Of a DNA stretch of 64,000 nt, positions 1-64,000 are shown piece by piece. A model generated the notes under the pieces. The model saw nothing but the letters and a program-made list of their open reading frames with translations. It did not search any database and was not told the DNA's origin. Both the position numbers and the translations under genes were made by a program. Numbering within the stretch: position 1 is the stretch's first letter; every line of letters starts with the position of its first letter. Source of the DNA: Lachnospiraceae bacterium 10-1 (GTDB lineage: Bacteria; Bacillota; Clostridia; Lachnospirales; Lachnospiraceae); the NCBI GenBank assembly GCA_000403495.2, contig KE159799.1, forward strand, positions 1,165,940 through 1,229,939, written 5' to 3'.

Positions 1-396
1 CAGATGTACCGGAACTGCTTCTTTTATCTTATGGAGATCTCTATAGGTTCCCTTAATCTCATCAATTGTCACTGTATACAGATCCCGAATTTCCGGCGTA
101 ATCTCCATATCCCTTACCTCCGGAACCTGCACTGCATCTGCCACAGGAGATATAATAATCCCATCAGCCCTTCCTTCTATATGAATCTCATACTCTGATG
201 TTGCAAAAATAAAGCGCAAAAGAACCTCCGCATGATAATCAGCTCCCATTCGTCTTTGAATCATACGGTGAATCCGTCCGCCTTCCTGCATGGCATTATC
301 AGGCGCTGCTGCTTTTCTATTGTCAATATCTCCTGAACGTAAAATAAATTCTACCAGATTCCTTACCGAAATTTGTATCTCCGTAATCCCGCCCAT
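1..396 (-). CDS. ATP-dependent DNA helicase, Rad3/DinG-like, N-terminal part (runs off window)
   Basis: The reverse strand is open for 132 codons from an ATG at 396 to the window edge, so only the N-terminus is visible. The readable protein opens with an ITEIQISVRNLVEFILRSG-type segment, then a GDIDNRK stretch and a PD-(D/E)XK-like region (EGGRIHRMIQRRMG, IEGRADGI). I recognise this opening from large clostridial helicases of the XPD/Rad3/DinG group that carry a nuclease-like N-terminal domain. The helicase motifs themselves lie outside the window. A GGAAAGG stretch abuts the start codon. The gene follows the HPr-like gene in the same direction, with a terminator hairpin between them. The helicase assignment is recalled from similar N-termini and cannot be confirmed from this fragment. 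Confidence 0.6.
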   Translation of the reverse strand, partial: MGGITEIQISVRNLVEFILRSGDIDNRKAAAPDNAMQEGGRIHRMIQRRMGADYHAEVLLRFIFATSEYEIHIEGRADGIIISPVADAVQVPEVRDMEITPEIRDLYTVTIDEIKGTYRDLHKIKEAVPVHL

Positions 397-413
397 CCTT
401 TCCAAACAAAAAA

Positions 414-452
414 ACTCCCTAAAAAGATAGTACGCTATCTTTTTCAGGGAGT
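414..452 (-). terminator. Rho-independent terminator after the HPr-like gene
   Basis: ACTCCCT plus AAAAAGATAG pairs with CTATCTTTTT plus AGGGAGT around a TACG loop, giving a stem of about 17 bp. It lies 57 bp beyond the HPr-like stop codon and just before the helicase start. On the reverse strand it is followed by a run of T residues (AGTTTTTTTG), as expected for a terminator. Confidence 0.8.
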
Positions 453-508
453 CAATCAGATGAATATATTGCTTAAGTGTAATAGAAGAATATTAATTGT
501 CTGTTTAT

Positions 509-736
509 TTAACTTGCCATTACAAAATGATTTAGAGTATCTTCAAACTGAGAATCATATCCATTGTAAGATACAGTTAATGTCTGATTCAAATCAAGTC
601 CAAGAACTCCAACAATTGACTTAGCATCTACAACAAAACTGTTGTAATAAACATCAATATCAAAATCACATCTTGAAGCTGCCTCAACAAAAGTCTTTAC
701 TTCATCCAATCTCAATTTAATTCTGCGCTGCATCAT
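509..736 (-). CDS. HPr/Crh-like phosphocarrier-fold protein lacking the active-site histidine
   Basis: A 75-residue protein with the HPr-family C-terminal pattern: VDAKSIVGVLGLDL matches the HPr Ser46 region (KSIxGVxxL), followed by an LTVSYNG strand. The N-terminal GLHARPA segment with the phosphoacceptor His15 is absent; the protein starts almost directly in helix 1 (LDEVKTFVEAASRCDFDIDV). By analogy with Crh it could be phosphorylated on the serine and act as a catabolite-control co-factor rather than as a PTS carrier; that role is inference. The start at 736 (ATG) is chosen for its AAAGGTGA ribosome-binding site; an in-frame GTG lies three codons upstream. The gene has its own promoter with a cre-like box. 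Confidence 0.75.
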   Translation of the reverse strand: MMQRRIKLRLDEVKTFVEAASRCDFDIDVYYNSFVVDAKSIVGVLGLDLNQTLTVSYNGYDSQFEDTLNHFVMAS

Positions 737-773
737 ACCTATCACCTTTCTTTCTCCTTACAAATGCAGGTTG

Positions 774-829
774 TGAAAACGTTTTCTTTTACTTGAAGCA
801 AGATTACCACTATGCAAAACATTTGTAAA
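774..829 (-). promoter_or_regulatory. Promoter of the HPr-like gene with cre-like operator
   Basis: Reading the reverse strand, TTTACA (824-829) and TAATCT (801-806) are separated by 17 bp. Downstream, at 774-787, the sequence TGAAAACGTTTTCT matches the CcpA cre consensus for Gram-positive bacteria. A cre between promoter and gene usually acts as a roadblock. The sites are seen in the sequence; CcpA control is inferred. Confidence 0.6.
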
Positions 830-934
830 GTACTTTTTTTAGAACAATTTACTAATTTTAGTCATAAAATAGCATATTGTACAATATCTTCCTTTGATAA
901 TCTATTATTTACAAAAAATTGGACTATTATACTG

Positions 935-1708
935 CTATTTCTGCTGAAATTCTGTCATATACTCACGATATCTGATCGGCAGCATATTCCTTTGAAGCTT
1001 GTAATTTCTACGCTCCTTTATTGCTATCGTATGAAAAAAGCAGCCAAAAAGTTCACTGTATTTTTTCTCTCCCTCTGAAAAATTATGTTCTGCCTGGCCA
1101 ATTATTTCATCCCCGTATACAAGATACCACTCCTTTCCTGCCGGATGCATGGCATATATATTTCTGATTTCATCATAAATAACAAAATTTTCAAGTGGAA
1201 GCCTGTCTGCAAAATGCGGGACTATAAAAGTAAGTACATTATTTTTGGGGCCGATCACCGCATACAATATTCCATTTTCAATTTCCTTAAATCTTAAAAA
1301 TTCCACATGAAAATGAGCTTCATTTGCTGTAAATCTGGCCAGTTCAAACACCCTGTGGATATATGGATTCTGCAGACATCCCATGACCTGATGCCTGTTC
1401 TTCATGGAAAGCCCTGATACCACCGTCTTATAAACAGCTTCTCCCTTATCCCCTTCCTGAGCCGCAAGTGCCCGGCAAATAGATAGGTAAGCCTCTTCCC
1501 CAAGTTCTCTGATAATTGTCCCTGCTACCTTGGCCGCCTTCTTTTCATCCATCTGGCAGGACTCGTAAACAGCAAACAACCGATAATTCTCTTCCCCGCC
1601 TACACAGATATGAATCTGCTCATGAGGCATTTTTTTTAGATACGCGTTATAAATCCCGGTAAAAATTCCTTCCAGAGAGTCCTCACAGATCAGATAGTAT
1701 TCTTCCAA
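935..1708 (-). CDS. DUF4130 / TIGR03915-type DNA metabolism protein
   Basis: A 257-residue protein opening LEEYYLICEDSLEGIFTG, characteristic of the probable DNA metabolism family that is almost always encoded next to the radical SAM protein found here. The C-terminal half carries the family pattern ending LPIRYREYMTEF. Family members are thought to work in DNA repair or modification and have a uracil-DNA-glycosylase-like association, but the reaction is unknown. The start is a TTG at 1708 because AGGAGA lies 7-8 bases upstream; upstream in-frame codons (to 1798) overlap the preceding gene and lack a ribosome-binding site. It is the second gene of an SOS-type operon, 43 bases after the radical SAM gene. 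Confidence 0.8.
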   Translation of the reverse strand: MEEYYLICEDSLEGIFTGIYNAYLKKMPHEQIHICVGGEENYRLFAVYESCQMDEKKAAKVAGTIIRELGEEAYLSICRALAAQEGDKGEAVYKTVVSGLSMKNRHQVMGCLQNPYIHRVFELARFTANEAHFHVEFLRFKEIENGILYAVIGPKNNVLTFIVPHFADRLPLENFVIYDEIRNIYAMHPAGKEWYLVYGDEIIGQAEHNFSEGEKKYSELFGCFFHTIAIKERRNYKLQRNMLPIRYREYMTEFQQK

Positions 1709-1751
1709 CTTCTTATCTCCTCTACTCCATATTATTATCAGACAGTTTTTG

Positions 1752-3128
1752 TTATCCGCCTGCTGCCTGATTAAAAAGCATTTCCTGATTGTCGTCAAAT
1801 AAAGAAAGCTGTTTATAAGTCATTCCATCCTTGTCAAAGGGAAGCTTTTCTTTATTGGAAAGCAGATTGCGGGTAATATAGTCTTCCTCTATTTTAGTGG
1901 GATACATCATCTTTCCACTACAGGTTATAAAATAAAGCGCCCGCTTTAATGTAACTCCTATCTTCTTTAAGTCTTCAAAATTAAGATTTCCATTGCGTCT
2001 TGCCCTTACAATGCGCTGCGCACTTTTCACTCCAATACCTGGAACACGCAGGATCGCATTGTAATCAGCCCTGTTAATTTCCACCGGAAATTGTTCCAAA
2101 TGCCGCAGCGCCCAATCTGCCTTAGGATCAAGCAGTATGTTAAAATTGGGTTTCTCCTCGCTTAAAAGCTCATCTGCCTCAAAACCATAAAAACGTAAAA
2201 GCCAGTCTGCCTGGTACAGCCTGTGTTCCCGAAGCAGCGGCGGGCCCCCCTGTAAGGCAGGCAGCTCCTTATCTTCATTCACACTCACAAAAGCAGAATA
2301 GTATACCCGCTTTAAATCAAACTTTTTATATAAATTTTCAGCAACCATCATGATCTGATAATCGCTCTCCGGCGTTGCTCCCACAATCATCTGTGTCGAC
2401 TGGCCTGCTGGCACAAAAGAGGGCGTATTCCGATACAAAACAAGCTCATTTTTATTCTGGATAATCCCCTGCTGAATCTGGCGCATAGGAGTAAGAATAT
2501 TCCTGCGGTGCTTATTAGGCGCCAGCCTCTTTAATCCTTCCGCTGTGGGAAGTTCCAGATTAACGCTCATCCGGTCTGCCAAAAGCCCCAGCCTGTTTAC
2601 GATCTCAGGATCTGCTCCCGGAATTGCCTTGACATGAATATACCCCTGAAACCGGTATAAAGTGCGCAGCTTATGTACTGCCTCATAAATCAGCTCCATT
2701 GTATAAGTAGGACTGTAGAGAATCCCTGAGCTTAAAAATAAGCCTTCAATATAATTTCTTCTGTAAAACTGAATCGTCAGTTCACAAATTTCATCCGGCG
2801 TAAAAGATGCTCTGGGCACATCATTGGACTTTCTGTTAATGCAGTATTTACAATCATAAATACATTCATTGGTAAAAAGAATCTTAAGCAGTGAAATGCA
2901 TCTTCCGTCTGCACCAAAACTATGACAGATTCCTGCCGCAAGCGTATTTCCAATTCCTGTACCATCCCCTCTTCTCCCCACACCACTGGAAGAGCAGGAA
3001 ACATCATATTTCGCTGCATCTGAAAGAATTTTTAATTTCTCCATAATGGACATGTTTTCTTTTAACATATGGGTAGTCTGAAGACTGGAATTTCCATCAT
3101 TTTTATATAAAATAAGATTGCTTTCCAC
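1752..3128 (-). CDS. Putative DNA modification/repair radical SAM protein (TIGR03916 type)
   Basis: A 458-residue protein with the radical SAM cluster motif CIYDCKYC (Cx3Cx2C) in its N-terminal third, preceded by the family-typical block CSSSGVGRRGDGTG. A helix-hairpin-helix DNA-binding segment (ILRVPGIGVKSAQRIVRAR) lies near the C-terminus. The family pairs with DUF4130/UDG-like partners and is predicted to repair or modify DNA; the substrate is unknown. I place the start at GTG 3128 because a GAGGAG ribosome-binding site (3136-3141) sits 7 bases upstream; conventional annotation might use ATG 3053 or 3044, which lack a clear site. LexA-like boxes around its promoter suggest DNA-damage induction. 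Confidence 0.85.
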   Translation of the reverse strand: MESNLILYKNDGNSSLQTTHMLKENMSIMEKLKILSDAAKYDVSCSSSGVGRRGDGTGIGNTLAAGICHSFGADGRCISLLKILFTNECIYDCKYCINRKSNDVPRASFTPDEICELTIQFYRRNYIEGLFLSSGILYSPTYTMELIYEAVHKLRTLYRFQGYIHVKAIPGADPEIVNRLGLLADRMSVNLELPTAEGLKRLAPNKHRRNILTPMRQIQQGIIQNKNELVLYRNTPSFVPAGQSTQMIVGATPESDYQIMMVAENLYKKFDLKRVYYSAFVSVNEDKELPALQGGPPLLREHRLYQADWLLRFYGFEADELLSEEKPNFNILLDPKADWALRHLEQFPVEINRADYNAILRVPGIGVKSAQRIVRARRNGNLNFEDLKKIGVTLKRALYFITCSGKMMYPTKIEEDYITRNLLSNKEKLPFDKDGMTYKQLSLFDDNQEMLFNQAAGG

Positions 3129-3140
3129 AGTTGCGCTCCT

Positions 3141-3212
3141 CGAACATTTGTTTGTTCTTATCATACCATGAGGCTCTGTAGAAAGCAATATCTTTTTGCA
3201 AACATTTGTTCT
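3141..3212 (-). promoter_or_regulatory. SOS-type promoter with two LexA-like boxes (radical SAM operon)
   Basis: On the reverse strand, TTGCTT (3183-3188) and TATGAT (3160-3165) are spaced by 17 bp. The predicted transcription start falls in CGAACATTTGTTTG (3141-3154), one mismatch from the Gram-positive DinR/LexA consensus CGAACNNNNGTTCG. A second half-matching box with the same core, GCAAACATTTGTTC (3199-3212), lies just upstream of the -35 element, at the end of rarA. Two boxes flanking one promoter suggest tight LexA repression. Confidence 0.7.
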
Positions 3213-3213
3213 T

Positions 3214-4530
3214 TTATTTTCTGAATGCCTTTATTTTTTTAAGTTTCTCCTTTATCTTTGCTTCTTCCCCCTGCTCCCCGGGTATATAATATTCCCTGCC
3301 TTCTAAGGAATCTGGCAGGCATTTCATATCTGTCAGCTTTTCCTTAGTATTATGGGCATATTGGTACCCCTCTCCATAATGTAATTCCTGCATGAGTTCT
3401 GTAACGCCATTTCTGATTTGAAGTGGTACCGGCTCAGTCAACATATTTTTTGCATCCGCTTTTGCACTTTCATATCCTATATACAATGCATTGGATTTAG
3501 GCGCCATAGAAAGATAAACCACTGCATGAGTTAAATTCACATTACACTCAGGCATTCCGTTAAAATGACATGCCTGATATACTGCAACTGCAACCTGAAG
3601 CGCATTAGAATCCGCCATCCCTACATCCTCGCTTGCAAATCTTATGAGACGTCTGGCAACATAAAGTGGATCTTCTCCCGCCTCTAACATTCTTGCCAGC
3701 CAGTAAACAGCCGCATCCGGATCACTGTTTCTCATTGACTTATGCAGTGCGGAAATCAAATTATAGTGTTCCTCTCCCGCCCTGTCATAGAGAAGCATTT
3801 TCTTTCCCATGCACTGCTCTAGAATTTCCTCCTTAACCGTAATGGATCCATCCGGTTCTATCTGTCCGTTAAGCACAGCCATATCCAGCGTATTAAGCGC
3901 TGTTCTGGCATCGCCATTTGAGAAAGAAGCAATGGCATTTAACAAATTTTCTTCAACATGTATCACGCTGCTTCCTAATCCTCTTTGATCTTTTAGTGCA
4001 TTATGAAGCAATTTTAAGATGTCCTGTCCGGTCAGTGCCTGCAGCACAAATACCTTACACCTGGATAAAAGCGCTGAATTAATTTCAAAGGAAGGATTTT
4101 CCGTAGTTGCTCCAATAAGAATAATACTTCCCTTTTCCACATAGGGAAGAAATGCATCCTGCTGTGCTTTGTTAAAGCGGTGAATCTCATCTACAAATAC
4201 AATAGTTTTCAGGCCCATTATACGGTCATTTTCCGCCTGCTTCATCACCTCTTTAATTTCCTTGATCCCGCTTGTGACAGCACTGAAATCAATAAATGAC
4301 GATCGTGTCATATGTGCAATAATCCTGGCTAGTGTGGTCTTTCCCACGCCAGGCGGTCCCCAGAATATCATAGATGATATCCAGTCTTCATCCAGCATTT
4401 TCTTTAGGATTTTCCCCTTTCCCACCAAATGCTCCTGACCGATATAATCCGCAAGCGTCTCTGGGCGCAGTCTGCTGGCAAGCGGCGCATTCCGGTTAAC
4501 TTCCTCTGAAAAAAGTGATAGCTGCTCCAT
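3214..4530 (-). CDS. rarA: Replication-associated recombination protein A (MgsA family AAA+ ATPase)
   Basis: A 438-residue AAA+ ATPase of the RarA/MgsA/WRNIP1 family, which acts at stalled replication forks. Visible motifs: Walker A GPPGVGKTT, Walker B FVDEIHR, sensor 1 GATTENPSF, and the C-terminal tetramerisation domain with SDPDAAVYWLARMLEAGED and YLSMAPKSNA, all typical of the family. The N-terminus (MEQLSLFSEE) resembles a QLxLF beta-clamp-binding peptide. The length is normal. AAAGGAG precedes the ATG. It has its own LexA-controlled promoter and lies directly upstream of the radical SAM repair operon, so the three genes probably form a DNA-damage block. Confidence 0.93.
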   Translation of the reverse strand: MEQLSLFSEEVNRNAPLASRLRPETLADYIGQEHLVGKGKILKKMLDEDWISSMIFWGPPGVGKTTLARIIAHMTRSSFIDFSAVTSGIKEIKEVMKQAENDRIMGLKTIVFVDEIHRFNKAQQDAFLPYVEKGSIILIGATTENPSFEINSALLSRCKVFVLQALTGQDILKLLHNALKDQRGLGSSVIHVEENLLNAIASFSNGDARTALNTLDMAVLNGQIEPDGSITVKEEILEQCMGKKMLLYDRAGEEHYNLISALHKSMRNSDPDAAVYWLARMLEAGEDPLYVARRLIRFASEDVGMADSNALQVAVAVYQACHFNGMPECNVNLTHAVVYLSMAPKSNALYIGYESAKADAKNMLTEPVPLQIRNGVTELMQELHYGEGYQYAHNTKEKLTDMKCLPDSLEGREYYIPGEQGEEAKIKEKLKKIKAFRK

Positions 4531-4567
4531 AAAATATCTCCTTTAGATAAATCTCACAAATCGCAAT

Positions 4568-4611
4568 CGAACATTTGTTTACATAGTAACATATGCTTTC
4601 TCCAAAGTCAA
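4568..4611 (-). promoter_or_regulatory. rarA promoter with LexA-like box
   Basis: Reverse strand: TTGACT (4606-4611), a 17-bp spacer, and TACTAT (4583-4588). CGAACATTTGTTTA (4568-4581) overlaps the predicted start of transcription and shares the CGAACATTTGTTT core with the box at 3141-3154. This supports SOS control of rarA. Confidence 0.75.
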
Positions 4612-4621
4612 CGCAAGCATA

Positions 4622-4656
4622 AAAGCCCTTTGCCGGCACCGCCGGCAAAGGGCTTT
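4622..4656 (-). terminator. Terminator after the chemoreceptor gene
   Basis: A perfect 16-bp inverted repeat, AAAGCCCTTTGCCGGC and its complement, around a 3-base loop. It lies 44 bases beyond the chemoreceptor stop codon and upstream of the rarA promoter. The flanks are A/T rich on both sides, so it may work in both directions. Confidence 0.8.
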
Positions 4657-4699
4657 AACACTACTTTGTCTAACTTCTATATAATTTTATTTTAACAGC

Positions 4700-6394
4700 C
4701 TACTCTAATACAAACCGTCCAACCAATTCGTCCAGCATTGTTGCCTGTGCTGACAATTCTTCACTTGTAGCGGAAGCTTCCTGGGCAGTTGCTGCATTAC
4801 TCTGTACCACTTCTGAAATTTGATTGACGCCTATTTCAGCCTGGCGCATTGCTTCTGTCTGATCTCCTACCATAACCTTCAAGCTCTTGGAGAAATCTGC
4901 AATCTGTTTGATGCCTTCTACTACAGATTCAATTGCATTTGCTGCACGTTCTGCAGAAGAATTTCCATCTGAAATTTCTTTTAAAGAACCTTCTATTAAT
5001 TCTCTTGTATCAACCGCTGCCTTGGCACTTTGATCTGCCAGTTCCCTAATCTGATCAGCCACAACTGCAAATCCGCGTCCGGCTTCACCAGCTCTTGCTG
5101 CCTCTATGGAGGCATTTAAAGATAACAAATTAGTCTGTGCTGCAATAGATTCAATTTCGGAAATAATATTTCCAATCTTTGTAGAAGTATCATTAATCCG
5201 CTCCATTGCCTTCATCATCGTATGCATTTCGTCCTTGCTGTGATCAGCTTCACTTGCATACTGCTGTGCTTTTATGTAAGAATCGTCTGCGCTTTCCGCA
5301 CTCTTTTCCATGCCTTCCGTAATGTCGGATATCGTTGCATGAAGTTCCTGTACCGCCAATGCCTGATCTGTTGCACCTTCTGCAAGGCTCTGTGATGCGG
5401 TTGCCAGATCTCCTGAACCGTCAGATACCTGCTTGGAAGCTTCTCCAATTGCAATCAGAGTATCTTTCATTTGATTTCTCATGGTGCGCATGGATTCATA
5501 TAATTTCTGGAAGTCGCCGGTATACCTGTCAGGCACCTTGGACTTCACTGCATAATTTCCATCGGCCATTTCCCCCAAAACTTCACCAATATCACCAATT
5601 ACCACATTCAGGTTGTCCGCCATATGGACCACATCTTTGGTCATAATCTCCACTTCATCTCCGGTATTTACTTCCGGGAATGCTGAAGAAAGATCTCCTT
5701 CTGCAAATGTTTTAAGACGCTCACCTAATTTTACTAAAGGCTCTGCAATGCTCTTTGCCATGCCTTTTCCGATTTTAAGGGCCAACAGCATTGCAATTAC
5801 AATCATGGCCACTATCACTGCCAGCAAAACACCTGCAATTATCGTTAACATTGTAGATAAATCATTTCCTTCATCTACTTTTACATTTAAAAGACTTTCC
5901 AGCTTGGAATAAATACTGTTATATTTACCTGCCAATTCGCTAAGGGCTAATTCCTGAGCCTGCACACAAAGCGCCCTGTCCGTAGTTGCCCCCAAAGCCA
6001 TAATCTCAGCGTCCAGCTCCCAATAGGCATCCAGCTCTGCCTTGATCTCATCATAAGTCTTTCTTCCATCTTCTGATACAATGGTCTTTTCCACCTGTGC
6101 AAAGTACGAATCAAACCTTACTTTTCCTTCTTCGTGCTGTTTCACTACATTCGCAATTGCATCTGCGTTATCATAACCGATCGCAGCACGAAGCGATGAC
6201 CTTGCATCTGCAAATTCAAACAATGCCTTTCCAATGTCTCCCTGTGCAAAACCAAAATTGGTAAGTGCATAAGAATACCTATTGGATATCACAATAAGTG
6301 CAATCAAACCTACAATTGCGGCAGTTGCGGCAATTGCTGCTACTTTGAAAAAAGAGCCGGTCAGCTTTTTTTCAATATTTTCTTTGTTTTTCAT
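4700..6394 (-). CDS. Methyl-accepting chemotaxis protein
   Basis: A transmembrane chemoreceptor of 564 residues. A first membrane helix at about residues 14-35 (VAAIAATAAIVGLIALIVI) is followed by an extracellular four-helix-bundle-like sensor region of about 150 residues, a second helix (LTIIAGVLLAVIVAMIVIAM), a HAMP linker, and a cytoplasmic signalling domain with the hairpin-tip motif ESIAAQTNLLSLNASIEAA and EAGRGFAVVADQIRELA. It should relay an unknown ligand to the CheA/CheW kinase. The ATG at 6394 follows AAGGAGAGG; an in-frame TTG at 6454 with AAGGGG upstream would add 20 residues. No chemotaxis genes are nearby. The 300 bases upstream contain no gene, and I see no c-di-GMP riboswitch there. 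Confidence 0.92.
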   Translation of the reverse strand: MKNKENIEKKLTGSFFKVAAIAATAAIVGLIALIVISNRYSYALTNFGFAQGDIGKALFEFADARSSLRAAIGYDNADAIANVVKQHEEGKVRFDSYFAQVEKTIVSEDGRKTYDEIKAELDAYWELDAEIMALGATTDRALCVQAQELALSELAGKYNSIYSKLESLLNVKVDEGNDLSTMLTIIAGVLLAVIVAMIVIAMLLALKIGKGMAKSIAEPLVKLGERLKTFAEGDLSSAFPEVNTGDEVEIMTKDVVHMADNLNVVIGDIGEVLGEMADGNYAVKSKVPDRYTGDFQKLYESMRTMRNQMKDTLIAIGEASKQVSDGSGDLATASQSLAEGATDQALAVQELHATISDITEGMEKSAESADDSYIKAQQYASEADHSKDEMHTMMKAMERINDTSTKIGNIISEIESIAAQTNLLSLNASIEAARAGEAGRGFAVVADQIRELADQSAKAAVDTRELIEGSLKEISDGNSSAERAANAIESVVEGIKQIADFSKSLKVMVGDQTEAMRQAEIGVNQISEVVQSNAATAQEASATSEELSAQATMLDELVGRFVLE

Positions 6395-6685
6395 TAATAA
6401 AACCTCTCCTTCTACTAAATCTACAGCTTTCTCTTTGACGCTTTCTTTGTACAATTAAATTCCCCTTATTATCAACATAAAGGCATTGTTCCTTATTTTA
6501 CCCCCCCGATCAAAAATAAGCATGATCGTTCTCCCTCGTCTTTTTATGAAAGCTGTACCAGTAGCTGCTGTGATAAGGCCTTATCAGGAATAATTTAATT
6601 AAATGCTAATATGCAGATAGAATATGTACAAGTACTTAAGTAGTAAATAGCATCTAATTAAATTATAATCATTTTTGGCAAATAT

Positions 6686-7777
6686 TCAACCCCCAGCCTC
6701 ATTTGCAATACCAAAATATTCCACTTTCATTTTTGCCTCCATATGCACTGTTCCGGTATAAGTACATGCAATTGCCATAAACATGATTATCATCATTACA
6801 GCCAGCAAAAATAGGCTGTACTTCTGCTCTCTGGCAATAAATTCAATTCTTTTTTTCATAAATTTTTTCCCTGGATTCATCATTGCCGCTGCTTTAAACC
6901 CTTTTTTTCTCTCCCGGGAATATGTAACCGCAGCCAGAAGCGCCTCCCCATAAAAGCAGTATTTTGACTCGCCAAGTCGTTTTATGCATCCCGCATCACA
7001 GGCAAGCTCTCCATCCTGAATGGAAAGTTTTGCCCCAAGCCATACCAAAGGATTATACCAGTTAATAATCAGGCATATCATTCTCAAAAAAGCCCATAAA
7101 TGATCTCCGTGTCTGTAATGAGTCAGTTCGTGCTCCAAAATACAGAAATTCTCTTCCTCATTTTGATAGATGCCTTTTTCCGGAAGATATATTGCCGGAA
7201 TGAGTCCAAACAGACAGGGAGAAGCTAACTTATCTCCAACAATAAATACCGGTATATCCCGCCTGCCGGCCGCCGCTTTCGCCACCTTCCTTCTTGATAA
7301 ACGAAGGAAATGATAAAAGGAAAGATTTTTCCACAGAAAAATTATGGTTATGACTGCCATGCCTGTTGCCCACACAATTTCTGCAAACTGTTTTATCCTG
7401 CCAAACACAGTTCCTGCCCATTGCCACTTCAGTTCTATTTCCACCACTTCTGCTCCGCCTGTATTTGCTTCTTTTTGAATAAGCCCACTACTCTGTTCAT
7501 ACAATTTCTGCTCATAATATTCCCGGTACTGCTGCTGTTTGTATTCTATATCCTGCCGCTCCTCTTCCTGTATAAGCCAAGTACTCCCCATACGCCATAA
7601 ATTTGTATTCATAATGCTGACCGGACTGAAAAAAAGCATTCCCGGCATCAAAAGACGTACTGCCACAGCAAGCCATAACGCATAAATAAAAATGGGATTA
7701 ACTTTTTTTTGAAATACTGCTCTGACTGCCATAACTGCAAGGATCAGCACAGTGGAGACTATTGTTTTTGTCAACAT
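6686..7777 (-). CDS. BlaR1/MecR1-family M56 membrane metallopeptidase, without sensor domain
   Basis: A 363-residue membrane protein with N-terminal helices, a central helix (AVITIIFLWKNLSFYHF) and the gluzincin motif HELTHYRHGDHLW, with the downstream ELACDAGCIKRLG segment typical of M56 peptidases. A final helix (LFLLAVMMIIMFMAIAC) ends the protein; the extracellular penicillin-binding sensor of true BlaR1 is missing, so the stimulus is unknown. The peptidase is expected to relieve repression by the adjacent BlaI-type repressor. The start is either ATG 7777 (AAAGG 8 bases upstream) or GTG 7786, which overlaps the blaI stop codon (GTGA). The gene is translationally coupled to blaI. Confidence 0.85.
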   Translation of the reverse strand: MLTKTIVSTVLILAVMAVRAVFQKKVNPIFIYALWLAVAVRLLMPGMLFFSPVSIMNTNLWRMGSTWLIQEEERQDIEYKQQQYREYYEQKLYEQSSGLIQKEANTGGAEVVEIELKWQWAGTVFGRIKQFAEIVWATGMAVITIIFLWKNLSFYHFLRLSRRKVAKAAAGRRDIPVFIVGDKLASPCLFGLIPAIYLPEKGIYQNEEENFCILEHELTHYRHGDHLWAFLRMICLIINWYNPLVWLGAKLSIQDGELACDAGCIKRLGESKYCFYGEALLAAVTYSRERKKGFKAAAMMNPGKKFMKKRIEFIAREQKYSLFLLAVMMIIMFMAIACTYTGTVHMEAKMKVEYFGIANEAGG

Positions 7778-7782
7778 TTCTG

Positions 7783-8181
7783 TCACCTTTCCTTCCCTTT
7801 ATCATGAATCTTTTCCGCTTTATGTAAAATCTCCTGCAGTTCCTTAATTTCCTTATCTGTCAGAGAATCATTTTCTACAAAGGTATTGACCAGCATCCCC
7901 AGGCTTCCTCCATAAGTGCGCTTTAAAAAAGATTCTGTTTCCTTTAAAACAACTTTTTCCCGCAAAATATCCGTAAAATACTTTCTTGCCTTTTCCCCTT
8001 CTTCATATCTGATGAAGCCCTTTTCCTGCATACGCCGCAGCATCGTGTTTGTTGTGCTCTTGCTCCATCCCTGCTTTTCTTTCATTTCACGGGCAATCTG
8101 CATTAAGGTTTTCGGCTGGTTTTCCCATAAAACCTCCATAATATACCATTCGGAATTGTTTAAATTAATACTTTCGTTCAT
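7783..8181 (-). CDS. BlaI/MecI-family transcriptional repressor
   Basis: A 132-residue winged-helix repressor: NNSEWYIMEVLWENQPKTL, the recognition helix region WSKSTTNTMLRRMQEKG, and a wing FIRYEEGEKARKYF, followed by a dimerisation helix region, all as in BlaI/CopY. It should bind the inverted repeat directly upstream and repress itself and the M56 peptidase gene, being inactivated by proteolysis on signal. The ATG at 8181 follows AGGGAGAAAGG; the upstream in-frame extension lies in the operator and is not used. Confidence 0.92.
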   Translation of the reverse strand: MNESINLNNSEWYIMEVLWENQPKTLMQIAREMKEKQGWSKSTTNTMLRRMQEKGFIRYEEGEKARKYFTDILREKVVLKETESFLKRTYGGSLGMLVNTFVENDSLTDKEIKELQEILHKAEKIHDKGKER

Positions 8182-8208
8182 TATCCTTTCTCCCTTATAA
8201 TAAAATAA

Positions 8209-8261
8209 GTTGACAAATGTAACACATTCATATAGTATCATGTTGTGTTACATTTGTCAAC
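8209..8261 (-). promoter_or_regulatory. blaI-blaR1 promoter embedded in a perfect 18-bp inverted-repeat operator
   Basis: The arms GTTGACAAATGTAACACA (8209-8226) and its exact complement (8244-8261) contain the TACA/TGTA cores typical of BlaI operators. On the reverse strand the promoter TTGACA (8255-8260), 17-bp spacer, TACTAT (8232-8237) lies inside: the -35 hexamer is part of one arm and the other arm follows the -10. Bound repressor would block RNA polymerase. Confidence 0.85.
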
Positions 8262-8294
8262 CTTTATAAATCGTATTATATAAGCTAAATTAAA

Positions 8295-10475
8295 CTACTC
8301 TCTTTTCCTAAAAACAATCTGATAGGCAGGATATTCTTCCATAACAGATGGCATTGGCATCCCTGCTTCCATCAGATCAGCTCCATAATAGCATCTGCCT
8401 GTATCCATATCTTCATACACTGCATCTGGTTCCAGGCCTTTCATACGAACATAAATCACAGGCATGTTTCCATGATTTTCAAGTATGACTATATGAGTCA
8501 GTATCTGCTGTCCGTCCTTTGATACATACATCCACGCTCCGTAAGGATCATGAAAGGGATCTGACAGACGGTAGTAATCTCCCTTTTGAATCAACTCTGC
8601 ATATTTTTTGTATTCCCGGATCTGCTCTTTAATTTCTTCCCGCTCCTTGTCACTTAACTTTGCAGGATCAAGCTCATATCCAAATGTCCCGGCCATGGCT
8701 ACAATGCCTCTTGTATGCAGGCTTACGCAGCGGCCTGTCTGGTGATTGGGAACTGCCGATACATGAGCGCCCATTGTGGAGACAGGATAAAAGAAGGAGG
8801 TTCCATACTGAATGCGCACCCGGTCTACCGCGTCCGTATTATCACTGCACCAGATCTGAGGGGAATAATACATCATTCCCGCATCAAACCTTCCCCCTCC
8901 CCCGCTACAGCTTTCAATCAATATATCCGGATACCTGTTTAGAAGTTTTTCCAAAAATTCATATACGCCAAGCACATAATCGTAAATTACCTTTCCCTGA
9001 TAATTCTCCAGTGAATAGATGTCTGAAAGGCTTCTGTTTAAGTCCCACTTTACATATTCTATATTTGCCTGATCAAACACATTGCATATTTGTGAAAACA
9101 CATAATCCCTCACTTCTTTTCTGGAAAAGTCAAGGGCCAGCTGGTTTCTTCCCCTTACAGGCTTTCTTCCCGGTATCTGCATTACATAATCGGGATGCTC
9201 TCTATAAAGCGTGCTGTCCTCGGATATCATCTCCGGCTCAATCCATATGCCGAATTTTAATCCATATAAATTAACCTTGTCAGTCAATTCTTTTAAAGTA
9301 CATCCCAGCTTTTTCTCATTAGCCTGCCAGTCACCTAAGCCACTGTTGTCATCATCCCGCTTTCCGAACCATCCGTCGTCCATGACAACCATGTCAATTC
9401 CCAGCTCTGCCGCCCCTTTTGCCAGATTTAAAATCGTCTCCCCTGTAAAGTCGAAATAAGATGCTTCCCAGCTATTAATCAGTAATGGCCTTATCTGATC
9501 CTTATATTTTCCCCTGCATAAATGCTCCCTGATACAATTATGATACTGCTTTGACAGCTTTCCAAAGCCCTGATCAGAATAGCTGAGAATTGTCTCCGGA
9601 ATGACCAGTTCCTGTCCCTTGTCAAGAGGGTAATGAAATAAATCAGTGTGTATTCCCATTACAACTCTTGTTTGACCAAATTGGTCATTTTCAGCCTCGC
9701 ACATAAAATTCCCACTGTATACAAAAACCATTCCATAGCATTTCCCTGTATCTTCCGTAGTATCCCTTCCCGCAAGAATCACTGCCGGGTTATACTGATG
9801 GCTGGATACCCCCCGCCGGCTGCCGATCACATAACTTCCATGAAGTACCCGGCTTCTTTGAAAGTTCCGTTCCATAGCATGTCTTCCATAAAAGCTAAGC
9901 AAATCATACTCTCCTGTAACAAAATCCAGACAGGCGCTTGCCGCCTTCTCAACAATGATTCTGTCTTCTCCCTGATTAAGAACTTTTGCGCTTCGGGTAA
10001 TAATATCTTCTTTTTCCAAAACTCCATAAAGAAGTCTCACTTCTACTTTACTTACCCTGTCCTGTAACAAAATCTCCAGTGTTTCCGCCTCTTCTTCCTT
10101 TGCATAAACTGCCGGAAGCCCCTCAAGTTCATACTTTCCTTTTCTGATCTCATGGCTTAAATAACGCAGGTCACAGCTCTCAGAACCATCCCCGTTTTGA
10201 ATGATTAAGGCACTGCTGCGGTAATCTCCTGTTCCCATAACCGGGAATTCCTGAGGCAGTGTATCCAAAGAATAGGTTCTGTCACCTTCCACATCATTGG
10301 GATTTCCTGAAAAACCTCTGTCATAAAAAGTCAGCAGGTAATTCATGTCCCCTTTTGTTTTTCCTCCGTAGTATAAATGCAAAAGAAACCCAAAATCATC
10401 TACCTTCATCTGATAGGTGGTGTGAGCTGTCTGTAATGTAAATAATCTCTTTTCTTTCTGAAAATGAATTGCCAT
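8295..10475 (-). CDS. aga: Alpha-galactosidase, glycoside hydrolase family 36
   Basis: A cytoplasmic enzyme of 726 residues hydrolysing alpha-1,6-galactosides (melibiose, raffinose family). GH36 hallmarks: VVMDDGWFGKRDDDNSGLGD, the nucleophile aspartate in YVKWDLNRS, the ESCSGGGGRFD block, and the acid/base aspartate in WCSDNTDAVDR. No signal peptide, so it acts on imported sugar. It is downstream of an ABC sugar importer in the same direction, as in msm operons. The ATG at 10475 and a TTG six bases upstream both lie behind AAGGAG. The length fits the bacterial family. Confidence 0.95.
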   Translation of the reverse strand: MAIHFQKEKRLFTLQTAHTTYQMKVDDFGFLLHLYYGGKTKGDMNYLLTFYDRGFSGNPNDVEGDRTYSLDTLPQEFPVMGTGDYRSSALIIQNGDGSESCDLRYLSHEIRKGKYELEGLPAVYAKEEEAETLEILLQDRVSKVEVRLLYGVLEKEDIITRSAKVLNQGEDRIIVEKAASACLDFVTGEYDLLSFYGRHAMERNFQRSRVLHGSYVIGSRRGVSSHQYNPAVILAGRDTTEDTGKCYGMVFVYSGNFMCEAENDQFGQTRVVMGIHTDLFHYPLDKGQELVIPETILSYSDQGFGKLSKQYHNCIREHLCRGKYKDQIRPLLINSWEASYFDFTGETILNLAKGAAELGIDMVVMDDGWFGKRDDDNSGLGDWQANEKKLGCTLKELTDKVNLYGLKFGIWIEPEMISEDSTLYREHPDYVMQIPGRKPVRGRNQLALDFSRKEVRDYVFSQICNVFDQANIEYVKWDLNRSLSDIYSLENYQGKVIYDYVLGVYEFLEKLLNRYPDILIESCSGGGGRFDAGMMYYSPQIWCSDNTDAVDRVRIQYGTSFFYPVSTMGAHVSAVPNHQTGRCVSLHTRGIVAMAGTFGYELDPAKLSDKEREEIKEQIREYKKYAELIQKGDYYRLSDPFHDPYGAWMYVSKDGQQILTHIVILENHGNMPVIYVRMKGLEPDAVYEDMDTGRCYYGADLMEAGMPMPSVMEEYPAYQIVFRKRE

Positions 10476-10523
10476 AATCAATTACCGCTCCTTATTAACT
10501 TTATACTTTTTTGAACCTTCACT

Positions 10524-10600
10524 ATTCTATCAAATCCCCATCATCTCTACAAGCTTCTTTTATAATCCACCTTTGGGCGGCTTAAAGAAAAGCCGCCCAA
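10524..10600 (-). promoter_or_regulatory. Hairpin and possible secondary promoter between the sugar-permease gene and aga
   Basis: TTGGGCGGCTT (10573-10583) pairs with AAGCCGCCCAA (10590-10600): an 11-bp GC-rich stem with a 6-base loop but no clear T run on the reverse strand. It may partly terminate or stabilise the permease transcript. Closer to aga, TTGTAG (10547-10552), 17 bp, TAGAAT (10524-10529) could be a weak promoter. Confidence 0.5.
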
Positions 10601-10658
10601 GTATATACACACATTCAGTTTCTCGTCAAACCAACAAATTACAACTGCCCTGCCAAAC

Positions 10659-11492
10659 TTATTTTACAGCTCCGTTTACAACACCATTTAAAATTTGTTT
10701 CTGACAAATGATATAAAAGATCAAAATCGGTATTAACGACAGCAGGTAAGAAGCAAATGCCAGATTATAGTTTGTTCCAAACTGTGTCTGGAAATTTAAC
10801 TGTGCAAGCGGCAGTGTATTTTGGTCGGTTCCGGCTAAAATAACCAAAGGAGTCATTACATCATTCCATACTGCCAATGCAGTAAGAACCGCTACTGTTG
10901 CGTGCATAGGACGCATGATGGGAAAAATGATCTTCCAATAAGTAGTCCAGGTAGATGCTCCATCCACCTTTGCAGCTTCCTCAAGAGCCATCGGTATATT
11001 TACAAGGTATCCTGAATAAAGAAGAATGTTCATGGGCATGTAAAACACCACGTATAAAATAATAACGCCAAACCAATTTGCAAGCCCCAGTTCAGCAGTC
11101 TGTTTTGCCAAAGGCATCATCAGAATTGCAAAGGGAACAAACATACCGCTTACAATAAACAGATATACAAAACTGTAAAACTTACTGCCTGCCTTATTTC
11201 TTCCAAGGGCATATCCCATAATGGAATGGACTGCTATGGATAAACCTACTGCTGCCAGAGTGATTATCAAACTGTTTCTCAAGGAGTTCCAGAAATCTGT
11301 TACCCGCATGGCTTCCCTGAAGTTATCAAGACTCCATGCCTTGGGCAGTGATAAAATGCCGCTAATGCTGTTTGTCATTTCTGCCGGCTGCTTAAATGCA
11401 ATGACCAGCGTCAAATAAAGGGGAAATACAATAGTGGAAAGGCCAAGAATCAAAAGGATCATTGCCGTCCAGTTTGTTTTCTTTGTTATCAT
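10659..11492 (-). CDS. ABC sugar transporter permease, MalG/MsmG type
   Basis: A 277-residue inner-membrane permease with six predicted helices. The EAA loop (EEAAKVDGASTWTTYWKIIFPIMRP) that docks the ATPase is clear. It is the second permease of a CUT1-family carbohydrate importer and starts on the ATGA overlap with the first permease gene, behind AAAGGAGG. No ATPase gene is present in the operon, so a shared ATPase of the MsmK/MsiK type encoded elsewhere is presumably used. The adjacent alpha-galactosidase suggests alpha-galactosides as substrate. Confidence 0.93.
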   Translation of the reverse strand: MITKKTNWTAMILLILGLSTIVFPLYLTLVIAFKQPAEMTNSISGILSLPKAWSLDNFREAMRVTDFWNSLRNSLIITLAAVGLSIAVHSIMGYALGRNKAGSKFYSFVYLFIVSGMFVPFAILMMPLAKQTAELGLANWFGVIILYVVFYMPMNILLYSGYLVNIPMALEEAAKVDGASTWTTYWKIIFPIMRPMHATVAVLTALAVWNDVMTPLVILAGTDQNTLPLAQLNFQTQFGTNYNLAFASYLLSLIPILIFYIICQKQILNGVVNGAVK

Positions 11493-12355
11493 AACTGTTC
11501 CTCCTTTTTACCTGAAAACTTCATCTGTGCAACAGAAACACATACGATTACAATAAAGAATACTACCGCATTGGCACTTTGGAAGCCAAACTGCCCGCCT
11601 GACATACCATTGTTATAAATCAGGTAAGAAATAGATTCCGTGCTCTGTGCAGGTCCGCCCTTGGTCAAAGCCATAATCTGATCAAACACCATCAGGAAAT
11701 TCTTTACGCAAAGCACCATGTTAATGGAAAAGAAAGGAATAATCAGCGGGAATGTCAGGTACTTAAACTGTTTCCATCCTGTAGCGCCATCCAGCCCTCC
11801 TGCCTCATACACATCCTCTGGAACTGTCTGAAGTCCCGAAATATAGATAATCGTATTCATTGCAATTGCCTGCCATGCACAGACGATCATGATGCCAAAC
11901 CATGCAGAACCGGGATCGGATAAAATACTTGATTTTAATGACTCAATTCCAATCATGGAAGCAAGCGCCGGAAGAATATAGGTGAAAAAGTAGTTGAAAA
12001 TATAACCTACAACCAGTGCTCCTAATATGTTGGGCAGAAAATATGCGCCCCTGAAAAAGCTTTTTGCCCGTATTGAACTGTTCAATGCCAGTGCCAGGAG
12101 CAGCGCAATCACATTTGTCACAATAGTTGACACGATTGCCAGCTTAAACGTAAACAGATAAGATTTTCCAACCCGGGCATCTGAAAATAAATCAATGTAA
12201 TTTCTAAATCCCACCCAGTCATAGCTGCCGAAGCCTTTGAAATTGGTAAAGCTGTATATGACGCCTCTTATCAGGGGGATCGTGTTAAAACAGATAAACA
12301 GAGCCAGTATGGGAATCGTAATCAATAAAAATGTTCTTTTTCTTTCATTTTTCAT
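11489..12355 (-). CDS. ABC sugar transporter permease, MalF/MsmF type
   Basis: A 288-residue membrane protein with the N-terminal ALFICFNTIPLIRGVIYSF helix and the EAA motif region DVYEAGGLDGATGWKQFKYLTFP. It pairs with the MalG-type permease to form the channel of the importer. It follows the binding-protein gene after 21 bases and overlaps the next gene by four bases, indicating translational coupling. Confidence 0.93.
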   Translation of the reverse strand: MKNERKRTFLLITIPILALFICFNTIPLIRGVIYSFTNFKGFGSYDWVGFRNYIDLFSDARVGKSYLFTFKLAIVSTIVTNVIALLLALALNSSIRAKSFFRGAYFLPNILGALVVGYIFNYFFTYILPALASMIGIESLKSSILSDPGSAWFGIMIVCAWQAIAMNTIIYISGLQTVPEDVYEAGGLDGATGWKQFKYLTFPLIIPFFSINMVLCVKNFLMVFDQIMALTKGGPAQSTESISYLIYNNGMSGGQFGFQSANAVVFFIVIVCVSVAQMKFSGKKEEQL

Positions 12356-12376
12356 GGCATCTTCTCTCCTTTACCC

Positions 12377-13663
12377 TCACACATTTTTATGCTCTTTTTC
12401 ATAGGCCTGCACCAGCCGGATGATGTCTCTGTTATACCGCTGCCAGTCCGTATCAAATTTCTTTAAGAAAGCATCCACATCCTGCTGTATCAGGAACGTT
12501 TGAAGCTGGGCATCCACCGCCATCTCGGAAGGATAATAATGATCCTGATAATCTGTCATGTTTCCTGCTTCAATAAATTCCAGCATTCCATCCAGCATGG
12601 GAGAAAGCTTAAATTCTCCTGCCTTGCAGGGAACTGCATTCTGGTCATCAATATATTTCTGTATGTTTTCATCTGCAAGGAGGAAATCCAAAACCTCATA
12701 GGCTGCCTCTTTATTCTTACAGTCTGCTGTCACACAAAAGCCAAGGTCAATTCCTGAATTCAATGTACGATCTTCTTTATTATCACTTGCAGGCATAACA
12801 AAGGAATCTATGTTCAAATCAGGATTCACCGATAAAATCTGAGGTGTGGCATAGCTTCCAATGGGGTACATTGCAGACTCGCCTCTTGCAAAAGCGGTAC
12901 ATGCATCATTATATCCGTAAGCAAAGGGATCATCCGGCCCGTAAGGCAAAAGCTCTAAATACTTTTCTGAAAGTTCTCTGTATTCTTTTGTAAAATTGGT
13001 ATTTCCGCTGTTCACCTGCTTAGCTGTATCTGATGGTGAAAGCTCCACCGCCATAGCATTCCAGGGTGCCAGACAGGTCCAGATATCTTTAAAGCCAAAA
13101 TAGAAAGGTAAAATGCCCTCAGCTTTAATTTCCTCACATAATGCCTTCATCTCATCCCATGTCTCAGGAATCTGCCAGCCATGCTCTTCAAACATGTCTC
13201 TGTTATAAAGAATGCCTGCCGCATTTGCTACATAAGGCACAATGTATGTACCTTCCGTGGGAACCAGCTCCAATGATTCAGCAATTTCCAGATATCCCTG
13301 GTTAATCCCTGAAAGTCCTTCATAATCAGAAACATCCGAAAGAATCTGTGCATCAACAAAGTAAGAATAGTTAATGTCTCCGCCAATTCCTATAATATCC
13401 GGATAATCTTCTCTAATAAATCTTGTTCTGAGTATTGTCATTGCATCATTTGGCGAGCTGATCTTTAAGCTGATATTGTCATGTGTGGCATTAAACTCGT
13501 CTTCCACCATGTCAAAGTAAGTCGCCGCTTCCGGCTTATATTGCACAATTTCGATCTCAATCTTTTGATCATCAGCCGTCTTACCGCAGCCTTGTACGAC
13601 AAATGCCGTCATTATGCAGCATAAAGCTGCCCCCAGATACTTAATCCTCTTCCCTTTCATCAT
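12377..13663 (-). CDS. Extracellular sugar-binding lipoprotein of an ABC importer
   Basis: A 428-residue solute-binding protein with a lipoprotein signal peptide ending in the lipobox VVQGC (cysteine near residue 26), so it is anchored outside the membrane. The mature part has the type-1 solute-binding fold pattern (NAAGILYNRDMFEEHGWQIPETWDE; GESAMYPIGSYA). First gene of the operon with strong GAAGGAG upstream of ATGATG. By its position with an alpha-galactosidase and AraC regulator it probably captures melibiose or raffinose-type sugars; specificity is inferred. Confidence 0.92.
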   Translation of the reverse strand: MMKGKRIKYLGAALCCIMTAFVVQGCGKTADDQKIEIEIVQYKPEAATYFDMVEDEFNATHDNISLKISSPNDAMTILRTRFIREDYPDIIGIGGDINYSYFVDAQILSDVSDYEGLSGINQGYLEIAESLELVPTEGTYIVPYVANAAGILYNRDMFEEHGWQIPETWDEMKALCEEIKAEGILPFYFGFKDIWTCLAPWNAMAVELSPSDTAKQVNSGNTNFTKEYRELSEKYLELLPYGPDDPFAYGYNDACTAFARGESAMYPIGSYATPQILSVNPDLNIDSFVMPASDNKEDRTLNSGIDLGFCVTADCKNKEAAYEVLDFLLADENIQKYIDDQNAVPCKAGEFKLSPMLDGMLEFIEAGNMTDYQDHYYPSEMAVDAQLQTFLIQQDVDAFLKKFDTDWQRYNRDIIRLVQAYEKEHKNV

Positions 13664-13740
13664 ATTATCTCCTTCTTTTTTTGATAATTTGATTTTAACA
13701 TACCATTATGCTATCAATAAATACCATGATTTTGGATGTT

Positions 13741-13800
13741 TTATACCAAAATACTGCTTTTATAGTATATATTTGAAATCATCCAGCATTTTGGTATATA
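13741..13800. promoter_or_regulatory. Divergent operator between the AraC regulator and sugar-importer operon
   Basis: TATACCAAAATACTG (13743-13757 region) and its near-perfect inverted copy CAGCATTTTGGTATA (13784-13798) lie 41 bp apart between the two divergent genes. One base differs between the arms. Such spaced dyads suit an AraC-family dimer; binding by the adjacent regulator is inferred. Confidence 0.6.
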
Positions 13801-13831
13801 ATTAGAAAAACATGACATTTTGAGGTGATTT

Positions 13832-14686
13832 ATGAGTGAAGTGATCTTTTCTGTTTTTCCAAGTGAAAACTTCGTCGATCTGGGATTATACCAATTTGGC
13901 TGGGAGCAGTGCGATCCTTCTCATTCTTTTGGCCCTGCTGCCCGAAATCACTATTTATTCCATCTATGCCTGTCCGGTACAGGTACTCTGATCGCAGACA
14001 ATACAAAGGGAGAATCCATCACCTATCAGATCAAAAGCGGACAGGGCTTTATGCTTTTTCCAAGTCAGATCTGTACTTATATTGCGGACCGCGAAATCCC
14101 CTGGGAATATGCCTGGGTGGAATTTGATGGGCTGCGGGCAAAGGAAACCATTGAACTGGCAGGTTTAAATTTAGACCAGCCGGTATATAAAGCGCGCCAC
14201 AAGGATATTGCAGAGGCCATGAAAGAAGAACTTCTTTATATTGTTAATCATAAAGAGGAATCCCCCTTTCACCTGATCGGCCACCTTTATTTGTTTATTG
14301 ACGGTTTAGTTCGTTCCTCCTCCTCTACCCAAATCAGTAAAGGAAACAGTCTTCGCGACTTTTACATAAAGGAAGCTTTTTCTTTTATTGAACAAAATTT
14401 TCAAAACAATATTTCCGTGGAGGACATTGCCGCCACCTGCGGATTAAACCGCAGTTATTTCGGGAAAATTTTTCATGAAAATACAGGGAAGTCTCCTCAG
14501 GAATTTTTAATTTCCTACCGCATGACCAAAGCGGCAGAACTTTTGAAATTAACAGAGCTATCTATTGCAGATATTGGAAATGCAGTGGGCTATCCAAACC
14601 AACTGCATTTTTCCAGAGCCTATAAAAATGTTTATGGCATTTCCCCCAGACAGTGGAGAAATGAAAATGGAAGGAGAAGTTTATGA
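13832..14686 (+). CDS. AraC-family transcriptional regulator of the galactoside operon
   Basis: A 284-residue protein with an N-terminal cupin-like sugar-sensing domain and two C-terminal helix-turn-helix motifs (ISVEDIAATCGLNRSYFGKIF; LSIADIGNAVGYPNQLHFSRAY) ending in the AraC signature. It is divergent from the importer/alpha-galactosidase operon, as MsmR-type activators are. GAGGTG precedes the ATG. It probably activates that operon in response to an alpha-galactoside. Confidence 0.92.
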   Translation: MSEVIFSVFPSENFVDLGLYQFGWEQCDPSHSFGPAARNHYLFHLCLSGTGTLIADNTKGESITYQIKSGQGFMLFPSQICTYIADREIPWEYAWVEFDGLRAKETIELAGLNLDQPVYKARHKDIAEAMKEELLYIVNHKEESPFHLIGHLYLFIDGLVRSSSSTQISKGNSLRDFYIKEAFSFIEQNFQNNISVEDIAATCGLNRSYFGKIFHENTGKSPQEFLISYRMTKAAELLKLTELSIADIGNAVGYPNQLHFSRAYKNVYGISPRQWRNENGRRSL

Positions 14687-15351
14687 AAAAATCAGCCAAA
14701 GCTATTTCCATTATTGGTGGTGCCGATGGTCCCACCAGCATATTTATTGCAGGCAGCCACAAAGAAAAAAATATTTTCAGGCGGATAAAGTCTGCATATA
14801 TAAACAGAAAATACAAAAGGAAAAGAGCCCTTGCCGCAAAATCCATCTTTCCAAATCCCCACACCATAGAGGAGGTCATCCTGTACATAAAGCAGCAGTA
14901 CAGCGCTTTTGAAGCAGATGATTCCTACTATTGTTACCAGAAACGGAAACGGGACATGAAAATGGCTCTGATTCAGCGGGAAAAGCCGGAGCTTTTAGGT
15001 GGGGAAAAACATTTTGATCCCCCTTCAGATCTGCAGGACATGGAAGCTGTAAGTAAATGGCTGCGAAAGCTTGACGACTATATCCATGATTGTGAGAGAA
15101 AAACAGAGCTGATTTCAAATGAAGTTTTTCCTGTTGATTATCATTTGTTTCTTATCAACAAGGAAGAGCAGGGCACTTTGGAAGTGGAAATTGAAACCCT
15201 CCGCTCGCTTCTCAGCGTCTCCTGGTCGGGAGACAAGAAAATTATGGAGCCGATTTCAAAGGATATTTACCTTTATTATGGAGTCTCCCAAAAGGACATT
15301 GATGAAAAGACCGAGAGATATCTCGGGCTTTTGGCCTGTTTGTCCTCTTAA
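14683..15351 (+). CDS. Uncharacterised protein with an N-terminal IIGGADGPTSIF motif
   Basis: A 222-residue, apparently soluble, charged protein. It overlaps the AraC gene by four bases (ATGA), so it is translationally coupled to it. Its first 25 residues contain ISIIGGADGPTSIFIAG, which resembles the conserved GGADGPT block of the beta subunit of sodium-pumping decarboxylases (OadB/GcdB), yet the rest has no membrane helices or other decarboxylase features. The remainder is rich in Lys/Arg/Glu with a C-terminal LLSVSWSGDKKIMEPISKD segment. I do not recognise its function; annotation as a decarboxylase subunit would be misleading. Confidence 0.7.
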   Translation: MKKSAKAISIIGGADGPTSIFIAGSHKEKNIFRRIKSAYINRKYKRKRALAAKSIFPNPHTIEEVILYIKQQYSAFEADDSYYCYQKRKRDMKMALIQREKPELLGGEKHFDPPSDLQDMEAVSKWLRKLDDYIHDCERKTELISNEVFPVDYHLFLINKEEQGTLEVEIETLRSLLSVSWSGDKKIMEPISKDIYLYYGVSQKDIDEKTERYLGLLACLSS

Positions 15352-15570
15352 TCCTTACAGATTATTTTCCAAATAAAGCTGTTCTCGATAGCCCTGATTC
15401 GAATCCGCTCTGATAGACACTTTCCCTCTCCATCTGAAAATCCATTTTCGTAGTTAATACACGCAACTGATTTTAACTTTTCACCACTAAAATGTTAACT
15501 TTTCTTGGTGGACTTCCTATAAGGTTAAGCATATACTTATGTTAAAAATAGTTGCAAAGGTGGGTTTTTT

Positions 15571-16606
15571 ATGAGAAAATATTATATAGACAACATCAGA
15601 TGGATTACGATTATACTGGTGGTTATTTACCACGTTATCTATATGTTTAACGGAATTGCCACCGCAGGGGTAACCGGCCCCTTTCATGAAAAGCAGTATC
15701 AGGACAGTATCCAATATATTCTCTATCCCTGGTTTATGATTCTGCTTTTTATCCTTGCAGGAATGAACTCCCGCTATTATCTTGAAAATCACACTATAAA
15801 AGAATTTGTTCGTTCAAGAACCCGAAAGCTTCTTGTTCCCTCCACCATCGGCCTTTTGGTATTTGGATGGATACAGGGCTATATGAATATGCTGATCAGC
15901 GATGCTTTCCATACAATGCCGGATACCATTCCCGGATTTGCCATGTACTTTATTATGGCAGTATCTGGAACAGGGGTATTGTGGTTTATTCAGATGTTAT
16001 GGATTTTTTCCATACTGCTGGCATTGATAAGAAAATACGAAAAGGGACGCCATCTTCACAATGGTGCTTTTGGTCATTCCTGTTTACCTGTCAGGGCTAG
16101 TTTTAAACACTCCTGTTATTTGCGTTTACAGATTCTGAATCTATGGTTTTACTTTTTTTCTGGGCTATTTTGTGTTTGCCCACGAAAAAGTGACAGATCA
16201 TATCAGCAGATACAGAATTCCGCTCCTTGCCGGTACCGTCTTTCTTGGAGGCGTTTATCTGTTCACCCATTATGGGGATAACTATGCGGTTATGCCTGCT
16301 GTAAATTGCATTCCGGCAGTTGTTTATGGCTGGAGCGCCTGCCTTACAATCATTGGCTGTATGAAAAAATGGGGCAACACAATGCCTGCATTTACTTCTT
16401 TTCTTTCAAAACGAAGCTTTGGCCTGTATGTTTTCCAGTACCTGCCATTATCGGCGACCGCTTATGCGCTTCGTAACTTTACCAGCATTTCGCCGCTTTT
16501 CATCTACCTGCTCACCGGGCTTGCCACCTTTGCAGGCAGTCTGCTCCTGTACGAAATTATTTCACGCATTCCAGTTCTTCGCTGGTGTATTCTCGGCAGG
16601 AAGTGA
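15571..16606 (+). pseudogene. Acyltransferase family 3 membrane protein, broken by a frameshift and a stop
   Basis: The N-terminal half (MRKYYIDNIRWITIILVVIYH, RTRKLLVPS) is a classic acyltransferase-3 (OafA/NolL-type) integral membrane enzyme. The native frame is lost at the GGG of 16044-16046: with one G fewer, translation continues as KDAIFTMVLLVIPVYLSGLV and runs on to the normal C-terminus at 16606. In that restored frame a TGA at 16135-16137 interrupts RF-IYGFTFFLGYF, probably a former GGA glycine codon. Two lesions argue for real decay rather than one sequencing error. Upstream (15352-15570) is about 220 bp without a gene, holding two TTAACTTTTC direct repeats and an AAAGGTGGG ribosome-binding site. 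Confidence 0.8.
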
Positions 16607-16667
16607 ATAGTCTATAAATAAATATGCTTAACTGATTAGGCATAGGAGTCAAACAGGAGAAAGAAAA

Positions 16668-17096
16668 ATGTTCAAAGATAATCTGATTCAGCTTAGAAAA
16701 TATCATCGTCTTACTCAGGAGGACATTGCGGAAAAGCTGGGTGTAACAAGACAGGCCATTGCAAAATGGGAGGCCGGAGAAACCATCCCCGACCTGGATA
16801 AATGCAAAATGCTGGCTGAAATTTTTGAAGTCTCCCTTGACGACCTGGCTAATTATGAGCCGGAAGAAAATATGGGGCTTCATATCCCTCCAAAGGGAAA
16901 GCATCTTTTTGGCGTTGTTACCGTTGGAGATAAAGGGCAGATTGTGATTCCCGCAAAGGCAAGAAAAACCTTTTCCATCTCCGCCGGCGACCAGCTTGTG
17001 GTTTTAGGAGATGAGTCCCAGGGGCTGGCCCTTCTTAAGTCAGACGCCTTCCTGCATATGGCGGACCTAATTGCAAATTATACGCTTAAAGCCTGA
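16668..17096 (+). CDS. XRE-type HTH regulator fused to an AbrB/SpoVT-like DNA-binding domain
   Basis: 142 residues. An N-terminal Cro/C1 helix-turn-helix (LTQEDIAEKLGVTRQAIAKWEAG) is followed after a short linker by a swapped-hairpin AbrB/MazE-type segment (VTVGDKGQIVIPAKARKTFSISAGDQLVVLGD). Both halves bind DNA in their families. It is preceded by ACAGGAGAAAG and lies 61 bases after the decayed acyltransferase gene, which it may once have regulated. Confidence 0.88.
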   Translation: MFKDNLIQLRKYHRLTQEDIAEKLGVTRQAIAKWEAGETIPDLDKCKMLAEIFEVSLDDLANYEPEENMGLHIPPKGKHLFGVVTVGDKGQIVIPAKARKTFSISAGDQLVVLGDESQGLALLKSDAFLHMADLIANYTLKA

Positions 17097-17500
17097 TCAG
17101 CTCCCTGACAATCGGAATTTTTGACATCACATAGCCAACAAACAAAGATGCAAGCGTAAGTCCCATCCAGAAAGAAAGAACCGCAATTGTTCCCACCGGA
17201 GTAATGTATGTATTCAGTGCAATTTTCTGCCGCAAAAAGGCCTCCTGCAAGAAAATAAAACACCCATGTCCAAAGCCACAGCGGCTGCGGTACAAACATA
17301 TTAAGGGGATATCCCTTTATCATGGAAAGCTCGCTCATGCAAAAACAGATGCCCATGAAAACAAGGCAGGCAGCCCGATGCAGATTCTTTTCCTCAAAAA
17401 ACATCCGATGGAATACGGGAAGAAACAAATAAATAATCATTAATGAGCCAAAAAACCAAAAATGCCACAAATACCCCTTCTGCAGCAGACTTTAACGCCA
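17086..17500 (-). pseudogene. Fragment of a second acyltransferase-3 gene (N-terminus lost, frameshifted)
   Basis: The reverse strand encodes the C-terminal half of an OafA-like membrane acyltransferase: KGYLWHFWFFGSLMIIYLF, then PQPLWLWTWVFYFLAGGLF. The frame changes near 17228-17240, after which IALNTYITPVGTIAVLS to SKIPIVRELIRL continues in another frame. A TAA just before 17500 and the gltD stop at 17521 mark the lost N-terminus. Its 3' end overlaps the 3' end of the HTH-AbrB gene tail to tail. It differs from the acyltransferase remnant at 15571-16606. Confidence 0.7.
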
Positions 17501-17520
17501 ATACAGGCCAGTACTCTATT

Positions 17521-18178
17521 TTATTGTGCCGCCAGATTGGTATATCCCATCAGGCTTTCATCCACCGCCCTTGCGGCTTCCCTGCCCTCCCGGATTGCCC
17601 ATACCACTAAAGACTGGCCTCTGTGCATATCGCCTGCGGTAAAAACATTTTTAACGCTGGTCTCATAGCTTCCCGGCGTGGTGTTTACATTGGTGCGCTG
17701 GTTTACCTCCACCTTAAAAGCGTCTGTTACATACTTTTGACTTCCAAGAAAGCCTGCCGCAATCAGCACAATCTCTGCCGGAAGCATCTGTTCAGAGCCT
17801 TCTATTTCTTTCATTTCCATACGTCCTGTATCGGGATTTTTTTCCCAGACAAGCTTTATAATTTTAACTGCTTTCAGATTACCGTTTTTATCTTTTACAA
17901 ATTCCTTTACCGTAGACTCATAAATTCTGGGATCATGCCCAAAAACTGCAATAGCTTCCTCCTGACCATAATCTGTTTTGCAGACCTTTGGCCACTGAGG
18001 CCAGGGGTTATCTTCCCCTCTCACCTTTGGCGCTTTTGGCATCATTTCAATCTGGGTAACTGACTTACACCCGTGGCGGATGCTGGTTCCCACACAGTCA
18101 TTTCCCGTATCTCCGCCGCCGATAATCACCACATTTTTATCCTTCGTGTTTACAAAATTTCCATCTGCAAAATCAGAG
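17521..18178 (-). pseudogene. gltD: gltD 3' fragment: glutamate synthase small subunit, C-terminal half
   Basis: From the SD codons at the insertion junction this frame encodes DFADGNFVNTKDKNVVIIGG and GDTGNDCVGTSIRHG, the NADPH-binding Rossmann motif of GltD, and ends ...NVFTAGDMHRGQSLVVWAIREG and a normal C-terminus (216 residues after the junction). It has no promoter or ribosome-binding site of its own; the first usable codon would be a GTG at 18132. The 5' half lies at 48976-49818, 30.8 kb away, separated by the mobile element. The join TCT-GAT occurs at both ends, so excision would restore one continuous gene. Confidence 0.95.
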
Positions 18179-18194
18179 AAGTGTTGTCAAGTGT
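18172..18194. other. Left attachment junction (att) of the mobile element
   Basis: ATCAGAG (18172-18178) is repeated at the right junction. Just inside the element, TGTTGTCAAGTGT (18182-18194) is matched in inverted orientation at the right end by ACAGTTCACAACA (48957-48969), 11 of 13 positions. Such imperfect terminal inverted repeats are expected for the arm sites of a large serine recombinase. Confidence 0.8.
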
Positions 18195-18348
18195 GTTTGT
18201 AAAATTATTTTCGATAAGAATCTGAAATTTTGAACATCAGAAGAAGAACTTCAATATCTTAGAATATTACGGAATGAACGCAACCAATAGAGTTACAGTT
18301 TACAAAAGAAGTGAAGAATTATTTCTATAATCATCATACATATAAACA

Positions 18349-18367
18349 GGCGGTCACGATGACCGCC
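18349..18367 (-). terminator. Hairpin at the end of the cargo operon
   Basis: GGCGGTCA and its exact complement around a CGA loop, 115 bases beyond the YARHG gene stop. There is no long T run, so it may be a terminator or a 3' stabilising structure. Confidence 0.5.
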
Positions 18368-18481
18368 GATAAAACTTACACTTTTGGAAAACCAAAAATC
18401 TGTTCTTTTTTTACCTCAATCACGCAAAACCATATTCATAGACTCATAATCTCCAATCCCAAAACACGGCCTTAGCTATTA

Positions 18482-19093
18482 TTACCGAAACCCTTCCCTT
18501 GTCTCAATATTAACAATAAGATCTACATTTGCGTGTTCAAATTCATTAAGTTCGCCATTCGAAACATCATTATGCTCCAATTCATTATACCAGTCATACT
18601 GAATATAATGATTAAAATATCTGCCGCCTTCCTTAAATGGAAATCCATGACGAGCATATATTTCATTTCTTGCAAATCCAAGTAAATCTTCAAAACTATA
18701 CTCTTCATCATACTTTAATTCGTATAATTCGTCCTCAGTCAGGTATTCATCTGCACTGTCGGGAAAAATAAATCCATCAGCATCAAAAACACTGTCCGAT
18801 TCAGCTTCCTCCACCGAAACTCCAGTTTCAACTGCTGCCGCTTCCTCCGTGGCGGCCATGGAATCACTACTGCTTCCATCAGACAAAGCATCCAGCACTC
18901 CTGGATAATGGACTTCCATATATCTGCTAATCCAAGGGGAAGTTCCTGCCTGAGATGAACGAATAAGGTCTACTATAAAAAGTCCAATGAGAATAGCTAT
19001 TATCCAAGTTGCTACCTTTTTTGACATGGATTTTACAGTATATTTTTTTCTTGTATTCTCAGCATTTTCTGTCTTGTCTTCTTCCATTTCCAT
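18482..19093 (-). CDS. Membrane-anchored YARHG-domain protein
   Basis: 203 residues. One transmembrane helix near residues 27-44 (VATWIIAILIGLFIVDLI), an acidic Ser/Ala/Glu-rich linker, and a C-terminal YARHG domain (FARNEIYARHGFPFKEGGRYF, slightly split here by the family spacing) that is thought to be extracellular in many Firmicutes. Its role is unknown. It is the last gene of the cargo operon, 10 bases after the membrane GTPase gene, so it may assist at the membrane. Confidence 0.75.
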   Translation of the reverse strand: MEMEEDKTENAENTRKKYTVKSMSKKVATWIIAILIGLFIVDLIRSSQAGTSPWISRYMEVHYPGVLDALSDGSSSDSMAATEEAAAVETGVSVEEAESDSVFDADGFIFPDSADEYLTEDELYELKYDEEYSFEDLLGFARNEIYARHGFPFKEGGRYFNHYIQYDWYNELEHNDVSNGELNEFEHANVDLIVNIETREGFR

Positions 19094-19103
19094 CGACCTT
19101 CCT

Positions 19104-21785
19104 TTACAGTATAATCCACATCGCAGGTCTTAACCCGCCATTTCTGTTATTAACCGTATTACCGCCATCACTTATTGCCCCTTTGGAATCAACAATAGCA
19201 GCGTAGGAGTTGTTTCCGCCTGGTGTTCTCAACCAACACCATTCAGCTTTTATTCCCCCTTCCTTCGGAATCCTATCCTGATCAGACGAAAACAGTGTTC
19301 TCATTTCTGAATCACTTAGCAAAAAAACTGCATCAACAGTATTTTCTCCGCCGCTCGTTCCATATTCTGGGTTTCCATTATTTGATATCATTGTTGAAAA
19401 TATCATTCTTTTTTCACGGTCATCAAAATCACATAAAAAATCTGTGTTAAGAAATTTCCTGACACTGCTATCCCTCCAGGTAATTCCAGTCAAAGTATCA
19501 TTATATGCTTTTTGGCAGATAACCGTTTCGGTTATTACCAACGCCATATCCTTATCTACTCGAATAACTCTCCATTTATATTTTCCAAACGCAAGGTTTC
19601 TCCTTTCACCATTCTTTATAAGTTTAGGGAAGAGAAGTCTTACATTCTGCTTGGCATCCTTATAATCACCGAGCTTGTTATATTCATCAAGCGCAACCTT
19701 TGGATTACCTTGTTCCGCCTCCTTTTTAGCAATCAAATACCGCACTTCCAAATATTTTGAATGCGTGTCCTTATAGTTTCCAAGACGCTTAAAACAATCG
19801 CAGGCCCTTTTATATTTTCCTTCATTCACCAGAATTTTTCCATACTGATACAAAGATTCAGCGGCATAGTCAGCAGAATCTTTATAATCCTTAATGGCAG
19901 TGAACTGTTTTGCCGCCTCCTCAAAATTATTCCCTTCAAACATTCGCTTTGCATAACTATAGCACTGCGCTGTTACAGTTTTGGCGCGTTCTTGTGCATC
20001 ACGATAATTTCCCAAACGCATGAATTCATCATAAGCTTTGCCAAATTCTCTATCAGAAAGAAATTTCTCAGCTTTTTTATAGCGTTCCAACAATGCTTTT
20101 GCCGTTAAAACATCTTCAAAAGAATCTTCACCTACTATTTTACTTGAGGCAGCAAGTATGTCTTTGAATCTAACATTATTTTGACTGGCTATCCACCCAA
20201 TCGGTTCTATTACACCAAACGGACTGAATGGCGTTCCTTCTTCTGCCATATGACCCATCGCACTTGACGGAAAGTATTGCACTTTAGAAAATACGCTCTC
20301 CAAATTATTAATCGTATTTGCCATTCCTATTGAAATCATATAATTTCTGCAAGCTGTATTTCTCGCAATATTAATGTCATCATTGAATTTGGCTGGATTA
20401 GATTGGTACATTTTTTCAATCGCTCTTAATCCAATTTTATTTTTCACAGCTTTTAAGTCCGCTTTATTGATAATGACCGCAACTGGAATTTTTATCATTT
20501 TATTTGAAGAACGGTTACTTAATCTCGAAAATTGCTGTATAAATTCAATTATTACATCCTCTGCATTCGCTTCATTATCAGCAAAGCTGTTATCCGGTAT
20601 CATCTGTCCATTCTTTTCACTCTCGTTTCGCACAGCCTTTATTGTTGTCGGATCAATAATAATCAAAACTCCATCTGTATATCCAAAATTCAGCGGATTC
20701 TGCTCATATACACCACTGATAAGCACCTCATCCGGGACATCATATACCACAAGGGTGTCTTTGAATCCATCCTCATATTTATGTACCATGCTATATGTAA
20801 CAATAGAGGTCTTAGACGACTCAGATGTATTTCCGGTCATGAACATTTTTTCCAGTGCATCAAACTCTTCTTTTGGAAACGGTTCAATCTTAACATTATC
20901 CGCATTTCCCGTCATGCGGTACAAATGTTGAAAAGAAGCTAAAAATGCACTCTTCCCTGATGTATCCCCACCTATCAATTGAAGGGTAAATTCCCTGGCT
21001 CCCGTTGCTGCCAGTGGCTTTTCGCATTCTGGACAGACACTTTCAAGACGGGAACGGCCTGATATTAAAGAACATGGCAAAAATTTCCCACATCCGCATC
21101 TTGCTGTTAATATTCCCGTATCCCCAGGGACTAAATCCTTATGTATTTTGCCGCATGAAGGGCATACATATCCTGGCACTTTAAAAGATCGGTAACAATA
21201 GGTACAATGCTGTTCGTTTCTTTTCGCTTTATCTATCAGATTAAAAAAGGGAGTAACTATCAATGTGACAATCTTCAAGATAATAAGCAACAATCCATGT
21301 ATAATACTTGCAATCCACAAATATATTGTTCCAAACACAACCCTGAACACCATTTCAATAAAGCCAATAACTGTTAAAGGTATATGTATAAAAGAAAGCA
21401 AAAACAGCCTTAATTTTGAATCCGATTCATAAATGCCAAGATGGTATGCCACACCAGCGGCACTAAGCAATAGCCATGTCCTGTCTGAGAGAAAGTTGTG
21501 GGCATCCCTATAAATATAACGGCGTTGATATTGTCCTGTCCCTCTGAAATAGCTGAATGTCAATCCGCTATTATATTTTTCTTTCCATTTATCCCTGTTA
21601 AAAAACATAGCACGAATTTGTGTTAATATAATCCCCAGTATAGACAAATAAAATGCGGCATGAATAATAAACCTCACAACTGGCGGCAATATATTCACAA
21701 AATGCACAGACATATTCCATGCATTCTTTATCCATGAAAAAAAAATGCTTACATGTTCAGCAACAGCAGATGGCATTGAATCCAT
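19104..21785 (-). CDS. Membrane zinc-ribbon GTPase with helical repeats and C-terminal DUF6273 domain
   Basis: 893 residues. Order: membrane helices within residues 35-60 and 125-180; zinc-ribbon cysteines (CTYC, CPSC, RCGCG, CPEC) at about 194-254; a GTPase-like domain with P-loop GGDTSGKS (272-279), a YDVPDE switch-type motif and VIINKADL (NKxD) guanine specificity; TPR-like repeats (AYDEFMRLGNYRDAQERAK and similar, several copies) at about 570-720; and a DUF6273-type tail (WRDSSVRKFLNTDF ... GGLRPAMWI). It resembles the DO-GTPase group named in surveys of NTP-dependent conflict systems. GGAGG precedes the ATG. It probably places the system at the membrane; DUF6273 may sense or bind a surface ligand, which is speculation. 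Confidence 0.75.
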   Translation of the reverse strand: MDSMPSAVAEHVSIFFSWIKNAWNMSVHFVNILPPVVRFIIHAAFYLSILGIILTQIRAMFFNRDKWKEKYNSGLTFSYFRGTGQYQRRYIYRDAHNFLSDRTWLLLSAAGVAYHLGIYESDSKLRLFLLSFIHIPLTVIGFIEMVFRVVFGTIYLWIASIIHGLLLIILKIVTLIVTPFFNLIDKAKRNEQHCTYCYRSFKVPGYVCPSCGKIHKDLVPGDTGILTARCGCGKFLPCSLISGRSRLESVCPECEKPLAATGAREFTLQLIGGDTSGKSAFLASFQHLYRMTGNADNVKIEPFPKEEFDALEKMFMTGNTSESSKTSIVTYSMVHKYEDGFKDTLVVYDVPDEVLISGVYEQNPLNFGYTDGVLIIIDPTTIKAVRNESEKNGQMIPDNSFADNEANAEDVIIEFIQQFSRLSNRSSNKMIKIPVAVIINKADLKAVKNKIGLRAIEKMYQSNPAKFNDDINIARNTACRNYMISIGMANTINNLESVFSKVQYFPSSAMGHMAEEGTPFSPFGVIEPIGWIASQNNVRFKDILAASSKIVGEDSFEDVLTAKALLERYKKAEKFLSDREFGKAYDEFMRLGNYRDAQERAKTVTAQCYSYAKRMFEGNNFEEAAKQFTAIKDYKDSADYAAESLYQYGKILVNEGKYKRACDCFKRLGNYKDTHSKYLEVRYLIAKKEAEQGNPKVALDEYNKLGDYKDAKQNVRLLFPKLIKNGERRNLAFGKYKWRVIRVDKDMALVITETVICQKAYNDTLTGITWRDSSVRKFLNTDFLCDFDDREKRMIFSTMISNNGNPEYGTSGGENTVDAVFLLSDSEMRTLFSSDQDRIPKEGGIKAEWCWLRTPGGNNSYAAIVDSKGAISDGGNTVNNRNGGLRPAMWIIL

Positions 21786-21803
21786 TGTCCCCGACCTCCT
21801 ATT

Positions 21804-22148
21804 CTACATCTCCTGCCCGTTTTCCTCTGTTTCGCTTGATTCTTCTTGAGACAAATTATCTTCATCCTGCATTTCATGGGCATGAGATCTGTTTTCATGC
21901 GGATCCTCTATCTGATAATAATCAGGATTATTCATTCTCTCATTAAACTCTTCCTGATCCAACCCCTCGGCTTCTGCCTTTTCTGCTTCGCGCCAATGCT
22001 CGTGACCGGCTTTATGCCCAAGATCATACTTTCCTTCTATAGGCTTTCCAGTATTGGCATCTAAAAACTGTCCTTTTTCATTTTTTTCAGCCCTTTTTTC
22101 TACCTCTTCACGGACACTTGCACGTATGTACGGTCTATGCAACGCCAT
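21804..22148 (-). CDS. GH-E-type HNH/Endonuclease VII nuclease-like protein (putative effector)
   Basis: 114 residues. The segment YDLGHKAGHEHWREAEKAEA (41-60) and NNPDYYQIEDPHENRSHAHE (73-92) match the GH-E toxin nuclease domain of the HNH/EndoVII group, with the conserved Gly-His (44-45), Gly-His-Glu (48-50), Asn86 and His89. In known polymorphic toxins this domain is the C-terminal warhead of a large secreted protein; here it stands alone with an acidic tail. The ATG at 22148 follows GAGGAGG; it begins two bases after the DUF2185 stop codon, so the two are coupled. I infer that it is the DNA-cutting effector of the cargo system. Confidence 0.75.
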   Translation of the reverse strand: MALHRPYIRASVREEVEKRAEKNEKGQFLDANTGKPIEGKYDLGHKAGHEHWREAEKAEAEGLDQEEFNERMNNPDYYQIEDPHENRSHAHEMQDEDNLSQEESSETEENGQEM

Positions 22149-22150
22149 AG

Positions 22151-22465
22151 TCAAGCCTCCTCTATATTCCTGCCGAAATCAAAGTCCTCAACCATTCGAA
22201 AACACTTCTCATCTTCATCTTTCTCAAATGCACTGTATTCCGCAGAATCCAGGTAAGGCCTTATGCTTTTGTCGATATCCAGTATAGTCTGGATATCATA
22301 AATTTTAATATTATCCGGATCATCTACATATTGCTGATCCTCTTCTCCCGTAAAAAAACGCCATCCACTATCGTTCCCTTCCCCTTTTTCACGATACATA
22401 AACCTTACAAGTTTTCTTTCTTCCACAAGCATTCTCGAAGCCATAACAAATCCAATATTTCTCAT
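22151..22465 (-). CDS. DUF2185 / Imm33-like immunity protein
   Basis: 104 residues. The pattern FVMASRMLVEERKLVRFMYRE, then DSGWRFFTGEEDQQYVDDPD and YDIQTILDIDKSIRPYLDS, matches DUF2185 proteins, which act as immunity proteins for toxin domains. It immediately precedes the GH-E nuclease gene (two-base gap), the usual intimate arrangement of toxin and antidote. GGAGGAAG lies before the ATG. Neutralising the neighbouring nuclease is inferred from order and family. Confidence 0.75.
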   Translation of the reverse strand: MRNIGFVMASRMLVEERKLVRFMYREKGEGNDSGWRFFTGEEDQQYVDDPDNIKIYDIQTILDIDKSIRPYLDSAEYSAFEKDEDEKCFRMVEDFDFGRNIEEA

Positions 22466-22476
22466 ATCACTTCCTC

Positions 22477-24987
22477 CTATTTTCTGAATCCGCCAAATAA
22501 TTTAGAAACGATAGAACCATCTCTTTCCTTTATTTCATCAGCTGCATCATCAATAATATTTTCATAATATTTGCGCATACTCTTGTCTGACAAAAGTTTA
22601 CCCAAGGCATCCAGATTCTTCTTTTTAAGTCCAGAATTTACAATAGAGCTGCTCAAAATGCTCTCAAGCTTCCTCTTAGTTCTTGCGTTAGGACTTGCAT
22701 AAATAAATTCAAGTGTTCTTTCCCATTTTTCTGGATTTGATTCAGCTGTCATAACAAGTGCGGACATATACTGTTTAAGAAAAATATCCGGACTCTCCAA
22801 TAACAAATCAAGGATAAACCACTGGTCCTCTCTGGTTGTCTTAATCTTTAACAGTGCAGATATCAGCCGTGCAACATAATTTTTTGATAAAACAGAAGGA
22901 AAATCCTGTTTTATATACGGCTTCAAACACATTTTAACAGAATCTCCTTTTTTCATATGCAGCAAATTATCTATCGCTACAATATGGGCAGAATTTGTAC
23001 AAACAGTGTCTTTCGGGAGGTTTTTCTGTATAGATGCTGCAAAAATTTCAGAGTCCTGTCCCTCCACGTTTACCCTGCCATCAAGAAGCTCATAGATTTT
23101 TTCCTTTGTTTTCTCATCAAAACAGGCTGCGCTGACTGCTCTTTCTGAAAATGCTTCCAGTTCCATTATGTTCTCCGCATCTTCAATATAATGGCGTACA
23201 AGCATCTGTTCCTTATCATACATACCATATTCTGATAAATCCCCGCATAATAAGAACATATCGTCAAGAGTCAAGCCTCTACCACTGCTTACTACAATAA
23301 CATGGTCTACTACAGAATCAAAAATCTCTGGTTCATAAGTCTTAATACCATCTAACAAGAATTTAAGTGCATCATCTCCAACTACTTTTTTTAGTGTCAA
23401 CAATATGCGTTTGTATGAGCTGTCCGTCATTGGCTTTTTTTCACATGATGTAACACAGTATGAAACAATCAATTTTGCCGATTCACCCTTCCTTAGTATA
23501 TCACGGCATAACATACAATAGATCTCTAAGAAGAGAACAGCATCAGAAGAATCATATAACCTTATTACTTCAGCATATTCATCTGCAACTGACATATCCG
23601 TTAAAAGTTTTCCAACATCCTCAACAAATGGTCCTCCCTTAACTTCATCCCAAAAAGCTGTAATTCCACCCTTCTTATAATCAGTGAAAAACACTTCCTT
23701 TGCTCTGTCCCTAATAATCTCTGACAATCTCGTCTTCGCGTCAGGATCTCCTACCACGTCAGATACATCCCCTACCCAATTAAGAATAGGAAATGATTTT
23801 TCCAAGCTGCTTTTTATAAATTGACCAAGCCGGCAATTAACCTTTTCATATATCTCGGAAATAATATTCGTCTTATAAATCTTATATTTAGACAATACTG
23901 AAAGTGCTTTGGCATATTCTTCCGGAGAACCAAAAGAATCTCCGCATAATATTTCATATGCTTTCGCAAGTGCATTAAAATCAGCTGAAGGAAAATGAAT
24001 ATCGAATGATTGCAAAAATTCTCTCGAAAACCTTTCATGCATTCCATCAAAGGATGATATTATATTAAAAAATTCTCCCAATGATTCCATATTAAATTCT
24101 GCCTTCTTGTTTTCTCCGTCTAAAACTACATAAGGCGAATCATTAAGAATGCGCACCTGATTGGACTTGTCCTTTGAAGCAACTCCAACAATCATAGCCC
24201 GCAAACGGGTATGGTTAGCTGGAGAGCTTTGCTGTTGCTGTGAAAAGCTGCCATCTTCTTTCACATAATATATATTGGAATTGATGAATTTATCCATTCG
24301 TGTGGCAAATGGAATGTTTGATGCAATTCTTGGCGAAAATGCCAGTTCAATTGCACCTATCCACATTTCTATATTTTCCGATGATTCATCTTTTATTACA
24401 AGATATTTCCTTTTGTCAAGCGGCAGCAAAAATTGGCCAAGAATAAAAGCAACAGCTTTCTTTAATGCATCTGCCCTACCATCCTTAATAAAATTTCCTA
24501 TTTTGCTAAAAGAATAAAACGGGCTTTCACTTGCTCTTATTTCCCTGCATTCCAAATCTGCTGGTTCATTTTCATAATAATACGCCTCATTATTTTCCCG
24601 GGCTGTCCAAACCTTCCTATCGTGAAAAATCTCAAAAGGATAAAGATATTTAAAATTCCCTATAATAGCATGATTCAAATACATACCCGGACGTTTTGCA
24701 AAATCCCCGGTCACAGACAAATCATATGGAATTGGATGAAAGGAGTTTAAGAAACTAAACCCTGCATCCGGCACAGCATAAAGATATGCATCATCCATAA
24801 AATCCGGTTCACTAAACGACTGCTTTTTCTGTAATGAATTCATAACAAGCTGCAGATCAACGATATCTTCTTTATATAAATCAGAGCAACAGGCATATAC
24901 CTTAAACCCATCACTCAAAATCGGCTGACCAGAACGTAGTATATCTACACCATGTCTGCATCTTGTGTAAATCAGATCATAATACAT
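22477..24987 (-). CDS. GTPase-associated protein 1 (GAP1)-like protein
   Basis: 836 residues, no membrane helix. The N-terminus (YDLIYTRCRHGVDILRSG ... GFKVYACCSDL) and a following block (PGMYLNHAIIGNF, AYYYENEPADLE) resemble the GAP1 N-terminal domain that accompanies TRAFAC-type GTPases in predicted conflict systems. The C-terminal two thirds are alpha-helical repeats without a motif I can name. AAGGAG precedes the ATG. It lies directly after the soluble GTPase gene (32-base gap) and before the immunity gene, so it may link GTPase state to the nuclease. Confidence 0.65.
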   Translation of the reverse strand: MYYDLIYTRCRHGVDILRSGQPILSDGFKVYACCSDLYKEDIVDLQLVMNSLQKKQSFSEPDFMDDAYLYAVPDAGFSFLNSFHPIPYDLSVTGDFAKRPGMYLNHAIIGNFKYLYPFEIFHDRKVWTARENNEAYYYENEPADLECREIRASESPFYSFSKIGNFIKDGRADALKKAVAFILGQFLLPLDKRKYLVIKDESSENIEMWIGAIELAFSPRIASNIPFATRMDKFINSNIYYVKEDGSFSQQQQSSPANHTRLRAMIVGVASKDKSNQVRILNDSPYVVLDGENKKAEFNMESLGEFFNIISSFDGMHERFSREFLQSFDIHFPSADFNALAKAYEILCGDSFGSPEEYAKALSVLSKYKIYKTNIISEIYEKVNCRLGQFIKSSLEKSFPILNWVGDVSDVVGDPDAKTRLSEIIRDRAKEVFFTDYKKGGITAFWDEVKGGPFVEDVGKLLTDMSVADEYAEVIRLYDSSDAVLFLEIYCMLCRDILRKGESAKLIVSYCVTSCEKKPMTDSSYKRILLTLKKVVGDDALKFLLDGIKTYEPEIFDSVVDHVIVVSSGRGLTLDDMFLLCGDLSEYGMYDKEQMLVRHYIEDAENIMELEAFSERAVSAACFDEKTKEKIYELLDGRVNVEGQDSEIFAASIQKNLPKDTVCTNSAHIVAIDNLLHMKKGDSVKMCLKPYIKQDFPSVLSKNYVARLISALLKIKTTREDQWFILDLLLESPDIFLKQYMSALVMTAESNPEKWERTLEFIYASPNARTKRKLESILSSSIVNSGLKKKNLDALGKLLSDKSMRKYYENIIDDAADEIKERDGSIVSKLFGGFRK

Positions 24988-25019
24988 AAAATCTCCTTCC
25001 CGATACCACTATACCAGTA

Positions 25020-26192
25020 TCAATCTATAAACTTTTCTTCCTTAAACAGCCAAAGAACCGGATCTAAAATCCTATGAGGTTTTATGTTTTCATTTACAGA
25101 ACCCTGTGTCTCAGGCGGTTCTCCGTAACTGGAAACCCCAAAGAAATAAAAATTTTTAAAATTCGACTCCAATGCAGCAATAAATGACCCTTCTCCAATT
25201 CCATAGAGCCAATCTCTGATTTCCTCATTTACCTGCGAAATCTCCGTCAGGTTTACCTTACCCCTGGAAAATGTCATACTAGGTTTTCGAACCACAGCTC
25301 CTGCCGGAAGTGAATCCAACTGAAGAATTGTATCAAATTTTGTCAGAACGACAGCAACTGGTATTGTCAACATCTTATTCGTATTTAGCCCTCTTGCTGC
25401 TTTTATGTAAGCAGCAACACTATTGACTATATCTTCTGCACTATTTGTATCCCCTTCTGAAGCTCCGGAATTTCTTCTCACATCAGGGTTAATCATCCTC
25501 CGAAGATTAGTGAGAATCAATGGATCCAATGTAATAATAATTGCGTTAGATGCATTAATGTATCCGCATATTGCTGATGACGGATCCAGCCTTTCTGAAT
25601 GATCCTCTCCTGCTCCATCATAAATTGTAAATGTATATGTAGGCGTAGTGTTACTCTTTTGCCTCATCAGATTCTTAATCTGCCAAAGCTGGGGCTTCAG
25701 CCTATCTCCCAGTTCTGTAGGATCAGTCGGTCTCGGGGGGATATGATTCTCGTAAATATTTGTATAATTCTCCCTTTGGACATCCCTCGTGTACTTATTT
25801 TGTGCTGACAAGGCAATCCTCAATTCAGAAACCCGGCTTAACTCATGAAGCATAACTGTAATAAAATTGGTTTTTCCAGACGATGATACTCCTATAATAC
25901 AAAATGGAAGGCTTCCGTCAGCATCAAGAGCACCTAGTGGAATAACTCCTTTTGCTTCTTCTGGTATTTGCTTGTTATATTCTCCACATTCAGGGCAAAG
26001 CCTTACCGTTGCCATCCTTCCACAATGCTCACAGCGTATGGAAGGTTTTTTCTTTTCCGCAGATGTCTTAGGATAAGTTGTCTCACCACAATCAGGACAT
26101 ACATATTTAATTCTTTCTTTATCATACTCACTAAAGCAGAACGGACAGGTAAACTTTCCGCGATTCATAAATTTGTTAAATATCCCAGCCAT
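25020..26192 (-). CDS. Zinc-ribbon GTPase, DO-GTPase-like
   Basis: 390 residues. Two N-terminal zinc ribbons (CPFC/CPDC at 16-35 and CEHC/CPEC at 54-69) precede a P-loop domain: GVSSSGKT (101-108), a YDGAGED segment in the switch-II position, and VVLTKFD (TKxD) as the base-specificity motif. Related in layout to the membrane GTPase at 19104-21785, but soluble. Strong GAGGAGG ribosome-binding site. Zinc ribbons of this kind also occur in the scaffold protein upstream, suggesting a shared complex. It likely acts as the switch of the cargo system. Confidence 0.75.
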   Translation of the reverse strand: MAGIFNKFMNRGKFTCPFCFSEYDKERIKYVCPDCGETTYPKTSAEKKKPSIRCEHCGRMATVRLCPECGEYNKQIPEEAKGVIPLGALDADGSLPFCIIGVSSSGKTNFITVMLHELSRVSELRIALSAQNKYTRDVQRENYTNIYENHIPPRPTDPTELGDRLKPQLWQIKNLMRQKSNTTPTYTFTIYDGAGEDHSERLDPSSAICGYINASNAIIITLDPLILTNLRRMINPDVRRNSGASEGDTNSAEDIVNSVAAYIKAARGLNTNKMLTIPVAVVLTKFDTILQLDSLPAGAVVRKPSMTFSRGKVNLTEISQVNEEIRDWLYGIGEGSFIAALESNFKNFYFFGVSSYGEPPETQGSVNENIKPHRILDPVLWLFKEEKFID

Positions 26193-26213
26193 TGGAACCT
26201 CCTCATTGAAATA

Positions 26214-29200
26214 TTATAGTTTTCCATCATATCCTGCGGCCCATCGCACAGAATATGTTTCATTATTTGAAATATTTTTCACAAACAAAAACACTTTTGT
26301 CTTTTTCTTTTCCGAAAAAGACAAACCGAAGCTTTCCGTTATTTTTAACTTTGGTCTATCATAAACTTCCTCACTAATTCTTGCTAATTCAACAGCAGAA
26401 CTGTCCTCATCTGAAAGCAAATGTTTACCTCCAGGAGAAGCACACAAAACCATTTCCGGTCGTTTTCCCATTGGTCTATTAGATTCAATATCTATGGTCA
26501 ACCTGCTTCCAAAAAGTGATTTAATGGCTTTCCAATATATATTTGCATCCAAAGGTCTGTTGAATTTCTTTTTACAAGGTGCTGAAATTATATCTCGCCC
26601 CTCAACTCTGTAAACAGAAAAAATAGTAACATAATATGCATCTTCATCATGCGCTGTCAGTTGCTTTGTAATTTCATGCCACTGCAAATATGTATCATAA
26701 TCAATTCTATCCGAATTGCCATTTATGTCATTTTCTGTAGCCCAAGGAGCTTTTGTCATGCCTGGCTCCTTTGTCCTGACAATACAATACAAAGCAACAA
26801 TATTTCTAGGTACATTATCCTCTAATTTTACTTTTATCTCAATCTGATGGCTTGTCCCTTTTGCAGTCGATCTTGTATTCTCTGAGATTGTAGTTCCATT
26901 TTCATCAATCTGTACAGGTTTATAGGTATTGATAATAAGCTCATTCTCTGACGGAATCCACTGTCCGCCGGAAAACGCTTTTACCCGAACCTTATAATGG
27001 TTATCGGGAGGCAAGTTTATAATGCATGTTTTGAGTTCGGAACGAGTATTCTGCACAACTTTCCCGTCAACCATAATCTGTAAGTCAACATTTTTTTCAG
27101 TGATAGACCATCCAATTGGGCAATGATTGTCTTTTACCTGTCCTCCGGTAATATAAAAAGAATTTACCACTGGCGTAGGCGTTACCGTAATTTTTTCTAT
27201 ATCACTGATTCCCAAATCACCATAATCGGCACTGACGCATATGGTATATGGGTTTCCATATTCTATATTTTTTATCTCAATGCTTTGATAAACATTGTCA
27301 GAAATTGTATACTCTTTTCCTTTATGCTGATACTTAACAATTGCCCCTCTGCTGTTTTCGGGCAGTCTCCATGATACAATCAAGGAGTTGTCTTTCTGTT
27401 GATTCCTCAAATCTAGAATTCTGGACAATACTCTAGTCCTGACGAATATCGGCTTTGAAATGCTTCCCTTTCTATATGCAAATAATGTATATGTATATTC
27501 ATTTCCCGCGGAAATTGATCTATCATTGAAAGATGTATCTCCTCCTTTCATGAGAACTGTTCCGTCATTGATTCCAATAGCCACCGCACTTCCATTTTTC
27601 TTAACTAATACATAAGATACACCTGGCTCCGTAGACTTGTCCCATCTAATCACTACTGCCTTCTTGTCATCATCAAATAATGCCTTTATTCCTCTTACCA
27701 CAACTGGAGGATTTCTATCCAAGATTTCTTTTGCAGGCCGAAAGTCCTCACAAATGTCTAATATTTCAAGACAAATGTTAATTTTGTCAGATAGCGGCAT
27801 AGTCTCACAGGCTTCAAATCTGGACCGGCACCCTGACAATACATTTTTAATCTCCTTTTTTTGATCCATCAAATCAATCTGTGGATATTTTCTTACAATT
27901 TCTGCAAGAAAACTCTCTGCCGCCTCATACCGCTTACTCGTTATTAAAACACGAAGTTTCTTAATTGGCTCCGCAATTTTGGCCTCCTCAGATTCCAACT
28001 TTTTCTCCAAAGATACTGTCTGGCTCTGTTCATTGGGCTCAGCTATCTTTGCACGAATCAGCTGCTCCCTAGCCTCATTGAGTTTCCCTTGCTTTAATGC
28101 CTTTTCTGCAAGAGATATGTACTTTGAAAACAGAGCAACATTCGCAAATACAAAACCGCACTCTGGACATCTATTTAAAGAAACTAGAATATCCTTACCA
28201 CAATGTGAGCATTTTTTATAAAACTCCTTGCCACAATGTCTGCATTTATTTACCTTTTTAGCTTCTTTAATGCTTACAAACTCCGAAACATTCTGGCAAT
28301 TAACGCATTTCACTGAAAATGATGCTTTTTCCGGAACATAAGGGTCATCCCTAAGTCCTGCCTCGCTGTTATATATCGCAAGAGCTACATCGGAATCTCC
28401 AAAAACATCCGTAATTTTTTTTATACAAATGTCCGCAAATCCAAAGTCACGTAAATCCGATTGCACCGAATCCTTCATTATAGAAAATAGCTCCGTAAGT
28501 TCAGGACTCTTATACAGCAGGAATTGTTCATACGCCTTTCTGTTTGTCTCATTATTAAAAACATTCGTTTTCCCCGCCGTTGCAATTGAAACACATAATT
28601 TACCTAAAGGGTCATTTCTCATTGAATTTTTCTTTGAATACTCATCAAACAAATTTGATATATCCCTGGTAGACATATCTTTATATTCTGCTGCATTTTC
28701 CGGTTCTCCGCTCAAATAGGCAGCAAAACTGTACAAATCGTATACTTTAGTTAAATCCGCACCGTTTGGATTTGGATCTCTGCTTTCTCTTAAAATTGCA
28801 AGTTCACTATAAATTTTTTCCGAATTGGTTGGAAATTTAGGCATTGCTGCAAATGGATCTATATTAAGGATAGTAAATCCATAACTCCTGTAAGCATCCT
28901 CAATGCTTTCCTTGGATAAACGGGTATTCTTTTTTTGAGCCTTTATTTTTCCATTTGTTACAACCAGTTCGCTTTTACTAAGCTTCTCAAGTCTTATTGC
29001 AGACTCAAGTCGTTTCCTTGATGTTGTTTTTCTCTCATCAGCAAGTTCAGCAAATTTAGGAAGCACTTTTCCATCGTTGCTCAAGACTTCTGCTTTCACT
29101 TTCCTCAGCAAATCCAATTTCCCATTAATTTCGTCACGCTGTGCCTGTTGGGAAATACTCCCAAGCATACCGCCAAGACTTTTCTCCGCTTTTTCTATGG

Positions 29201-29279
29201 CAGCCTTAATCTTTTTTGCGGCTTTTTCAGCAGGATCAAACGATAGACCCGTTATATCAAAAAAATCGTATTCCGCCAT
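26214..29279 (-). CDS. Large scaffold: J-like N-terminus, zinc ribbons, helical repeats and fibronectin-type domains
   Basis: 1021 residues. The N-terminus (YDFFDITGLSFDPAEKAAKK ... DGKVLPKFAELADERK) has the helix pattern of divergent J-domains that accompany operon-borne Hsp70s, but no HPD tripeptide. At about 325-385 there are zinc-ribbon pairs (CVNC, CRHC, CSHC, CPEC). A TPR-like helical region follows (SLAEKALKQGKLNEAREQL), then fibronectin-type beta repeats (VVIRWDKSTEPGVSYVLVKK; IVSWRLPENSRGAIVKY) to the end. It sits between the Hsp70-vWA gene and the GTPase gene, and may bring client, chaperone and GTPase together; that is inferred from the domain mix. Confidence 0.65.
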   Translation of the reverse strand: MAEYDFFDITGLSFDPAEKAAKKIKAAIEKAEKSLGGMLGSISQQAQRDEINGKLDLLRKVKAEVLSNDGKVLPKFAELADERKTTSRKRLESAIRLEKLSKSELVVTNGKIKAQKKNTRLSKESIEDAYRSYGFTILNIDPFAAMPKFPTNSEKIYSELAILRESRDPNPNGADLTKVYDLYSFAAYLSGEPENAAEYKDMSTRDISNLFDEYSKKNSMRNDPLGKLCVSIATAGKTNVFNNETNRKAYEQFLLYKSPELTELFSIMKDSVQSDLRDFGFADICIKKITDVFGDSDVALAIYNSEAGLRDDPYVPEKASFSVKCVNCQNVSEFVSIKEAKKVNKCRHCGKEFYKKCSHCGKDILVSLNRCPECGFVFANVALFSKYISLAEKALKQGKLNEAREQLIRAKIAEPNEQSQTVSLEKKLESEEAKIAEPIKKLRVLITSKRYEAAESFLAEIVRKYPQIDLMDQKKEIKNVLSGCRSRFEACETMPLSDKINICLEILDICEDFRPAKEILDRNPPVVVRGIKALFDDDKKAVVIRWDKSTEPGVSYVLVKKNGSAVAIGINDGTVLMKGGDTSFNDRSISAGNEYTYTLFAYRKGSISKPIFVRTRVLSRILDLRNQQKDNSLIVSWRLPENSRGAIVKYQHKGKEYTISDNVYQSIEIKNIEYGNPYTICVSADYGDLGISDIEKITVTPTPVVNSFYITGGQVKDNHCPIGWSITEKNVDLQIMVDGKVVQNTRSELKTCIINLPPDNHYKVRVKAFSGGQWIPSENELIINTYKPVQIDENGTTISENTRSTAKGTSHQIEIKVKLEDNVPRNIVALYCIVRTKEPGMTKAPWATENDINGNSDRIDYDTYLQWHEITKQLTAHDEDAYYVTIFSVYRVEGRDIISAPCKKKFNRPLDANIYWKAIKSLFGSRLTIDIESNRPMGKRPEMVLCASPGGKHLLSDEDSSAVELARISEEVYDRPKLKITESFGLSFSEKKKTKVFLFVKNISNNETYSVRWAAGYDGKL

Positions 29280-29288
29280 ATGAATTTA

Positions 29289-31472
29289 TCATCCTTCCCA
29301 CGTTGCCACATCCGTCACTTTTACGTTTTCCTCTGCTATCCCCAAATCTCCGAGACTTTGGGCTATACTCCCAAATGCCTGCGTAAGCTCTGATTGTGGC
29401 ACAAACATTGCATTGGCATCCTCTGAAGAAATACTCCGAAGAAAATTATAATCTGCCCCTCCAAACCCAATGGCTGCAGTTTCTATGCCATTCTCATTGC
29501 ACTCATGAGCTGCGTCTATCGCATTCTGCTGACGATCCCAAACTCCATCTGCTAATATAACGGCGAATAACCTTCCTTCCTCGTTCTTCAACATATTTTC
29601 TATAGTATAGAATGGATGCTCCGCATTTCCATATCCAGTTTGTCCGCATTCAATGCTTTGTATCTTTTGAATACATTCATCTTCATTATCAGTCAGCCCG
29701 CACACTATCTGGTTTTTATCTGACACAGCCACCACCCCGACACAAGTGTATGCAAAATCAAGCTGCCTTACGAAATCACACATGGCCGCTTTCGCATCAG
29801 CAATTGGAGTTCCCGACATGCTCCCCGACACATCTACTGCCATTACGACATTCAAGGGCATCGGTTGATTTTGACTCGCATCTAGGGGAAGTCCATATTT
29901 TGACATATCCTCTGGGACTTTATCCCTGCGTACAGTCAAATTTGTCCTCTCATCATCCTGGCGTGCCTCCACATTTATCACTCCGTTGTCATCATAACTA
30001 TATTGAATCCTTACAATTGATTTTCCCTTTTTCTTCTTGTCATACTTTAACCCGGTAACAACATATCTAAATGGAATCATATTATCAAGCGGATTCTCCT
30101 TATCCCCTTGCAAAACAAAAATTTCCATTTCGTTCAATCCTTTTCTCCGCACTCTGAACGAAAAGGCCTTTGCTGATTTAACCGGTCTCGGATGATTGGC
30201 CGGAATAATAATTTCATTGACATAGTGTGTTCCATCCTCACTGACGGCAATCATTCCCATAGCGTGCGCTGTGGTTTCCCTCAACGTCATCACGCCAAGT
30301 CCATCCAGCTTTTTCGCTGGTTTTGCTGCTAAGTGCATCTTCCCTAATGAAGCGGAGCGATCCGTCCTTTTCTTTCCATCCATGATTGCAACGGTTAGCT
30401 GCGTATATTGACTGCTTTCCTTGACGGACTGTATCGCTGCTCCCAATGCTACTGCTTCGTCTGGATTAACATGTGTAATCGGTTTCTTGCCGTACAGCTT
30501 AAACAGATAACTTGACACTTGCGGCATCCTTGTAGAGCCACCCACCAACAAAATATCCGAAACATCTGACCATTTAAGGTTCGCCTCTTCCATAATAGCT
30601 CTGCAAAGAGTTCCGGTTCTCTCAATTAAATCAACCGTGTTTTCCTCAAATTCCTGGCGTGTAACTGATACGGATGCATAACCATATCCTGAGAATGAAG
30701 CATTTGCATTAGCAGACTTTAATGACGTAAGCTGCCTCTTTGTTCCCTCAGACAATCCTCTCACTGTCCGCAGCAATTCATCATCATTCCGAATTTCCAG
30801 TCCCGTTTCATCTTCAAATTTATCAATCAATATATTCTCCAGCCTGTTATCCCAATCACGGCCTCCAAGATAATGATCTCCACGTGTTACAACGGTTTGC
30901 AAATCTCCGTTTCCATTCATATGTGTCAAAGTCACATCAAATGTTCCGCCACCCAAATCATAAACAAGTATATTCGCATTTTCTCTCCAATGATTCAAGC
31001 CATAAGCCATTGCCGCCGCATTTGGTTCATCAATTATCTTTTTAACCTTTAGTCCTGCAATTTCAGCAGCACGAATTGTTGCCTCTCGTTCGGCGGAATA
31101 AAAATAAGCAGGAACCGTAATAACAGCACTGTCGATAGTATCATTCAATTCTCGTTCCGCATCTTCTTTCAAATGTCTTAATAACAATGCAGATAAATCT
31201 GTTGATGAATAAGATTTTCCATCAATTATGCAATAGGAATCATTACTACCCATACTACGTTTAAAGGTAGCAGCACATCCTTCTTCTCCGGCAATAAACG
31301 CACTTTCGGCTTCACTTCCAAAAATAAGATTTCCATTCATAAATTGAATTACAGAGGGAGTGATTTTTCTTCCCTCTGAATTCATAATTATTTTGGGGGT
31401 GTTTTCCCCTTCTGGAACATAAGCAACCGCCGAATACGTTGTTCCTAAATCTATACCTACTGAAACTGACAT
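29289..31472 (-). CDS. Hsp70 (DnaK-like) fused to a C-terminal von Willebrand A domain
   Basis: 727 residues. The Hsp70 ATPase is complete in outline (VGIDLGTTYS; ITVPAYF; LVYDLGGGTFDVTL; LLVGGSTRMP; VNPDEAVALGAA). A beta-rich substrate-binding part follows, then a vWA domain from about 535 with the metal-binding motif DVSGSMS (547-553) and an ADGVWD segment near 642. The helical lid of DnaK is replaced by vWA. Fusing a client-binding chaperone with a metal-dependent protein-interaction domain suggests recognition of, or docking to, particular proteins. GGGAG precedes the ATG; 19 bases follow the first Hsp70 gene. Confidence 0.85.
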   Translation of the reverse strand: MSVSVGIDLGTTYSAVAYVPEGENTPKIIMNSEGRKITPSVIQFMNGNLIFGSEAESAFIAGEEGCAATFKRSMGSNDSYCIIDGKSYSSTDLSALLLRHLKEDAERELNDTIDSAVITVPAYFYSAEREATIRAAEIAGLKVKKIIDEPNAAAMAYGLNHWRENANILVYDLGGGTFDVTLTHMNGNGDLQTVVTRGDHYLGGRDWDNRLENILIDKFEDETGLEIRNDDELLRTVRGLSEGTKRQLTSLKSANANASFSGYGYASVSVTRQEFEENTVDLIERTGTLCRAIMEEANLKWSDVSDILLVGGSTRMPQVSSYLFKLYGKKPITHVNPDEAVALGAAIQSVKESSQYTQLTVAIMDGKKRTDRSASLGKMHLAAKPAKKLDGLGVMTLRETTAHAMGMIAVSEDGTHYVNEIIIPANHPRPVKSAKAFSFRVRRKGLNEMEIFVLQGDKENPLDNMIPFRYVVTGLKYDKKKKGKSIVRIQYSYDDNGVINVEARQDDERTNLTVRRDKVPEDMSKYGLPLDASQNQPMPLNVVMAVDVSGSMSGTPIADAKAAMCDFVRQLDFAYTCVGVVAVSDKNQIVCGLTDNEDECIQKIQSIECGQTGYGNAEHPFYTIENMLKNEEGRLFAVILADGVWDRQQNAIDAAHECNENGIETAAIGFGGADYNFLRSISSEDANAMFVPQSELTQAFGSIAQSLGDLGIAEENVKVTDVATWEG

Positions 31473-31491
31473 TTATCTCTAACTCCCTCTG

Positions 31492-33204
31492 TTAAAAATC
31501 GCTGCTTGTTTTGAGTGAAGCAACATGTCTGATAGCTTCATTCATTTCTTCCTGCGTCTTTGTATTCTCAGATGTAATAACTGTTTCTACCGTTTCGTTG
31601 GTATCCGGATTAGTAGCCTTTACCTCAAGGCCAATTGCACTGCACCGAAAAAACACTTTAATAGGAGAGCCTTTAGGTGTTCCTGTTGGAAGTTCCAGTT
31701 TAACCTCACCCAATTTTTTTACCTTCAATGCAGGATCTGTATATTGCTCATTTCCATTCTCATCTATTGATGGCATTACATGCTTATCATTAATCCGGTC
31801 TTTTCCAACGTTTTCATATATTTTAAGATCTATTGCAACCTGATTATCTACCACTGTTCCATAAGTCTCCGTAGCTTCAGCCGGAGACTCATCTCCCACA
31901 AAGAGAAGATTATCAATCATAAAATGTTCTTCATCAACCCATACAGCCGGACCGAATGAACGAGACAATTTATCACTAACAGTACTCACCTTCTGAGGAA
32001 TTATTTTGCGAAGTTGCTCGGCCTCCTCCTGCGTGAAATCAGGCATCTCATCATCACTTCCATACCCACCGCTTTCTTCATCCTCCTCTTCTCCACTCTG
32101 ATCTTGATTTTTTTCCAATACTCTTTCTACACATTCGAGAGCAGCCTTCAACGCCGCACCTTTTGCCACTGCTAGATCAGGGTCTTCCATCCTTACTTTT
32201 CCTGCAAACACAGTTTCTACAGCTTCACGAATCATTGGCATTTTAGTAGATCCTCCAACAAGAAGAACTACATCAATATCTGCCGCAGTCAGTGAATTAT
32301 TTTCAAGAATCTGCCTGACAAAATCCATAGTCATCTCGACAAGATCCTGTGTCCTTTCCTTAAATGCATCTGCCGAAATCTCTATTCGGGTAACATCACC
32401 ATCATATGATATATTAATACTGTGATTAGCCTTCTTAGAAAGCAACTTTTTTGTTCCTTCCACCTGGCGCTGAATGACAGCTCTTAATTCCGGTGTTATA
32501 TCCTCCAATGCCAAACCATTTTCGTCACAGTACAGCTCCGCAATATAATCATATAACCTGGCATCCCAATCAATACCACCCAGCCGGTCATTGCCGCCTG
32601 AGTCGATAACATCTATGGTTGCTTTGCCATCATCATCAACACTAAAATCAAAAAGTGTGATATCAAATGTACCGCCTCCAAGATCATACACCATAATTTT
32701 TCTGTTTTCACCAAATTCTCTGCAGCAATAATTAAGTGCAGCCGCTGTAGGCTCGTTAACGATATCAAGAACGTTCAGGCCCGCAATTTTACCCGCCTGT
32801 TTAGTCGCAGTTCTTTCCTCATTTCCGAAATATGCCGGACAGGTAATTACGACATCCTTTACTTCATCGTTTCCCTGTTCCTCGGCATATTCCTTCATTC
32901 TCTTCAATATCAAAGAAGAAATCATAATTGGATCATAAGCAACGCCATCAAAATTCCTTATTGTTGCATCTGGTTTTCCAATTTCCCGTTTGACAAACTG
33001 AACCACTCTTTCAGGCTCAATTTCAGCTTGTGCCTTTGCAGCTTCTCCCACTACAGGATCGCCGCTTTCCTGAAAATATACTGCCGATGCAAGCGTCCTG
33101 GAATCCTCCTCATAGTTTTCAATTACCTCCGGCATTCCGTTTTCATTTAAAGTAGCAATAACTGAATAGGTAGTGCCAAGATCAATTCCGTATACTTTTG
33201 CCAT
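31492..33204 (-). CDS. Hsp70 (DnaK-like) chaperone with acidic linker
   Basis: 570 residues, shorter than housekeeping DnaK (about 610). ATPase motifs GIDLGTTYSV, CPAYFGNEER, YDLGGGTFDITLFD and LLVGGSTKMP are intact. A strongly acidic insert lies at about 368-390 (SGEEEDEESGG...), followed by a compact beta-type C-terminal domain (VKKLGEVKLELPTGTPKG) and no classical lid. It is next to a GrpE-like gene and a second, vWA-fused Hsp70, so it is a specialised member of the cargo system and not the cell's DnaK. AGAGGAG ribosome-binding site. Confidence 0.85.
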   Translation of the reverse strand: MAKVYGIDLGTTYSVIATLNENGMPEVIENYEEDSRTLASAVYFQESGDPVVGEAAKAQAEIEPERVVQFVKREIGKPDATIRNFDGVAYDPIMISSLILKRMKEYAEEQGNDEVKDVVITCPAYFGNEERTATKQAGKIAGLNVLDIVNEPTAAALNYCCREFGENRKIMVYDLGGGTFDITLFDFSVDDDGKATIDVIDSGGNDRLGGIDWDARLYDYIAELYCDENGLALEDITPELRAVIQRQVEGTKKLLSKKANHSINISYDGDVTRIEISADAFKERTQDLVEMTMDFVRQILENNSLTAADIDVVLLVGGSTKMPMIREAVETVFAGKVRMEDPDLAVAKGAALKAALECVERVLEKNQDQSGEEEDEESGGYGSDDEMPDFTQEEAEQLRKIIPQKVSTVSDKLSRSFGPAVWVDEEHFMIDNLLFVGDESPAEATETYGTVVDNQVAIDLKIYENVGKDRINDKHVMPSIDENGNEQYTDPALKVKKLGEVKLELPTGTPKGSPIKVFFRCSAIGLEVKATNPDTNETVETVITSENTKTQEEMNEAIRHVASLKTSSDF

Positions 33205-33225
33205 TTTGATTTCTCCTCTCGTTTT

Positions 33226-33942
33226 TTATTCAGTCAAATTATCCACAGCAGATTCTTTATACACATATACATCAACCAGTTCCTTGATAAGGGGTCTCTT
33301 CTCTGTGTAAAAACCAGTACCTTTACTGGAAACGACTGTATCATGCAATTCAGAATTATCCGTTTCTATTCGCTCTACAATCTGACAAAACTTGCTGTTC
33401 CTTTTATCCCCCGGTTTACTCTTCTGCAACATAACGCCATTGCTCTCTAAAAGCTGTTTTATATCCATAAAAAGGTATTTGATATGTTTCGCTGTTTTAT
33501 CATCCACTTCTACGTTCAAAAGCGCCTCATTATCACAATAGATTCTCGCAACCTCGCGTAAAACATCATCAAAAGCCCTGCCTCTGTCTATCTCGTGGTA
33601 GCATTCCAATTCGTCCTGCATAGATTTTAACCTGCCAGCAAATTCATTATGGTAAAGCTTATGCATCTCTCTGACATCAGCTGCCATTTTTTTGTAGCTT
33701 TCTGCCTGTTCTTCAATATGCTGTTCTATCTTTTCAAGGGCTAGACCAAATTTTGGATTGGATTCTTTCTCCGTTTCCCGCTCTTCATCCATTATAAAAT
33801 CGAGAGGTTTGGCGCTCTCTTCACCATTTTTGTCAACAATGTTTTGAATTTCTGATTTATCTATACAATACTCATTTACAGAACCATCTGTGCCAAAAGA
33901 TGTTCTGTCTTTATCGAATGTATTACTTTTTTGTTCCTCCAT
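33226..33942 (-). CDS. GrpE-like nucleotide exchange factor
   Basis: 238 residues. An N-terminal disordered region, a long coiled coil (ALEKIEQHIEEQAESYKKMA ...), a helical part, and a C-terminal segment VVSSKGTGFYTEKRPLIKEL that resembles the GrpE beta-wing. It is encoded 21 bases before the Hsp70 gene, the normal partner position. It probably drives ADP release from one or both Hsp70s. The resemblance is structural in pattern; sequence identity to GrpE is low. Confidence 0.55.
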   Translation of the reverse strand: MEEQKSNTFDKDRTSFGTDGSVNEYCIDKSEIQNIVDKNGEESAKPLDFIMDEERETEKESNPKFGLALEKIEQHIEEQAESYKKMAADVREMHKLYHNEFAGRLKSMQDELECYHEIDRGRAFDDVLREVARIYCDNEALLNVEVDDKTAKHIKYLFMDIKQLLESNGVMLQKSKPGDKRNSKFCQIVERIETDNSELHDTVVSSKGTGFYTEKRPLIKELVDVYVYKESAVDNLTE

Positions 33943-33960
33943 CAGTTTACCTCCATCTAT

Positions 33961-35349
33961 TTACACCTCAGCAAATAATATCCCATTTGTACTATATACA
34001 CATGCCAGCGAACCAGTCAGCTTACCCAGTGTTTCTGCTCTTACTCTGGGTTCATCGGTTTCATCGACAGAAATTCCTCTGGTATCACTGGAATTCATAA
34101 ATGAATTATTCTGTGATATGTTGTATCGTATCCTGATTTTTTTATACTTTCCCATAAAATCTGACCACTTTTGACAAGAAGTACCGGCGGAATGACGAAA
34201 CAACACTATCTTTGCAACATTTCCGGTAAGTTCTGCAAACAATTCATCTCCATGGATATCTCCTCCGTACAACGATGATATAAAATCCTTCTGACTTATC
34301 GCGTATGTCCTTCCCCTCAATAAATCCCTTATTTTCAAAAACCTGGATATTGGAACATCATCGAGCAAAATCGAGAATTCCTTTCCCTGCGCTTGGAGTA
34401 ACATCAAGTGGTTAATAACCAATTCACCAATAAGTTCATTATTGACCCCTCCCACATCAATAGAGATTACTCCTTTCTGATTGAGCATTCTTTTTATATT
34501 GCTTTTTCTGCCAGTCGGTCTCCCATATATTCCTTCAGCCTGACGATTCAGTTTGTTCAAAAAAATTCTAACGGCATCTGTTTCCGATGAACCCGCCATA
34601 TAATATCTATCTATTTCTCTATGTTCAATTGTCGTGATTTCCCCATCCTTTAATAGCTTATCCAGTTCATCTTTTAATTTTAATATAGGAAAAACGGCTA
34701 GATTCTGAATCGTAACTGTTCCCTCTTTATGAAGCACAACCTCTATCAATGCCCTCAACAGTGACTCCGAACTCGGATTGGAATCATCATTCGGCATTGT
34801 TTCGTATAAGAGATATGCAATATCATCCACCGGCATTCCACGGAATACATCATAATAAGTATTTGTTCTATCTATAAATTCCGCATCAACACTATGCTCT
34901 CTTATCATAGCACCGATATCTCGATTACCGCTATGTAATGCTATAAGAGGAATCCCCTCCTGCTGCGATTTATGCACAAAAGGAATTAACGCCTCCATTC
35001 TTGTGCGAACTTCTCCTCCGGAAACAATCTCTCCTTCAGGATAATCGTTTTCACCCCAGATAAAATCCAGAGCAGGGGTTTGGCTCTTTGTGTCATAGTC
35101 ATATATGTCATTATCGCTTGGATCAGATGTTACCAGCAATAACTGCTGCTTATTTTCATTTGGCATAATCATCACAGAGCGATTCTGAAAATTCGCCTCT
35201 GATGCATGATCACATATCTGTCTGATTTCTTTTTTTGTCCTGGCATTTTGTAATGCAGTATATATGGAATTACCAGTCCACATGGATACACCATAAGCAG
35301 CCCTTGTAACACCACCCATTACATGAAATGCGTCACCTAATAAACCCAT
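33961..35349 (-). CDS. Uncharacterised protein resembling a P-loop-less VirD4/HerA-type ATPase
   Basis: 462 residues. I find no Walker A motif. The second half (GVISIDVGGVNNELIGELVI, FSILLDDVPISRFLKIRDLL, RGRTYAISQKDFISSLYGG) has the order seen in TraG/VirD4-like ATPases: a beta strand with an acidic Walker-B-like end, then a SQ-containing sensor-like strand. It follows the active ATPase gene after 7 bases. It may be a degenerate partner subunit forming a mixed ring. This reading is inference from pattern; otherwise the protein is unknown. Confidence 0.5.
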   Translation of the reverse strand: MGLLGDAFHVMGGVTRAAYGVSMWTGNSIYTALQNARTKKEIRQICDHASEANFQNRSVMIMPNENKQQLLLVTSDPSDNDIYDYDTKSQTPALDFIWGENDYPEGEIVSGGEVRTRMEALIPFVHKSQQEGIPLIALHSGNRDIGAMIREHSVDAEFIDRTNTYYDVFRGMPVDDIAYLLYETMPNDDSNPSSESLLRALIEVVLHKEGTVTIQNLAVFPILKLKDELDKLLKDGEITTIEHREIDRYYMAGSSETDAVRIFLNKLNRQAEGIYGRPTGRKSNIKRMLNQKGVISIDVGGVNNELIGELVINHLMLLQAQGKEFSILLDDVPISRFLKIRDLLRGRTYAISQKDFISSLYGGDIHGDELFAELTGNVAKIVLFRHSAGTSCQKWSDFMGKYKKIRIRYNISQNNSFMNSSDTRGISVDETDEPRVRAETLGKLTGSLACVYSTNGILFAEV

Positions 35350-35356
35350 ATCTCAC

Positions 35357-36658
35357 CTACCCATGAAACAAATCAAATTTGAATTTAAATGGCGGAATGT
35401 TTGGTAATCCAACAACAGCCTCGCCTATATCCAAACCAATCAAATCCCAATCCTCTACTACAAAGCCTTCCCGTTTTTCATAATGCCTGCTGCCATTCGC
35501 CTCCGGAAATGTCTCAAGAATCATGTTTTTTCCAAATAGCCTGCTGACGTACTCTCTCGTGTTATAGTCATTTGACTGAAATGCAAATACTGAGCTAAAA
35601 CCCGCAACAGCATTGTGCGCCTTTGCCTCGTTCTCATAGTTTGCATTCAACTGGTCTATTCCTTGAAGCCCCGCCAATATCTTTACACCCAGACTTCGAC
35701 CAAAATTTATTCCGTCTTCCAAATGCCGCAGATTAGGCAAAAGCTTTAATTCATCAGCAATCAGGTATACGTTGCCTTGAGTAGCCGTTCTGCCAAGTGC
35801 TTCTTTCAATGCAAGGTCAAATAACAATGTATAGATTGGAGATAACACATCGCCTATTGCAAGATCATATTCCAAAAATGCCGTATGGCCTCCTTTTCCT
35901 CGAATAAACTTTCGCATGGAAAAGTCTCCTACATCGGAGAAAACACCTGTAAATATATCCCTTGTAACCGAGTATACCTCAGACATCACGCCTTGTGCCT
36001 GAGTTCCTGATTTTCCCCCGATATATGCCGCAACAGAAGCCAGGTCACTATGGCTTCCCACCATTGAGCGTATTTCATCTATCGGAGTCGAATCCAATAA
36101 ATCTTTCAAATCCTTATTGCTGAACGGCACACCCTCCCTGACCAAAGATATAATGATTGAAGCCAATAAATCACGCGCAGCATTGGGAAAGAATGGGTTA
36201 CTGTTATTTTTTTCACTTCTTTCTGCAAACAGTGACTTACAAATCTCCTGTGTGTTTTGGGCTATAGAGATTCTATCCCTTCCATCAGCAGTGATTTCAT
36301 CGTACAAATTCCACTTGGCCGATATCTTTCTATAGGTCTTAGAATTTCCTATTACTACATCTCCCGATTCAAAAAATTTCTTGTGAAAATCCCCTTTACT
36401 ATCAAAAATCAGCATTACGTCATCTTTGTTAAGATTTTTCTTTAATTGTTTTACAATATGGTAGAAAAGGTTCGTCTTTCCACTTCCAGTTCCGCCTACG
36501 AGAAGCAAATGTTTACTTAATATCTCCTCATTTATACCAAATTTAGCTTTTTGTCCATTAAACTTTCCAGAAATTTGGAGACAATCGTGAATGCCATCCT
36601 GTGGAGGACTATTACTCTCAACCAGCCCACCATATACAATTTCATGAGTCAAAGACAT
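35357..36658 (-). CDS. VirD4/TraG/HerA-type P-loop ATPase
   Basis: 433 residues. Walker A GGTGSGKTN close to residue 55, DVMLIFDSKGDFHKKF, Walker B NVYLIADELKLLP, and the following GRSLGVKILAGLQGIDQLN are as in TraM-recognition (VirD4-like) and HerA ATPases. No N-terminal membrane helices are seen, unlike conjugative coupling proteins, and no mating genes are nearby, so a DNA-pumping or sensing role in the cargo system is likelier than conjugation. The ATG at 36658 is chosen for GGGGAGGAG; in-frame ATGs at 36703 (with AAAGGA) and 36724 would overlap the upstream gene. Confidence 0.75.
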   Translation of the reverse strand: MSLTHEIVYGGLVESNSPPQDGIHDCLQISGKFNGQKAKFGINEEILSKHLLLVGGTGSGKTNLFYHIVKQLKKNLNKDDVMLIFDSKGDFHKKFFESGDVVIGNSKTYRKISAKWNLYDEITADGRDRISIAQNTQEICKSLFAERSEKNNSNPFFPNAARDLLASIIISLVREGVPFSNKDLKDLLDSTPIDEIRSMVGSHSDLASVAAYIGGKSGTQAQGVMSEVYSVTRDIFTGVFSDVGDFSMRKFIRGKGGHTAFLEYDLAIGDVLSPIYTLLFDLALKEALGRTATQGNVYLIADELKLLPNLRHLEDGINFGRSLGVKILAGLQGIDQLNANYENEAKAHNAVAGFSSVFAFQSNDYNTREYVSRLFGKNMILETFPEANGSRHYEKREGFVVEDWDLIGLDIGEAVVGLPNIPPFKFKFDLFHG

Positions 36659-36686
36659 TGGAATCTCCTCCCCGCCACAACAGCAT

Positions 36687-37754
36687 TTATGTAATATGGA
36701 CATATCCCGTCCTTTGTTTCTCATTAAAGATATATGTATACCGATAACTTCGGTTATACTTTTTCACAGCAAGATCAATTAACTTTTCAAGAGAATCTCC
36801 AATGGCAAATTCCCTCCAATGTTCGGCTATGCGAAATGCAAAATCAGGATTACCTTCTTCCATTCCTCGGAAAACCATATTCTCTAGTTCACCTTGACAC
36901 GCAATAACAAGCTTGAATTTGGCAAAATAATCAGCATGCTGATTATCTGTATCCAACTTTGTACTCCAAGAAAAATGGTCATTGCTCATTCGTCTGTAAT
37001 CCAAGCCAAAATAATCTACACATTTGATACTTTTACACGGATTGTTTTGATTTAGCGTTATGTCAAAAGTAAAATCATAATAATTCCATTTCCCATCTAT
37101 CTTAATCGCATTCCATGCATGTCTTCCTATTTTTCCATCCGCCCTCTGCGCCTCACCCTCTATCACAACACAAGGGAAAGCAACATAATCACAAATGCTT
37201 TTTACCGCTTTTGCAATACCATCACATACTCCCGAATTTTTCAAAAACGGTCCTGTTATATCATGCTCACCACCACCTTCATGATACAATACTGTGTCTA
37301 TCAAATATGTGTGAATTTCGAACAAAATACCCCATTCATTCTCTTTTTCTACTAGGTTCTTAATCTTGTTTATTGTCGATAAGCACTCGTCTTTGATATC
37401 TTTATAGATACTTGAGGACATTTTATATTTTGGTCGTACAGAAATCTTCTTTCCATCCATAAAAACATTGCATTTATCTACATGAAAAATCATCGGTGTA
37501 TCAAGCATCACGTATCTGTATATTTTTTCAATTTCAACCTTTTTTTCACATGGTGATATATCTATTTTTTCACTAAATGACAAAATCCCAGTCTTAAGAT
37601 CTTCATAAATGCAACGTTCTTGAAAAAGAAGTTTATCCTTATAATATTGAAATCCGTCAAAAGTGCTATATATTGTGAATGTCCTCTCTATCTGCTTTAC
37701 ATGATTTAAATCCTGCATTTTTGCATTTGAAATACCTGTAATGCTTTTTCTCAT
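36687..37754 (-). CDS. Transglutaminase-like protein
   Basis: 355 residues. A transglutaminase/papain-like core is visible with Cys177 (SGVCDGIAKAVKSICDY), His212 (GRHAWNAIKIDGKW) and Asp227 (NYYDFTFD) in the right order and spacing. In bacteria such domains act as proteases, amidases or crosslinkers. The start codon ATG follows directly on the stop codon of the preceding small gene. Within the cargo operon it may cut or modify a protein partner, or act as a second effector. Confidence 0.75.
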   Translation of the reverse strand: MRKSITGISNAKMQDLNHVKQIERTFTIYSTFDGFQYYKDKLLFQERCIYEDLKTGILSFSEKIDISPCEKKVEIEKIYRYVMLDTPMIFHVDKCNVFMDGKKISVRPKYKMSSSIYKDIKDECLSTINKIKNLVEKENEWGILFEIHTYLIDTVLYHEGGGEHDITGPFLKNSGVCDGIAKAVKSICDYVAFPCVVIEGEAQRADGKIGRHAWNAIKIDGKWNYYDFTFDITLNQNNPCKSIKCVDYFGLDYRRMSNDHFSWSTKLDTDNQHADYFAKFKLVIACQGELENMVFRGMEEGNPDFAFRIAEHWREFAIGDSLEKLIDLAVKKYNRSYRYTYIFNEKQRTGYVHIT

Positions 37755-37961
37755 TTACATACACATCTCTTCCTCATCTGCGTACTCTTTAGAAGATGCT
37801 TCTTCTTCCTGATCTCCTCTGAAAGGTACATCCTTAAGAGAATCCCAATCTGTCGTCTGTCTCTGATTTTGGTCAGATTGACCCTGTATATTTTCTTTCT
37901 CTCTGAGTATCTCTCCGGATTCTTCTAACTCTCTTCTTGAAATTTCTGGTGGTCGATTCAT
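37755..37961 (-). CDS. Small acidic hypothetical protein
   Basis: 68 residues, highly charged and apparently disordered (REKENIQGQSDQNQRQ, GDQEEEASSKEYADEEE). GGGAGGTGAAGGA precedes the ATG, and the gene is packed between its neighbours (12 bases and zero bases), so it is probably real. I do not recognise a family. It might be a small adaptor or inhibitor. Confidence 0.55.
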   Translation of the reverse strand: MNRPPEISRRELEESGEILREKENIQGQSDQNQRQTTDWDSLKDVPFRGDQEEEASSKEYADEEEMCM

Positions 37962-37973
37962 TCCTTCACCTCC

Positions 37974-38528
37974 CTATGCGATACAATATTTGTTGTATAA
38001 AGAATCACAATATTCTTTATACAAGTCAAATGCTTCCTCATTTCTTCCCTTTTTAATAAGACTTAAAGTACCGATAACAAGTTCTCTATACATCCTCACA
38101 TAAATAGTCTGCGACTCGTCTTGCTCTCCTATTTTTTTTACAATCAATGGTGCTTTTTCATAATATTCCTGTATTGTTTCCGGATGATAATCTTTAACAT
38201 ATGTATCACGAAACTTTCTCAATATGCTGAGTTCTTCACAGTTATCGTCAAATCGAGCGGACTTTGCTCTCATACACGCTGTTGTGAGATAGCAACCAGA
38301 ATCGTCTTTCTTCTCTGGTTCAACATATGGATTGCCCAGCCAGTCAGTTTCTATTTTTTGATTGCCAAAAATATCAGTTTCAACTTTAGGGTTTCCAAAA
38401 ATATCAGTATTTACTTTTTCATTTCCAAAAATATCAGTTTCAGCATTCCAATTTCCAAAAAAATCTCTATAATATCTCTTTCCGTCCTGTTCAATATATT
38501 CTCGTCCTTCTTTATCAGTTTTAGGCAT
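37974..38528 (-). CDS. CFI-box-type protein with TDIFGN repeats, first gene of the cargo operon
   Basis: 184 residues. Residues 27-65 carry repeated units, TDIFGNEKV, TDIFGNPKV, TDIFGNQKI and TDWLGNPYV, each about 10 residues. After a linker, GCYLTTACMRAKSARFDDNC and ILRKFRDTYVKDY match the CFI-box C-terminal domain, which carries conserved cysteines and is found in proteins of unknown role. Strong GAGGAGGA ribosome-binding site. As first gene it may be the sensor or tether; the repeats look like a repeated binding surface. Confidence 0.65.
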   Translation of the reverse strand: MPKTDKEGREYIEQDGKRYYRDFFGNWNAETDIFGNEKVNTDIFGNPKVETDIFGNQKIETDWLGNPYVEPEKKDDSGCYLTTACMRAKSARFDDNCEELSILRKFRDTYVKDYHPETIQEYYEKAPLIVKKIGEQDESQTIYVRMYRELVIGTLSLIKKGRNEEAFDLYKEYCDSLYNKYCIA

Positions 38529-38623
38529 GTCCCCATCCTCCTCATATTCACATTATCTCTTTCTCTCTGGGATATCGTCTTTAACACCACATTTTTCTAA
38601 TATTCATCGAAGTTTTTCCTCGA

Positions 38624-38773
38624 TTCGCACAAAAGTATACTTTTATGCGAATGGAATTTGCTACATTTTCACAATTAGTAGTTTACGCCAAAAACCTTGT
38701 AAAATCAAGATTTCTTTGTTGGTTTTTCGGTATTTTTCGTAAAAATGTGGCATTCTCATAAAAGTATACTTTA
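38624..38773. promoter_or_regulatory. Paired palindromes upstream of the cargo operon (res-like or operator)
   Basis: At 38624-38651 TTCGCA and TGCGAA flank AAAAGTATACTTTT, a 28-bp dyad with a single mismatched pair. A second copy of the core, AAAAGTATACTTT, lies at 38760-38772. The centres are 128 bp apart. The pair lies between the resolvase gene and the first cargo gene, within the 263 bp that carry no gene. A 28-bp dyad with a central TA is the size of a resolvase crossover site; it could equally be the operator of the cargo promoter. Confidence 0.6.
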
Positions 38774-38791
38774 ACAATCCAGCTTTTCTAC

Positions 38792-39409
38792 CTACTGTTC
38801 GTCTGTTTCCAATGCTTTCTTCATTTTCTGTCTAAACGTGCTTTCTGGCATACCACATTCCTTTGAGGCTTTTAATACAAATATTTTTCCATCCCTGCAC
38901 ATCTGACAATACTCGCTGAAATTATCCGGAAGTGGTTTTTCAGGTCTTCCGAACTTCACGCCTTTTGCCTTTGCCGCCGCAATCCCTTCAGCCTGCCGCT
39001 GCTTAATGCACACTCTTTCATTTTCACTGACATAGCTCAATAATGTTAATACCAGATCCGAAATAAATGTGCCGAGCAGGTTCTTTTCTCTTCTTGTATC
39101 AAGAATCGGCATATCAATCACAACAATGTCCGCTCCTTTTTCCTTTGTGATGATTCGCCACTGTTCCATGAGTTCCTGATAATTTCTGCCAAGTCTGTCA
39201 ATGGATTTGATATACAGCACCATGCCGGGTTTAAGCCTTCTCAGCATCCGCTTGTACTGTTTTCTCTCAAAGTCCTTGCCTGATTGCTTATCAACATAAA
39301 TATTTGCCTCCAACACCCCCATTTCCTTCAGTGCAATCCTTTGCCTGTCCTCATTTTGATCACGGGAAGAAACTCTCATATATCCAAGAATAATTGTTTT
39401 GTCTGCCAT
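38792..39409 (-). CDS. Small serine recombinase (resolvase/invertase family)
   Basis: 205 residues. The N-terminal catalytic domain begins GYMRVSSRDQNEDRQ with the likely nucleophile serine at position 14, followed by YVDKQSGKDFERKQYKRML and IKSIDRLGRNYQELMEQW, as in resolvases. The C-terminus has a helix-turn-helix (LKASKECGMPESTFRQKMKK). The ATG at 39409 lies 11 bases after GGAGG; an ATG at 39427 overlaps that site. It probably resolves dimers of the circular element or inverts DNA at the palindromes next to it. Confidence 0.85.
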   Translation of the reverse strand: MADKTIILGYMRVSSRDQNEDRQRIALKEMGVLEANIYVDKQSGKDFERKQYKRMLRRLKPGMVLYIKSIDRLGRNYQELMEQWRIITKEKGADIVVIDMPILDTRREKNLLGTFISDLVLTLLSYVSENERVCIKQRQAEGIAAAKAKGVKFGRPEKPLPDNFSEYCQMCRDGKIFVLKASKECGMPESTFRQKMKKALETDEQ

Positions 39410-39505
39410 AATCTTTTCAACCTCCATTTTTTACTGTACAAATTTTACTTAGTAAGTTCCTCAAAAAATAAGAAGATAGATAACAATTGCTATCTGTCTC
39501 CTTTG

Positions 39506-41194
39506 CTACCTCGCTCCTTTATCTTTCTGTCTTGCCTGATGCCCCCTGCCTGCTTCCCTTATCTTTATGTCCTGCTCTTTTTTTCTGAGTCTATTCCTGA
39601 CGCTCCGCATATCCACCACCTTTTCTCCGTAATTTTTCTCATACTCTGCACAAGCTGTTTCATAATCCTGATTCTCCCTCTTGGCCGCATTAAGTTCCTT
39701 ATAGAATGCCTGTACAGAGTCAAAATTGTATTCCTTGACAATAGAAGAAAGTCTCTTTTTCATATTAGAAATCTGGAAGTCAAGACTATCAATCTCCTGC
39801 TGTAATTCCTTACGTCTGCCGCCTTTGAAGATACCTGCACATTCGGACAGTTCCTTTTTCAGCATATCCCTTCCTTTCTCACGCCCCAAAATTACCCTGT
39901 TTTGGTCTTTCAGCCTACCCTCAATCTCTTTCAGGCGGGGATATTTACTTGCAAGAACGGACGGTTTTGGCTGCGGCGGTCTTTCTGCTGTCTGCCCGGT
40001 TTCAATCGAAACTGGCTTTTGCTCTGCCTTTATCTGTTTAATAATGCTTTCTTTCTCTGTGGAATCAACTTCTGAATGCTCTGTATGCTTTTTCATATCA
40101 AGTTTCCGATTCGGATTTACGGGAAATGGTATCTTCTTCCTTTCCGGCTGAACTATCAGATTATCTCCTGTACGAATACGGCTGTCTATTTCTTTTGATG
40201 TTTCCTTAACAACACTGACATCAATACCGATCACTTTCTCCGCTATATCTATCATCTTCTGCATGGCTTTAGCAATCAGGAGTTCCAATAACAGAATCGC
40301 CGCTTTGACAATCTCCCCGAACAGCTCCGGCTTATGTCCGTTCTGTTCAACGGATTCCTTAACTTTTTCCGTGATTTCCGCCTTTTTAAGTTCCACAATC
40401 TCCGCATCTGATACGCCGCTTACAATCGCACGGTCAACAGTTCTGTTCCATTCCATGCGGATTTCATTGTCTGCTTTGATTTCCTCCGCTTTCGGATTAT
40501 TTTTACCAACCTTCTTTGTTGCAAGGTACGGACCGTTTTTATCGAAAATACTGAGCCTGTCCTTATCATCAAGCACCATTTGATTGATTAAATCCGTACA
40601 AAACACTTTTATCTCATCTAAAAAGGATTCCTGCTTGAAACTCTCATCTTTAATAGTAAAAATCTTACGCTCATACACTTCGCCCTTTTTGATGATTTTA
40701 CAGCCTTTGCGGATATTTCCATCTTCGTCAAGAATCTCTTTCTTTGTCCTCACATGACGCCCACGCTCATCATAAAACATATTCCGTGTGGCAACTTTTT
40801 CTGCCGGCTGTTCCAGCCGCTTTCTCTCTGCAAATATCATATGGATATGCAGATTCGTTTTACGTTTATTGTGGTGGAGCGCAGCAAAGCACTCCACGCC
40901 GTACTTTTCCTTAAATTTGTCTACCATCTTTTTCAAAAGATAGTCATGCTCATAGTTGATAAAACTCTCCGGAAGCGCAATCATCAGTTCCCTTGCCTCA
41001 ATGCACTTCCCATTTGTGCCGCTTTTTTCAAATTCTTCCTGATTACATTTGGCAAGCTCCCGCCAGAATGCCCTGTCCGGCTCTGTTGCATAGACTTCAT
41101 AGAGATGTTCCTGCTTGGCATGGCTCGAAATATAAGTGATGCGCCCTGACAGGTTATGCAGCTTTGCCATTTCTATAAATGAATTTCTTTTCAT
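39506..41194 (-). CDS. MobA/MobL-family relaxase
   Basis: 562 residues. The N-terminal relaxase domain has the His cluster ALHHNKRKTNLHIHMIFAER near residues 100-120, which binds the metal at the nicking site, and an upstream SSHAKQEHLYEVYATE segment. The C-terminus is a long coiled coil (KMLKK... RKELQQEIDSLDFQISNMKK region). It should nick the element's origin of transfer and lead the strand into a helper's channel. The catalytic tyrosine is not certain from sequence alone. The candidate oriT lies just upstream. Confidence 0.85.
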   Translation of the reverse strand: MKRNSFIEMAKLHNLSGRITYISSHAKQEHLYEVYATEPDRAFWRELAKCNQEEFEKSGTNGKCIEARELMIALPESFINYEHDYLLKKMVDKFKEKYGVECFAALHHNKRKTNLHIHMIFAERKRLEQPAEKVATRNMFYDERGRHVRTKKEILDEDGNIRKGCKIIKKGEVYERKIFTIKDESFKQESFLDEIKVFCTDLINQMVLDDKDRLSIFDKNGPYLATKKVGKNNPKAEEIKADNEIRMEWNRTVDRAIVSGVSDAEIVELKKAEITEKVKESVEQNGHKPELFGEIVKAAILLLELLIAKAMQKMIDIAEKVIGIDVSVVKETSKEIDSRIRTGDNLIVQPERKKIPFPVNPNRKLDMKKHTEHSEVDSTEKESIIKQIKAEQKPVSIETGQTAERPPQPKPSVLASKYPRLKEIEGRLKDQNRVILGREKGRDMLKKELSECAGIFKGGRRKELQQEIDSLDFQISNMKKRLSSIVKEYNFDSVQAFYKELNAAKRENQDYETACAEYEKNYGEKVVDMRSVRNRLRKKEQDIKIREAGRGHQARQKDKGAR

Positions 41195-41640
41195 AAACGC
41201 TTCCTTTCCCTTTTTTGCGGATAATCTGCCGCCACAGTTTTTTTGAGCAACCGTTATAAGGCGGCTTGTAGCGAACCGTTGCCCGTATCCGGGCAGTTTA
41301 CGGCTGTCGCTTTCTGACAGCCGCAGGGGGCTTCGTTCTGTGAAGTTCCCTCTGCAATGCTGTACATTTGCCCTGAAATGTAGCCATAATCAGCAGCGTC
41401 ATCCGTGCGCCCGTCCTCTGGGCGGCATGGATAAATACAGTCCAGTCCTTTCGGGCTGTATAAATTTGCGCCTGCGCAAATCTGCCCCCGGCAGGGCGAA
41501 ATCCCCGGAGCATAAACCGAAGGTTTGTGCGTAGGGTGTATTTCGCTCTCAAACGCCGAGGGCTTAGGGGAGAGCTTGCGCCCTCCCCGGAAATTAGCTG
41601 CCGACACTCTCTGAACCACTCTGAAACGGTTCGTGGAACA
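41195..41640. other. Relaxase upstream region with putative origin of transfer
   Basis: About 450 bases without a convincing gene. On the reverse strand GGGGAG (from 41588) and CTCCCC (to 41567) form a hairpin that is followed directly by TAAGCCCTC. A hairpin followed by a TAAGNNC-type sequence is the plan of nic regions of MobQ-type relaxases. Other short inverted repeats (GACAGCCG / CGGCTGTC near 41305-41325; GCGCAAATCTGCCC region) are present. Two overlapping open frames (41254-41619 and 41298-41696) lack family features and a good ribosome-binding site, and I consider them non-coding. Confidence 0.4.
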
Positions 41641-41664
41641 GATTCTTTACAGACATAAAAAAAC

Positions 41665-41932
41665 CGCCTGTCCGAAAACTGGTATTCCAGTCTCAAAACA
41701 GACGGCTACATTTACGCCCTTATTTGCAGCCTTTCGGCTGTTTTTTGCCCTTATTTTGCGGGCTTAAATGCCCGCCCTTTATTATGCAGCCTTTAACGGC
41801 TGCCCTTTGTCCTTGTTTTGTAGCCTTTTGGCTACTCTTTATTGGTTTGTAATCAAAATATGGCTGCATTTATACTCTGATGTGAAAAAATCCACAAAAA
41901 TAAGGCTACAGTAAACTTGATTACCGTAGCCC
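41665..41932. repeat. Tandem degenerate repeats (~32 bp) with nested hairpins next to parR
   Basis: GGCTAC or GGCTG(C/T) recurs at 41705, 41737, 41799, 41831 and 41863, at about 32-bp steps (the 41737-41799 interval is two units), and once more at 41905. Typical unit: CGGCTRC, a T-rich stretch with CCCTTRTTTTG, then GYAGCCTTT. Neighbouring units form hairpins such as GCAGCC/GGCTGC (41787-41804), GTAGCC/GGCTAC (41821-41836) and GCGGGC/GCCCGC (41759-41776). Position directly after the parM-parR pair suggests a centromere bound by ParR. Terminators are an alternative. Confidence 0.6.
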
Positions 41933-41947
41933 TGCCCTATAAATATA

Positions 41948-42484
41948 TTAAAATGCGTCAAAGTCAATCAAATCATTATCCGGCGGCTCTGTGGCGTTCT
42001 CCGATACAGTTTCTTCCTGCATATTCCCCGCATTCTGCATCGTTGCTTTCGCGTCTGTCAGATTTGTAGCAGCGGGAGAAACCGTGCCGCCCGCCACATT
42101 TCCGCTGTCTGCGCCGTTTAATGATTCCTGCCCATACATCATACCGCCCTGCGCCGCCTGATATGCCCCCATAGGAACAGATAAAGAAAAAAGCTGCATC
42201 TGTGCCATATACATCCCAAAAAGTGCCGGGAGATTGGACATTACTTTCTTTTCCACCGCATTCACAATACGCTCTGTAAAAGCGTCCTCTTTCTCCCTCG
42301 TTTCCAGATAAGGATCATTACCTACCGCTATACACCTGTCATAATAATCATTGACCGCCTCTATCACAAATTTATTCTGTGACTTGAACATCTGCCGTAT
42401 CTTTGGGGAGTGCAGGAGTTCCCACGCCCTACACTCGTCCCCTTTTTCCATGTTAAAGCGGATATTGTGGTTTTTGTTTTTCAT
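41948..42484 (-). CDS. ParR-like DNA-binding adaptor protein
   Basis: 178 residues. The N-terminus (NIRFNMEKGDECRAWELLHS, then SQNKFVIEAVNDYYDRCI) has the ribbon-helix-helix plan of small segregation adaptors encoded after actin-like ParM. The C-terminus is a Met/Gln/Gly-rich linker and an acidic tail (DNDLIDFDAF) that could contact the ParM filament. It is 16 bases after parM. Its binding site is probably the adjacent 32-bp repeat array. Confidence 0.65.
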   Translation of the reverse strand: MKNKNHNIRFNMEKGDECRAWELLHSPKIRQMFKSQNKFVIEAVNDYYDRCIAVGNDPYLETREKEDAFTERIVNAVEKKVMSNLPALFGMYMAQMQLFSLSVPMGAYQAAQGGMMYGQESLNGADSGNVAGGTVSPAATNLTDAKATMQNAGNMQEETVSENATEPPDNDLIDFDAF

Positions 42485-42500
42485 TCAGATACGCCTCCCC

Positions 42501-43451
42501 TTATCCGGCTGATGCCATTGCTTTCTGCCTGCGCAGCTTCATATAGCAGAAATATTCATAGCCTTTGGCATTTGCCCGTATATCATGGTTGAAGGTAACA
42601 TTATCGCTGTCATAACTGCCCACAAGCTCCACAACCTTCGCACCACCGCCCATGACATACAGCTTCATAAGATTAGGATTGTAACCATGCGCCTTCAGTT
42701 CCGCAAATATCTTATCCACATAGGATTTTGCCGCCTCCTCCATAAGCGCCTTGTATTCATCCCCTATATCAGCGCTGCCATGTCTAAGATAATTTTCAAT
42801 AATCTCTGCCGGAAGTTCCTCCGCCTTTCTGTCTAAGATGTGGTCACGGATCACCTTAAAACACTCGCCCACGCCAAGCCGCACTGTCCATGATTTGCTC
42901 TCACTCGCCTTACCGTTGTTGAGTATCATCACATTCATTGTCCCGTTGCCAATATCCGCTACCATGTGCATCCCCTTAAAATCCGGCAGGCTCTCCGCTA
43001 TTGCCGCATAACACTGTGGCATGACCGTACAGTCCACAATGTCAACCACATAACGCCTGCCCGCATACCTGTAATCTACATGGCGGTTCTGCATCATATA
43101 TTCACGGAAGGAATCCCGCTGTGTCTGCACCCATTTTAACGGAAGCCCTACCGCAAGATGAATCTTTGCCGTTGACAGCCCTCTTGCGTTCAGCTCTTTT
43201 GCGATGGCAGCAAGAGTAAGGATATAATTATCGTCATCCATGCTCTTTTCCGCCACAAAATCCTTATGTCCTTCGCCTATGGTGTAGTAACTGCCCTCAT
43301 ATTCCAGAAAGTTTCTTGTAAAGATAGGCGGCTGCTCACTCTTGCTCACGGAAGTCGGGAAACAGCACCTTGCCGTTTTATAGTTCCCATATCCTGCATC
43401 CACGCCTAAAATAATTGTTCCGTTCATATTATAATCTCTAAGTTTTGCCAT
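42501..43451 (-). CDS. parM: ParM/StbA-like plasmid segregation actin
   Basis: 316 residues. Actin-fold motifs: phosphate 1 ILGVDAGYGNYKTA, phosphate 2 MVADIGNGTMNVMI, and adenosine region YVMGGGAKVVELVG. Such filaments push plasmid copies apart. The ATG at 43451 follows AAAGGAGA; the longer in-frame opening at 43502 lacks a site. Finding a segregation actin on an integrative element suggests that the excised circle can persist and perhaps replicate. Confidence 0.88.
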   Translation of the reverse strand: MAKLRDYNMNGTIILGVDAGYGNYKTARCCFPTSVSKSEQPPIFTRNFLEYEGSYYTIGEGHKDFVAEKSMDDDNYILTLAAIAKELNARGLSTAKIHLAVGLPLKWVQTQRDSFREYMMQNRHVDYRYAGRRYVVDIVDCTVMPQCYAAIAESLPDFKGMHMVADIGNGTMNVMILNNGKASESKSWTVRLGVGECFKVIRDHILDRKAEELPAEIIENYLRHGSADIGDEYKALMEEAAKSYVDKIFAELKAHGYNPNLMKLYVMGGGAKVVELVGSYDSDNVTFNHDIRANAKGYEYFCYMKLRRQKAMASAG

Positions 43452-43556
43452 TATAAAAGTCTCCTTTCCAATCCAGTCGGTGCAGAGCCAATGCCTCGGC
43501 ATTTATGCCTCTGGCATCGTGCGCCCCCTCTTTTAAAGTTGCTATTAATAATAAAA

Positions 43557-45530
43557 TCATCTTCCATATTTGCGTTTCACTTCTTCTTTCGTCGGAAGGC
43601 TGCCGTCTACGATAACTTTATTTTCTCCGGCTGTTATAACTGCAACCTGATCCGTGCTGTCCGTACTCAGAAGTTCCTCCGCTGACTGCCTTGCTTCCTC
43701 TATCTGTTTTTGTTTATCCGCCGCATTTGCGTCCTCAATCAGCCGCCGGATCTCCGGTCTGTGCTTCTCCCTGTATGCTTTCAGGTACGCCCGCTGATAC
43801 TGGCGGCGTTTCCGTTTCTTTTCTTCCTCCGCAGTTTCTTCCTCCGAAAGTTCCTGTGCCGGAAGTTCCACCTTCCCGATATAATTTAAGAAAATCTCAA
43901 TCTCCTGCACACGCCCTCCGTCCGTGTTCTCGATTTTGTGTACCAGCACCTTGTCCACAAATTCATTGACGATGGCAGGCGTAAGTTCCTGAATGTCGGT
44001 ATATTTATGGACAAGGAAAAGAAATTCCTCCGTCCTGTCCGTATCTTCTTCAAACTGAATGAGTTTTTCTTTCATCTCTCTCATGGAAATTTCAATTTCC
44101 TGCTGTTCCTTTTCATAACCGGAAGAAAGCATTTCGTAGCGTCTGTCCGGCAACTTCCCCATTGCGTTGTCCTCATACACCTTTTTAATCAGCAGGTCAA
44201 GGTCTGCAAAGCGTTTCTCTTTTTTCGCAAGGTCTGAGTTCAGCTTTTTTACCTCGCTTTTATCCCTGACCTGTGATGCTCTCCGCATACTTTTTATAAA
44301 TGCCGCCTCGTCCATGCGGACGCTTTTTAAGGCATACTGTATTGTTTCAAGGATAAGCTGCTTTGCCGTGTCCTCTTTTATGGAGTGGGAACAGCACACC
44401 TTCCTGTTCTGCTTTCTGGCGCTGTTGTAAGTGCCGCAGTTAAAGCCTGCGGATGTCCGTTCTGTCCCGCCGTTTGGGATTCCACGCCAGTCCCTTTTCG
44501 CCCTCGTTGTGCTTCTGCGGTAGTGCATTTTGCCACCGCAGTCAGCACAATAGAGCTTTCCAGTCAGCATACTTCCTTCCCCGCTGGTATCAACCCTGCG
44601 GACGGTTTTCCTTAATTCCTGCACCATATACCAAGTCCTGCGGTCTATGATTGCCTCATGGGTATCCTGAAAAACAAGGATGTCCTCACTGCTGTTTTTG
44701 ACCGCTTTCTTGTCCTTATAGGATTCCTTATGGCTTCGAAAATTCACGGTATCTCCCATATATTCCGGTCTTTCCAGTATCCGTGCAACCGATCCGCCCG
44801 TCCAGTTATAAGGCGTTTCAAAATCGCACATGGTCTTATAATTCCCCCTGTTTCTGGTCGCCTGATAATAAGAAGGTTTCTCGACTTTTTCCTCCGTAAG
44901 CAGCTTTGCAATCTGGAACGGTCCCATACCATCCACGGTCAACCGGAAAATCTTCCTCACAACCTCCGCCGCTTCTTCATCAACAAGCCAAAGATTTTTG
45001 TCATCAGAGCTTTTTACATAGCCGTATGGCGGGTTGCTCGTGATTGGTTTTCCCTCTTTCCCTTTTGCCCGTAAAACTGCGGTAATTTTCCTGCTGCAGT
45101 CACGCAGATACCATTCGTTCATGATATTCAAAAAAGGGGCGAATTCGCTGCTGGTGTTGTTGGTACTGTCAACACCGTTGGAAACAGCAATAAAACGGAC
45201 ACCCTTCTCCCGGAAGAATACCTCGGTATAGAATCCAACCTGAAGGTAATCCCTCCCGACACGGCTCATATCCTTTACGATAACGGCTGCAATGCTGCCT
45301 TTCTCAATCTCGGCTAACATCTGCTTCCATCCCGGTCTTTCAAAACTGCCGCCGGAAAATCCGTCATCCGTAAAATGCACCGTGTTCGTGTATCCGTTAT
45401 TTTTTGCGTAGTCCTCCAGCATTTTCTTCTGGTTGACTATGCTGTTGCTGTCCCCTGCAAGATCATCGTCCCTTGAGAGGCGCTCGTAAAGAGCTGTTAT
45501 TCTGTTGTCACCAGCCGTCCTGTTGTTCAT
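43557..45530 (-). CDS. Large serine recombinase (TnpX/TndX-like integrase)
   Basis: 657 residues. The catalytic domain begins ITALYERLSRDDDLAGDSNS with the nucleophile serine at position 19, then VKDMSRVGRDYLQVGFY. A recombinase domain (PPYGYVKSSDD ... TGGSVARILERPEYMGDTVNF), a zinc-ribbon region (LYCADCGGKMHYR ... CCSH) and a coiled coil (LNSDLAKKEKRFADLDLLIKK) follow, the order of TnpX-type enzymes. It should excise and integrate the element at the ATCAGAG sites. The start overlaps the stop codon of the TnpW-like gene (ATGA). Confidence 0.93.
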   Translation of the reverse strand: MNNRTAGDNRITALYERLSRDDDLAGDSNSIVNQKKMLEDYAKNNGYTNTVHFTDDGFSGGSFERPGWKQMLAEIEKGSIAAVIVKDMSRVGRDYLQVGFYTEVFFREKGVRFIAVSNGVDSTNNTSSEFAPFLNIMNEWYLRDCSRKITAVLRAKGKEGKPITSNPPYGYVKSSDDKNLWLVDEEAAEVVRKIFRLTVDGMGPFQIAKLLTEEKVEKPSYYQATRNRGNYKTMCDFETPYNWTGGSVARILERPEYMGDTVNFRSHKESYKDKKAVKNSSEDILVFQDTHEAIIDRRTWYMVQELRKTVRRVDTSGEGSMLTGKLYCADCGGKMHYRRSTTRAKRDWRGIPNGGTERTSAGFNCGTYNSARKQNRKVCCSHSIKEDTAKQLILETIQYALKSVRMDEAAFIKSMRRASQVRDKSEVKKLNSDLAKKEKRFADLDLLIKKVYEDNAMGKLPDRRYEMLSSGYEKEQQEIEISMREMKEKLIQFEEDTDRTEEFLFLVHKYTDIQELTPAIVNEFVDKVLVHKIENTDGGRVQEIEIFLNYIGKVELPAQELSEEETAEEEKKRKRRQYQRAYLKAYREKHRPEIRRLIEDANAADKQKQIEEARQSAEELLSTDSTDQVAVITAGENKVIVDGSLPTKEEVKRKYGR

Positions 45531-45772
45531 ATTGAACTCCTTTCCGGCGGCCGGCTCATCTGTGGTGAATCCATCTTAACATAACTTTCCGTGCCTGTCA
45601 CCATTTCATTTAAAATTAAACGGGGAATTTTTTCATCCAGCGTGTCTGCATATCCCGAACCCGTATACACCCTGACCTTGAAAAGCGTCCCGCCGATTCT
45701 TCTGTAAAAAAATCCAGCCTCGCGGGGGCTGGTGTCCATCATTCTTTCATTATCCTTTTTTACCGTTTCCAT
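45527..45772 (-). CDS. Transposon-encoded TnpW-like protein
   Basis: 81 residues. FFYRRIGGTLFKVRVYTGSG, EKIPRLILNEM and a terminal PQMSRPPERS resemble TnpW-type proteins found beside large serine recombinases in Clostridia; their role is unknown, perhaps as excision helper. ATG 45772 follows GGGAGGA. It is translationally coupled to the recombinase gene. The 236 bp upstream (45773-46008) to the divergent sigma-like gene hold only promoters. Confidence 0.75.
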   Translation of the reverse strand: METVKKDNERMMDTSPREAGFFYRRIGGTLFKVRVYTGSGYADTLDEKIPRLILNEMVTGTESYVKMDSPQMSRPPERSSI

Positions 45773-46008
45773 GCATCCTCCCTTGCGCTTCCGGCTCACT
45801 GCCGTTATAATGTTTCTTGTGCTTCCGTATTCCGTAATTGGTTTTGCATTTTATCCGTATCCCATAATCCCATCCTCCTTCTTGTAACTGATTTTCATAT
45901 AAAAAGAATTACTCTTTTCACTAATGGGAGAAAAACGGCTACAAAAACGGAAGTGTTTTTGAAAAAACTGCTACAAAATTTTATTTTTTTGCAAAGGACT
46001 GACCATAA

Positions 46009-46656
46009 ATGCCAAAATACGCTGAGTTCCAAGCATTCAGGGAACAGAATTTCATAACGGAAGCTGACGGGGATATGCTGCACCGTGAAGCCCGTGCGCT
46101 TGCCCTCCGGCGTATCGAGGAAAGCGCAAGGACAGAGGAAGATTTCAGGGAAGTCATCCGATGGTGGGATAAGCTGGACAGTAACAGGGAACGCAGGGAA
46201 AGGGATCATGAAAAAGGGCGCTCCGACATTCCTCTGGAATGGGGCGCAGACGAACAGTATCTTTCCGACAAACCTTCCTATGACACGGTTTTAAAAAGGC
46301 TCATGCTTTCGGGCGATTTCATTGACCTTATATTTGACCGCCCGGAAACGCTGCACGAACTTGTCACGGATGCGGATTTATCAAAAATATTGAAGGAACT
46401 AAAGCCACACCTCAAAAATATGCTCTATTATCTGTTCCTGCATGATTACTCTGCTGCGGAGTATGCAGAAAGCATCGGGCAGTCAGACCGAAACATCCGT
46501 GGAATCAGGGAAACAGCACTGAAAAAGATACGGAAACTTTATGGCGGCATACTCGCATACAGACAAGAGAACAGCCTTCCAATGACAATTGATGAAAAAT
46601 ATTTCTTAAACAATGGTGTACGAAAGAAAAAGGACAGCAGACAGCTTGACCGATAA
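46009..46656 (+). CDS. Sigma-70-family-like regulatory protein
   Basis: 215 residues. The C-terminal part KPHLKNMLYYLFLHDYSAAE, then YAESIGQSDRNIRGIRETAL, has a region-4-like helix-turn-helix as in sigma-like proteins of clostridial mobile elements. The N-terminal region does not show a clear sigma region 2, so it may be an orphan regulator. AAAGGA lies 10 bases before the ATG. It is divergent from the recombinase operon and may control excision. Confidence 0.6.
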   Translation: MPKYAEFQAFREQNFITEADGDMLHREARALALRRIEESARTEEDFREVIRWWDKLDSNRERRERDHEKGRSDIPLEWGADEQYLSDKPSYDTVLKRLMLSGDFIDLIFDRPETLHELVTDADLSKILKELKPHLKNMLYYLFLHDYSAAEYAESIGQSDRNIRGIRETALKKIRKLYGGILAYRQENSLPMTIDEKYFLNNGVRKKKDSRQLDR

Positions 46657-46731
46657 TAGGTAACTGTTTATAATATAGTAAGTATTACATCAGATGATGT
46701 GATATGATTAATGGATTGGAGCAGATTTTCT

Positions 46732-47646
46732 ATGAAGAATTTATTTGAACATACCAGCGCACCATGGATTCGGTACAGCAGCTACGAATACAAAACAGAT
46801 AATAATGGCAATCTTTACATAACCGTTTCCCAAGATGCCAGGCCGGAAATGTACCGCCCCATGCAGGAAGCAGGGCAGCTCGTTATTGATGCGGTAAATA
46901 TTGGGCTTGCCGCCATGCACAAAGCCCCGGAAGGAGAACTGAAAGAATCCGTCCTCGGTTTTGTGCAGAGGTACGGTTTTCTCGGCTTTATGACCGCCCT
47001 GCCGACAACAGCGGATTTTATCACCTATGAATCCGTGTATCTGCCTAAAAACCACTTTATAAAGGAAGAATCCCTCTCCACCGAGGACTATCTTTCTTAC
47101 TTCTATCCCTTTGACAGATTAGGTTTCAGAAAGAACGGCATAGAATCGGGATGGTCTGTGACCGACCGTGAGGGCATTGCAATCACGATGGCGATGGGGA
47201 ATGCGCCGCAGGCTGTGGCAATGGGATTCCAGAAAGAATATGCGGAAAGGTATGACTGGATTGTAAAAGAGTTTACTGACCTTGCGTTTACGTTTATGAC
47301 AAGTTTCCTTTATTACCTCGATTATGATTCGCTTGACGAAGATACCCGCAGCCTGTACCGTCAGGGCATTTCCGCTTTCGGCGGCATCTCCCCGACTTAC
47401 CGGATTGCGCTCAAACAGGATGCGCCCGTCATCGTATGGGATTTTCATTCCCTGCTCATTATGGTGCAGATGTGCTTTTCCTTCATGCTCACGGACAAGG
47501 ACAGCGATATGCGGATGTGCAAACACTGTAAAAAAGCCTTTATCGCAAGCAGGAAGGGAAATGAGTTTTGTAGCCCTCAATGTAAAAACCAGTATAATGT
47601 ATACAAATCAAGAGAAAAGAAAAAGGGGAACAAAAGAGATGATTGA
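46732..47646 (+). CDS. DUF6076-like protein with C-terminal zinc-finger
   Basis: 304 residues. The C-terminus MCKHCKKAFIASRKGNEFCS, then PQCKNQYNVYKSREK, is a Cx2C-x(~15)-Cx3C zinc-binding element found in DUF6076 proteins on Firmicute mobile elements. No enzyme motif is seen. ATG 46732 has GGAG 10 bases upstream; the ATG seven codons earlier (46711) has none. Its end overlaps the next gene by eight bases. Confidence 0.6.
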   Translation: MKNLFEHTSAPWIRYSSYEYKTDNNGNLYITVSQDARPEMYRPMQEAGQLVIDAVNIGLAAMHKAPEGELKESVLGFVQRYGFLGFMTALPTTADFITYESVYLPKNHFIKEESLSTEDYLSYFYPFDRLGFRKNGIESGWSVTDREGIAITMAMGNAPQAVAMGFQKEYAERYDWIVKEFTDLAFTFMTSFLYYLDYDSLDEDTRSLYRQGISAFGGISPTYRIALKQDAPVIVWDFHSLLIMVQMCFSFMLTDKDSDMRMCKHCKKAFIASRKGNEFCSPQCKNQYNVYKSREKKKGNKRDD

Positions 47647-48166
47647 AAACAGGAATGTAAATATCATAACCGATGCGGATGGTAAAAAGCTGGTAGCTAT
47701 TAACGACATACGTTTTAAGGCGAAAGTGCGGGATGACTGGACAGTTATAGAAGAATATCTGAAGGAGTATATTGGAGATTTTTACGAAATTGAAGAAACT
47801 GCTGAGAAAATATATATTTCAACAGATTTTCCCGATGAATACACAAGTTCAGAAAGCCGTATTTCCTTAAAAGGCGCAGTTGCAAAAGCAAAGGCAAATG
47901 CTGCACAGGCTATTCCAGAGCTTATAAAAATAGCAGCCAACCCGAAACACGAAATCAACCGAAAAGAAAAGCACAGGACAGATGCCAAACTTGGGTGGTA
48001 TAGGTATGACATCAGGTTTTCACTGCCTGTATATGATGATAAAACCGGGAAAGTAGCAAGACATAACATTTATTCTGCAAGTATGTTAGTCCGTCATGCG
48101 GATGATGGTAAAAAATATCTGTATGACATTCTTGCAATAAAAAAAAGAAACGAGCAGCCCGCTTGA
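47639..48166 (+). CDS. LPD3-like (large polyvalent protein-associated) mobile-element protein
   Basis: 175 residues. The C-terminal half, LGWYRYDIRFSLPVYDDKTG and ASMLVRHADDGKKYLYDILA, matches domains found in very large phage and mobile-element proteins (LPD3-type), here standing alone. Role unknown, possibly delivered with DNA. The start ATG 47639 overlaps the preceding gene and has AGGGGAA upstream. The 250 bases after it (48167-48418) contain only the strong palindrome. Confidence 0.55.
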   Translation: MIENRNVNIITDADGKKLVAINDIRFKAKVRDDWTVIEEYLKEYIGDFYEIEETAEKIYISTDFPDEYTSSESRISLKGAVAKAKANAAQAIPELIKIAANPKHEINRKEKHRTDAKLGWYRYDIRFSLPVYDDKTGKVARHNIYSASMLVRHADDGKKYLYDILAIKKRNEQPA

Positions 48167-48316
48167 GTGAAAACACTGTACGGTAAAAACCCATTTCTTA
48201 TTGTCAATAATAAGCTATTTTTCCCGTCCTGTCAATCCCTGATTTTGATTTTTCAAAATACCGCCATTGGCATTTCTAATGCAATGGGGGAACTTTGTTC
48301 CCCTTGGCTACCCCAT

Positions 48317-48394
48317 AGCAGGAGGCGCAGAAGATGTCAAGACCGCCGTAGGCGAGGCGAAGCCGGTGTCTTGACATCTTCTGCGCCTCCTGCT
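48317..48394. repeat. Long perfect palindrome (27-bp arms, 24-base loop)
   Basis: AGCAGGAGGCGCAGAAGATG and the next seven bases (TCAAGAC) at 48317-48343 are repeated exactly in reverse complement at 48368-48394. The loop is GC-rich (CGCCGTAGGCGAGGCGAAGC core) and can itself fold. It lies between the LPD3-like gene and TnpV, tail to tail. It is a candidate single-strand replication or transfer structure, or a strong bidirectional terminator. Confidence 0.85.
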
Positions 48395-48418
48395 ACAACC
48401 TACGGGCTTTCAACAAAG

Positions 48419-48772
48419 TTAAAGAGAATATATCAGGTCATGCAGCACTATTTCCTCTGCCCTGCTCCTGATGCTGTTCGTTTTTTGAATCCAAAGCAGC
48501 CAGTCATCGGATTTTAACTGCTCCGTCACACCCTCTCTCTTTGCCATCTGCCTTACAAGCCTGTCCATCATCTCATTACATTCCTCGTCGATTTCCGCAA
48601 GGTGCTTCCATAGGGTTTCCGACAAAAGCATATAAGAATAAATGCCCCTGCGGTTTTCTTCTAAAAACCGCTTTCTCATTCTCCCATACTTCCCAATCTG
48701 ATATTCCGTTGTATCCGAAAGTTTGAGGTCAGGGATTAGATAGTCACCTTCCCAATGATAAGTGATTTCCAT
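48419..48772 (-). CDS. tnpV: Transposon-encoded TnpV protein
   Basis: 117 residues. ITYHWEGDYLIPDLKLSDTT, YGRMRKRFLEENRRGIYSYM and a C-terminal helical part are typical of TnpV proteins of Tn4451-like elements, whose role is not known (possible regulator of excision). ATG 48772 follows AAAGG nine bases upstream. It is the last gene before the right end. The 182 bases to the attachment core carry repeated ACAACAT motifs but no gene. Confidence 0.8.
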   Translation of the reverse strand: MEITYHWEGDYLIPDLKLSDTTEYQIGKYGRMRKRFLEENRRGIYSYMLLSETLWKHLAEIDEECNEMMDRLVRQMAKREGVTEQLKSDDWLLWIQKTNSIRSRAEEIVLHDLIYSL

Positions 48773-48954
48773 ATACAACCGCCTTTCTTTGTGCTAAACT
48801 GTTTACAGATACGAATAAAAAGAGTTATCACCCACTTTCTATATTACAACATCTGCAATTTACCATTCACCACAAATGAGCCAGCCGCATATGTTGTATT
48901 TTAGCAGATGCCCCATTTCCGCTAAAATACTGTATTTGCTGGAAATGTTTACAT

Positions 48955-49818
48955 CTACAGTTCACAACATATCACATCAGAGTCAAGAAGGCTTTTTGTA
49001 TTTGCCTTTAAAAAGTCCACTGCAAAGTAAATTCCCTTTGCATCTCTGCCCGGCACATTGATATCTCTGGGATTGGAAGCGCCGCAGGCCAATACCACCC
49101 GGTCAAAATCCTTTAACAGCTTTTCCGCCTTTAAATCCTTTCCCACGTCCACGCCGGTCATAAATACAACTCCTTCTGCCTCCATTGCCTCTACTTTGCG
49201 CGCAACGATCTGTTTCTCCAGCTTCATATTTGGGATGCCATACATTAACAGTCCGCCAATCCTGTCGGAACGCTCAAATACAGTTACACTGTGCCCTCTT
49301 TTATTTAACTGATCCGCCACCGCAAGGCCGGAGGGGCCGCTTCCCACCACAGCCACCTTTTTTCCTGTCCTTACCTTTGGCGGTTTGGGGGCGGCATATC
49401 CCTTTTCATAGGCGTTTTCAATAATGGCGTATTCATTTTCTTTTGTGGCTACCGGCTCCCCGTTTAAGCCACAGGTGCACGCCGCCTCACATAAGGCAGG
49501 ACATACCCTTGCTGTAAATTCCGGAAAACTGTTGGTTTTCACCAGACGGTTATAAGCCTGCTTCCAGTTCCCCATATAGACAAGGTCATTCCATTCCGGC
49601 ACCAGATTGTGCAGGGGGCATCCGCTGGTCATTCCGCAGATAGTCATGCCGGCCTGACAAAAGGGCACGCCGCATTCCATACATCTGGCCCCCTGTAACT
49701 GCTGCCTTTCCACAGGAAGATGCTGGTGAAACTCATGAAAATTTTTTATCCTCTCTTTGGGCTTTACATCCTTTGACACTTCTCTTTTATATTCCATAAA
49801 TCCTGTTGGTTTTCCCAT
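48955..49818 (-). pseudogene. gltD: gltD 5' fragment: glutamate synthase small subunit, N-terminal half
   Basis: 281 native codons from ATG 49818 (AAGGAG upstream, 10 bases after gltB) up to LLDSD, then six element-encoded residues (VICCEL) and a TAG. It holds the iron-sulfur cysteines (CMECGVPFC, CGMTSGCP, CPALCEAACTCG) and the FAD-binding motif VVGSGPSGLAVADQL, but not the NADPH-binding domain, which is at 17521-18178. The truncated product cannot pass electrons from NADPH to the large subunit. Intact GltD would be 497 residues, a normal size. Confidence 0.95.
48957..48982. other. Right attachment junction (att) of the mobile element
   Basis: Core ATCAGAG (48976-48982) matches the left junction. 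The inverted arm motif ACAGTTCACAACA lies at 48957-48969. More copies of ACAACAT or its complement occur inside the right end (48846, 48891, 48964), consistent with recombinase-binding sites. Confidence 0.8.
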
Positions 49819-49828
49819 TTCAATCTCC

Positions 49829-52800
49829 TTACCTTCCATTTTTGATTGCATAAAAAGCCTCAATCTGCGCCTGCTCCGCACTGAGTCCCTTTTCCTCCAT
49901 CTGTACGATGGCAGTCTGCATCTTTTCATAATCATGAGGAATGATCTTTTTAAATCTGGGCAGATACTCCTTAAAGTGATCTAAAATCATTTTTCCCTTC
50001 TCGGAGTTGGTCAGCGCCACATGCTCTTTAATCATTTCCTTTAACTCAATCACATCATATTTGGAGGTCACCTCGTAGGAAGAAACCATTTCCTTATTTA
50101 AGCGAATGTAAAGGTCGCTGTCTTCATCCAGCACATAGGCAATTCCGCCGCTCATGCCTGCCGCAAAGTTCTTGCCGGTTTTCCCAAGAACCACCACACG
50201 TCCGCCGGTCATATATTCACATCCATGATCTCCCACGCCTTCCACCACTGCAATGGCGCCTGAATTTCTTACGCAGAACCGCTCTCCGGCCACACCGTTT
50301 ATAAACGCCTTGCCGCTGGTCGCCCCGTATAAAGCCACATTTCCAATGATAATATTGTCCTGAGCCTTAAACCTGCTCGCTTTGGGAGGGTAAACCACCA
50401 GCTTGCCGCCGGAAAGCCCTTTTCCAAAGTAGTCATTGCTGTCGCCTACCAGTTCCAACGTCAACCCTTTTGGTATAAAGGCTCCAAAGCTCTGTCCTCC
50501 GGCTCCGCTGCAAAGTACCCGGTAAGTATCTTCTTCCAGATTATCTCCCAGTTTTCTGGTGATTTCTGAGCCTAAAATGGTTCCAAAGGCTCTGTCCGTG
50601 TTCTTCACATCCACCTCAATGCTGCGTCTGCTTCCTGCAGCAATGGATTTTCCAAGCCACTTTAAAAGAACCTTCTCGTCCAATGTGTTTTCCAGTTTAA
50701 AATCATATACCTGTCTGGCGTCAAAAGTCACTTTTTCCTTACCGCCTGCATAAGGATTACTAAGAATCAGGCTTAAATCCACCTGCTTCTGGCTTTCTGT
50801 CAACTGATCTTTTACCTTTAAAAGTTCCGTATGCCCCACCAGCTCATCCACGCTGCGTGCGCCTAATCTGGCCATATATTCCCGAAGTTCCTGAGCGATA
50901 AAGCGCATAAAGTTTTCCACATATTCCGGCTTTCCTTTAAAGTTCTTACGCAGTTCCGGATTCTGGGTGGCCACCCCTACCGGACAGGTATCCAGATTGC
51001 AAACCCGCATCATAACGCATCCCATTGTAACCAGAGGCGCTGTGGCAAATCCAAATTCCTCCGCCCCCAAAAGAGCTGCAATGGCAACATCACGTCCGCT
51101 CATCAATTTACCGTCCGTCTCAATTCTGACTTTATTTCTAAGTCCATTCATAATCAGTGTCTGATGGGTTTCTGAAAGTCCCAGCTCCCAGGGAAGCCCC
51201 GCATTATGAATAGAACTCCGAGGCGCTGCTCCCGTACCCCCATCATAACCGGAAACTAAAATCACCTGTGCACCTGCCTTGGCAACGCCTGCCGCAACCG
51301 TGCCCACGCCTGCCTCTGACACCAGCTTTACACTGATTCTTGCCTCTTTATTGGCATTCTTTAAATCGTAAATCAGCTCCGCCAAATCTTCAATGGAATA
51401 AATGTCATGGTGCGGCGGTGGAGAAATCAAACCTACGCCAGGCGTGGAATGTCTGGTTTTTGCAATCCAGGGATATACCTTGCCTCCGGGCAGATGACCG
51501 CCTTCGCCGGGCTTTGCTCCCTGTGCCATTTTAATTTGAATTTCATTGGCACTTACCAGATATCTGCTGGTGACACCAAATCTTCCGGATGCCACCTGCT
51601 TGATGGCGGAGCATCTGTTTTCTTTTCCGGGCACCACATTCATTCTGTCTAAATCCTCGCCCCCTTCACCTGAATTGGAGCGTCCATGAAGCCGGTTCAT
51701 GGCAATTGCCATTGTCTCATGTGCTTCTTTGGAAATAGAACCATAGGACATGGCGCCTGTTTTAAATCTGGTCACAATGGATTCCACACTTTCCACTTCT
51801 TCTATGGGAACCCCTTTTTCCGGATAATTAAAGTCCATAAGACCACGCAGGTTCTTAACGGAATTTTCGTCATTGATAAGTGCAGTATACTGTTTAAACA
51901 TCTCATAATCCCCGCGCTTTGTGGATTCCTGAAGGAGATGTATGGTTGCCGGATTATAAAGATGCTCGTCTGCACCGCTGCGCATTTTATGATGGCCTAA
52001 GCTGTCCAAGGTCAGGTCGCTTGCCAGTCCCAAAGGATCAAACGCCTTTGAATGAAGGGCATCCACCTGCTTTTCAATATCCTTGATGGTAATACCGCCA
52101 ACCCTGCACACTGTATGAGGAAAATATTTATTGATTACTTCCCTGTCAATACCGATTGCCTCGAAAATCTGGGAGCCCTCATAGGACTGAATGGTGCTGA
52201 TTCCCATTTTGGATGCAATTTTAACGATACCATGAAGAATTGCATTGTTGTAATCCTCCACTGCCGCATAATAATCCTTATCCAGCATATGACTGTCGAT
52301 CAGTTCCTTAATTGACTCCTGGGCCAGATAGGGATTTACCACACAGGCGCCATAGCCTAAGAGAGTGGCAAAGTGATGCACCTCTCTGGGCTCGCCGGAC
52401 TCTAAAACAAGCGCAACGCTGGTCTTTTTCTTGGTCACCACCAGATGCCTGTTAAGGGCGGAAACTGCCAAAAGAGAAGGAATTGCCACATGGTTTTCAT
52501 CCACTCCCCGGTCGGAAAGAATCATAATGTTAACGCCATCCCTGTAAGCCCGGTCCACCTCCACAAACAATCTGTCAATAGCCCGTTCCAGACTGGTATT
52601 TTTATAATAAATAATGGGAATGACTTCTACCTTAAAGCCTTCCTTCTTCATACTTTTAATTTTCATCAAATCCGTATTGGTAAGAATGGGGTTGTTGATT
52701 CGGAGCATGTTACAGTTTTTCGGCGCTTCTTCCAGAATATTGCCATCTGTTCCTATATAAACAGTGGTGGAGGTAACGACCTCCTCCCGGATGGCATCAA

Positions 52801-54379
52801 TGGGGGGATTGGTCACCTGTGCAAACAACTGCTTAAAGTAATGAAACAACGGGTGATAGGTTTTGCTTAAAACCGGAAGGGGTGTGTCAACGCCCATTGC
52901 CGCAATGGCCTCGCCGCCGCTTTTTGCCATAGGCAGAATGCTGTTTTTCAGTTCTTCATAGGCATAGCCAAAAGCCTTCTGCATTCTCTGCCTTTCTTCA
53001 TCAGTAAACTCCGGCACTCTCTCATTTGGAATCTTTAAATCGTGAAGATAAACCAGATGATTATCAAGCCATTCCCCGTAAGGCTGTCTTAAAGCATAGG
53101 TTTCTTTTACCTGATCGTCATCAATCACCTGTCCCTTAACCGTGTCCACCAGCAGCATTTTTCCCGGGCGCAACCGCTCTTTTACAAGAATTTTGGCAGG
53201 ATCAATGGGAAGCACCCCTACCTCGGAAGAAAGAATCAACTGATCATCATCCGTTATCATATATCTGGAAGGACGAAGTCCATTTCTGTCCAGCACCGCC
53301 CCCATCACATCTCCGTCAGAAAACAAAATGGATGCAGGACCGTCCCAGGGTTCCATCATGGTTGCATAATACTGGTAAAAGTCCCTTTTATGCTGGGACA
53401 TGGTCTTATTGTTTGCCCAGGGCTCGGGAATGGTAATCATCACTGCAAGGGGCAGATCCATACCGCTCATTACCAGGAATTCCAACGTGTTATCCAGCAT
53501 AGCCGAATCGGAACCTGACGCATTTACCACCGGCAGCACCTTGTGAAGCAGTCCATGCAGATGCTCCGATTCCATGTTCTCTTCCCGGGCCAGCATTTTG
53601 TCCGCATTTCCCCTGATGGTATTAATTTCCCCGTTATGTACCATAAAACGATTGGGATGGGCTCTCTCCCAGCTTGGATTGGTATTGGTGGAAAATCTGG
53701 AATGCACCATAGCAATGGCCGATTCATAATCTTTATCCTGCAGGTCTGCAAAAAAGAGCCTTAGCTGCCCTACAAGAAACATGCCCTTATAGATAATGGT
53801 TCTGCTGGATAAAGACACCACATAGGTATTATCCGAAGACTGTTCAAACACACGCCTTGCCACATACAAAAGCCGGTCAAAGGCAATTCCCTTCTCCACA
53901 TTCGCAGGTTTTTTTACAAATGCCTGCATAATATGAGGCATACATTCCACCGCCTTATGGCCTAACACCTCCGGATGATTGGGAACCTCTCTCCAGCCCA
54001 AAAATTCCAGGCCTTCCTTTTTTACAATGATTTCAAACATTTTCTTTGCCTGATTCTTCTGCAGCTCATCCTGTGGAAAGAAAAACATACCTACTCCGTA
54101 TTCCCGTTCTTCCCCGATTTCCATGCCAAGGGACTTTGTCACCTTCTTAAAAAACTTATGAGGAATCTGGGTTAAGATGCCTACACCGTCACCGGTTTTT
54201 CCTTCTGCGTCCTTTCCCGCCCTGTGCTCTAAATTTTCTACGATTTTAAGTGCGTTTTCCACCGTTTCCCGGCTCTTCTTACCCTTAATATTCACACAGG
54301 CTCCAATCCCGCAGTTATCATGTTCAAATTCAGGACGGTATAAAGGCGCCTGGGGTGCAGTCTTCTTTACATCAAACAT
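49829..54379 (-). CDS. gltB: Glutamate synthase, large subunit
   Basis: 1516 residues, normal for bacterial GltB. After a short propeptide the class-II amidotransferase nucleophile is Cys23 (EHDNCGIGACV). Following are the central domain, the FMN/2-oxoglutarate-binding synthase domain (PGEGGHLPGGKVYPWIAKTR; SGYDGGTGAAPRSSIHNAG), iron-sulfur cysteines (CVMMRVCNLDTCPVGVATQ) and the C-terminal GXGXG beta-helix. It makes glutamate from glutamine and 2-oxoglutarate using electrons from GltD. It is intact, but its partner gene gltD is split by the element. Confidence 0.97.
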   Translation of the reverse strand: MFDVKKTAPQAPLYRPEFEHDNCGIGACVNIKGKKSRETVENALKIVENLEHRAGKDAEGKTGDGVGILTQIPHKFFKKVTKSLGMEIGEEREYGVGMFFFPQDELQKNQAKKMFEIIVKKEGLEFLGWREVPNHPEVLGHKAVECMPHIMQAFVKKPANVEKGIAFDRLLYVARRVFEQSSDNTYVVSLSSRTIIYKGMFLVGQLRLFFADLQDKDYESAIAMVHSRFSTNTNPSWERAHPNRFMVHNGEINTIRGNADKMLAREENMESEHLHGLLHKVLPVVNASGSDSAMLDNTLEFLVMSGMDLPLAVMITIPEPWANNKTMSQHKRDFYQYYATMMEPWDGPASILFSDGDVMGAVLDRNGLRPSRYMITDDDQLILSSEVGVLPIDPAKILVKERLRPGKMLLVDTVKGQVIDDDQVKETYALRQPYGEWLDNHLVYLHDLKIPNERVPEFTDEERQRMQKAFGYAYEELKNSILPMAKSGGEAIAAMGVDTPLPVLSKTYHPLFHYFKQLFAQVTNPPIDAIREEVVTSTTVYIGTDGNILEEAPKNCNMLRINNPILTNTDLMKIKSMKKEGFKVEVIPIIYYKNTSLERAIDRLFVEVDRAYRDGVNIMILSDRGVDENHVAIPSLLAVSALNRHLVVTKKKTSVALVLESGEPREVHHFATLLGYGACVVNPYLAQESIKELIDSHMLDKDYYAAVEDYNNAILHGIVKIASKMGISTIQSYEGSQIFEAIGIDREVINKYFPHTVCRVGGITIKDIEKQVDALHSKAFDPLGLASDLTLDSLGHHKMRSGADEHLYNPATIHLLQESTKRGDYEMFKQYTALINDENSVKNLRGLMDFNYPEKGVPIEEVESVESIVTRFKTGAMSYGSISKEAHETMAIAMNRLHGRSNSGEGGEDLDRMNVVPGKENRCSAIKQVASGRFGVTSRYLVSANEIQIKMAQGAKPGEGGHLPGGKVYPWIAKTRHSTPGVGLISPPPHHDIYSIEDLAELIYDLKNANKEARISVKLVSEAGVGTVAAGVAKAGAQVILVSGYDGGTGAAPRSSIHNAGLPWELGLSETHQTLIMNGLRNKVRIETDGKLMSGRDVAIAALLGAEEFGFATAPLVTMGCVMMRVCNLDTCPVGVATQNPELRKNFKGKPEYVENFMRFIAQELREYMARLGARSVDELVGHTELLKVKDQLTESQKQVDLSLILSNPYAGGKEKVTFDARQVYDFKLENTLDEKVLLKWLGKSIAAGSRRSIEVDVKNTDRAFGTILGSEITRKLGDNLEEDTYRVLCSGAGGQSFGAFIPKGLTLELVGDSNDYFGKGLSGGKLVVYPPKASRFKAQDNIIIGNVALYGATSGKAFINGVAGERFCVRNSGAIAVVEGVGDHGCEYMTGGRVVVLGKTGKNFAAGMSGGIAYVLDEDSDLYIRLNKEMVSSYEVTSKYDVIELKEMIKEHVALTNSEKGKMILDHFKEYLPRFKKIIPHDYEKMQTAIVQMEEKGLSAEQAQIEAFYAIKNGR

Positions 54380-54413
54380 ATTAAATCTCCTTTCTGATCA
54401 GCCCAACAGCAAA

Positions 54414-54479
54414 TGCCACGCTTCGCGGACAGCTTTATTGTATCAAACGCTGCCACGCTTCGCGGACAGCTTATTGTAT
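54414..54479. repeat. Two tandem 29-30-bp repeats upstream of gltB
   Basis: TGCCACGCTTCGCGGACAGC followed by TTTATTGTAT (54414-54443) or TTATTGTAT (54451-54479), differing by one T. Read on the reverse strand, each begins ATACAAT, which could serve as a -10 element. They lie between the terminator of the upstream gene and the gltB ribosome-binding site, so they may hold the gltB promoter or a regulator-binding site. Confidence 0.7.
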
Positions 54480-54481
54480 GC

Positions 54482-54523
54482 AAAAAGGCCACAATGAGCG
54501 TTTAACTTCGCCTCATTGCGACC
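54482..54523 (-). terminator. Terminator between the CPBP protease gene and gltB
   Basis: Reverse strand: GGTCGCAATGAG pairs with CTCATTGTGGCC (12 bp, two G-U pairs) over a 13-base loop, followed by TTTTTG. It lies about 110 bases after the protease gene stop. A TATAAT at 54528-54533 just upstream might also make it a leader attenuator for gltB, but the simple reading is a terminator. Confidence 0.7.
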
Positions 54524-54635
54524 TACGATTATAATGTACACCTATTTATAAAAAAAGTAAATAAAGACTTTTTAAATAATTGTCAGATTATTCAAATATT
54601 TGTCTATTTTGATTTTATTTTCAGAAAATTCATTT

Positions 54636-55574
54636 CTATGATATGTGCTCTTTTAAATCGAAGCTCTTTATCCTCCAAAAGCAAATCCCTGCCCCCACAA
54701 ATGATACAATAGCAGCAATCCATCCCTTCCATCCATTCATGCTGCTAAACCCGTTATAATAACTTATTGTAAAAATGCATACGTTGGCCACTCCATGAAA
54801 CAAGACAGGCGCTACAAAGCTTTCATAGCGCTCATAGACAAAAGTAATAATTATCCCCAAAATTGTTCCGTAAACTGCCTGAACCATATTGCCGTGATAG
54901 CAGCCAAAAAGCAGAGACGATACAATTAGGGCAACAGGATAATGAAAACATCTTTTCATTCGGTTAAAGATAAGCCCCCGGAACACTGCTTCCTCGGCCA
55001 AAGGGGACAACACGCCGTATAAAAACAGTCCCACTATAAAAGCAACTCCAAACTGCGCACTCGCTGTTTCTGTAAAGGATTTTGATCTTTCGGTAATCCC
55101 CAGCAGATGAAACAACACATTTAGTCCCAATGCTGAGCAAAAGGAAAATGCTCCAAGCACCATATAAGCTGTCGCCTTTTGCGTCATGCAGCTTCCACTC
55201 TTTGCTGCTTTTTCCAAAATTTTATCCCTGCTTGGACATTTTTCCTGATCTTTATCCTTGTCTACATCCTTACATTCCGCCCAGCTTATTTCATTTTTTA
55301 CCGCCTGCCAGATTGCTGCCACGCCGCAGAGGATCGCCAACCCATTTATAATCCCCTGCACGGTATAGCCATTGGCATTCAAAAAGTTTACTGTCTCTTC
55401 CCTGCTTGCCAGCAAAAACTGATTTAAGGCCGCCCATGATAAAATCTGAGCTGCATCATGAATCAAAAAATATACCAAAAGGGGAAATATAATGTAAACT
55501 GCCTTTTTCATGGATTTCCAGGCGGATATATCCTCCCGTCCCCATCTTACGTACATCATTTTCCAGAAATTCAT
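54636..55574 (-). CDS. CPBP-family intramembrane metalloprotease (CAAX protease/bacteriocin-processing type)
   Basis: 312 residues with multiple membrane helices. The three CPBP motifs are present: EEAVFRGLIFNR, FGCYHGN and FHGVANV. Members process or degrade peptides, sometimes for bacteriocin immunity; the substrate is unknown here. The start ATG 55574 (MNFWKMMYV) follows GGAG six bases upstream; the frame is open further to 55793, but that part covers the structured intergenic repeat and is not coding. No bacteriocin gene is seen nearby. Confidence 0.85.
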   Translation of the reverse strand: MNFWKMMYVRWGREDISAWKSMKKAVYIIFPLLVYFLIHDAAQILSWAALNQFLLASREETVNFLNANGYTVQGIINGLAILCGVAAIWQAVKNEISWAECKDVDKDKDQEKCPSRDKILEKAAKSGSCMTQKATAYMVLGAFSFCSALGLNVLFHLLGITERSKSFTETASAQFGVAFIVGLFLYGVLSPLAEEAVFRGLIFNRMKRCFHYPVALIVSSLLFGCYHGNMVQAVYGTILGIIITFVYERYESFVAPVLFHGVANVCIFTISYYNGFSSMNGWKGWIAAIVSFVGAGICFWRIKSFDLKEHIS

Positions 55575-55610
55575 TTTCATCTCCATTCCGAAGCGTTTAT
55601 GCGACGGGGC

Positions 55611-55711
55611 GACGCAAATCTCCAATTTGCGTCTGCCATCAAGGCTTATTTGTGACGCTCCGGCACAAATAGTCGTGTGAAAAATCAGCACATCAGTGTG
55701 ATTTTTCACAC
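55611..55711. repeat. Structured intergenic element with three consecutive hairpins
   Basis: Three stem-loops in about 100 bases: GACGCAAAT/ATTTGCGTC (55611-55633), TTTGTG/CACAAA (55649-55669), and GTGTGAAAAATCA/TGATTTTTCACAC (55675-55711). It lies between the HAD phosphatase and CPBP genes. The last hairpin, nearest the phosphatase stop, could end its transcript, but the whole has the look of a dispersed repeat or small structured RNA. Confidence 0.6.
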
Positions 55712-55779
55712 TATCTCCATGCATATCGCAAGCAATGCCTGCCATATTTCTCAAACAACAGATGTATCGCCTGTAATTA

Positions 55780-56448
55780 TCAACAAACTCCAAGATACTG
55801 TGCCAGTTTTTCTACCGTCTCTGCGATATAGTCTGCACCTTCCTCTTCCAATTCTCCTGCTGACGCATAGCCATAGCCAGCCCCGACGCCTGTGAGAAAA
55901 TGGGCTTTCGCCCCCTGAAGGTCAAACTTCCGGTCTCCAATCATTACACATACGGATTTTCTTTTTTCAACCGGAACAGTCAATATGCCCAGCCTTTTCA
56001 GAGCCTCTTCCACTACTTCTTCCTTTTGCGACCTGCTGCCGTCAAGTTCGCTTCCTACCACCACGTCAAAATACTTTTCAATATCAAAATGTGCAAGTAT
56101 CTGCCTTACATAGCATTCCGGTTTGCTGGATGCCACTGCCAAAAGCATTCCCTTTTCCTTAAGCCTCTCCAGCAAATCCGGAATTCCCGGATAAACACTG
56201 TTTTCAAAAATGCCTATAGGCGCAAACCTTTCCCGGTATAATGCAATTGCTTTTGCTGCATCCTCCGGGCTAAATCCATAAAACTCCATAAAGCTTTTCT
56301 GCAAAGGAGGTCCCAAAAAGGGAGTAAGTTTTTGCAAATCAGGCTCCTCAATTCCAAAGAAGCTTAATGCATACTGTACCGATTTTATAATTCCCTCCTG
56401 AGAATCGGTAAGCGTCCCGTCTAAGTCAAATAAACAGTACTGAAACAT
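55780..56448 (-). CDS. HAD-family hydrolase, phosphoglycolate-phosphatase-like
   Basis: 222 residues. HAD motifs: DLDGTLTDS (motif I), VASSKPECY (motif II), and MIGDRKFDLQGAKAH (motif IV) with the Lys in QKEEVVEEAL. The cap is the helical C1 type of Gph/PpaX-like phosphatases. It probably removes phosphate from a small metabolite or pyrophosphate; substrate unknown. GGGAG precedes the ATG. Confidence 0.88.
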   Translation of the reverse strand: MFQYCLFDLDGTLTDSQEGIIKSVQYALSFFGIEEPDLQKLTPFLGPPLQKSFMEFYGFSPEDAAKAIALYRERFAPIGIFENSVYPGIPDLLERLKEKGMLLAVASSKPECYVRQILAHFDIEKYFDVVVGSELDGSRSQKEEVVEEALKRLGILTVPVEKRKSVCVMIGDRKFDLQGAKAHFLTGVGAGYGYASAGELEEEGADYIAETVEKLAQYLGVC

Positions 56449-56504
56449 TTACTATCTCCCTTCCATATCCCGCCAGTCCGCCTTACTGACTTTTTCTCAA
56501 TGTT

Positions 56505-57413
56505 TTACTTCAAATTCAGCTTCGCAAACAAATCTCCTAAACTGGTACCCAGACTTTCCCCTGAGCTGTAGCTCTCTGTATCTGTATTTTCTATCTCCTG
56601 AGCCTCCTGATCTTCGGCAACAGCCTTAATACTTAAAGAAATCTTTCCCTCATTAGTATTTAACACCTTTACCTTAACCTGGTCTCCCACTTTAAGAACT
56701 TCGGAAGGCTTCTTAATCCGTTTCTGACAGATCTGTGAAATATGAACCAGTCCGGTCAATCCATTCTTCAGATCTATAAATGCTCCATAAGACTGGAGAC
56801 TTTCCACGATTCCATCCAGCACAGTTCCCGGTACAATCATTGCCACCTTATGATCACGCTCTTCCTTAGCCTGCTCTTTCAATACCTCTTTTGCTGAAAG
56901 AATCAGCTTCTCCTTTTCCCGATCAATGGTGATAACTCTTACAGTCAATTTTTTCCCCAGGTAGTCTTTTGTATCTTCCACATAAGAAATCGCCAGTTGG
57001 GATGCGGGAATAAACCCTCTGATTCCTTCTACATAAGCAATGACTCCTGCATTTACCGTTTCACTTACCTTTACATTCAGCTCTTTCTTTTCTTCCATGT
57101 ACCCAGCAAGCACATCCCATGCAAGCACAGCATTTGCTTCTTTTTTAGAAAGCAGGATATTTCCCTGTCCGTCATCCATCAAAACCACTGAGGCTTCAAT
57201 CACATCTCCAATCCTCACGTCATCCAGTATGGAAAATCCCGGATCATCGCTTAATTCTGCCGCCTTTATAATTCCCTGTGTGTAATACTTAAGGTCTAAA
57301 GTTACCTCCTCTTCATTTACATCAATTACCGTCCCTGAAATAACATCTCCTTCACTAATTTTACGGAATGAGGCTTCCAGTTCCTTTTCATAATCCTTCA
57401 TTGATTCTTCCAT
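56505..57413 (-). CDS. S1 RNA-binding domain protein (ribosomal protein S1-like)
   Basis: 302 residues with three to four S1-type OB folds: GDVISGTVIDVNEEEVTLDL, a divergent second one (NVKVSETVNAGVIAYVEGIR) and a canonical third (GTVLDGIVESLQSYGAFIDL ... GLVHISQICQKRIKKPSEVL). Clostridial short S1 homologues bind mRNA and may assist translation initiation. ATG 57413 has GGAGG five bases upstream; the ATG four codons earlier overlaps that site. A stand-alone gene. Confidence 0.85.
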   Translation of the reverse strand: MEESMKDYEKELEASFRKISEGDVISGTVIDVNEEEVTLDLKYYTQGIIKAAELSDDPGFSILDDVRIGDVIEASVVLMDDGQGNILLSKKEANAVLAWDVLAGYMEEKKELNVKVSETVNAGVIAYVEGIRGFIPASQLAISYVEDTKDYLGKKLTVRVITIDREKEKLILSAKEVLKEQAKEERDHKVAMIVPGTVLDGIVESLQSYGAFIDLKNGLTGLVHISQICQKRIKKPSEVLKVGDQVKVKVLNTNEGKISLSIKAVAEDQEAQEIENTDTESYSSGESLGTSLGDLFAKLNLK

Positions 57414-57511
57414 AGCTTCCTCCATTTTACTGCATTTTTGTATATCATCCGATTACCATCATCAGCATACCTGCGGCATACTTTTTTATAGTATAACATA
57501 TTTTCCATAAG

Positions 57512-57552
57512 AAAAAGCGCTATTTTAGAATATTTCTAAAACAGCGCTTTTT
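57512..57552 (-). terminator. Terminator after rubrerythrin
   Basis: AAAAAGCGCT and TTTTAGAA pair with TTCTAAAA and AGCGCTTTTT across a 41-base span, with A/T-rich flanks. It lies 19 bases beyond the rubrerythrin stop codon and probably also acts in the other direction. Confidence 0.8.
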
Positions 57553-57570
57553 ATCATTTACAAAATTTAC

Positions 57571-58107
57571 TTAATAATTTTCAGCCTTTACCTGGAAATA
57601 GGACTGAGGATGTGTACAAACAGGGCAGACTTCAGGCGCTTTCTGTCCTACACAGATATGCCCGCAGTTTGCACACTGCCATACTACGTCTCCATCTTTA
57701 GAAAATACCAGACCGCCCTCTATATTGGCAAGAAGCTTCCTGTATCTTTCCTCATGCTCCTTTTCAATTGCAGCAACCCCTTCAAACAGCTTTGCGATCT
57801 CTTCAAAACCTTCTTCTCTTGCATCCTTTGCAAAACCTGCATACATATCTGTCCATTCAAAGTTTTCGCCCTCTGCAGCATCCTTTAAATTGTCAATAGT
57901 AGAGCTGATACCGCCATTTAACAGCTTATACCACATTTTTGCATGCTCTTTTTCATTGTTTGCGGTTTCCTCAAAAATTGATGCGATCTGCACATATCCA
58001 TCCTTTTTGGCCTTGGAAGCAAAATAAGTGTACTTATTTCTTGCCTGTGATTCTCCCGCAAAAGCTGCCTTTAGATTTGCCTCTGTTTTCGTTCCTTTTA
58101 AATCCAT
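57571..58107 (-). CDS. rbr: Rubrerythrin
   Basis: 178 residues. The N-terminal ferritin-like di-iron domain ([55 protein letters not shown]) and the C-terminal rubredoxin knuckles ([18 protein letters not shown]) are complete. It reduces hydrogen peroxide in anaerobes. GAAGGAGG precedes the ATG. It is 32 bases after the flavin reductase-rubredoxin gene, which probably supplies its electrons. Confidence 0.96.
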
Positions 58108-58139
58108 GATTTTTTCCTCCTTCGTATTCCTACTGTTTT

Positions 58140-58778
58140 TTATATTTCCTTAAACTTATCTGTCCCCATACCGCAGACAGGACATTTATAATTGGCAGGA
58201 AGCTCCTCACCTTCGTAAATGTATCCACATACTTCACATTTAAATCTGCGTCCTTTTCCCTCTTCCTGAGATTTCTCCTCCTCGGGAATATAAGTAGGCG
58301 CATTTTTAGGACTCTTTCCTTTCACCACCTTATGATAATAAGCATAGGTCATGGCATCTTTATCCTCAAACAACTCCGCTCCTTTTACCTCTCCTAAAAA
58401 TACCGTATGTGTAGCTGTTTCCATCCTGTCAATTACTTCACATACCACATAGCCGCAGGAATCGGAAATTACCGGCATATGATCTTCCACACTGTACTTT
58501 ACCTCTTTGAACTTATCTGCATCCTTGCCAGACTTAAAACCAAAAGTTCCAATAATAGAAGGATCTGAATCCTCTGCAAGAATTGAAACCGCAAATCTTC
58601 CCGTTTCATTGATACAATAATTGGTATAATTGTCATGATTAATACTGACTGCAATCGTCGCCGGCGATGATGTAATCTGCATTGCAGAATTTGCAGTGCA
58701 CCCTGTAGGCCTGCCATCATCCCATGTACTTACAACATAAACGCCATAGGATAGCTTGTGAAATACATTTTTATTCAT
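58140..58778 (-). CDS. Flavin reductase-like domain fused to rubredoxin (high-molecular-weight rubredoxin)
   Basis: 212 residues. An N-terminal flavin-reductase/FMN-binding fold ([31 protein letters not shown] pattern) and a C-terminal rubredoxin with [10 protein letters not shown] and [11 protein letters not shown]. Proteins of this type (Hrb) pass electrons from NAD(P)H oxidoreductases to oxygen- or peroxide-reducing enzymes. First gene of a two-gene oxidative-stress operon with rubrerythrin; a Fur/PerR-like dyad lies upstream. Confidence 0.92.
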
Positions 58779-58815
58779 TTTTCAACCTTTCCTCCATTTT
58801 AAAGTGTCTTGTTAA

Positions 58816-58848
58816 TAGTAATAATTGTAATATTGATAATTATTACTA
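58816..58848 (-). promoter_or_regulatory. Fur/PerR-like inverted repeat upstream of the hrb-rbr operon
   Basis: TAGTAATAATT (58816-58826) and its exact complement (58838-58848) flank GTAATATTGAT. The A/T-rich ATAATT-type half-sites resemble PerR/Fur boxes. It lies 38-70 bases before the first gene. Control by PerR fits the function of the operon, but the spacing differs from the standard 7-1-7 box. Confidence 0.5.
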
Positions 58849-58930
58849 TTTTAGTCTATCTTGTTGTATTACAAAAGTCAATACTATTCTTTCCAATTAT
58901 TTCAATTTTACTCCCCCTGTATATTGCAAA

Positions 58931-59521
58931 CTATAATTCCTTCCGGCTGCTGATTCCTAGCTTGGCAAATATATTAGATACATGCTTTTTTACAGTAGAT
59001 TCCGATATATAAAGCTCTTCTCCGATCTCCCTGTTAGATAACCCCTGCTTTATCATTTCCGCAATTATTTTTTCCTGTCTGGTTAGTTTGGACAGATCAG
59101 GTTCTACCTTAATTTCATTAAAATTCTCCCTGCTCTTTTTTTCTTCCCTTTTATATGGTTCCTCCTCTTCTTTCAAAAGCATATAACATACAAATCCGTA
59201 AAACAATGGCCTTAAATCCAGTGCAATCTCTGCCGCAAGCGCTTCCAATTCCACTTCTTTTCCTGCCATACTGGCAAATATCAACATAAAAGTTTCAAGA
59301 TATCCGGCTGTAATTGTATTTTTCTTAAATAAGCTTCCTACTCCCTTCCACTTCATATCCTTTTCCAGATAAGGAATGCACAGAAGTACACAGCCCAGCA
59401 GAAACATTCCAATATGCTTTGGACTAAAAAGCAGTACCGTCTTTGCTTCTAGCAAAAAACAAAGAATCAGCAGATACAAAACTACAACAGCTAATTTTTT
59501 TATTGTCCTTTTCATAGGCAT
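58931..59521 (-). CDS. Membrane-bound LuxR-type transcriptional regulator
   Basis: 196 residues. Two or three N-terminal membrane helices (LAVVVLYLLILCFLLEA; IGMFLLGCVLLCIPYL) and a C-terminal LuxR/NarL helix-turn-helix (LTRQEKIIAEMIKQGLSNRE, then IGEELYISESTVKKHVSNIF). It has no receiver domain, so the signal is probably sensed in the membrane. It follows the MotA-like gene after three bases and is surely co-transcribed with it. Confidence 0.82.
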   Translation of the reverse strand: MPMKRTIKKLAVVVLYLLILCFLLEAKTVLLFSPKHIGMFLLGCVLLCIPYLEKDMKWKGVGSLFKKNTITAGYLETFMLIFASMAGKEVELEALAAEIALDLRPLFYGFVCYMLLKEEEEPYKREEKKSRENFNEIKVEPDLSKLTRQEKIIAEMIKQGLSNREIGEELYISESTVKKHVSNIFAKLGISSRKEL

Positions 59522-59524
59522 GCC

Positions 59525-59992
59525 CTATTCCTTTTCGCTGATAAACTCCTGTATTTTTATATTAAGCCTTGCCTGCAGTGGCAGAAGAATCAATGCAATT
59601 CCCATTCCATAAACAAGCGAAAGCAGGGACATTGAAAAGTATGGTCCTAAAAGCCAGGGATCATTCATACTGTAAATGACGCCGATCCCCTGGACCGCAC
59701 AAACAAACACAGACAAGCTAAGCATTATTTTAATTGTAAGACTTACTGATTCCTTTGCACGCTTTAGCTCCATCAGACTTTCTGCCGCCTTTTTTCCCAT
59801 CCCCAGACGGAACGCATTATTAAAATCCTTTAAAAGACCTCCGGATATTAAAAGCGGTATCAAAAACAAAAGTAAAAGGCAAACTGTGGGAAAATCTACC
59901 AGTCTGGCAACATAGCTTAAATCCAATCCAAAAGATATAACGCACATCATTCCTGTCAATAAAATAACACTTATAATTGATAATAAATACAT
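59525..59992 (-). CDS. Small MotA/ExbB-like membrane protein
   Basis: 155 residues, four predicted helices. VARLVDFPTVCLLLLFLIPL, followed by ISGGLLKDFNNAF, and later GIGVIYSMNDPWLLGPYFSM, LVYGMGIALILLPLQARL mirror the helix pattern of MotA-type proton-channel subunits, but the cytoplasmic part is short and no MotB partner is present. In operon with the membrane LuxR regulator it may be its sensor. The family match is by pattern and is tentative. Confidence 0.55.
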   Translation of the reverse strand: MYLLSIISVILLTGMMCVISFGLDLSYVARLVDFPTVCLLLLFLIPLLISGGLLKDFNNAFRLGMGKKAAESLMELKRAKESVSLTIKIMLSLSVFVCAVQGIGVIYSMNDPWLLGPYFSMSLLSLVYGMGIALILLPLQARLNIKIQEFISEKE

Positions 59993-60066
59993 AATTCATT
60001 CCTCCATCCTGTTTTTATTTTTTGGCCCTTGTTATAGTTTCATTCTATCCGGTAAAAGTTAAAAAG

Positions 60067-60100
60067 AAAATACTACTTTAGGATTAAAAAGTAGTATTTT
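60067..60100 (+). promoter_or_regulatory. Inverted repeat upstream of the ABC-F gene
   Basis: AAAATACTACTTT (60067-60079) and its exact complement (60088-60100) over an 8-base spacer. A TATAAT lies at 60115-60120, giving a likely promoter for the downstream ABC-F gene; the dyad overlaps its -35 region and may be a regulator-binding site. Confidence 0.55.
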
Positions 60101-60233
60101 CAGTAGCAGTTTGCTATAATGCCTCATGGGACAGGGACTATTCACTTTGACTTTCCGTCCATTTCTTTATATAATCTTAACGTATAAAAATCTGTTCCAT
60201 AAACTTACATGTTTTAGATATGCGAGGGTAATC

Positions 60234-61790
60234 ATGAGTATTTTAAACGTAGAACACTTAACACATGGCTTTGGCGACAGAGCTATTTTTCAGGATGTAT
60301 CCTTCCGCCTTTTAAAAGGGGAACACATTGGCTTAATCGGTGCCAATGGAGAAGGAAAATCTACCTTCATGAATATTATAACGGGAAAGCTTATGCCTGA
60401 TGAAGGTAAAATAGAGTGGGCCAAAAATGTGCGTGTTGGTTACCTCGACCAGCATACTGTCTTAGAAAAAGGCATGTCCATAAGAAAAGTACTTTCTTCG
60501 GCCTTTGACTTTCTTTTTGATATGGAAAAACAAATGAATGATATCTGTGACAAAATGGGGGAAGCTTCCGAAGAAGAACTGGAAAATTACATGGAAGATC
60601 TGGGCACCATTCAGGATCTTCTCACTGTACATGACTTTTATTTGATCGATTCCAAAGTTGAAGAGGTAGCCAAAGCTCTCGGTCTTACCGATCTTGGCCT
60701 GGAAAAAGACGTAACTGACTTAAGCGGCGGTCAGCGCACCAAAGTGCTTTTAGGCAAACTGCTTTTGGAAAAACCTGACATCCTTCTTCTTGACGAACCT
60801 ACCAACTATCTGGATGCAGAGCATATTGAATGGCTGAAACGATATTTAAATGATTATGAAAATGCTTTTATATTGATCTCCCATGATATTCCTTTTTTAA
60901 ACAGTGTAATCAATCTGATTTATCACATGGATAATCAGGAATTAAACCGCTATCCCGGCGACTATGACAAATTTCAGGAAGTTTATGCCATGAAAAAAGC
61001 GCAGCTACAGGCAGCCTACAATAAACAACAAAAGGAAATTGCAGATCTGAAAGACTTTGTTGCAAGAAATAAAGCAAGAGTTTCCACCCGCAACATGGCT
61101 ATGTCCCGTCAGAAAAAGCTGGACAAAATGGATGTGATAGAACTGGCAGGTGAAAAGCCAAAACCAGAATTTTATTTTAAAGAGGCAAGAACTCCCGGAC
61201 GATATATTTTCAAGTCTAATGATTTGATCATTGGCTATGATGAGCCCCTTTCTTCCCCCTTAAATCTGGAAATGGAACGGGGAGAAAAAATTGTTCTTAC
61301 CGGTGCTAACGGAATTGGAAAAACTACTCTTTTAAAAAGCATTCTGGGGCTTATCCCACCCATAAGCGGCAGCGTGGAACAGGGAGATTACTTAAGCATC
61401 GGTTACTTTGAGCAGGAAATGGATCAAAATATTTCCACCTCCTGCATTGAAGAAATATGGAAAGAATTTCCCGGATTTTCCCAGTATGAAGTGCGGTCCG
61501 CTCTTGCTAAATGCGGTCTTACCACCAAACATATTGAAAGTAAAGTTAAAGTCTTAAGCGGCGGTGAGCAGGCAAAGGTCCGCCTGTGTAAACTAATTAA
61601 CAGAGCTACCAATATCCTGCTCTTAGATGAACCGACTAACCACCTGGACGTAGATGCAAAATCCGAATTAAAACGTGCCCTCAAAGAATATAAAGGCAGT
61701 ATTCTCATGGTGTGCCATGAACCGGAGTTTTATAAAGACTTAGCTACCGATGTGTGGGACTGTACCAAATGGACCACTAAAGTTTTCTAG
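60234..61790 (+). CDS. ABC-F family ATPase (ribosome-associated)
   Basis: 518 residues with two ATP-binding cassettes and no membrane helices. First Walker A GANGEGKST with signature LSGGQRTKV and Walker B ILLLDEPTNYLD; second GANGIGKTT, LSGGEQAKV and LLLDEPTNHLD. The inter-domain linker (about 240-320, KKAQLQAAYNKQQKEIADLK) is the P-site interaction arm. ABC-F proteins rescue or regulate ribosomes, and some give antibiotic resistance. The ATG 60234 begins MSILNVEHLTHGFG; upstream in-frame codons are leader. It meets metY tail to tail with a four-base overlap. Confidence 0.92.
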   Translation: MSILNVEHLTHGFGDRAIFQDVSFRLLKGEHIGLIGANGEGKSTFMNIITGKLMPDEGKIEWAKNVRVGYLDQHTVLEKGMSIRKVLSSAFDFLFDMEKQMNDICDKMGEASEEELENYMEDLGTIQDLLTVHDFYLIDSKVEEVAKALGLTDLGLEKDVTDLSGGQRTKVLLGKLLLEKPDILLLDEPTNYLDAEHIEWLKRYLNDYENAFILISHDIPFLNSVINLIYHMDNQELNRYPGDYDKFQEVYAMKKAQLQAAYNKQQKEIADLKDFVARNKARVSTRNMAMSRQKKLDKMDVIELAGEKPKPEFYFKEARTPGRYIFKSNDLIIGYDEPLSSPLNLEMERGEKIVLTGANGIGKTTLLKSILGLIPPISGSVEQGDYLSIGYFEQEMDQNISTSCIEEIWKEFPGFSQYEVRSALAKCGLTTKHIESKVKVLSGGEQAKVRLCKLINRATNILLLDEPTNHLDVDAKSELKRALKEYKGSILMVCHEPEFYKDLATDVWDCTKWTTKVF

Positions 61791-63073
61791 TTTATGGCTG
61801 CCAGTGCCTGCGCCAAATCCGCAATTAAATCCTCTTTATCCTCAAGCCCGCAGGAAATACGAATCAGTCCTGCCGGAACGCCGGCTTCCTTTAGCTGCTC
61901 TTCTGACATCTGACGGTGGGTTGTCGTGGCAGGATTTAAACAGCAGGTTCTGGCATCTGCCACATGGGTTTCGATTGCTGCCAGTTTTAAATGCTTCATA
62001 AAGGTTTCGGCAGCTTCCCGCCCTCCTTTCAATTCAAAAGACACGACACCGCAGCCTCCGTTTGGCATGTATTTTTTGGCAGTTTCATAATATTTGTTGC
62101 CTTTAAGCCCCGGATAATTTACATAAGATACTTGTGGCTGGCCACTTAAAAATTCAGCTACAGCCTGCCCGTTTTCCACATGCCGGGGCATTCTTACATG
62201 AAGAGATTCCAGTCCAAGATTTAAAATAAATGCATTTTGCGGGGATTGTACGCACCCAAGATCACGCATGAGCTGTGAAGTACACTTGGTAATAAACGCC
62301 CCTTCTTTTCCGAATTTTTCTGCATAAGTAATCCCATGATAAGATTCATCAGGCGTACAAAGGCCTGGAAACTTATCTGCATAAGCCATCCAGTCAAACT
62401 TACCTGAATCAATAATTGCACCGCCTACAGCAGCTCCATGTCCATCCATATATTTGGTGGTAGAATGGGTAACAATATCTGCTCCCCATTCAATTGGCCG
62501 GCAGTTAACAGGTGTAGGAAATGTATTGTCTACAATAAGAGGCACTCCATGCTTATGGGCTGCCTTTGCAAACTTTTCAATATCAAGTACAGTCAGTGCC
62601 GGATTTGCAATGGATTCCCCAAACACAGCTTTTGTATTTTCCTGAAAAGCTTCATCGAGCTCCTCCTTGGTACAGTCAGGAGAAACAAAGGTGACTTCAA
62701 CTCCCATTTTTGCCATAGTAACGGAAATTAAATTAAAGGTTCCTCCATATATAGATGAGGAAGATACTATATGACTCCCACATTCACAGATGTTAAAAAG
62801 AGCAAAAAAGTTAGCAGCCTGTCCTGATGAGGTAAGCATTGCTGCAGTTCCCCCTTCCAGTTCTGCTATTTTGGCCGCCACATGATCATTGGTGGGATTT
62901 TGTAATCTGGAGTAAAAATATCCGGAAGCCTCTAAATCAAACAGCTTTCCCATATCTTCACTTGTAGCATATTTAAATGTAGTAGACTGAAATATAGGTA
63001 TCTGGCGGGGTTCCCCATTCTCCGGTGTATAACCGGCCTGTACACATTTAGTATTCATTTTATAATCGCTCAT
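61787..63073 (-). CDS. metY: O-acetylhomoserine aminocarboxypropyltransferase (sulfhydrylase)
   Basis: 428 residues, a PLP enzyme of the Cys/Met metabolism family. The PLP lysine is in THSTTKYMDGHG, with SGQAANFFALF and the long MetY-type C-terminus (HVADARTCCLNPATTTHRQM). It makes homocysteine from O-acetylhomoserine and sulfide. It stands alone, with no S-box or T-box structure that I can recognise upstream. Confidence 0.95.
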   Translation of the reverse strand: MSDYKMNTKCVQAGYTPENGEPRQIPIFQSTTFKYATSEDMGKLFDLEASGYFYSRLQNPTNDHVAAKIAELEGGTAAMLTSSGQAANFFALFNICECGSHIVSSSSIYGGTFNLISVTMAKMGVEVTFVSPDCTKEELDEAFQENTKAVFGESIANPALTVLDIEKFAKAAHKHGVPLIVDNTFPTPVNCRPIEWGADIVTHSTTKYMDGHGAAVGGAIIDSGKFDWMAYADKFPGLCTPDESYHGITYAEKFGKEGAFITKCTSQLMRDLGCVQSPQNAFILNLGLESLHVRMPRHVENGQAVAEFLSGQPQVSYVNYPGLKGNKYYETAKKYMPNGGCGVVSFELKGGREAAETFMKHLKLAAIETHVADARTCCLNPATTTHRQMSEEQLKEAGVPAGLIRISCGLEDKEDLIADLAQALAAIN

Positions 63074-63173
63074 ATTTATTGTCCTTTCCCCTTGGCATTT
63101 TTACTAACAACGCTATTATAATATACCCTGCTCTTTTTTTCCAATGAAATCTATCCTTTCAAATAAATTAAAA

Positions 63174-63201
63174 GAGAGATATGGCTGCTGCCACATCTCC
63201 C
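63174..63201 (-). terminator. Terminator after etfA
   Basis: Reverse strand: GGGAGATGTGGC pairs with GCCATATCTCTC over an AGCA loop, followed by TTTTAATTT. It lies 30 bases beyond the etfA stop codon. Confidence 0.8.
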
Positions 63202-63230
63202 TTAAAAATTCATATTCTGCTTTTATCAGC

Positions 63231-64000
63231 TTATTTTGCAGCCAATTCAGCTTTTAATTTCTCTGTAAGAGCAGGAACAATCTTATTTAAATCGCCAACA
63301 ATACCATAATCAGCTACTTCGAAGATAGGAGCTGTTTCGTCTTTGTTAATTGCAATAATAACATCTGCTTCTTCCATACCTGCTACGTGCTGAATTGCTC
63401 CGGAAATACCGATTGCAAAGTATACATTCGGACGAACTGTCTTTCCGGTCTGTCCAACCTGAAGATCTTTCGGCTTCCAGCCTGCATCTACAACTGCACG
63501 GGAACAGCTTACGGTACCGCCAAGTACTTCTGCAAGATCTTCAAGAATCTTAAAGTTTTCAGGGCTTCCTACGCCACGTCCGCCGGATACCAGAATCTTT
63601 GCATCCATGATGTCTGCAACGTCTGAAACTGCCTTTACAACCTCTAAAATCTCAACATACTTATCATTAGGTGTAAATCCTGGATTAAATTCAACTACAA
63701 CTGCTTTCTTTCCTGCTTCTTTTGGTGCTTTCTGCATAACGCCCGGACGAACTGTTGCCATCTGAGGACGGAAATCAGGACATGCAATGGTAGCAATAGT
63801 ATTACCGCCAAATGCAGGACGTGTCATAAGCAGCTGATTGTGAAGCTGTTCTTTTCCGGGAACAGGATTAATCGGGAAATCCCCGATATCAAGCTGTGTA
63901 CAGTCTGCTGTTAAACCTGTATGGATTCTTGCTGATACTCTGGGGCCAAGGTCACGTCCAATTGCTGTAGCGCCAACTAAGAAGATTTCAGGCTTAAATT
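63231..64000 (-). CDS. etfA: Electron transfer flavoprotein, alpha subunit (N-terminus beyond window)
   Basis: 256 codons are visible and the frame stays open to the edge (PEIFLVGATAIGRDLGPRVS at the start of what is seen). The FAD-binding C-terminal domain is complete: ILVSGGRGVGSPENFKIL, GWKPKDLQVGQTGKTVRPNV, YFAIGISGAIQHVAGMEEAD and IAINKDETAPIF. With EtfB it passes electrons from an acyl-CoA dehydrogenase to ferredoxin or quinone, typical of butyrate-type anaerobes. The gene is probably last in its operon. Confidence 0.95.
   Translation of the reverse strand, partial: FKPEIFLVGATAIGRDLGPRVSARIHTGLTADCTQLDIGDFPINPVPGKEQLHNQLLMTRPAFGGNTIATIACPDFRPQMATVRPGVMQKAPKEAGKKAVVVEFNPGFTPNDKYVEILEVVKAVSDVADIMDAKILVSGGRGVGSPENFKILEDLAEVLGGTVSCSRAVVDAGWKPKDLQVGQTGKTVRPNVYFAIGISGAIQHVAGMEEADVIIAINKDETAPIFEVADYGIVGDLNKIVPALTEKLKAELAAK

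Follow-up and report, generated by a model that had tools for sequence, protein, structure and literature searches.

What kind of system is encoded by an operon that brings together chaperones, GTPases and a nuclease on a mobile element of a Lachnospiraceae bacterium, and has it been described before? The initial annotation proposed a conflict system in an undescribed combination. In the window, by which we mean the whole 64,000-nt stretch of contig KE159799.1 analysed here, 15 open reading frames (g1–g15) all lie on the minus strand within 18482-38528. They are as co-directional and closely packed as had been described, with intergenic spacing of 0 to 32 bases apart from a 4-base overlap of g12 and g13 and a nominal 38-base overlap of g3 and g4. 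The g4 frame opens at 36724 and its homologues begin in alignments at 36658, residue 23 of g4, so the nominal overlap would become a gap. A terminator-like hairpin (18367-18349) directly follows the last gene and ranks first in the terminator scan, in which terminator-like sites showed no excess over shuffles (13 versus 10.8, sd 4.0); promoter-like sites were above shuffles (92 versus 63.4). A single transcript is thus no more than likely. The genes are as follows:

37974-38528, minus strand: g1, candidate CFI-box protein (NCBIfam NF041770 2.9e-8, below cut-off), its N-terminus carrying tandem 'TDIFGN' repeats
37755-37961, minus strand: g2, 68-aa acidic protein, no Pfam family
36687-37754, minus strand: g3, transglutaminase-like protein, candidate triad Cys177/His212/Asp227 (PF01841 3.9e-4, just below cut-off)
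35357-36658, minus strand: g4, soluble TrwB/TraD-like ATPase with Walker A (PF10412 2.4e-37)
33961-35349, minus strand: g5, TrwB-fold protein without Walker A (predicted structure)
33226-33942, minus strand: g6, GrpE-like nucleotide exchange factor (PF01025 1.5e-3, below cut-off)
31492-33204, minus strand: g7, Hsp70 with ATPase motifs (PF00012 4.4e-87)
29289-31472, minus strand: g8, Hsp70 with C-terminal vWA domain and MIDAS motif (PF00012 8.9e-105, PF00092 4.5e-19)
26214-29279, minus strand: g9, scaffold with J-like N-terminus without HPD, zinc ribbons, TPR-like part and FN3 (fn3 9.2e-10)
25020-26192, minus strand: g10, zinc-ribbon DO-GTPase2 with G1 and G4 motifs (PF19993 6.3e-6; 26.5 bits, cut-off 27)
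22477-24987, minus strand: g11, divergent GAP1 (GTPase-associated protein 1), assigned through homologues
22151-22465, minus strand: g12, Imm33 immunity protein (PF09951 6.6e-27)
21804-22154, minus strand: g13, solo GH-E (HNH/EndoVII) nuclease with an acidic tail ending GQEM (PF14410 9e-23)
19104-21785, minus strand: g14, membrane DO-GTPase with G1 and G4 motifs (PF19789 2.8e-22; PF19993, DO-GTPase2, 0.015)
18482-19093, minus strand: g15, protein with one TM-like segment and a YARHG domain (PF13308 5.4e-10)

The operon was said to ride on a mobile element, and it does. Copies of TCAGAG delimit an insertion in a gltD-like gene, whose fragments lie at 17521-18132 and 48955-49935 on the minus strand; when the flanks are joined around a single core copy, one open gltD-like frame results. 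Another genome (G1132) carries a 23.4-kb stretch that is 96.9% identical in a different flank, and comparison with this copy set the left junction.

18173-48982: integrative mobile element, 30.8 kb (TCAGAG at 18173-18178 and 48977-48982)
38792-39427, minus strand: resolvase of the element (PF00239 1.5e-27)
39506-41194, minus strand: MobA/MobL-type relaxase of the element (PF03389 5.8e-6, at cut-off)
43557-45530, minus strand: large serine recombinase, probable integrase (PF00239, PF07508, PF14287)

The center of the operon is a chaperone and GTPase core. Both predicted Hsp70s are firmly recognized, and g8 keeps a conserved C-terminal region fused to its vWA domain rather than being a second HSP70 without a peptide-binding domain, the form seen in a subset of the HSP70/GrpE theme. 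The GrpE-like label of g6 falls below cut-off on its own sequence and is backed by homologues in the same position at other loci. The zinc-ribbon/fibronectin description of g9 is sound; its J-like label is weak (hhalign probability 12.6%, HPD in none of 11 aligned sequences), as is its TPR match. Two GTPases were predicted and both are present. PF19993 scores above cut-off in 6 of 10 genomes with relatives, and also in the membrane GTPase of locus G1340a; g14 itself combines three TM-like segments, a zinc ribbon, the GTPase, a TPR-like part and a C-terminal DUF6273. The GAP1 partner proposed for them was confirmed indirectly. No direct Pfam match to GAP1-M or GAP1-N2 was found in g11, and its AlphaFold2 model (pLDDT 80, with a long helical C-terminal part) returned no PDB match at E <= 0.001. 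Among 12 aligned homologues, one of which (G693) had been retrieved with the GAP1-N2 model, GAP1-M was detected in nine (best 3.7e-18) and GAP1-N2 in six (best 1.2e-20) at E <= 1.

Judged by its domains, the core is a divergent member of the GAP1-N2 GTPase-centric systems, HSP70/GrpE theme, a predicted class. The claim of an undescribed combination thus fails for the core, since GAP1, DO-GTPase, FN3, HSP70 and GrpE form a published theme in ~14% of GAP1-N2 neighbourhoods (Kaur et al. 2020, PMC7159879). Shared with that theme are zinc-ribbon DO-GTPases, one of them membrane-bound, GAP1, an FN3 protein with tentative TPR/J-like parts, HSP70, a second HSP70, GrpE, occurrence in firmicutes and mobile neighbourhoods. 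There are two differences: in this operon a vWA domain is fused to the second Hsp70, and the TrwB pair or HerA ATPase, the transglutaminase and the nuclease with its immunity protein are not mentioned in the available text of that paper. According to the same text, only a minority of the effectors of its systems are enzymes that attack nucleic acids or proteins.

The expectation set beforehand, that the gene neighbours would be conserved together in other genomes, was borne out. The core gene set occurs at 17 loci, either in full or interrupted by the end of a contig, which is more than chance; the records bear, among others, the names Lachnospiraceae, Ruminococcus, Selenomonas, spirochaetes and Symbiobacteriaceae. 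Its occurrence is sporadic: g11 was found in its own genome only among 98 related genomes, and in its own genome and G279 among 391 genomes of the class. GH-E was present in 2 of the 98, own genome included, and g2 among the retrieved loci recurred only in the near-identical copy in G1132. Searches of viral contigs gave no confirmed relative among the matches listed, plasmids gave no match, and phages gave just Hsp70-level matches to g8, all of them short of 80% query coverage.

Attached to this core is a second set of genes, which comprises either a TrwB/TraD-like ATPase and a TrwB-fold partner without Walker A or a single HerA-like ATPase, together with a small nuclease, an immunity protein and often a transglutaminase-like protein. 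YARHG- or SH3-domain membrane proteins likewise turn up again at other loci. The two ATPase-type proteins of the initial annotation stand unequally. Whereas g4 is a clear family member, g5 has neither Walker A nor a family match in Pfam or NCBIfam. Its model (pLDDT 77) nonetheless matches TrwB (Foldseek 1e9s, E 1.2e-11, TM 0.52/0.55, rmsd 6.8) and also HerA-DUF4297 chains. Calling g5 'TraD-like' by sequence failed, with no hhalign similarity to g4 in three-row profiles of low diversity; from its model, g5 is a probable inactive partner of g4. A simple hydropathy scan found no TM-like segment in either. The transglutaminase-like label of g3 gains from its homologues, two of three with PF01841 above cut-off, and the CFI-box label of g1 stays with a sub-threshold match. 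PADLOC, run on 14 of the 15 genes (g2 was submitted neither to it nor to NCBIfam), gave partial ATPase-type matches to g4 (best 1e-9), a PDC-M61B match to g7 (3.5e-6) and marginal matches to g6, g8 and g10.

The predicted nuclease and immunity protein are both present, and a toxin domain with a cognate immunity gene was found at this locus and at others. The ATG at 22148 is a more likely start of g13 than the opening of its frame; the 116-aa product is nuclease and tail alone, with no N-terminal trafficking or secretion domain recognized. The pairs vary by locus between GH-E/Imm33, Endonuclea_NS_2/YezG and Tox-GHH/SUKH, three families on each side. PF04634 is the former DUF600. NucA/DUF600 and GHH/SUKH partnerships are reported in the available sections of Zhang et al. 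(2012, PMC3482391), where the accessible part of a table gives Imm-SuFu and Imm-ank, rather than Imm33, as the partners of GH-E. Among Hsp70-core loci with the pumping ATPase, nuclease and immunity genes were found in five of eight (own, G1132, G1340a, G279, G1134-C38), or four of seven excluding the near-identical G1132; of the other three, two have truncated contigs (G1286 and G1134-C18), and in G1141 the ATPase pair comes with no recognized nuclease or transglutaminase. At the loci without a visible ATPase, five of nine on cut contigs, three nuclease and three immunity queries detected these families in none (0/9). A whole-genome search located g5 in 4 of 14 genomes; the nine ATPase-free genomes gave no match. 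Interchangeable nucleases, each with its own antidote and a motor, suggest a swappable weapon. On the Hsp70-vWA tree (G1286 omitted for its cut contig, G1340a truncated to 530 residues) the ATPase label shows no clear clustering: it requires at least four changes, and 57 of 500 shuffles needed no more; gains were not counted because of one very long row and several cut contigs. Tails ending GQEM occur in g13 and G1340a and EQEM in one G1141 frame, and the G1134-C38 and G1333 nucleases have Ser/Gly-rich tails; a common C-terminal tag is not claimed from so few cases.

To our knowledge, this ATPase/transglutaminase/nuclease-immunity cassette on a known core is an apparently new part. The literature as available contained no report of it recurring on such a core and nothing closer than Kaur 2020 and the CoCoNuTs; several of these terms come together in PMC8195603, whose accessible text mentions neither GAP1 nor an immunity protein. 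Compound Type III-A CoCoNuTs (PMC11090510, in the part available) likewise join a GTPase, Hsp70-like and vWA proteins, FtsK/HerA ATPases and nucleases in one operon, but their GTPase is McrB-type, their Hsp70 parts are judged poor ATPases, and GAP1 and an immunity pair do not appear there. The HerA-DUF4297 anti-phage complex, as far as the accessible text of PMC11291478 goes, likewise couples an FtsK/HerA-superfamily motor to a nuclease; the operon differs from it in a TrwB-type pair, one without Walker A, an HNH (GH-E, not DUF4297) or NucA nuclease with immunity, and an extra GTPase/Hsp70 switch.

Could the operon serve another purpose? It might be a contact- or secretion-dependent weapon against neighbours: the solo nuclease would leave the cell through the TrwB/HerA-type ATPase, the membrane GTPase and the YARHG/SH3 proteins would bridge the envelope, and kin would be shielded by the immunity protein. 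The nuclease and immunity families are indeed polymorphic-toxin families that differ between relatives; Imm33, SUKH and YezG classically give immunity to toxins that one cell delivers to another, the closest fold to g5 is a type IV secretion coupling protein, and YARHG or SH3 membrane proteins recur. The available text of PMC3482391 describes solo cassettes and swapping, and reports transglutaminase domains and FtsK/HerA ATPases with such toxins. Yet the pair here is embedded in a chaperone-GTPase operon without a recognized trafficking domain, secretion channel or secretion locus, g13 matches no family other than nuclease, and g4 and g5 lack TM-like segments. Hsp70 and GTPase switches are not known from such exporters either, and export against competitors is unlikely. 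Still less probable is an addiction cassette that stabilizes the element or operon, loss of Imm33 being lethal, without being the core's effector. A small overlapping g12/g13 pair on a mobile element, whose place relative to the core varies by locus, would fit it, but the pair is seen only with the pumping ATPase, adjoins TrwB directly in G1134-C38 and G1333, and has an immunity protein that appears to be of polymorphic-toxin type rather than a labile antitoxin.

A stress or proteostasis module without an immune role would account for two Hsp70s, a GrpE-like protein and vWA, but is very unlikely for an operon that is sporadic, mobile and armed with a toxin-type nuclease; housekeeping chaperones were rejected, as the genome has a separate DnaK elsewhere, and nothing points to the housekeeping function named beforehand as an alternative. 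That g4 and g5 serve the element as its coupling proteins in conjugation, with the operon partly a transfer function, is the most improbable of these. The TrwB family match of g4 and the relaxase on the element speak for it, and the ATPase domain and fold are those of TrwB/TraD coupling proteins, but both proteins stay with the operon in the spirochaete G1141 and in G1340, have no TM-like anchor, include one member without Walker A, and are replaced by a HerA-like ATPase at other loci.

We tentatively favour, at somewhat less than even probability, a conflict system of the GAP1-N2 GTPase-centric class, HSP70/GrpE theme, for which a swappable motor-nuclease-immunity cassette would supply the weapon; the defence role of the core is itself a prediction. 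Counted for this reading are the core at 17 loci, GAP1 through homologues, the nuclease and immunity genes seen with the pumping ATPase, the published NucA/DUF600 and GHH/SUKH partnerships, the rarity of GH-E, the TrwB-like fold of g5 and the Imm33, GH-E and TrwB neighbours in G1333; counted against are G1141 without a nuclease, the cut contigs among the ATPase-free loci, the unclustered ATPase label, immunity families that also fit competition, a published GH-E listing without Imm33, the partial or marginal PADLOC matches, and the absence of sequence similarity between g4 and g5. With similar caution, the operon may be read as a defence complex linked to the membrane and gated by GTPases and Hsp70, its predicted effector being a motor-coupled nuclease that the immunity protein restrains. 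Envelope or injected signals would reach it through the membrane GTPase and the YARHG protein (SH3 at other loci), a threshold would be set by the DO-GTPases together with GAP1, and the FN3/zinc-ribbon scaffold would recruit the Hsp70/GrpE machine. Once triggered, that machine may strip the immunity protein off the nuclease, and g4 and g5 may form a mixed ring feeding DNA to the freed enzyme, an arrangement proposed by analogy to HerA with its nuclease partner; the DNA of the invader or of the host would be cut and infection would stop. The immunity gene would let the cell safely carry an active nuclease, and g3 could be a protease or cross-linker.

A broader reading, which we regard as possible though on the whole doubtful, is that a portable cassette of immunity protein, nuclease and coupling-protein ATPase, often with a TrwB-fold partner without Walker A and a transglutaminase-like protein, is mounted by different NTPase-gated cores. 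These would be the Hsp70/DO-GTPase/GAP1 core, a tubulin-type cluster, where Imm33, GH-E and TrwB genes are adjacent in G1333, and a kinase/PP2C/vWA core with the ATPase pair alone. If true, immunity would have recruited a conjugation-type motor to load a nuclease, and diversity would come from the swapping of toxin-immunity pairs. The repeated occurrence of a nuclease and its cognate immunity protein beside a DNA-pump-like motor offers a concrete effector for GTPase- and chaperone-gated systems and, if this is right, would link polymorphic toxins, conjugation-type motors and chaperone-gated immunity.

Between 18482 and 38528, the window contains 15 minus-strand open reading frames whose gaps measure 0–32 bases, as expected from the same-strand operon of the initial annotation. 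Two overlaps occur among them, one of which is probably an over-called start. Gene spacing, though not the promoter and terminator scan, makes a single transcript likely. Most gene labels were backed by family scans, with several matches (GrpE, transglutaminase, CFI-box, DO-GTPase2) under curated cut-offs. The J-like assignment of the N-terminus of g9, the zinc-ribbon/FN3 protein, is weak, with 12.6% hhalign probability to DnaJ and HPD absent from 11 aligned sequences. Two further proteins, not named as such in the initial annotation, are g14, which combines a GTPase with three TM-like segments and a C-terminal DUF6273, and g15, a TM and YARHG protein. The CFI-box gene g1 (37974–38528) carries short tandem repeats of the TDIFGN type ahead of the CFI-box region and, among the loci retrieved, was found only here and in the near-identical copy in genome G1132.

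The reading that the operon rides on a mobile element was confirmed. A gltD-like oxidoreductase gene is split into fragments at 17521–18132 and 48955–49935, either side of the region. G1132 carries the same element (96.9% identity across 23.4 kb) in a different flank, which places the left end at 18173. A copy of TCAGAG marks each end (18173, 48977), and when the flanks are fused around one such copy a single open frame is regained; judged from sequence, excision would restore the gltD-like frame. The element encodes a large serine recombinase, a resolvase, a MobA-type relaxase (at cut-off) and a ParM-like protein. An opposite-strand gene at 46009–46656, with a weak match to sigma-70 region 4 (6e-4, under cut-off), is a candidate regulator.

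A search of 391 genomes of the class yielded the first relative, G279, whose locus encodes GrpE, Hsp70s, Hsp70-vWA (48% identity to ours, full length), FN3 protein, GTPase, GAP1 and membrane GTPase. Across the phylum (398 genomes, Hsp70-vWA C-terminus as query), 12 genomes exceeded the threshold, with clear matches in our genome, G855 and G1012; among the weaker matches, G967 has two Hsp70 genes, the remaining core genes being absent by BLAST. Searching the genome collection with a pattern derived from four of these proteins retrieved 12 records, two being G855 and G1012 again. Together with g5-profile matches, these place the core at 17 loci (our own, G1132, G1340a, G1286, G1141, G279, G1134-C38, G1134-C18, G1133, G1135–G1139, G1012, G1140 and G855), five of them cut by contig ends, so that not every core gene is seen (G1286, G1136, G1137, G1140 in two pieces, and G855). 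The records are labelled Lachnospiraceae, Ruminococcus, Selenomonas, Treponema, Spirochaetaceae and Symbiobacteriaceae. One operon of G1141 (Spirochaetaceae; L087+L088, 6388–24437) has four tandem g9-like FN3/J-like genes, two GTPases like g10 and a fusion of Hsp70 with a g9-type region, in sequence terms an expansion of the scaffold component. On contig G1134-C38 (L090+L091, 30001–59999), one chaperone-GTPase system stands back to back with another; the latter (30001–37905, partial) has membrane GTPase, GrpE, Hsp70, FN3 protein and GTPase.

The GAP1-like label of g11 is borne out through homologues: g11 itself had no direct match to Pfam models, and motifs are invariant among 12 aligned homologues, nine matching GAP1-M (best 3.7e-18) and six GAP1-N2 (best 1.2e-20) at E <= 1, with one of the 12, G693, having been retrieved with the GAP1-N2 model itself. 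The combination of GAP1, FN3, DO-GTPase, HSP70 and GrpE thus assigns the core to the HSP70/GrpE theme that Kaur et al. (PMC7159879, partial text) describe among GAP1-N2 systems, so that the core of the operon, initially put forward as a candidate undescribed system, was already in print as a prediction. The portion of their main text available makes no mention of a nuclease-immunity pair, HerA/TraD ATPase or transglutaminase with these systems. The new part is a recurring, swappable cassette on this core, a description of which was not found in a search of open-licence PMC papers, available in part. Its make-up differs among loci.

Cassette composition by locus (percentages are identity to our proteins)
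Our locus and G1132: TrwB-type ATPase g4, partner g5, transglutaminase-like protein, Imm33, GH-E nuclease
G1340a, different family of the same order: g4 68%, g5 47%, Imm33 60%, GH-E 85% across 96 residues
G279: HerA-like ATPase, Endonuclea_NS_2 nuclease (1.9e-34), YezG immunity protein (2.1e-7), transglutaminase-like protein slightly under cut-off
G1134-C38: g4 52%, g5 23%, transglutaminase; between the g5 and g4 genes lie a Tox-GHH nuclease (3.7e-22) and its SUKH immunity (8.4e-10)
G1134-C18: HerA-like ATPase and transglutaminase; contig cut
G1141: g4 75%, g5 61%; neither recognised nuclease nor transglutaminase
G1286: g4 and g5; contig cut

Nuclease and immunity genes occur in 5/8 ATPase-bearing loci (four of seven without near-identical G1132) and in none of the nine loci without a seen ATPase, as judged by phmmer with three nuclease and three immunity queries, five of those nine being on short contigs. 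Whole-genome searches for g5 were positive in 4/14 genomes and negative in all nine ATPase-free genomes. GH-E domains are rare, found in two of 98 related genomes, ours counted. After the membrane GTPase of G1141, a 140-aa ORF (L087 1793–2215) has an acidic tail ending EQEM, like GH-E nucleases; it matched no Pfam family and is a possible unrecognised effector.

Cassette parts also occur outside this core. In G1340b (L141, contig C27, 123–10426), g4 and g5 homologues lie beside kinase, PP2C and vWA proteins and two DUF6273 proteins, the last domain being shared with the C-terminus of g14. The kinase/PP2C/vWA group resembles a TerY-P triad. TerY-P is named in PMC11090510 (partial text). A g4-profile search across the family of G1340 (matches in 5/38 genomes) led to G1333, where Imm33, GH-E and TrwB genes run head to tail, overlapping or adjoining (L153 5076–6210), as part of a cluster that also includes Tubulin_2 and vWA genes. 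This cluster resembles the tubulin theme of Kaur et al. (PMC7159879), although GAP1 and DO-GTPase were not identified in it. The G1333 nuclease ends in a long tail of Ser/Gly/Ala repeats. G1261 and G1301 have g4 homologues, with the core absent in the stretch examined.

Delivery of a toxin to other cells and a nuclease-immunity pair acting as an addiction module are both live explanations of the operon. Imm33, SUKH and YezG belong to the immunity proteins of polymorphic toxins, with which FtsK/HerA ATPases and transglutaminase domains, a portion of the latter inactive, have also been reported (PMC3482391, partial text). The partner protein g5 lacks Walker A and has no sequence similarity to g4; its model (pLDDT 77) best matches TrwB (E 1.2e-11, TM 0.52/0.55) and also matches HerA-DUF4297 chains, which makes a mixed active/inactive g4–g5 ring plausible. 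HerA-DUF4297 is a precedent for a motor-nuclease pair in defence (PMC11291478, partial text), and phage sensing that depends on DnaJ has also been described (PMC12169576, partial text). On these grounds we favour a defence complex, each functional step of which we infer: the immunity protein would hold the nuclease, and the GTPases, GAP1 and Hsp70 would gate it.
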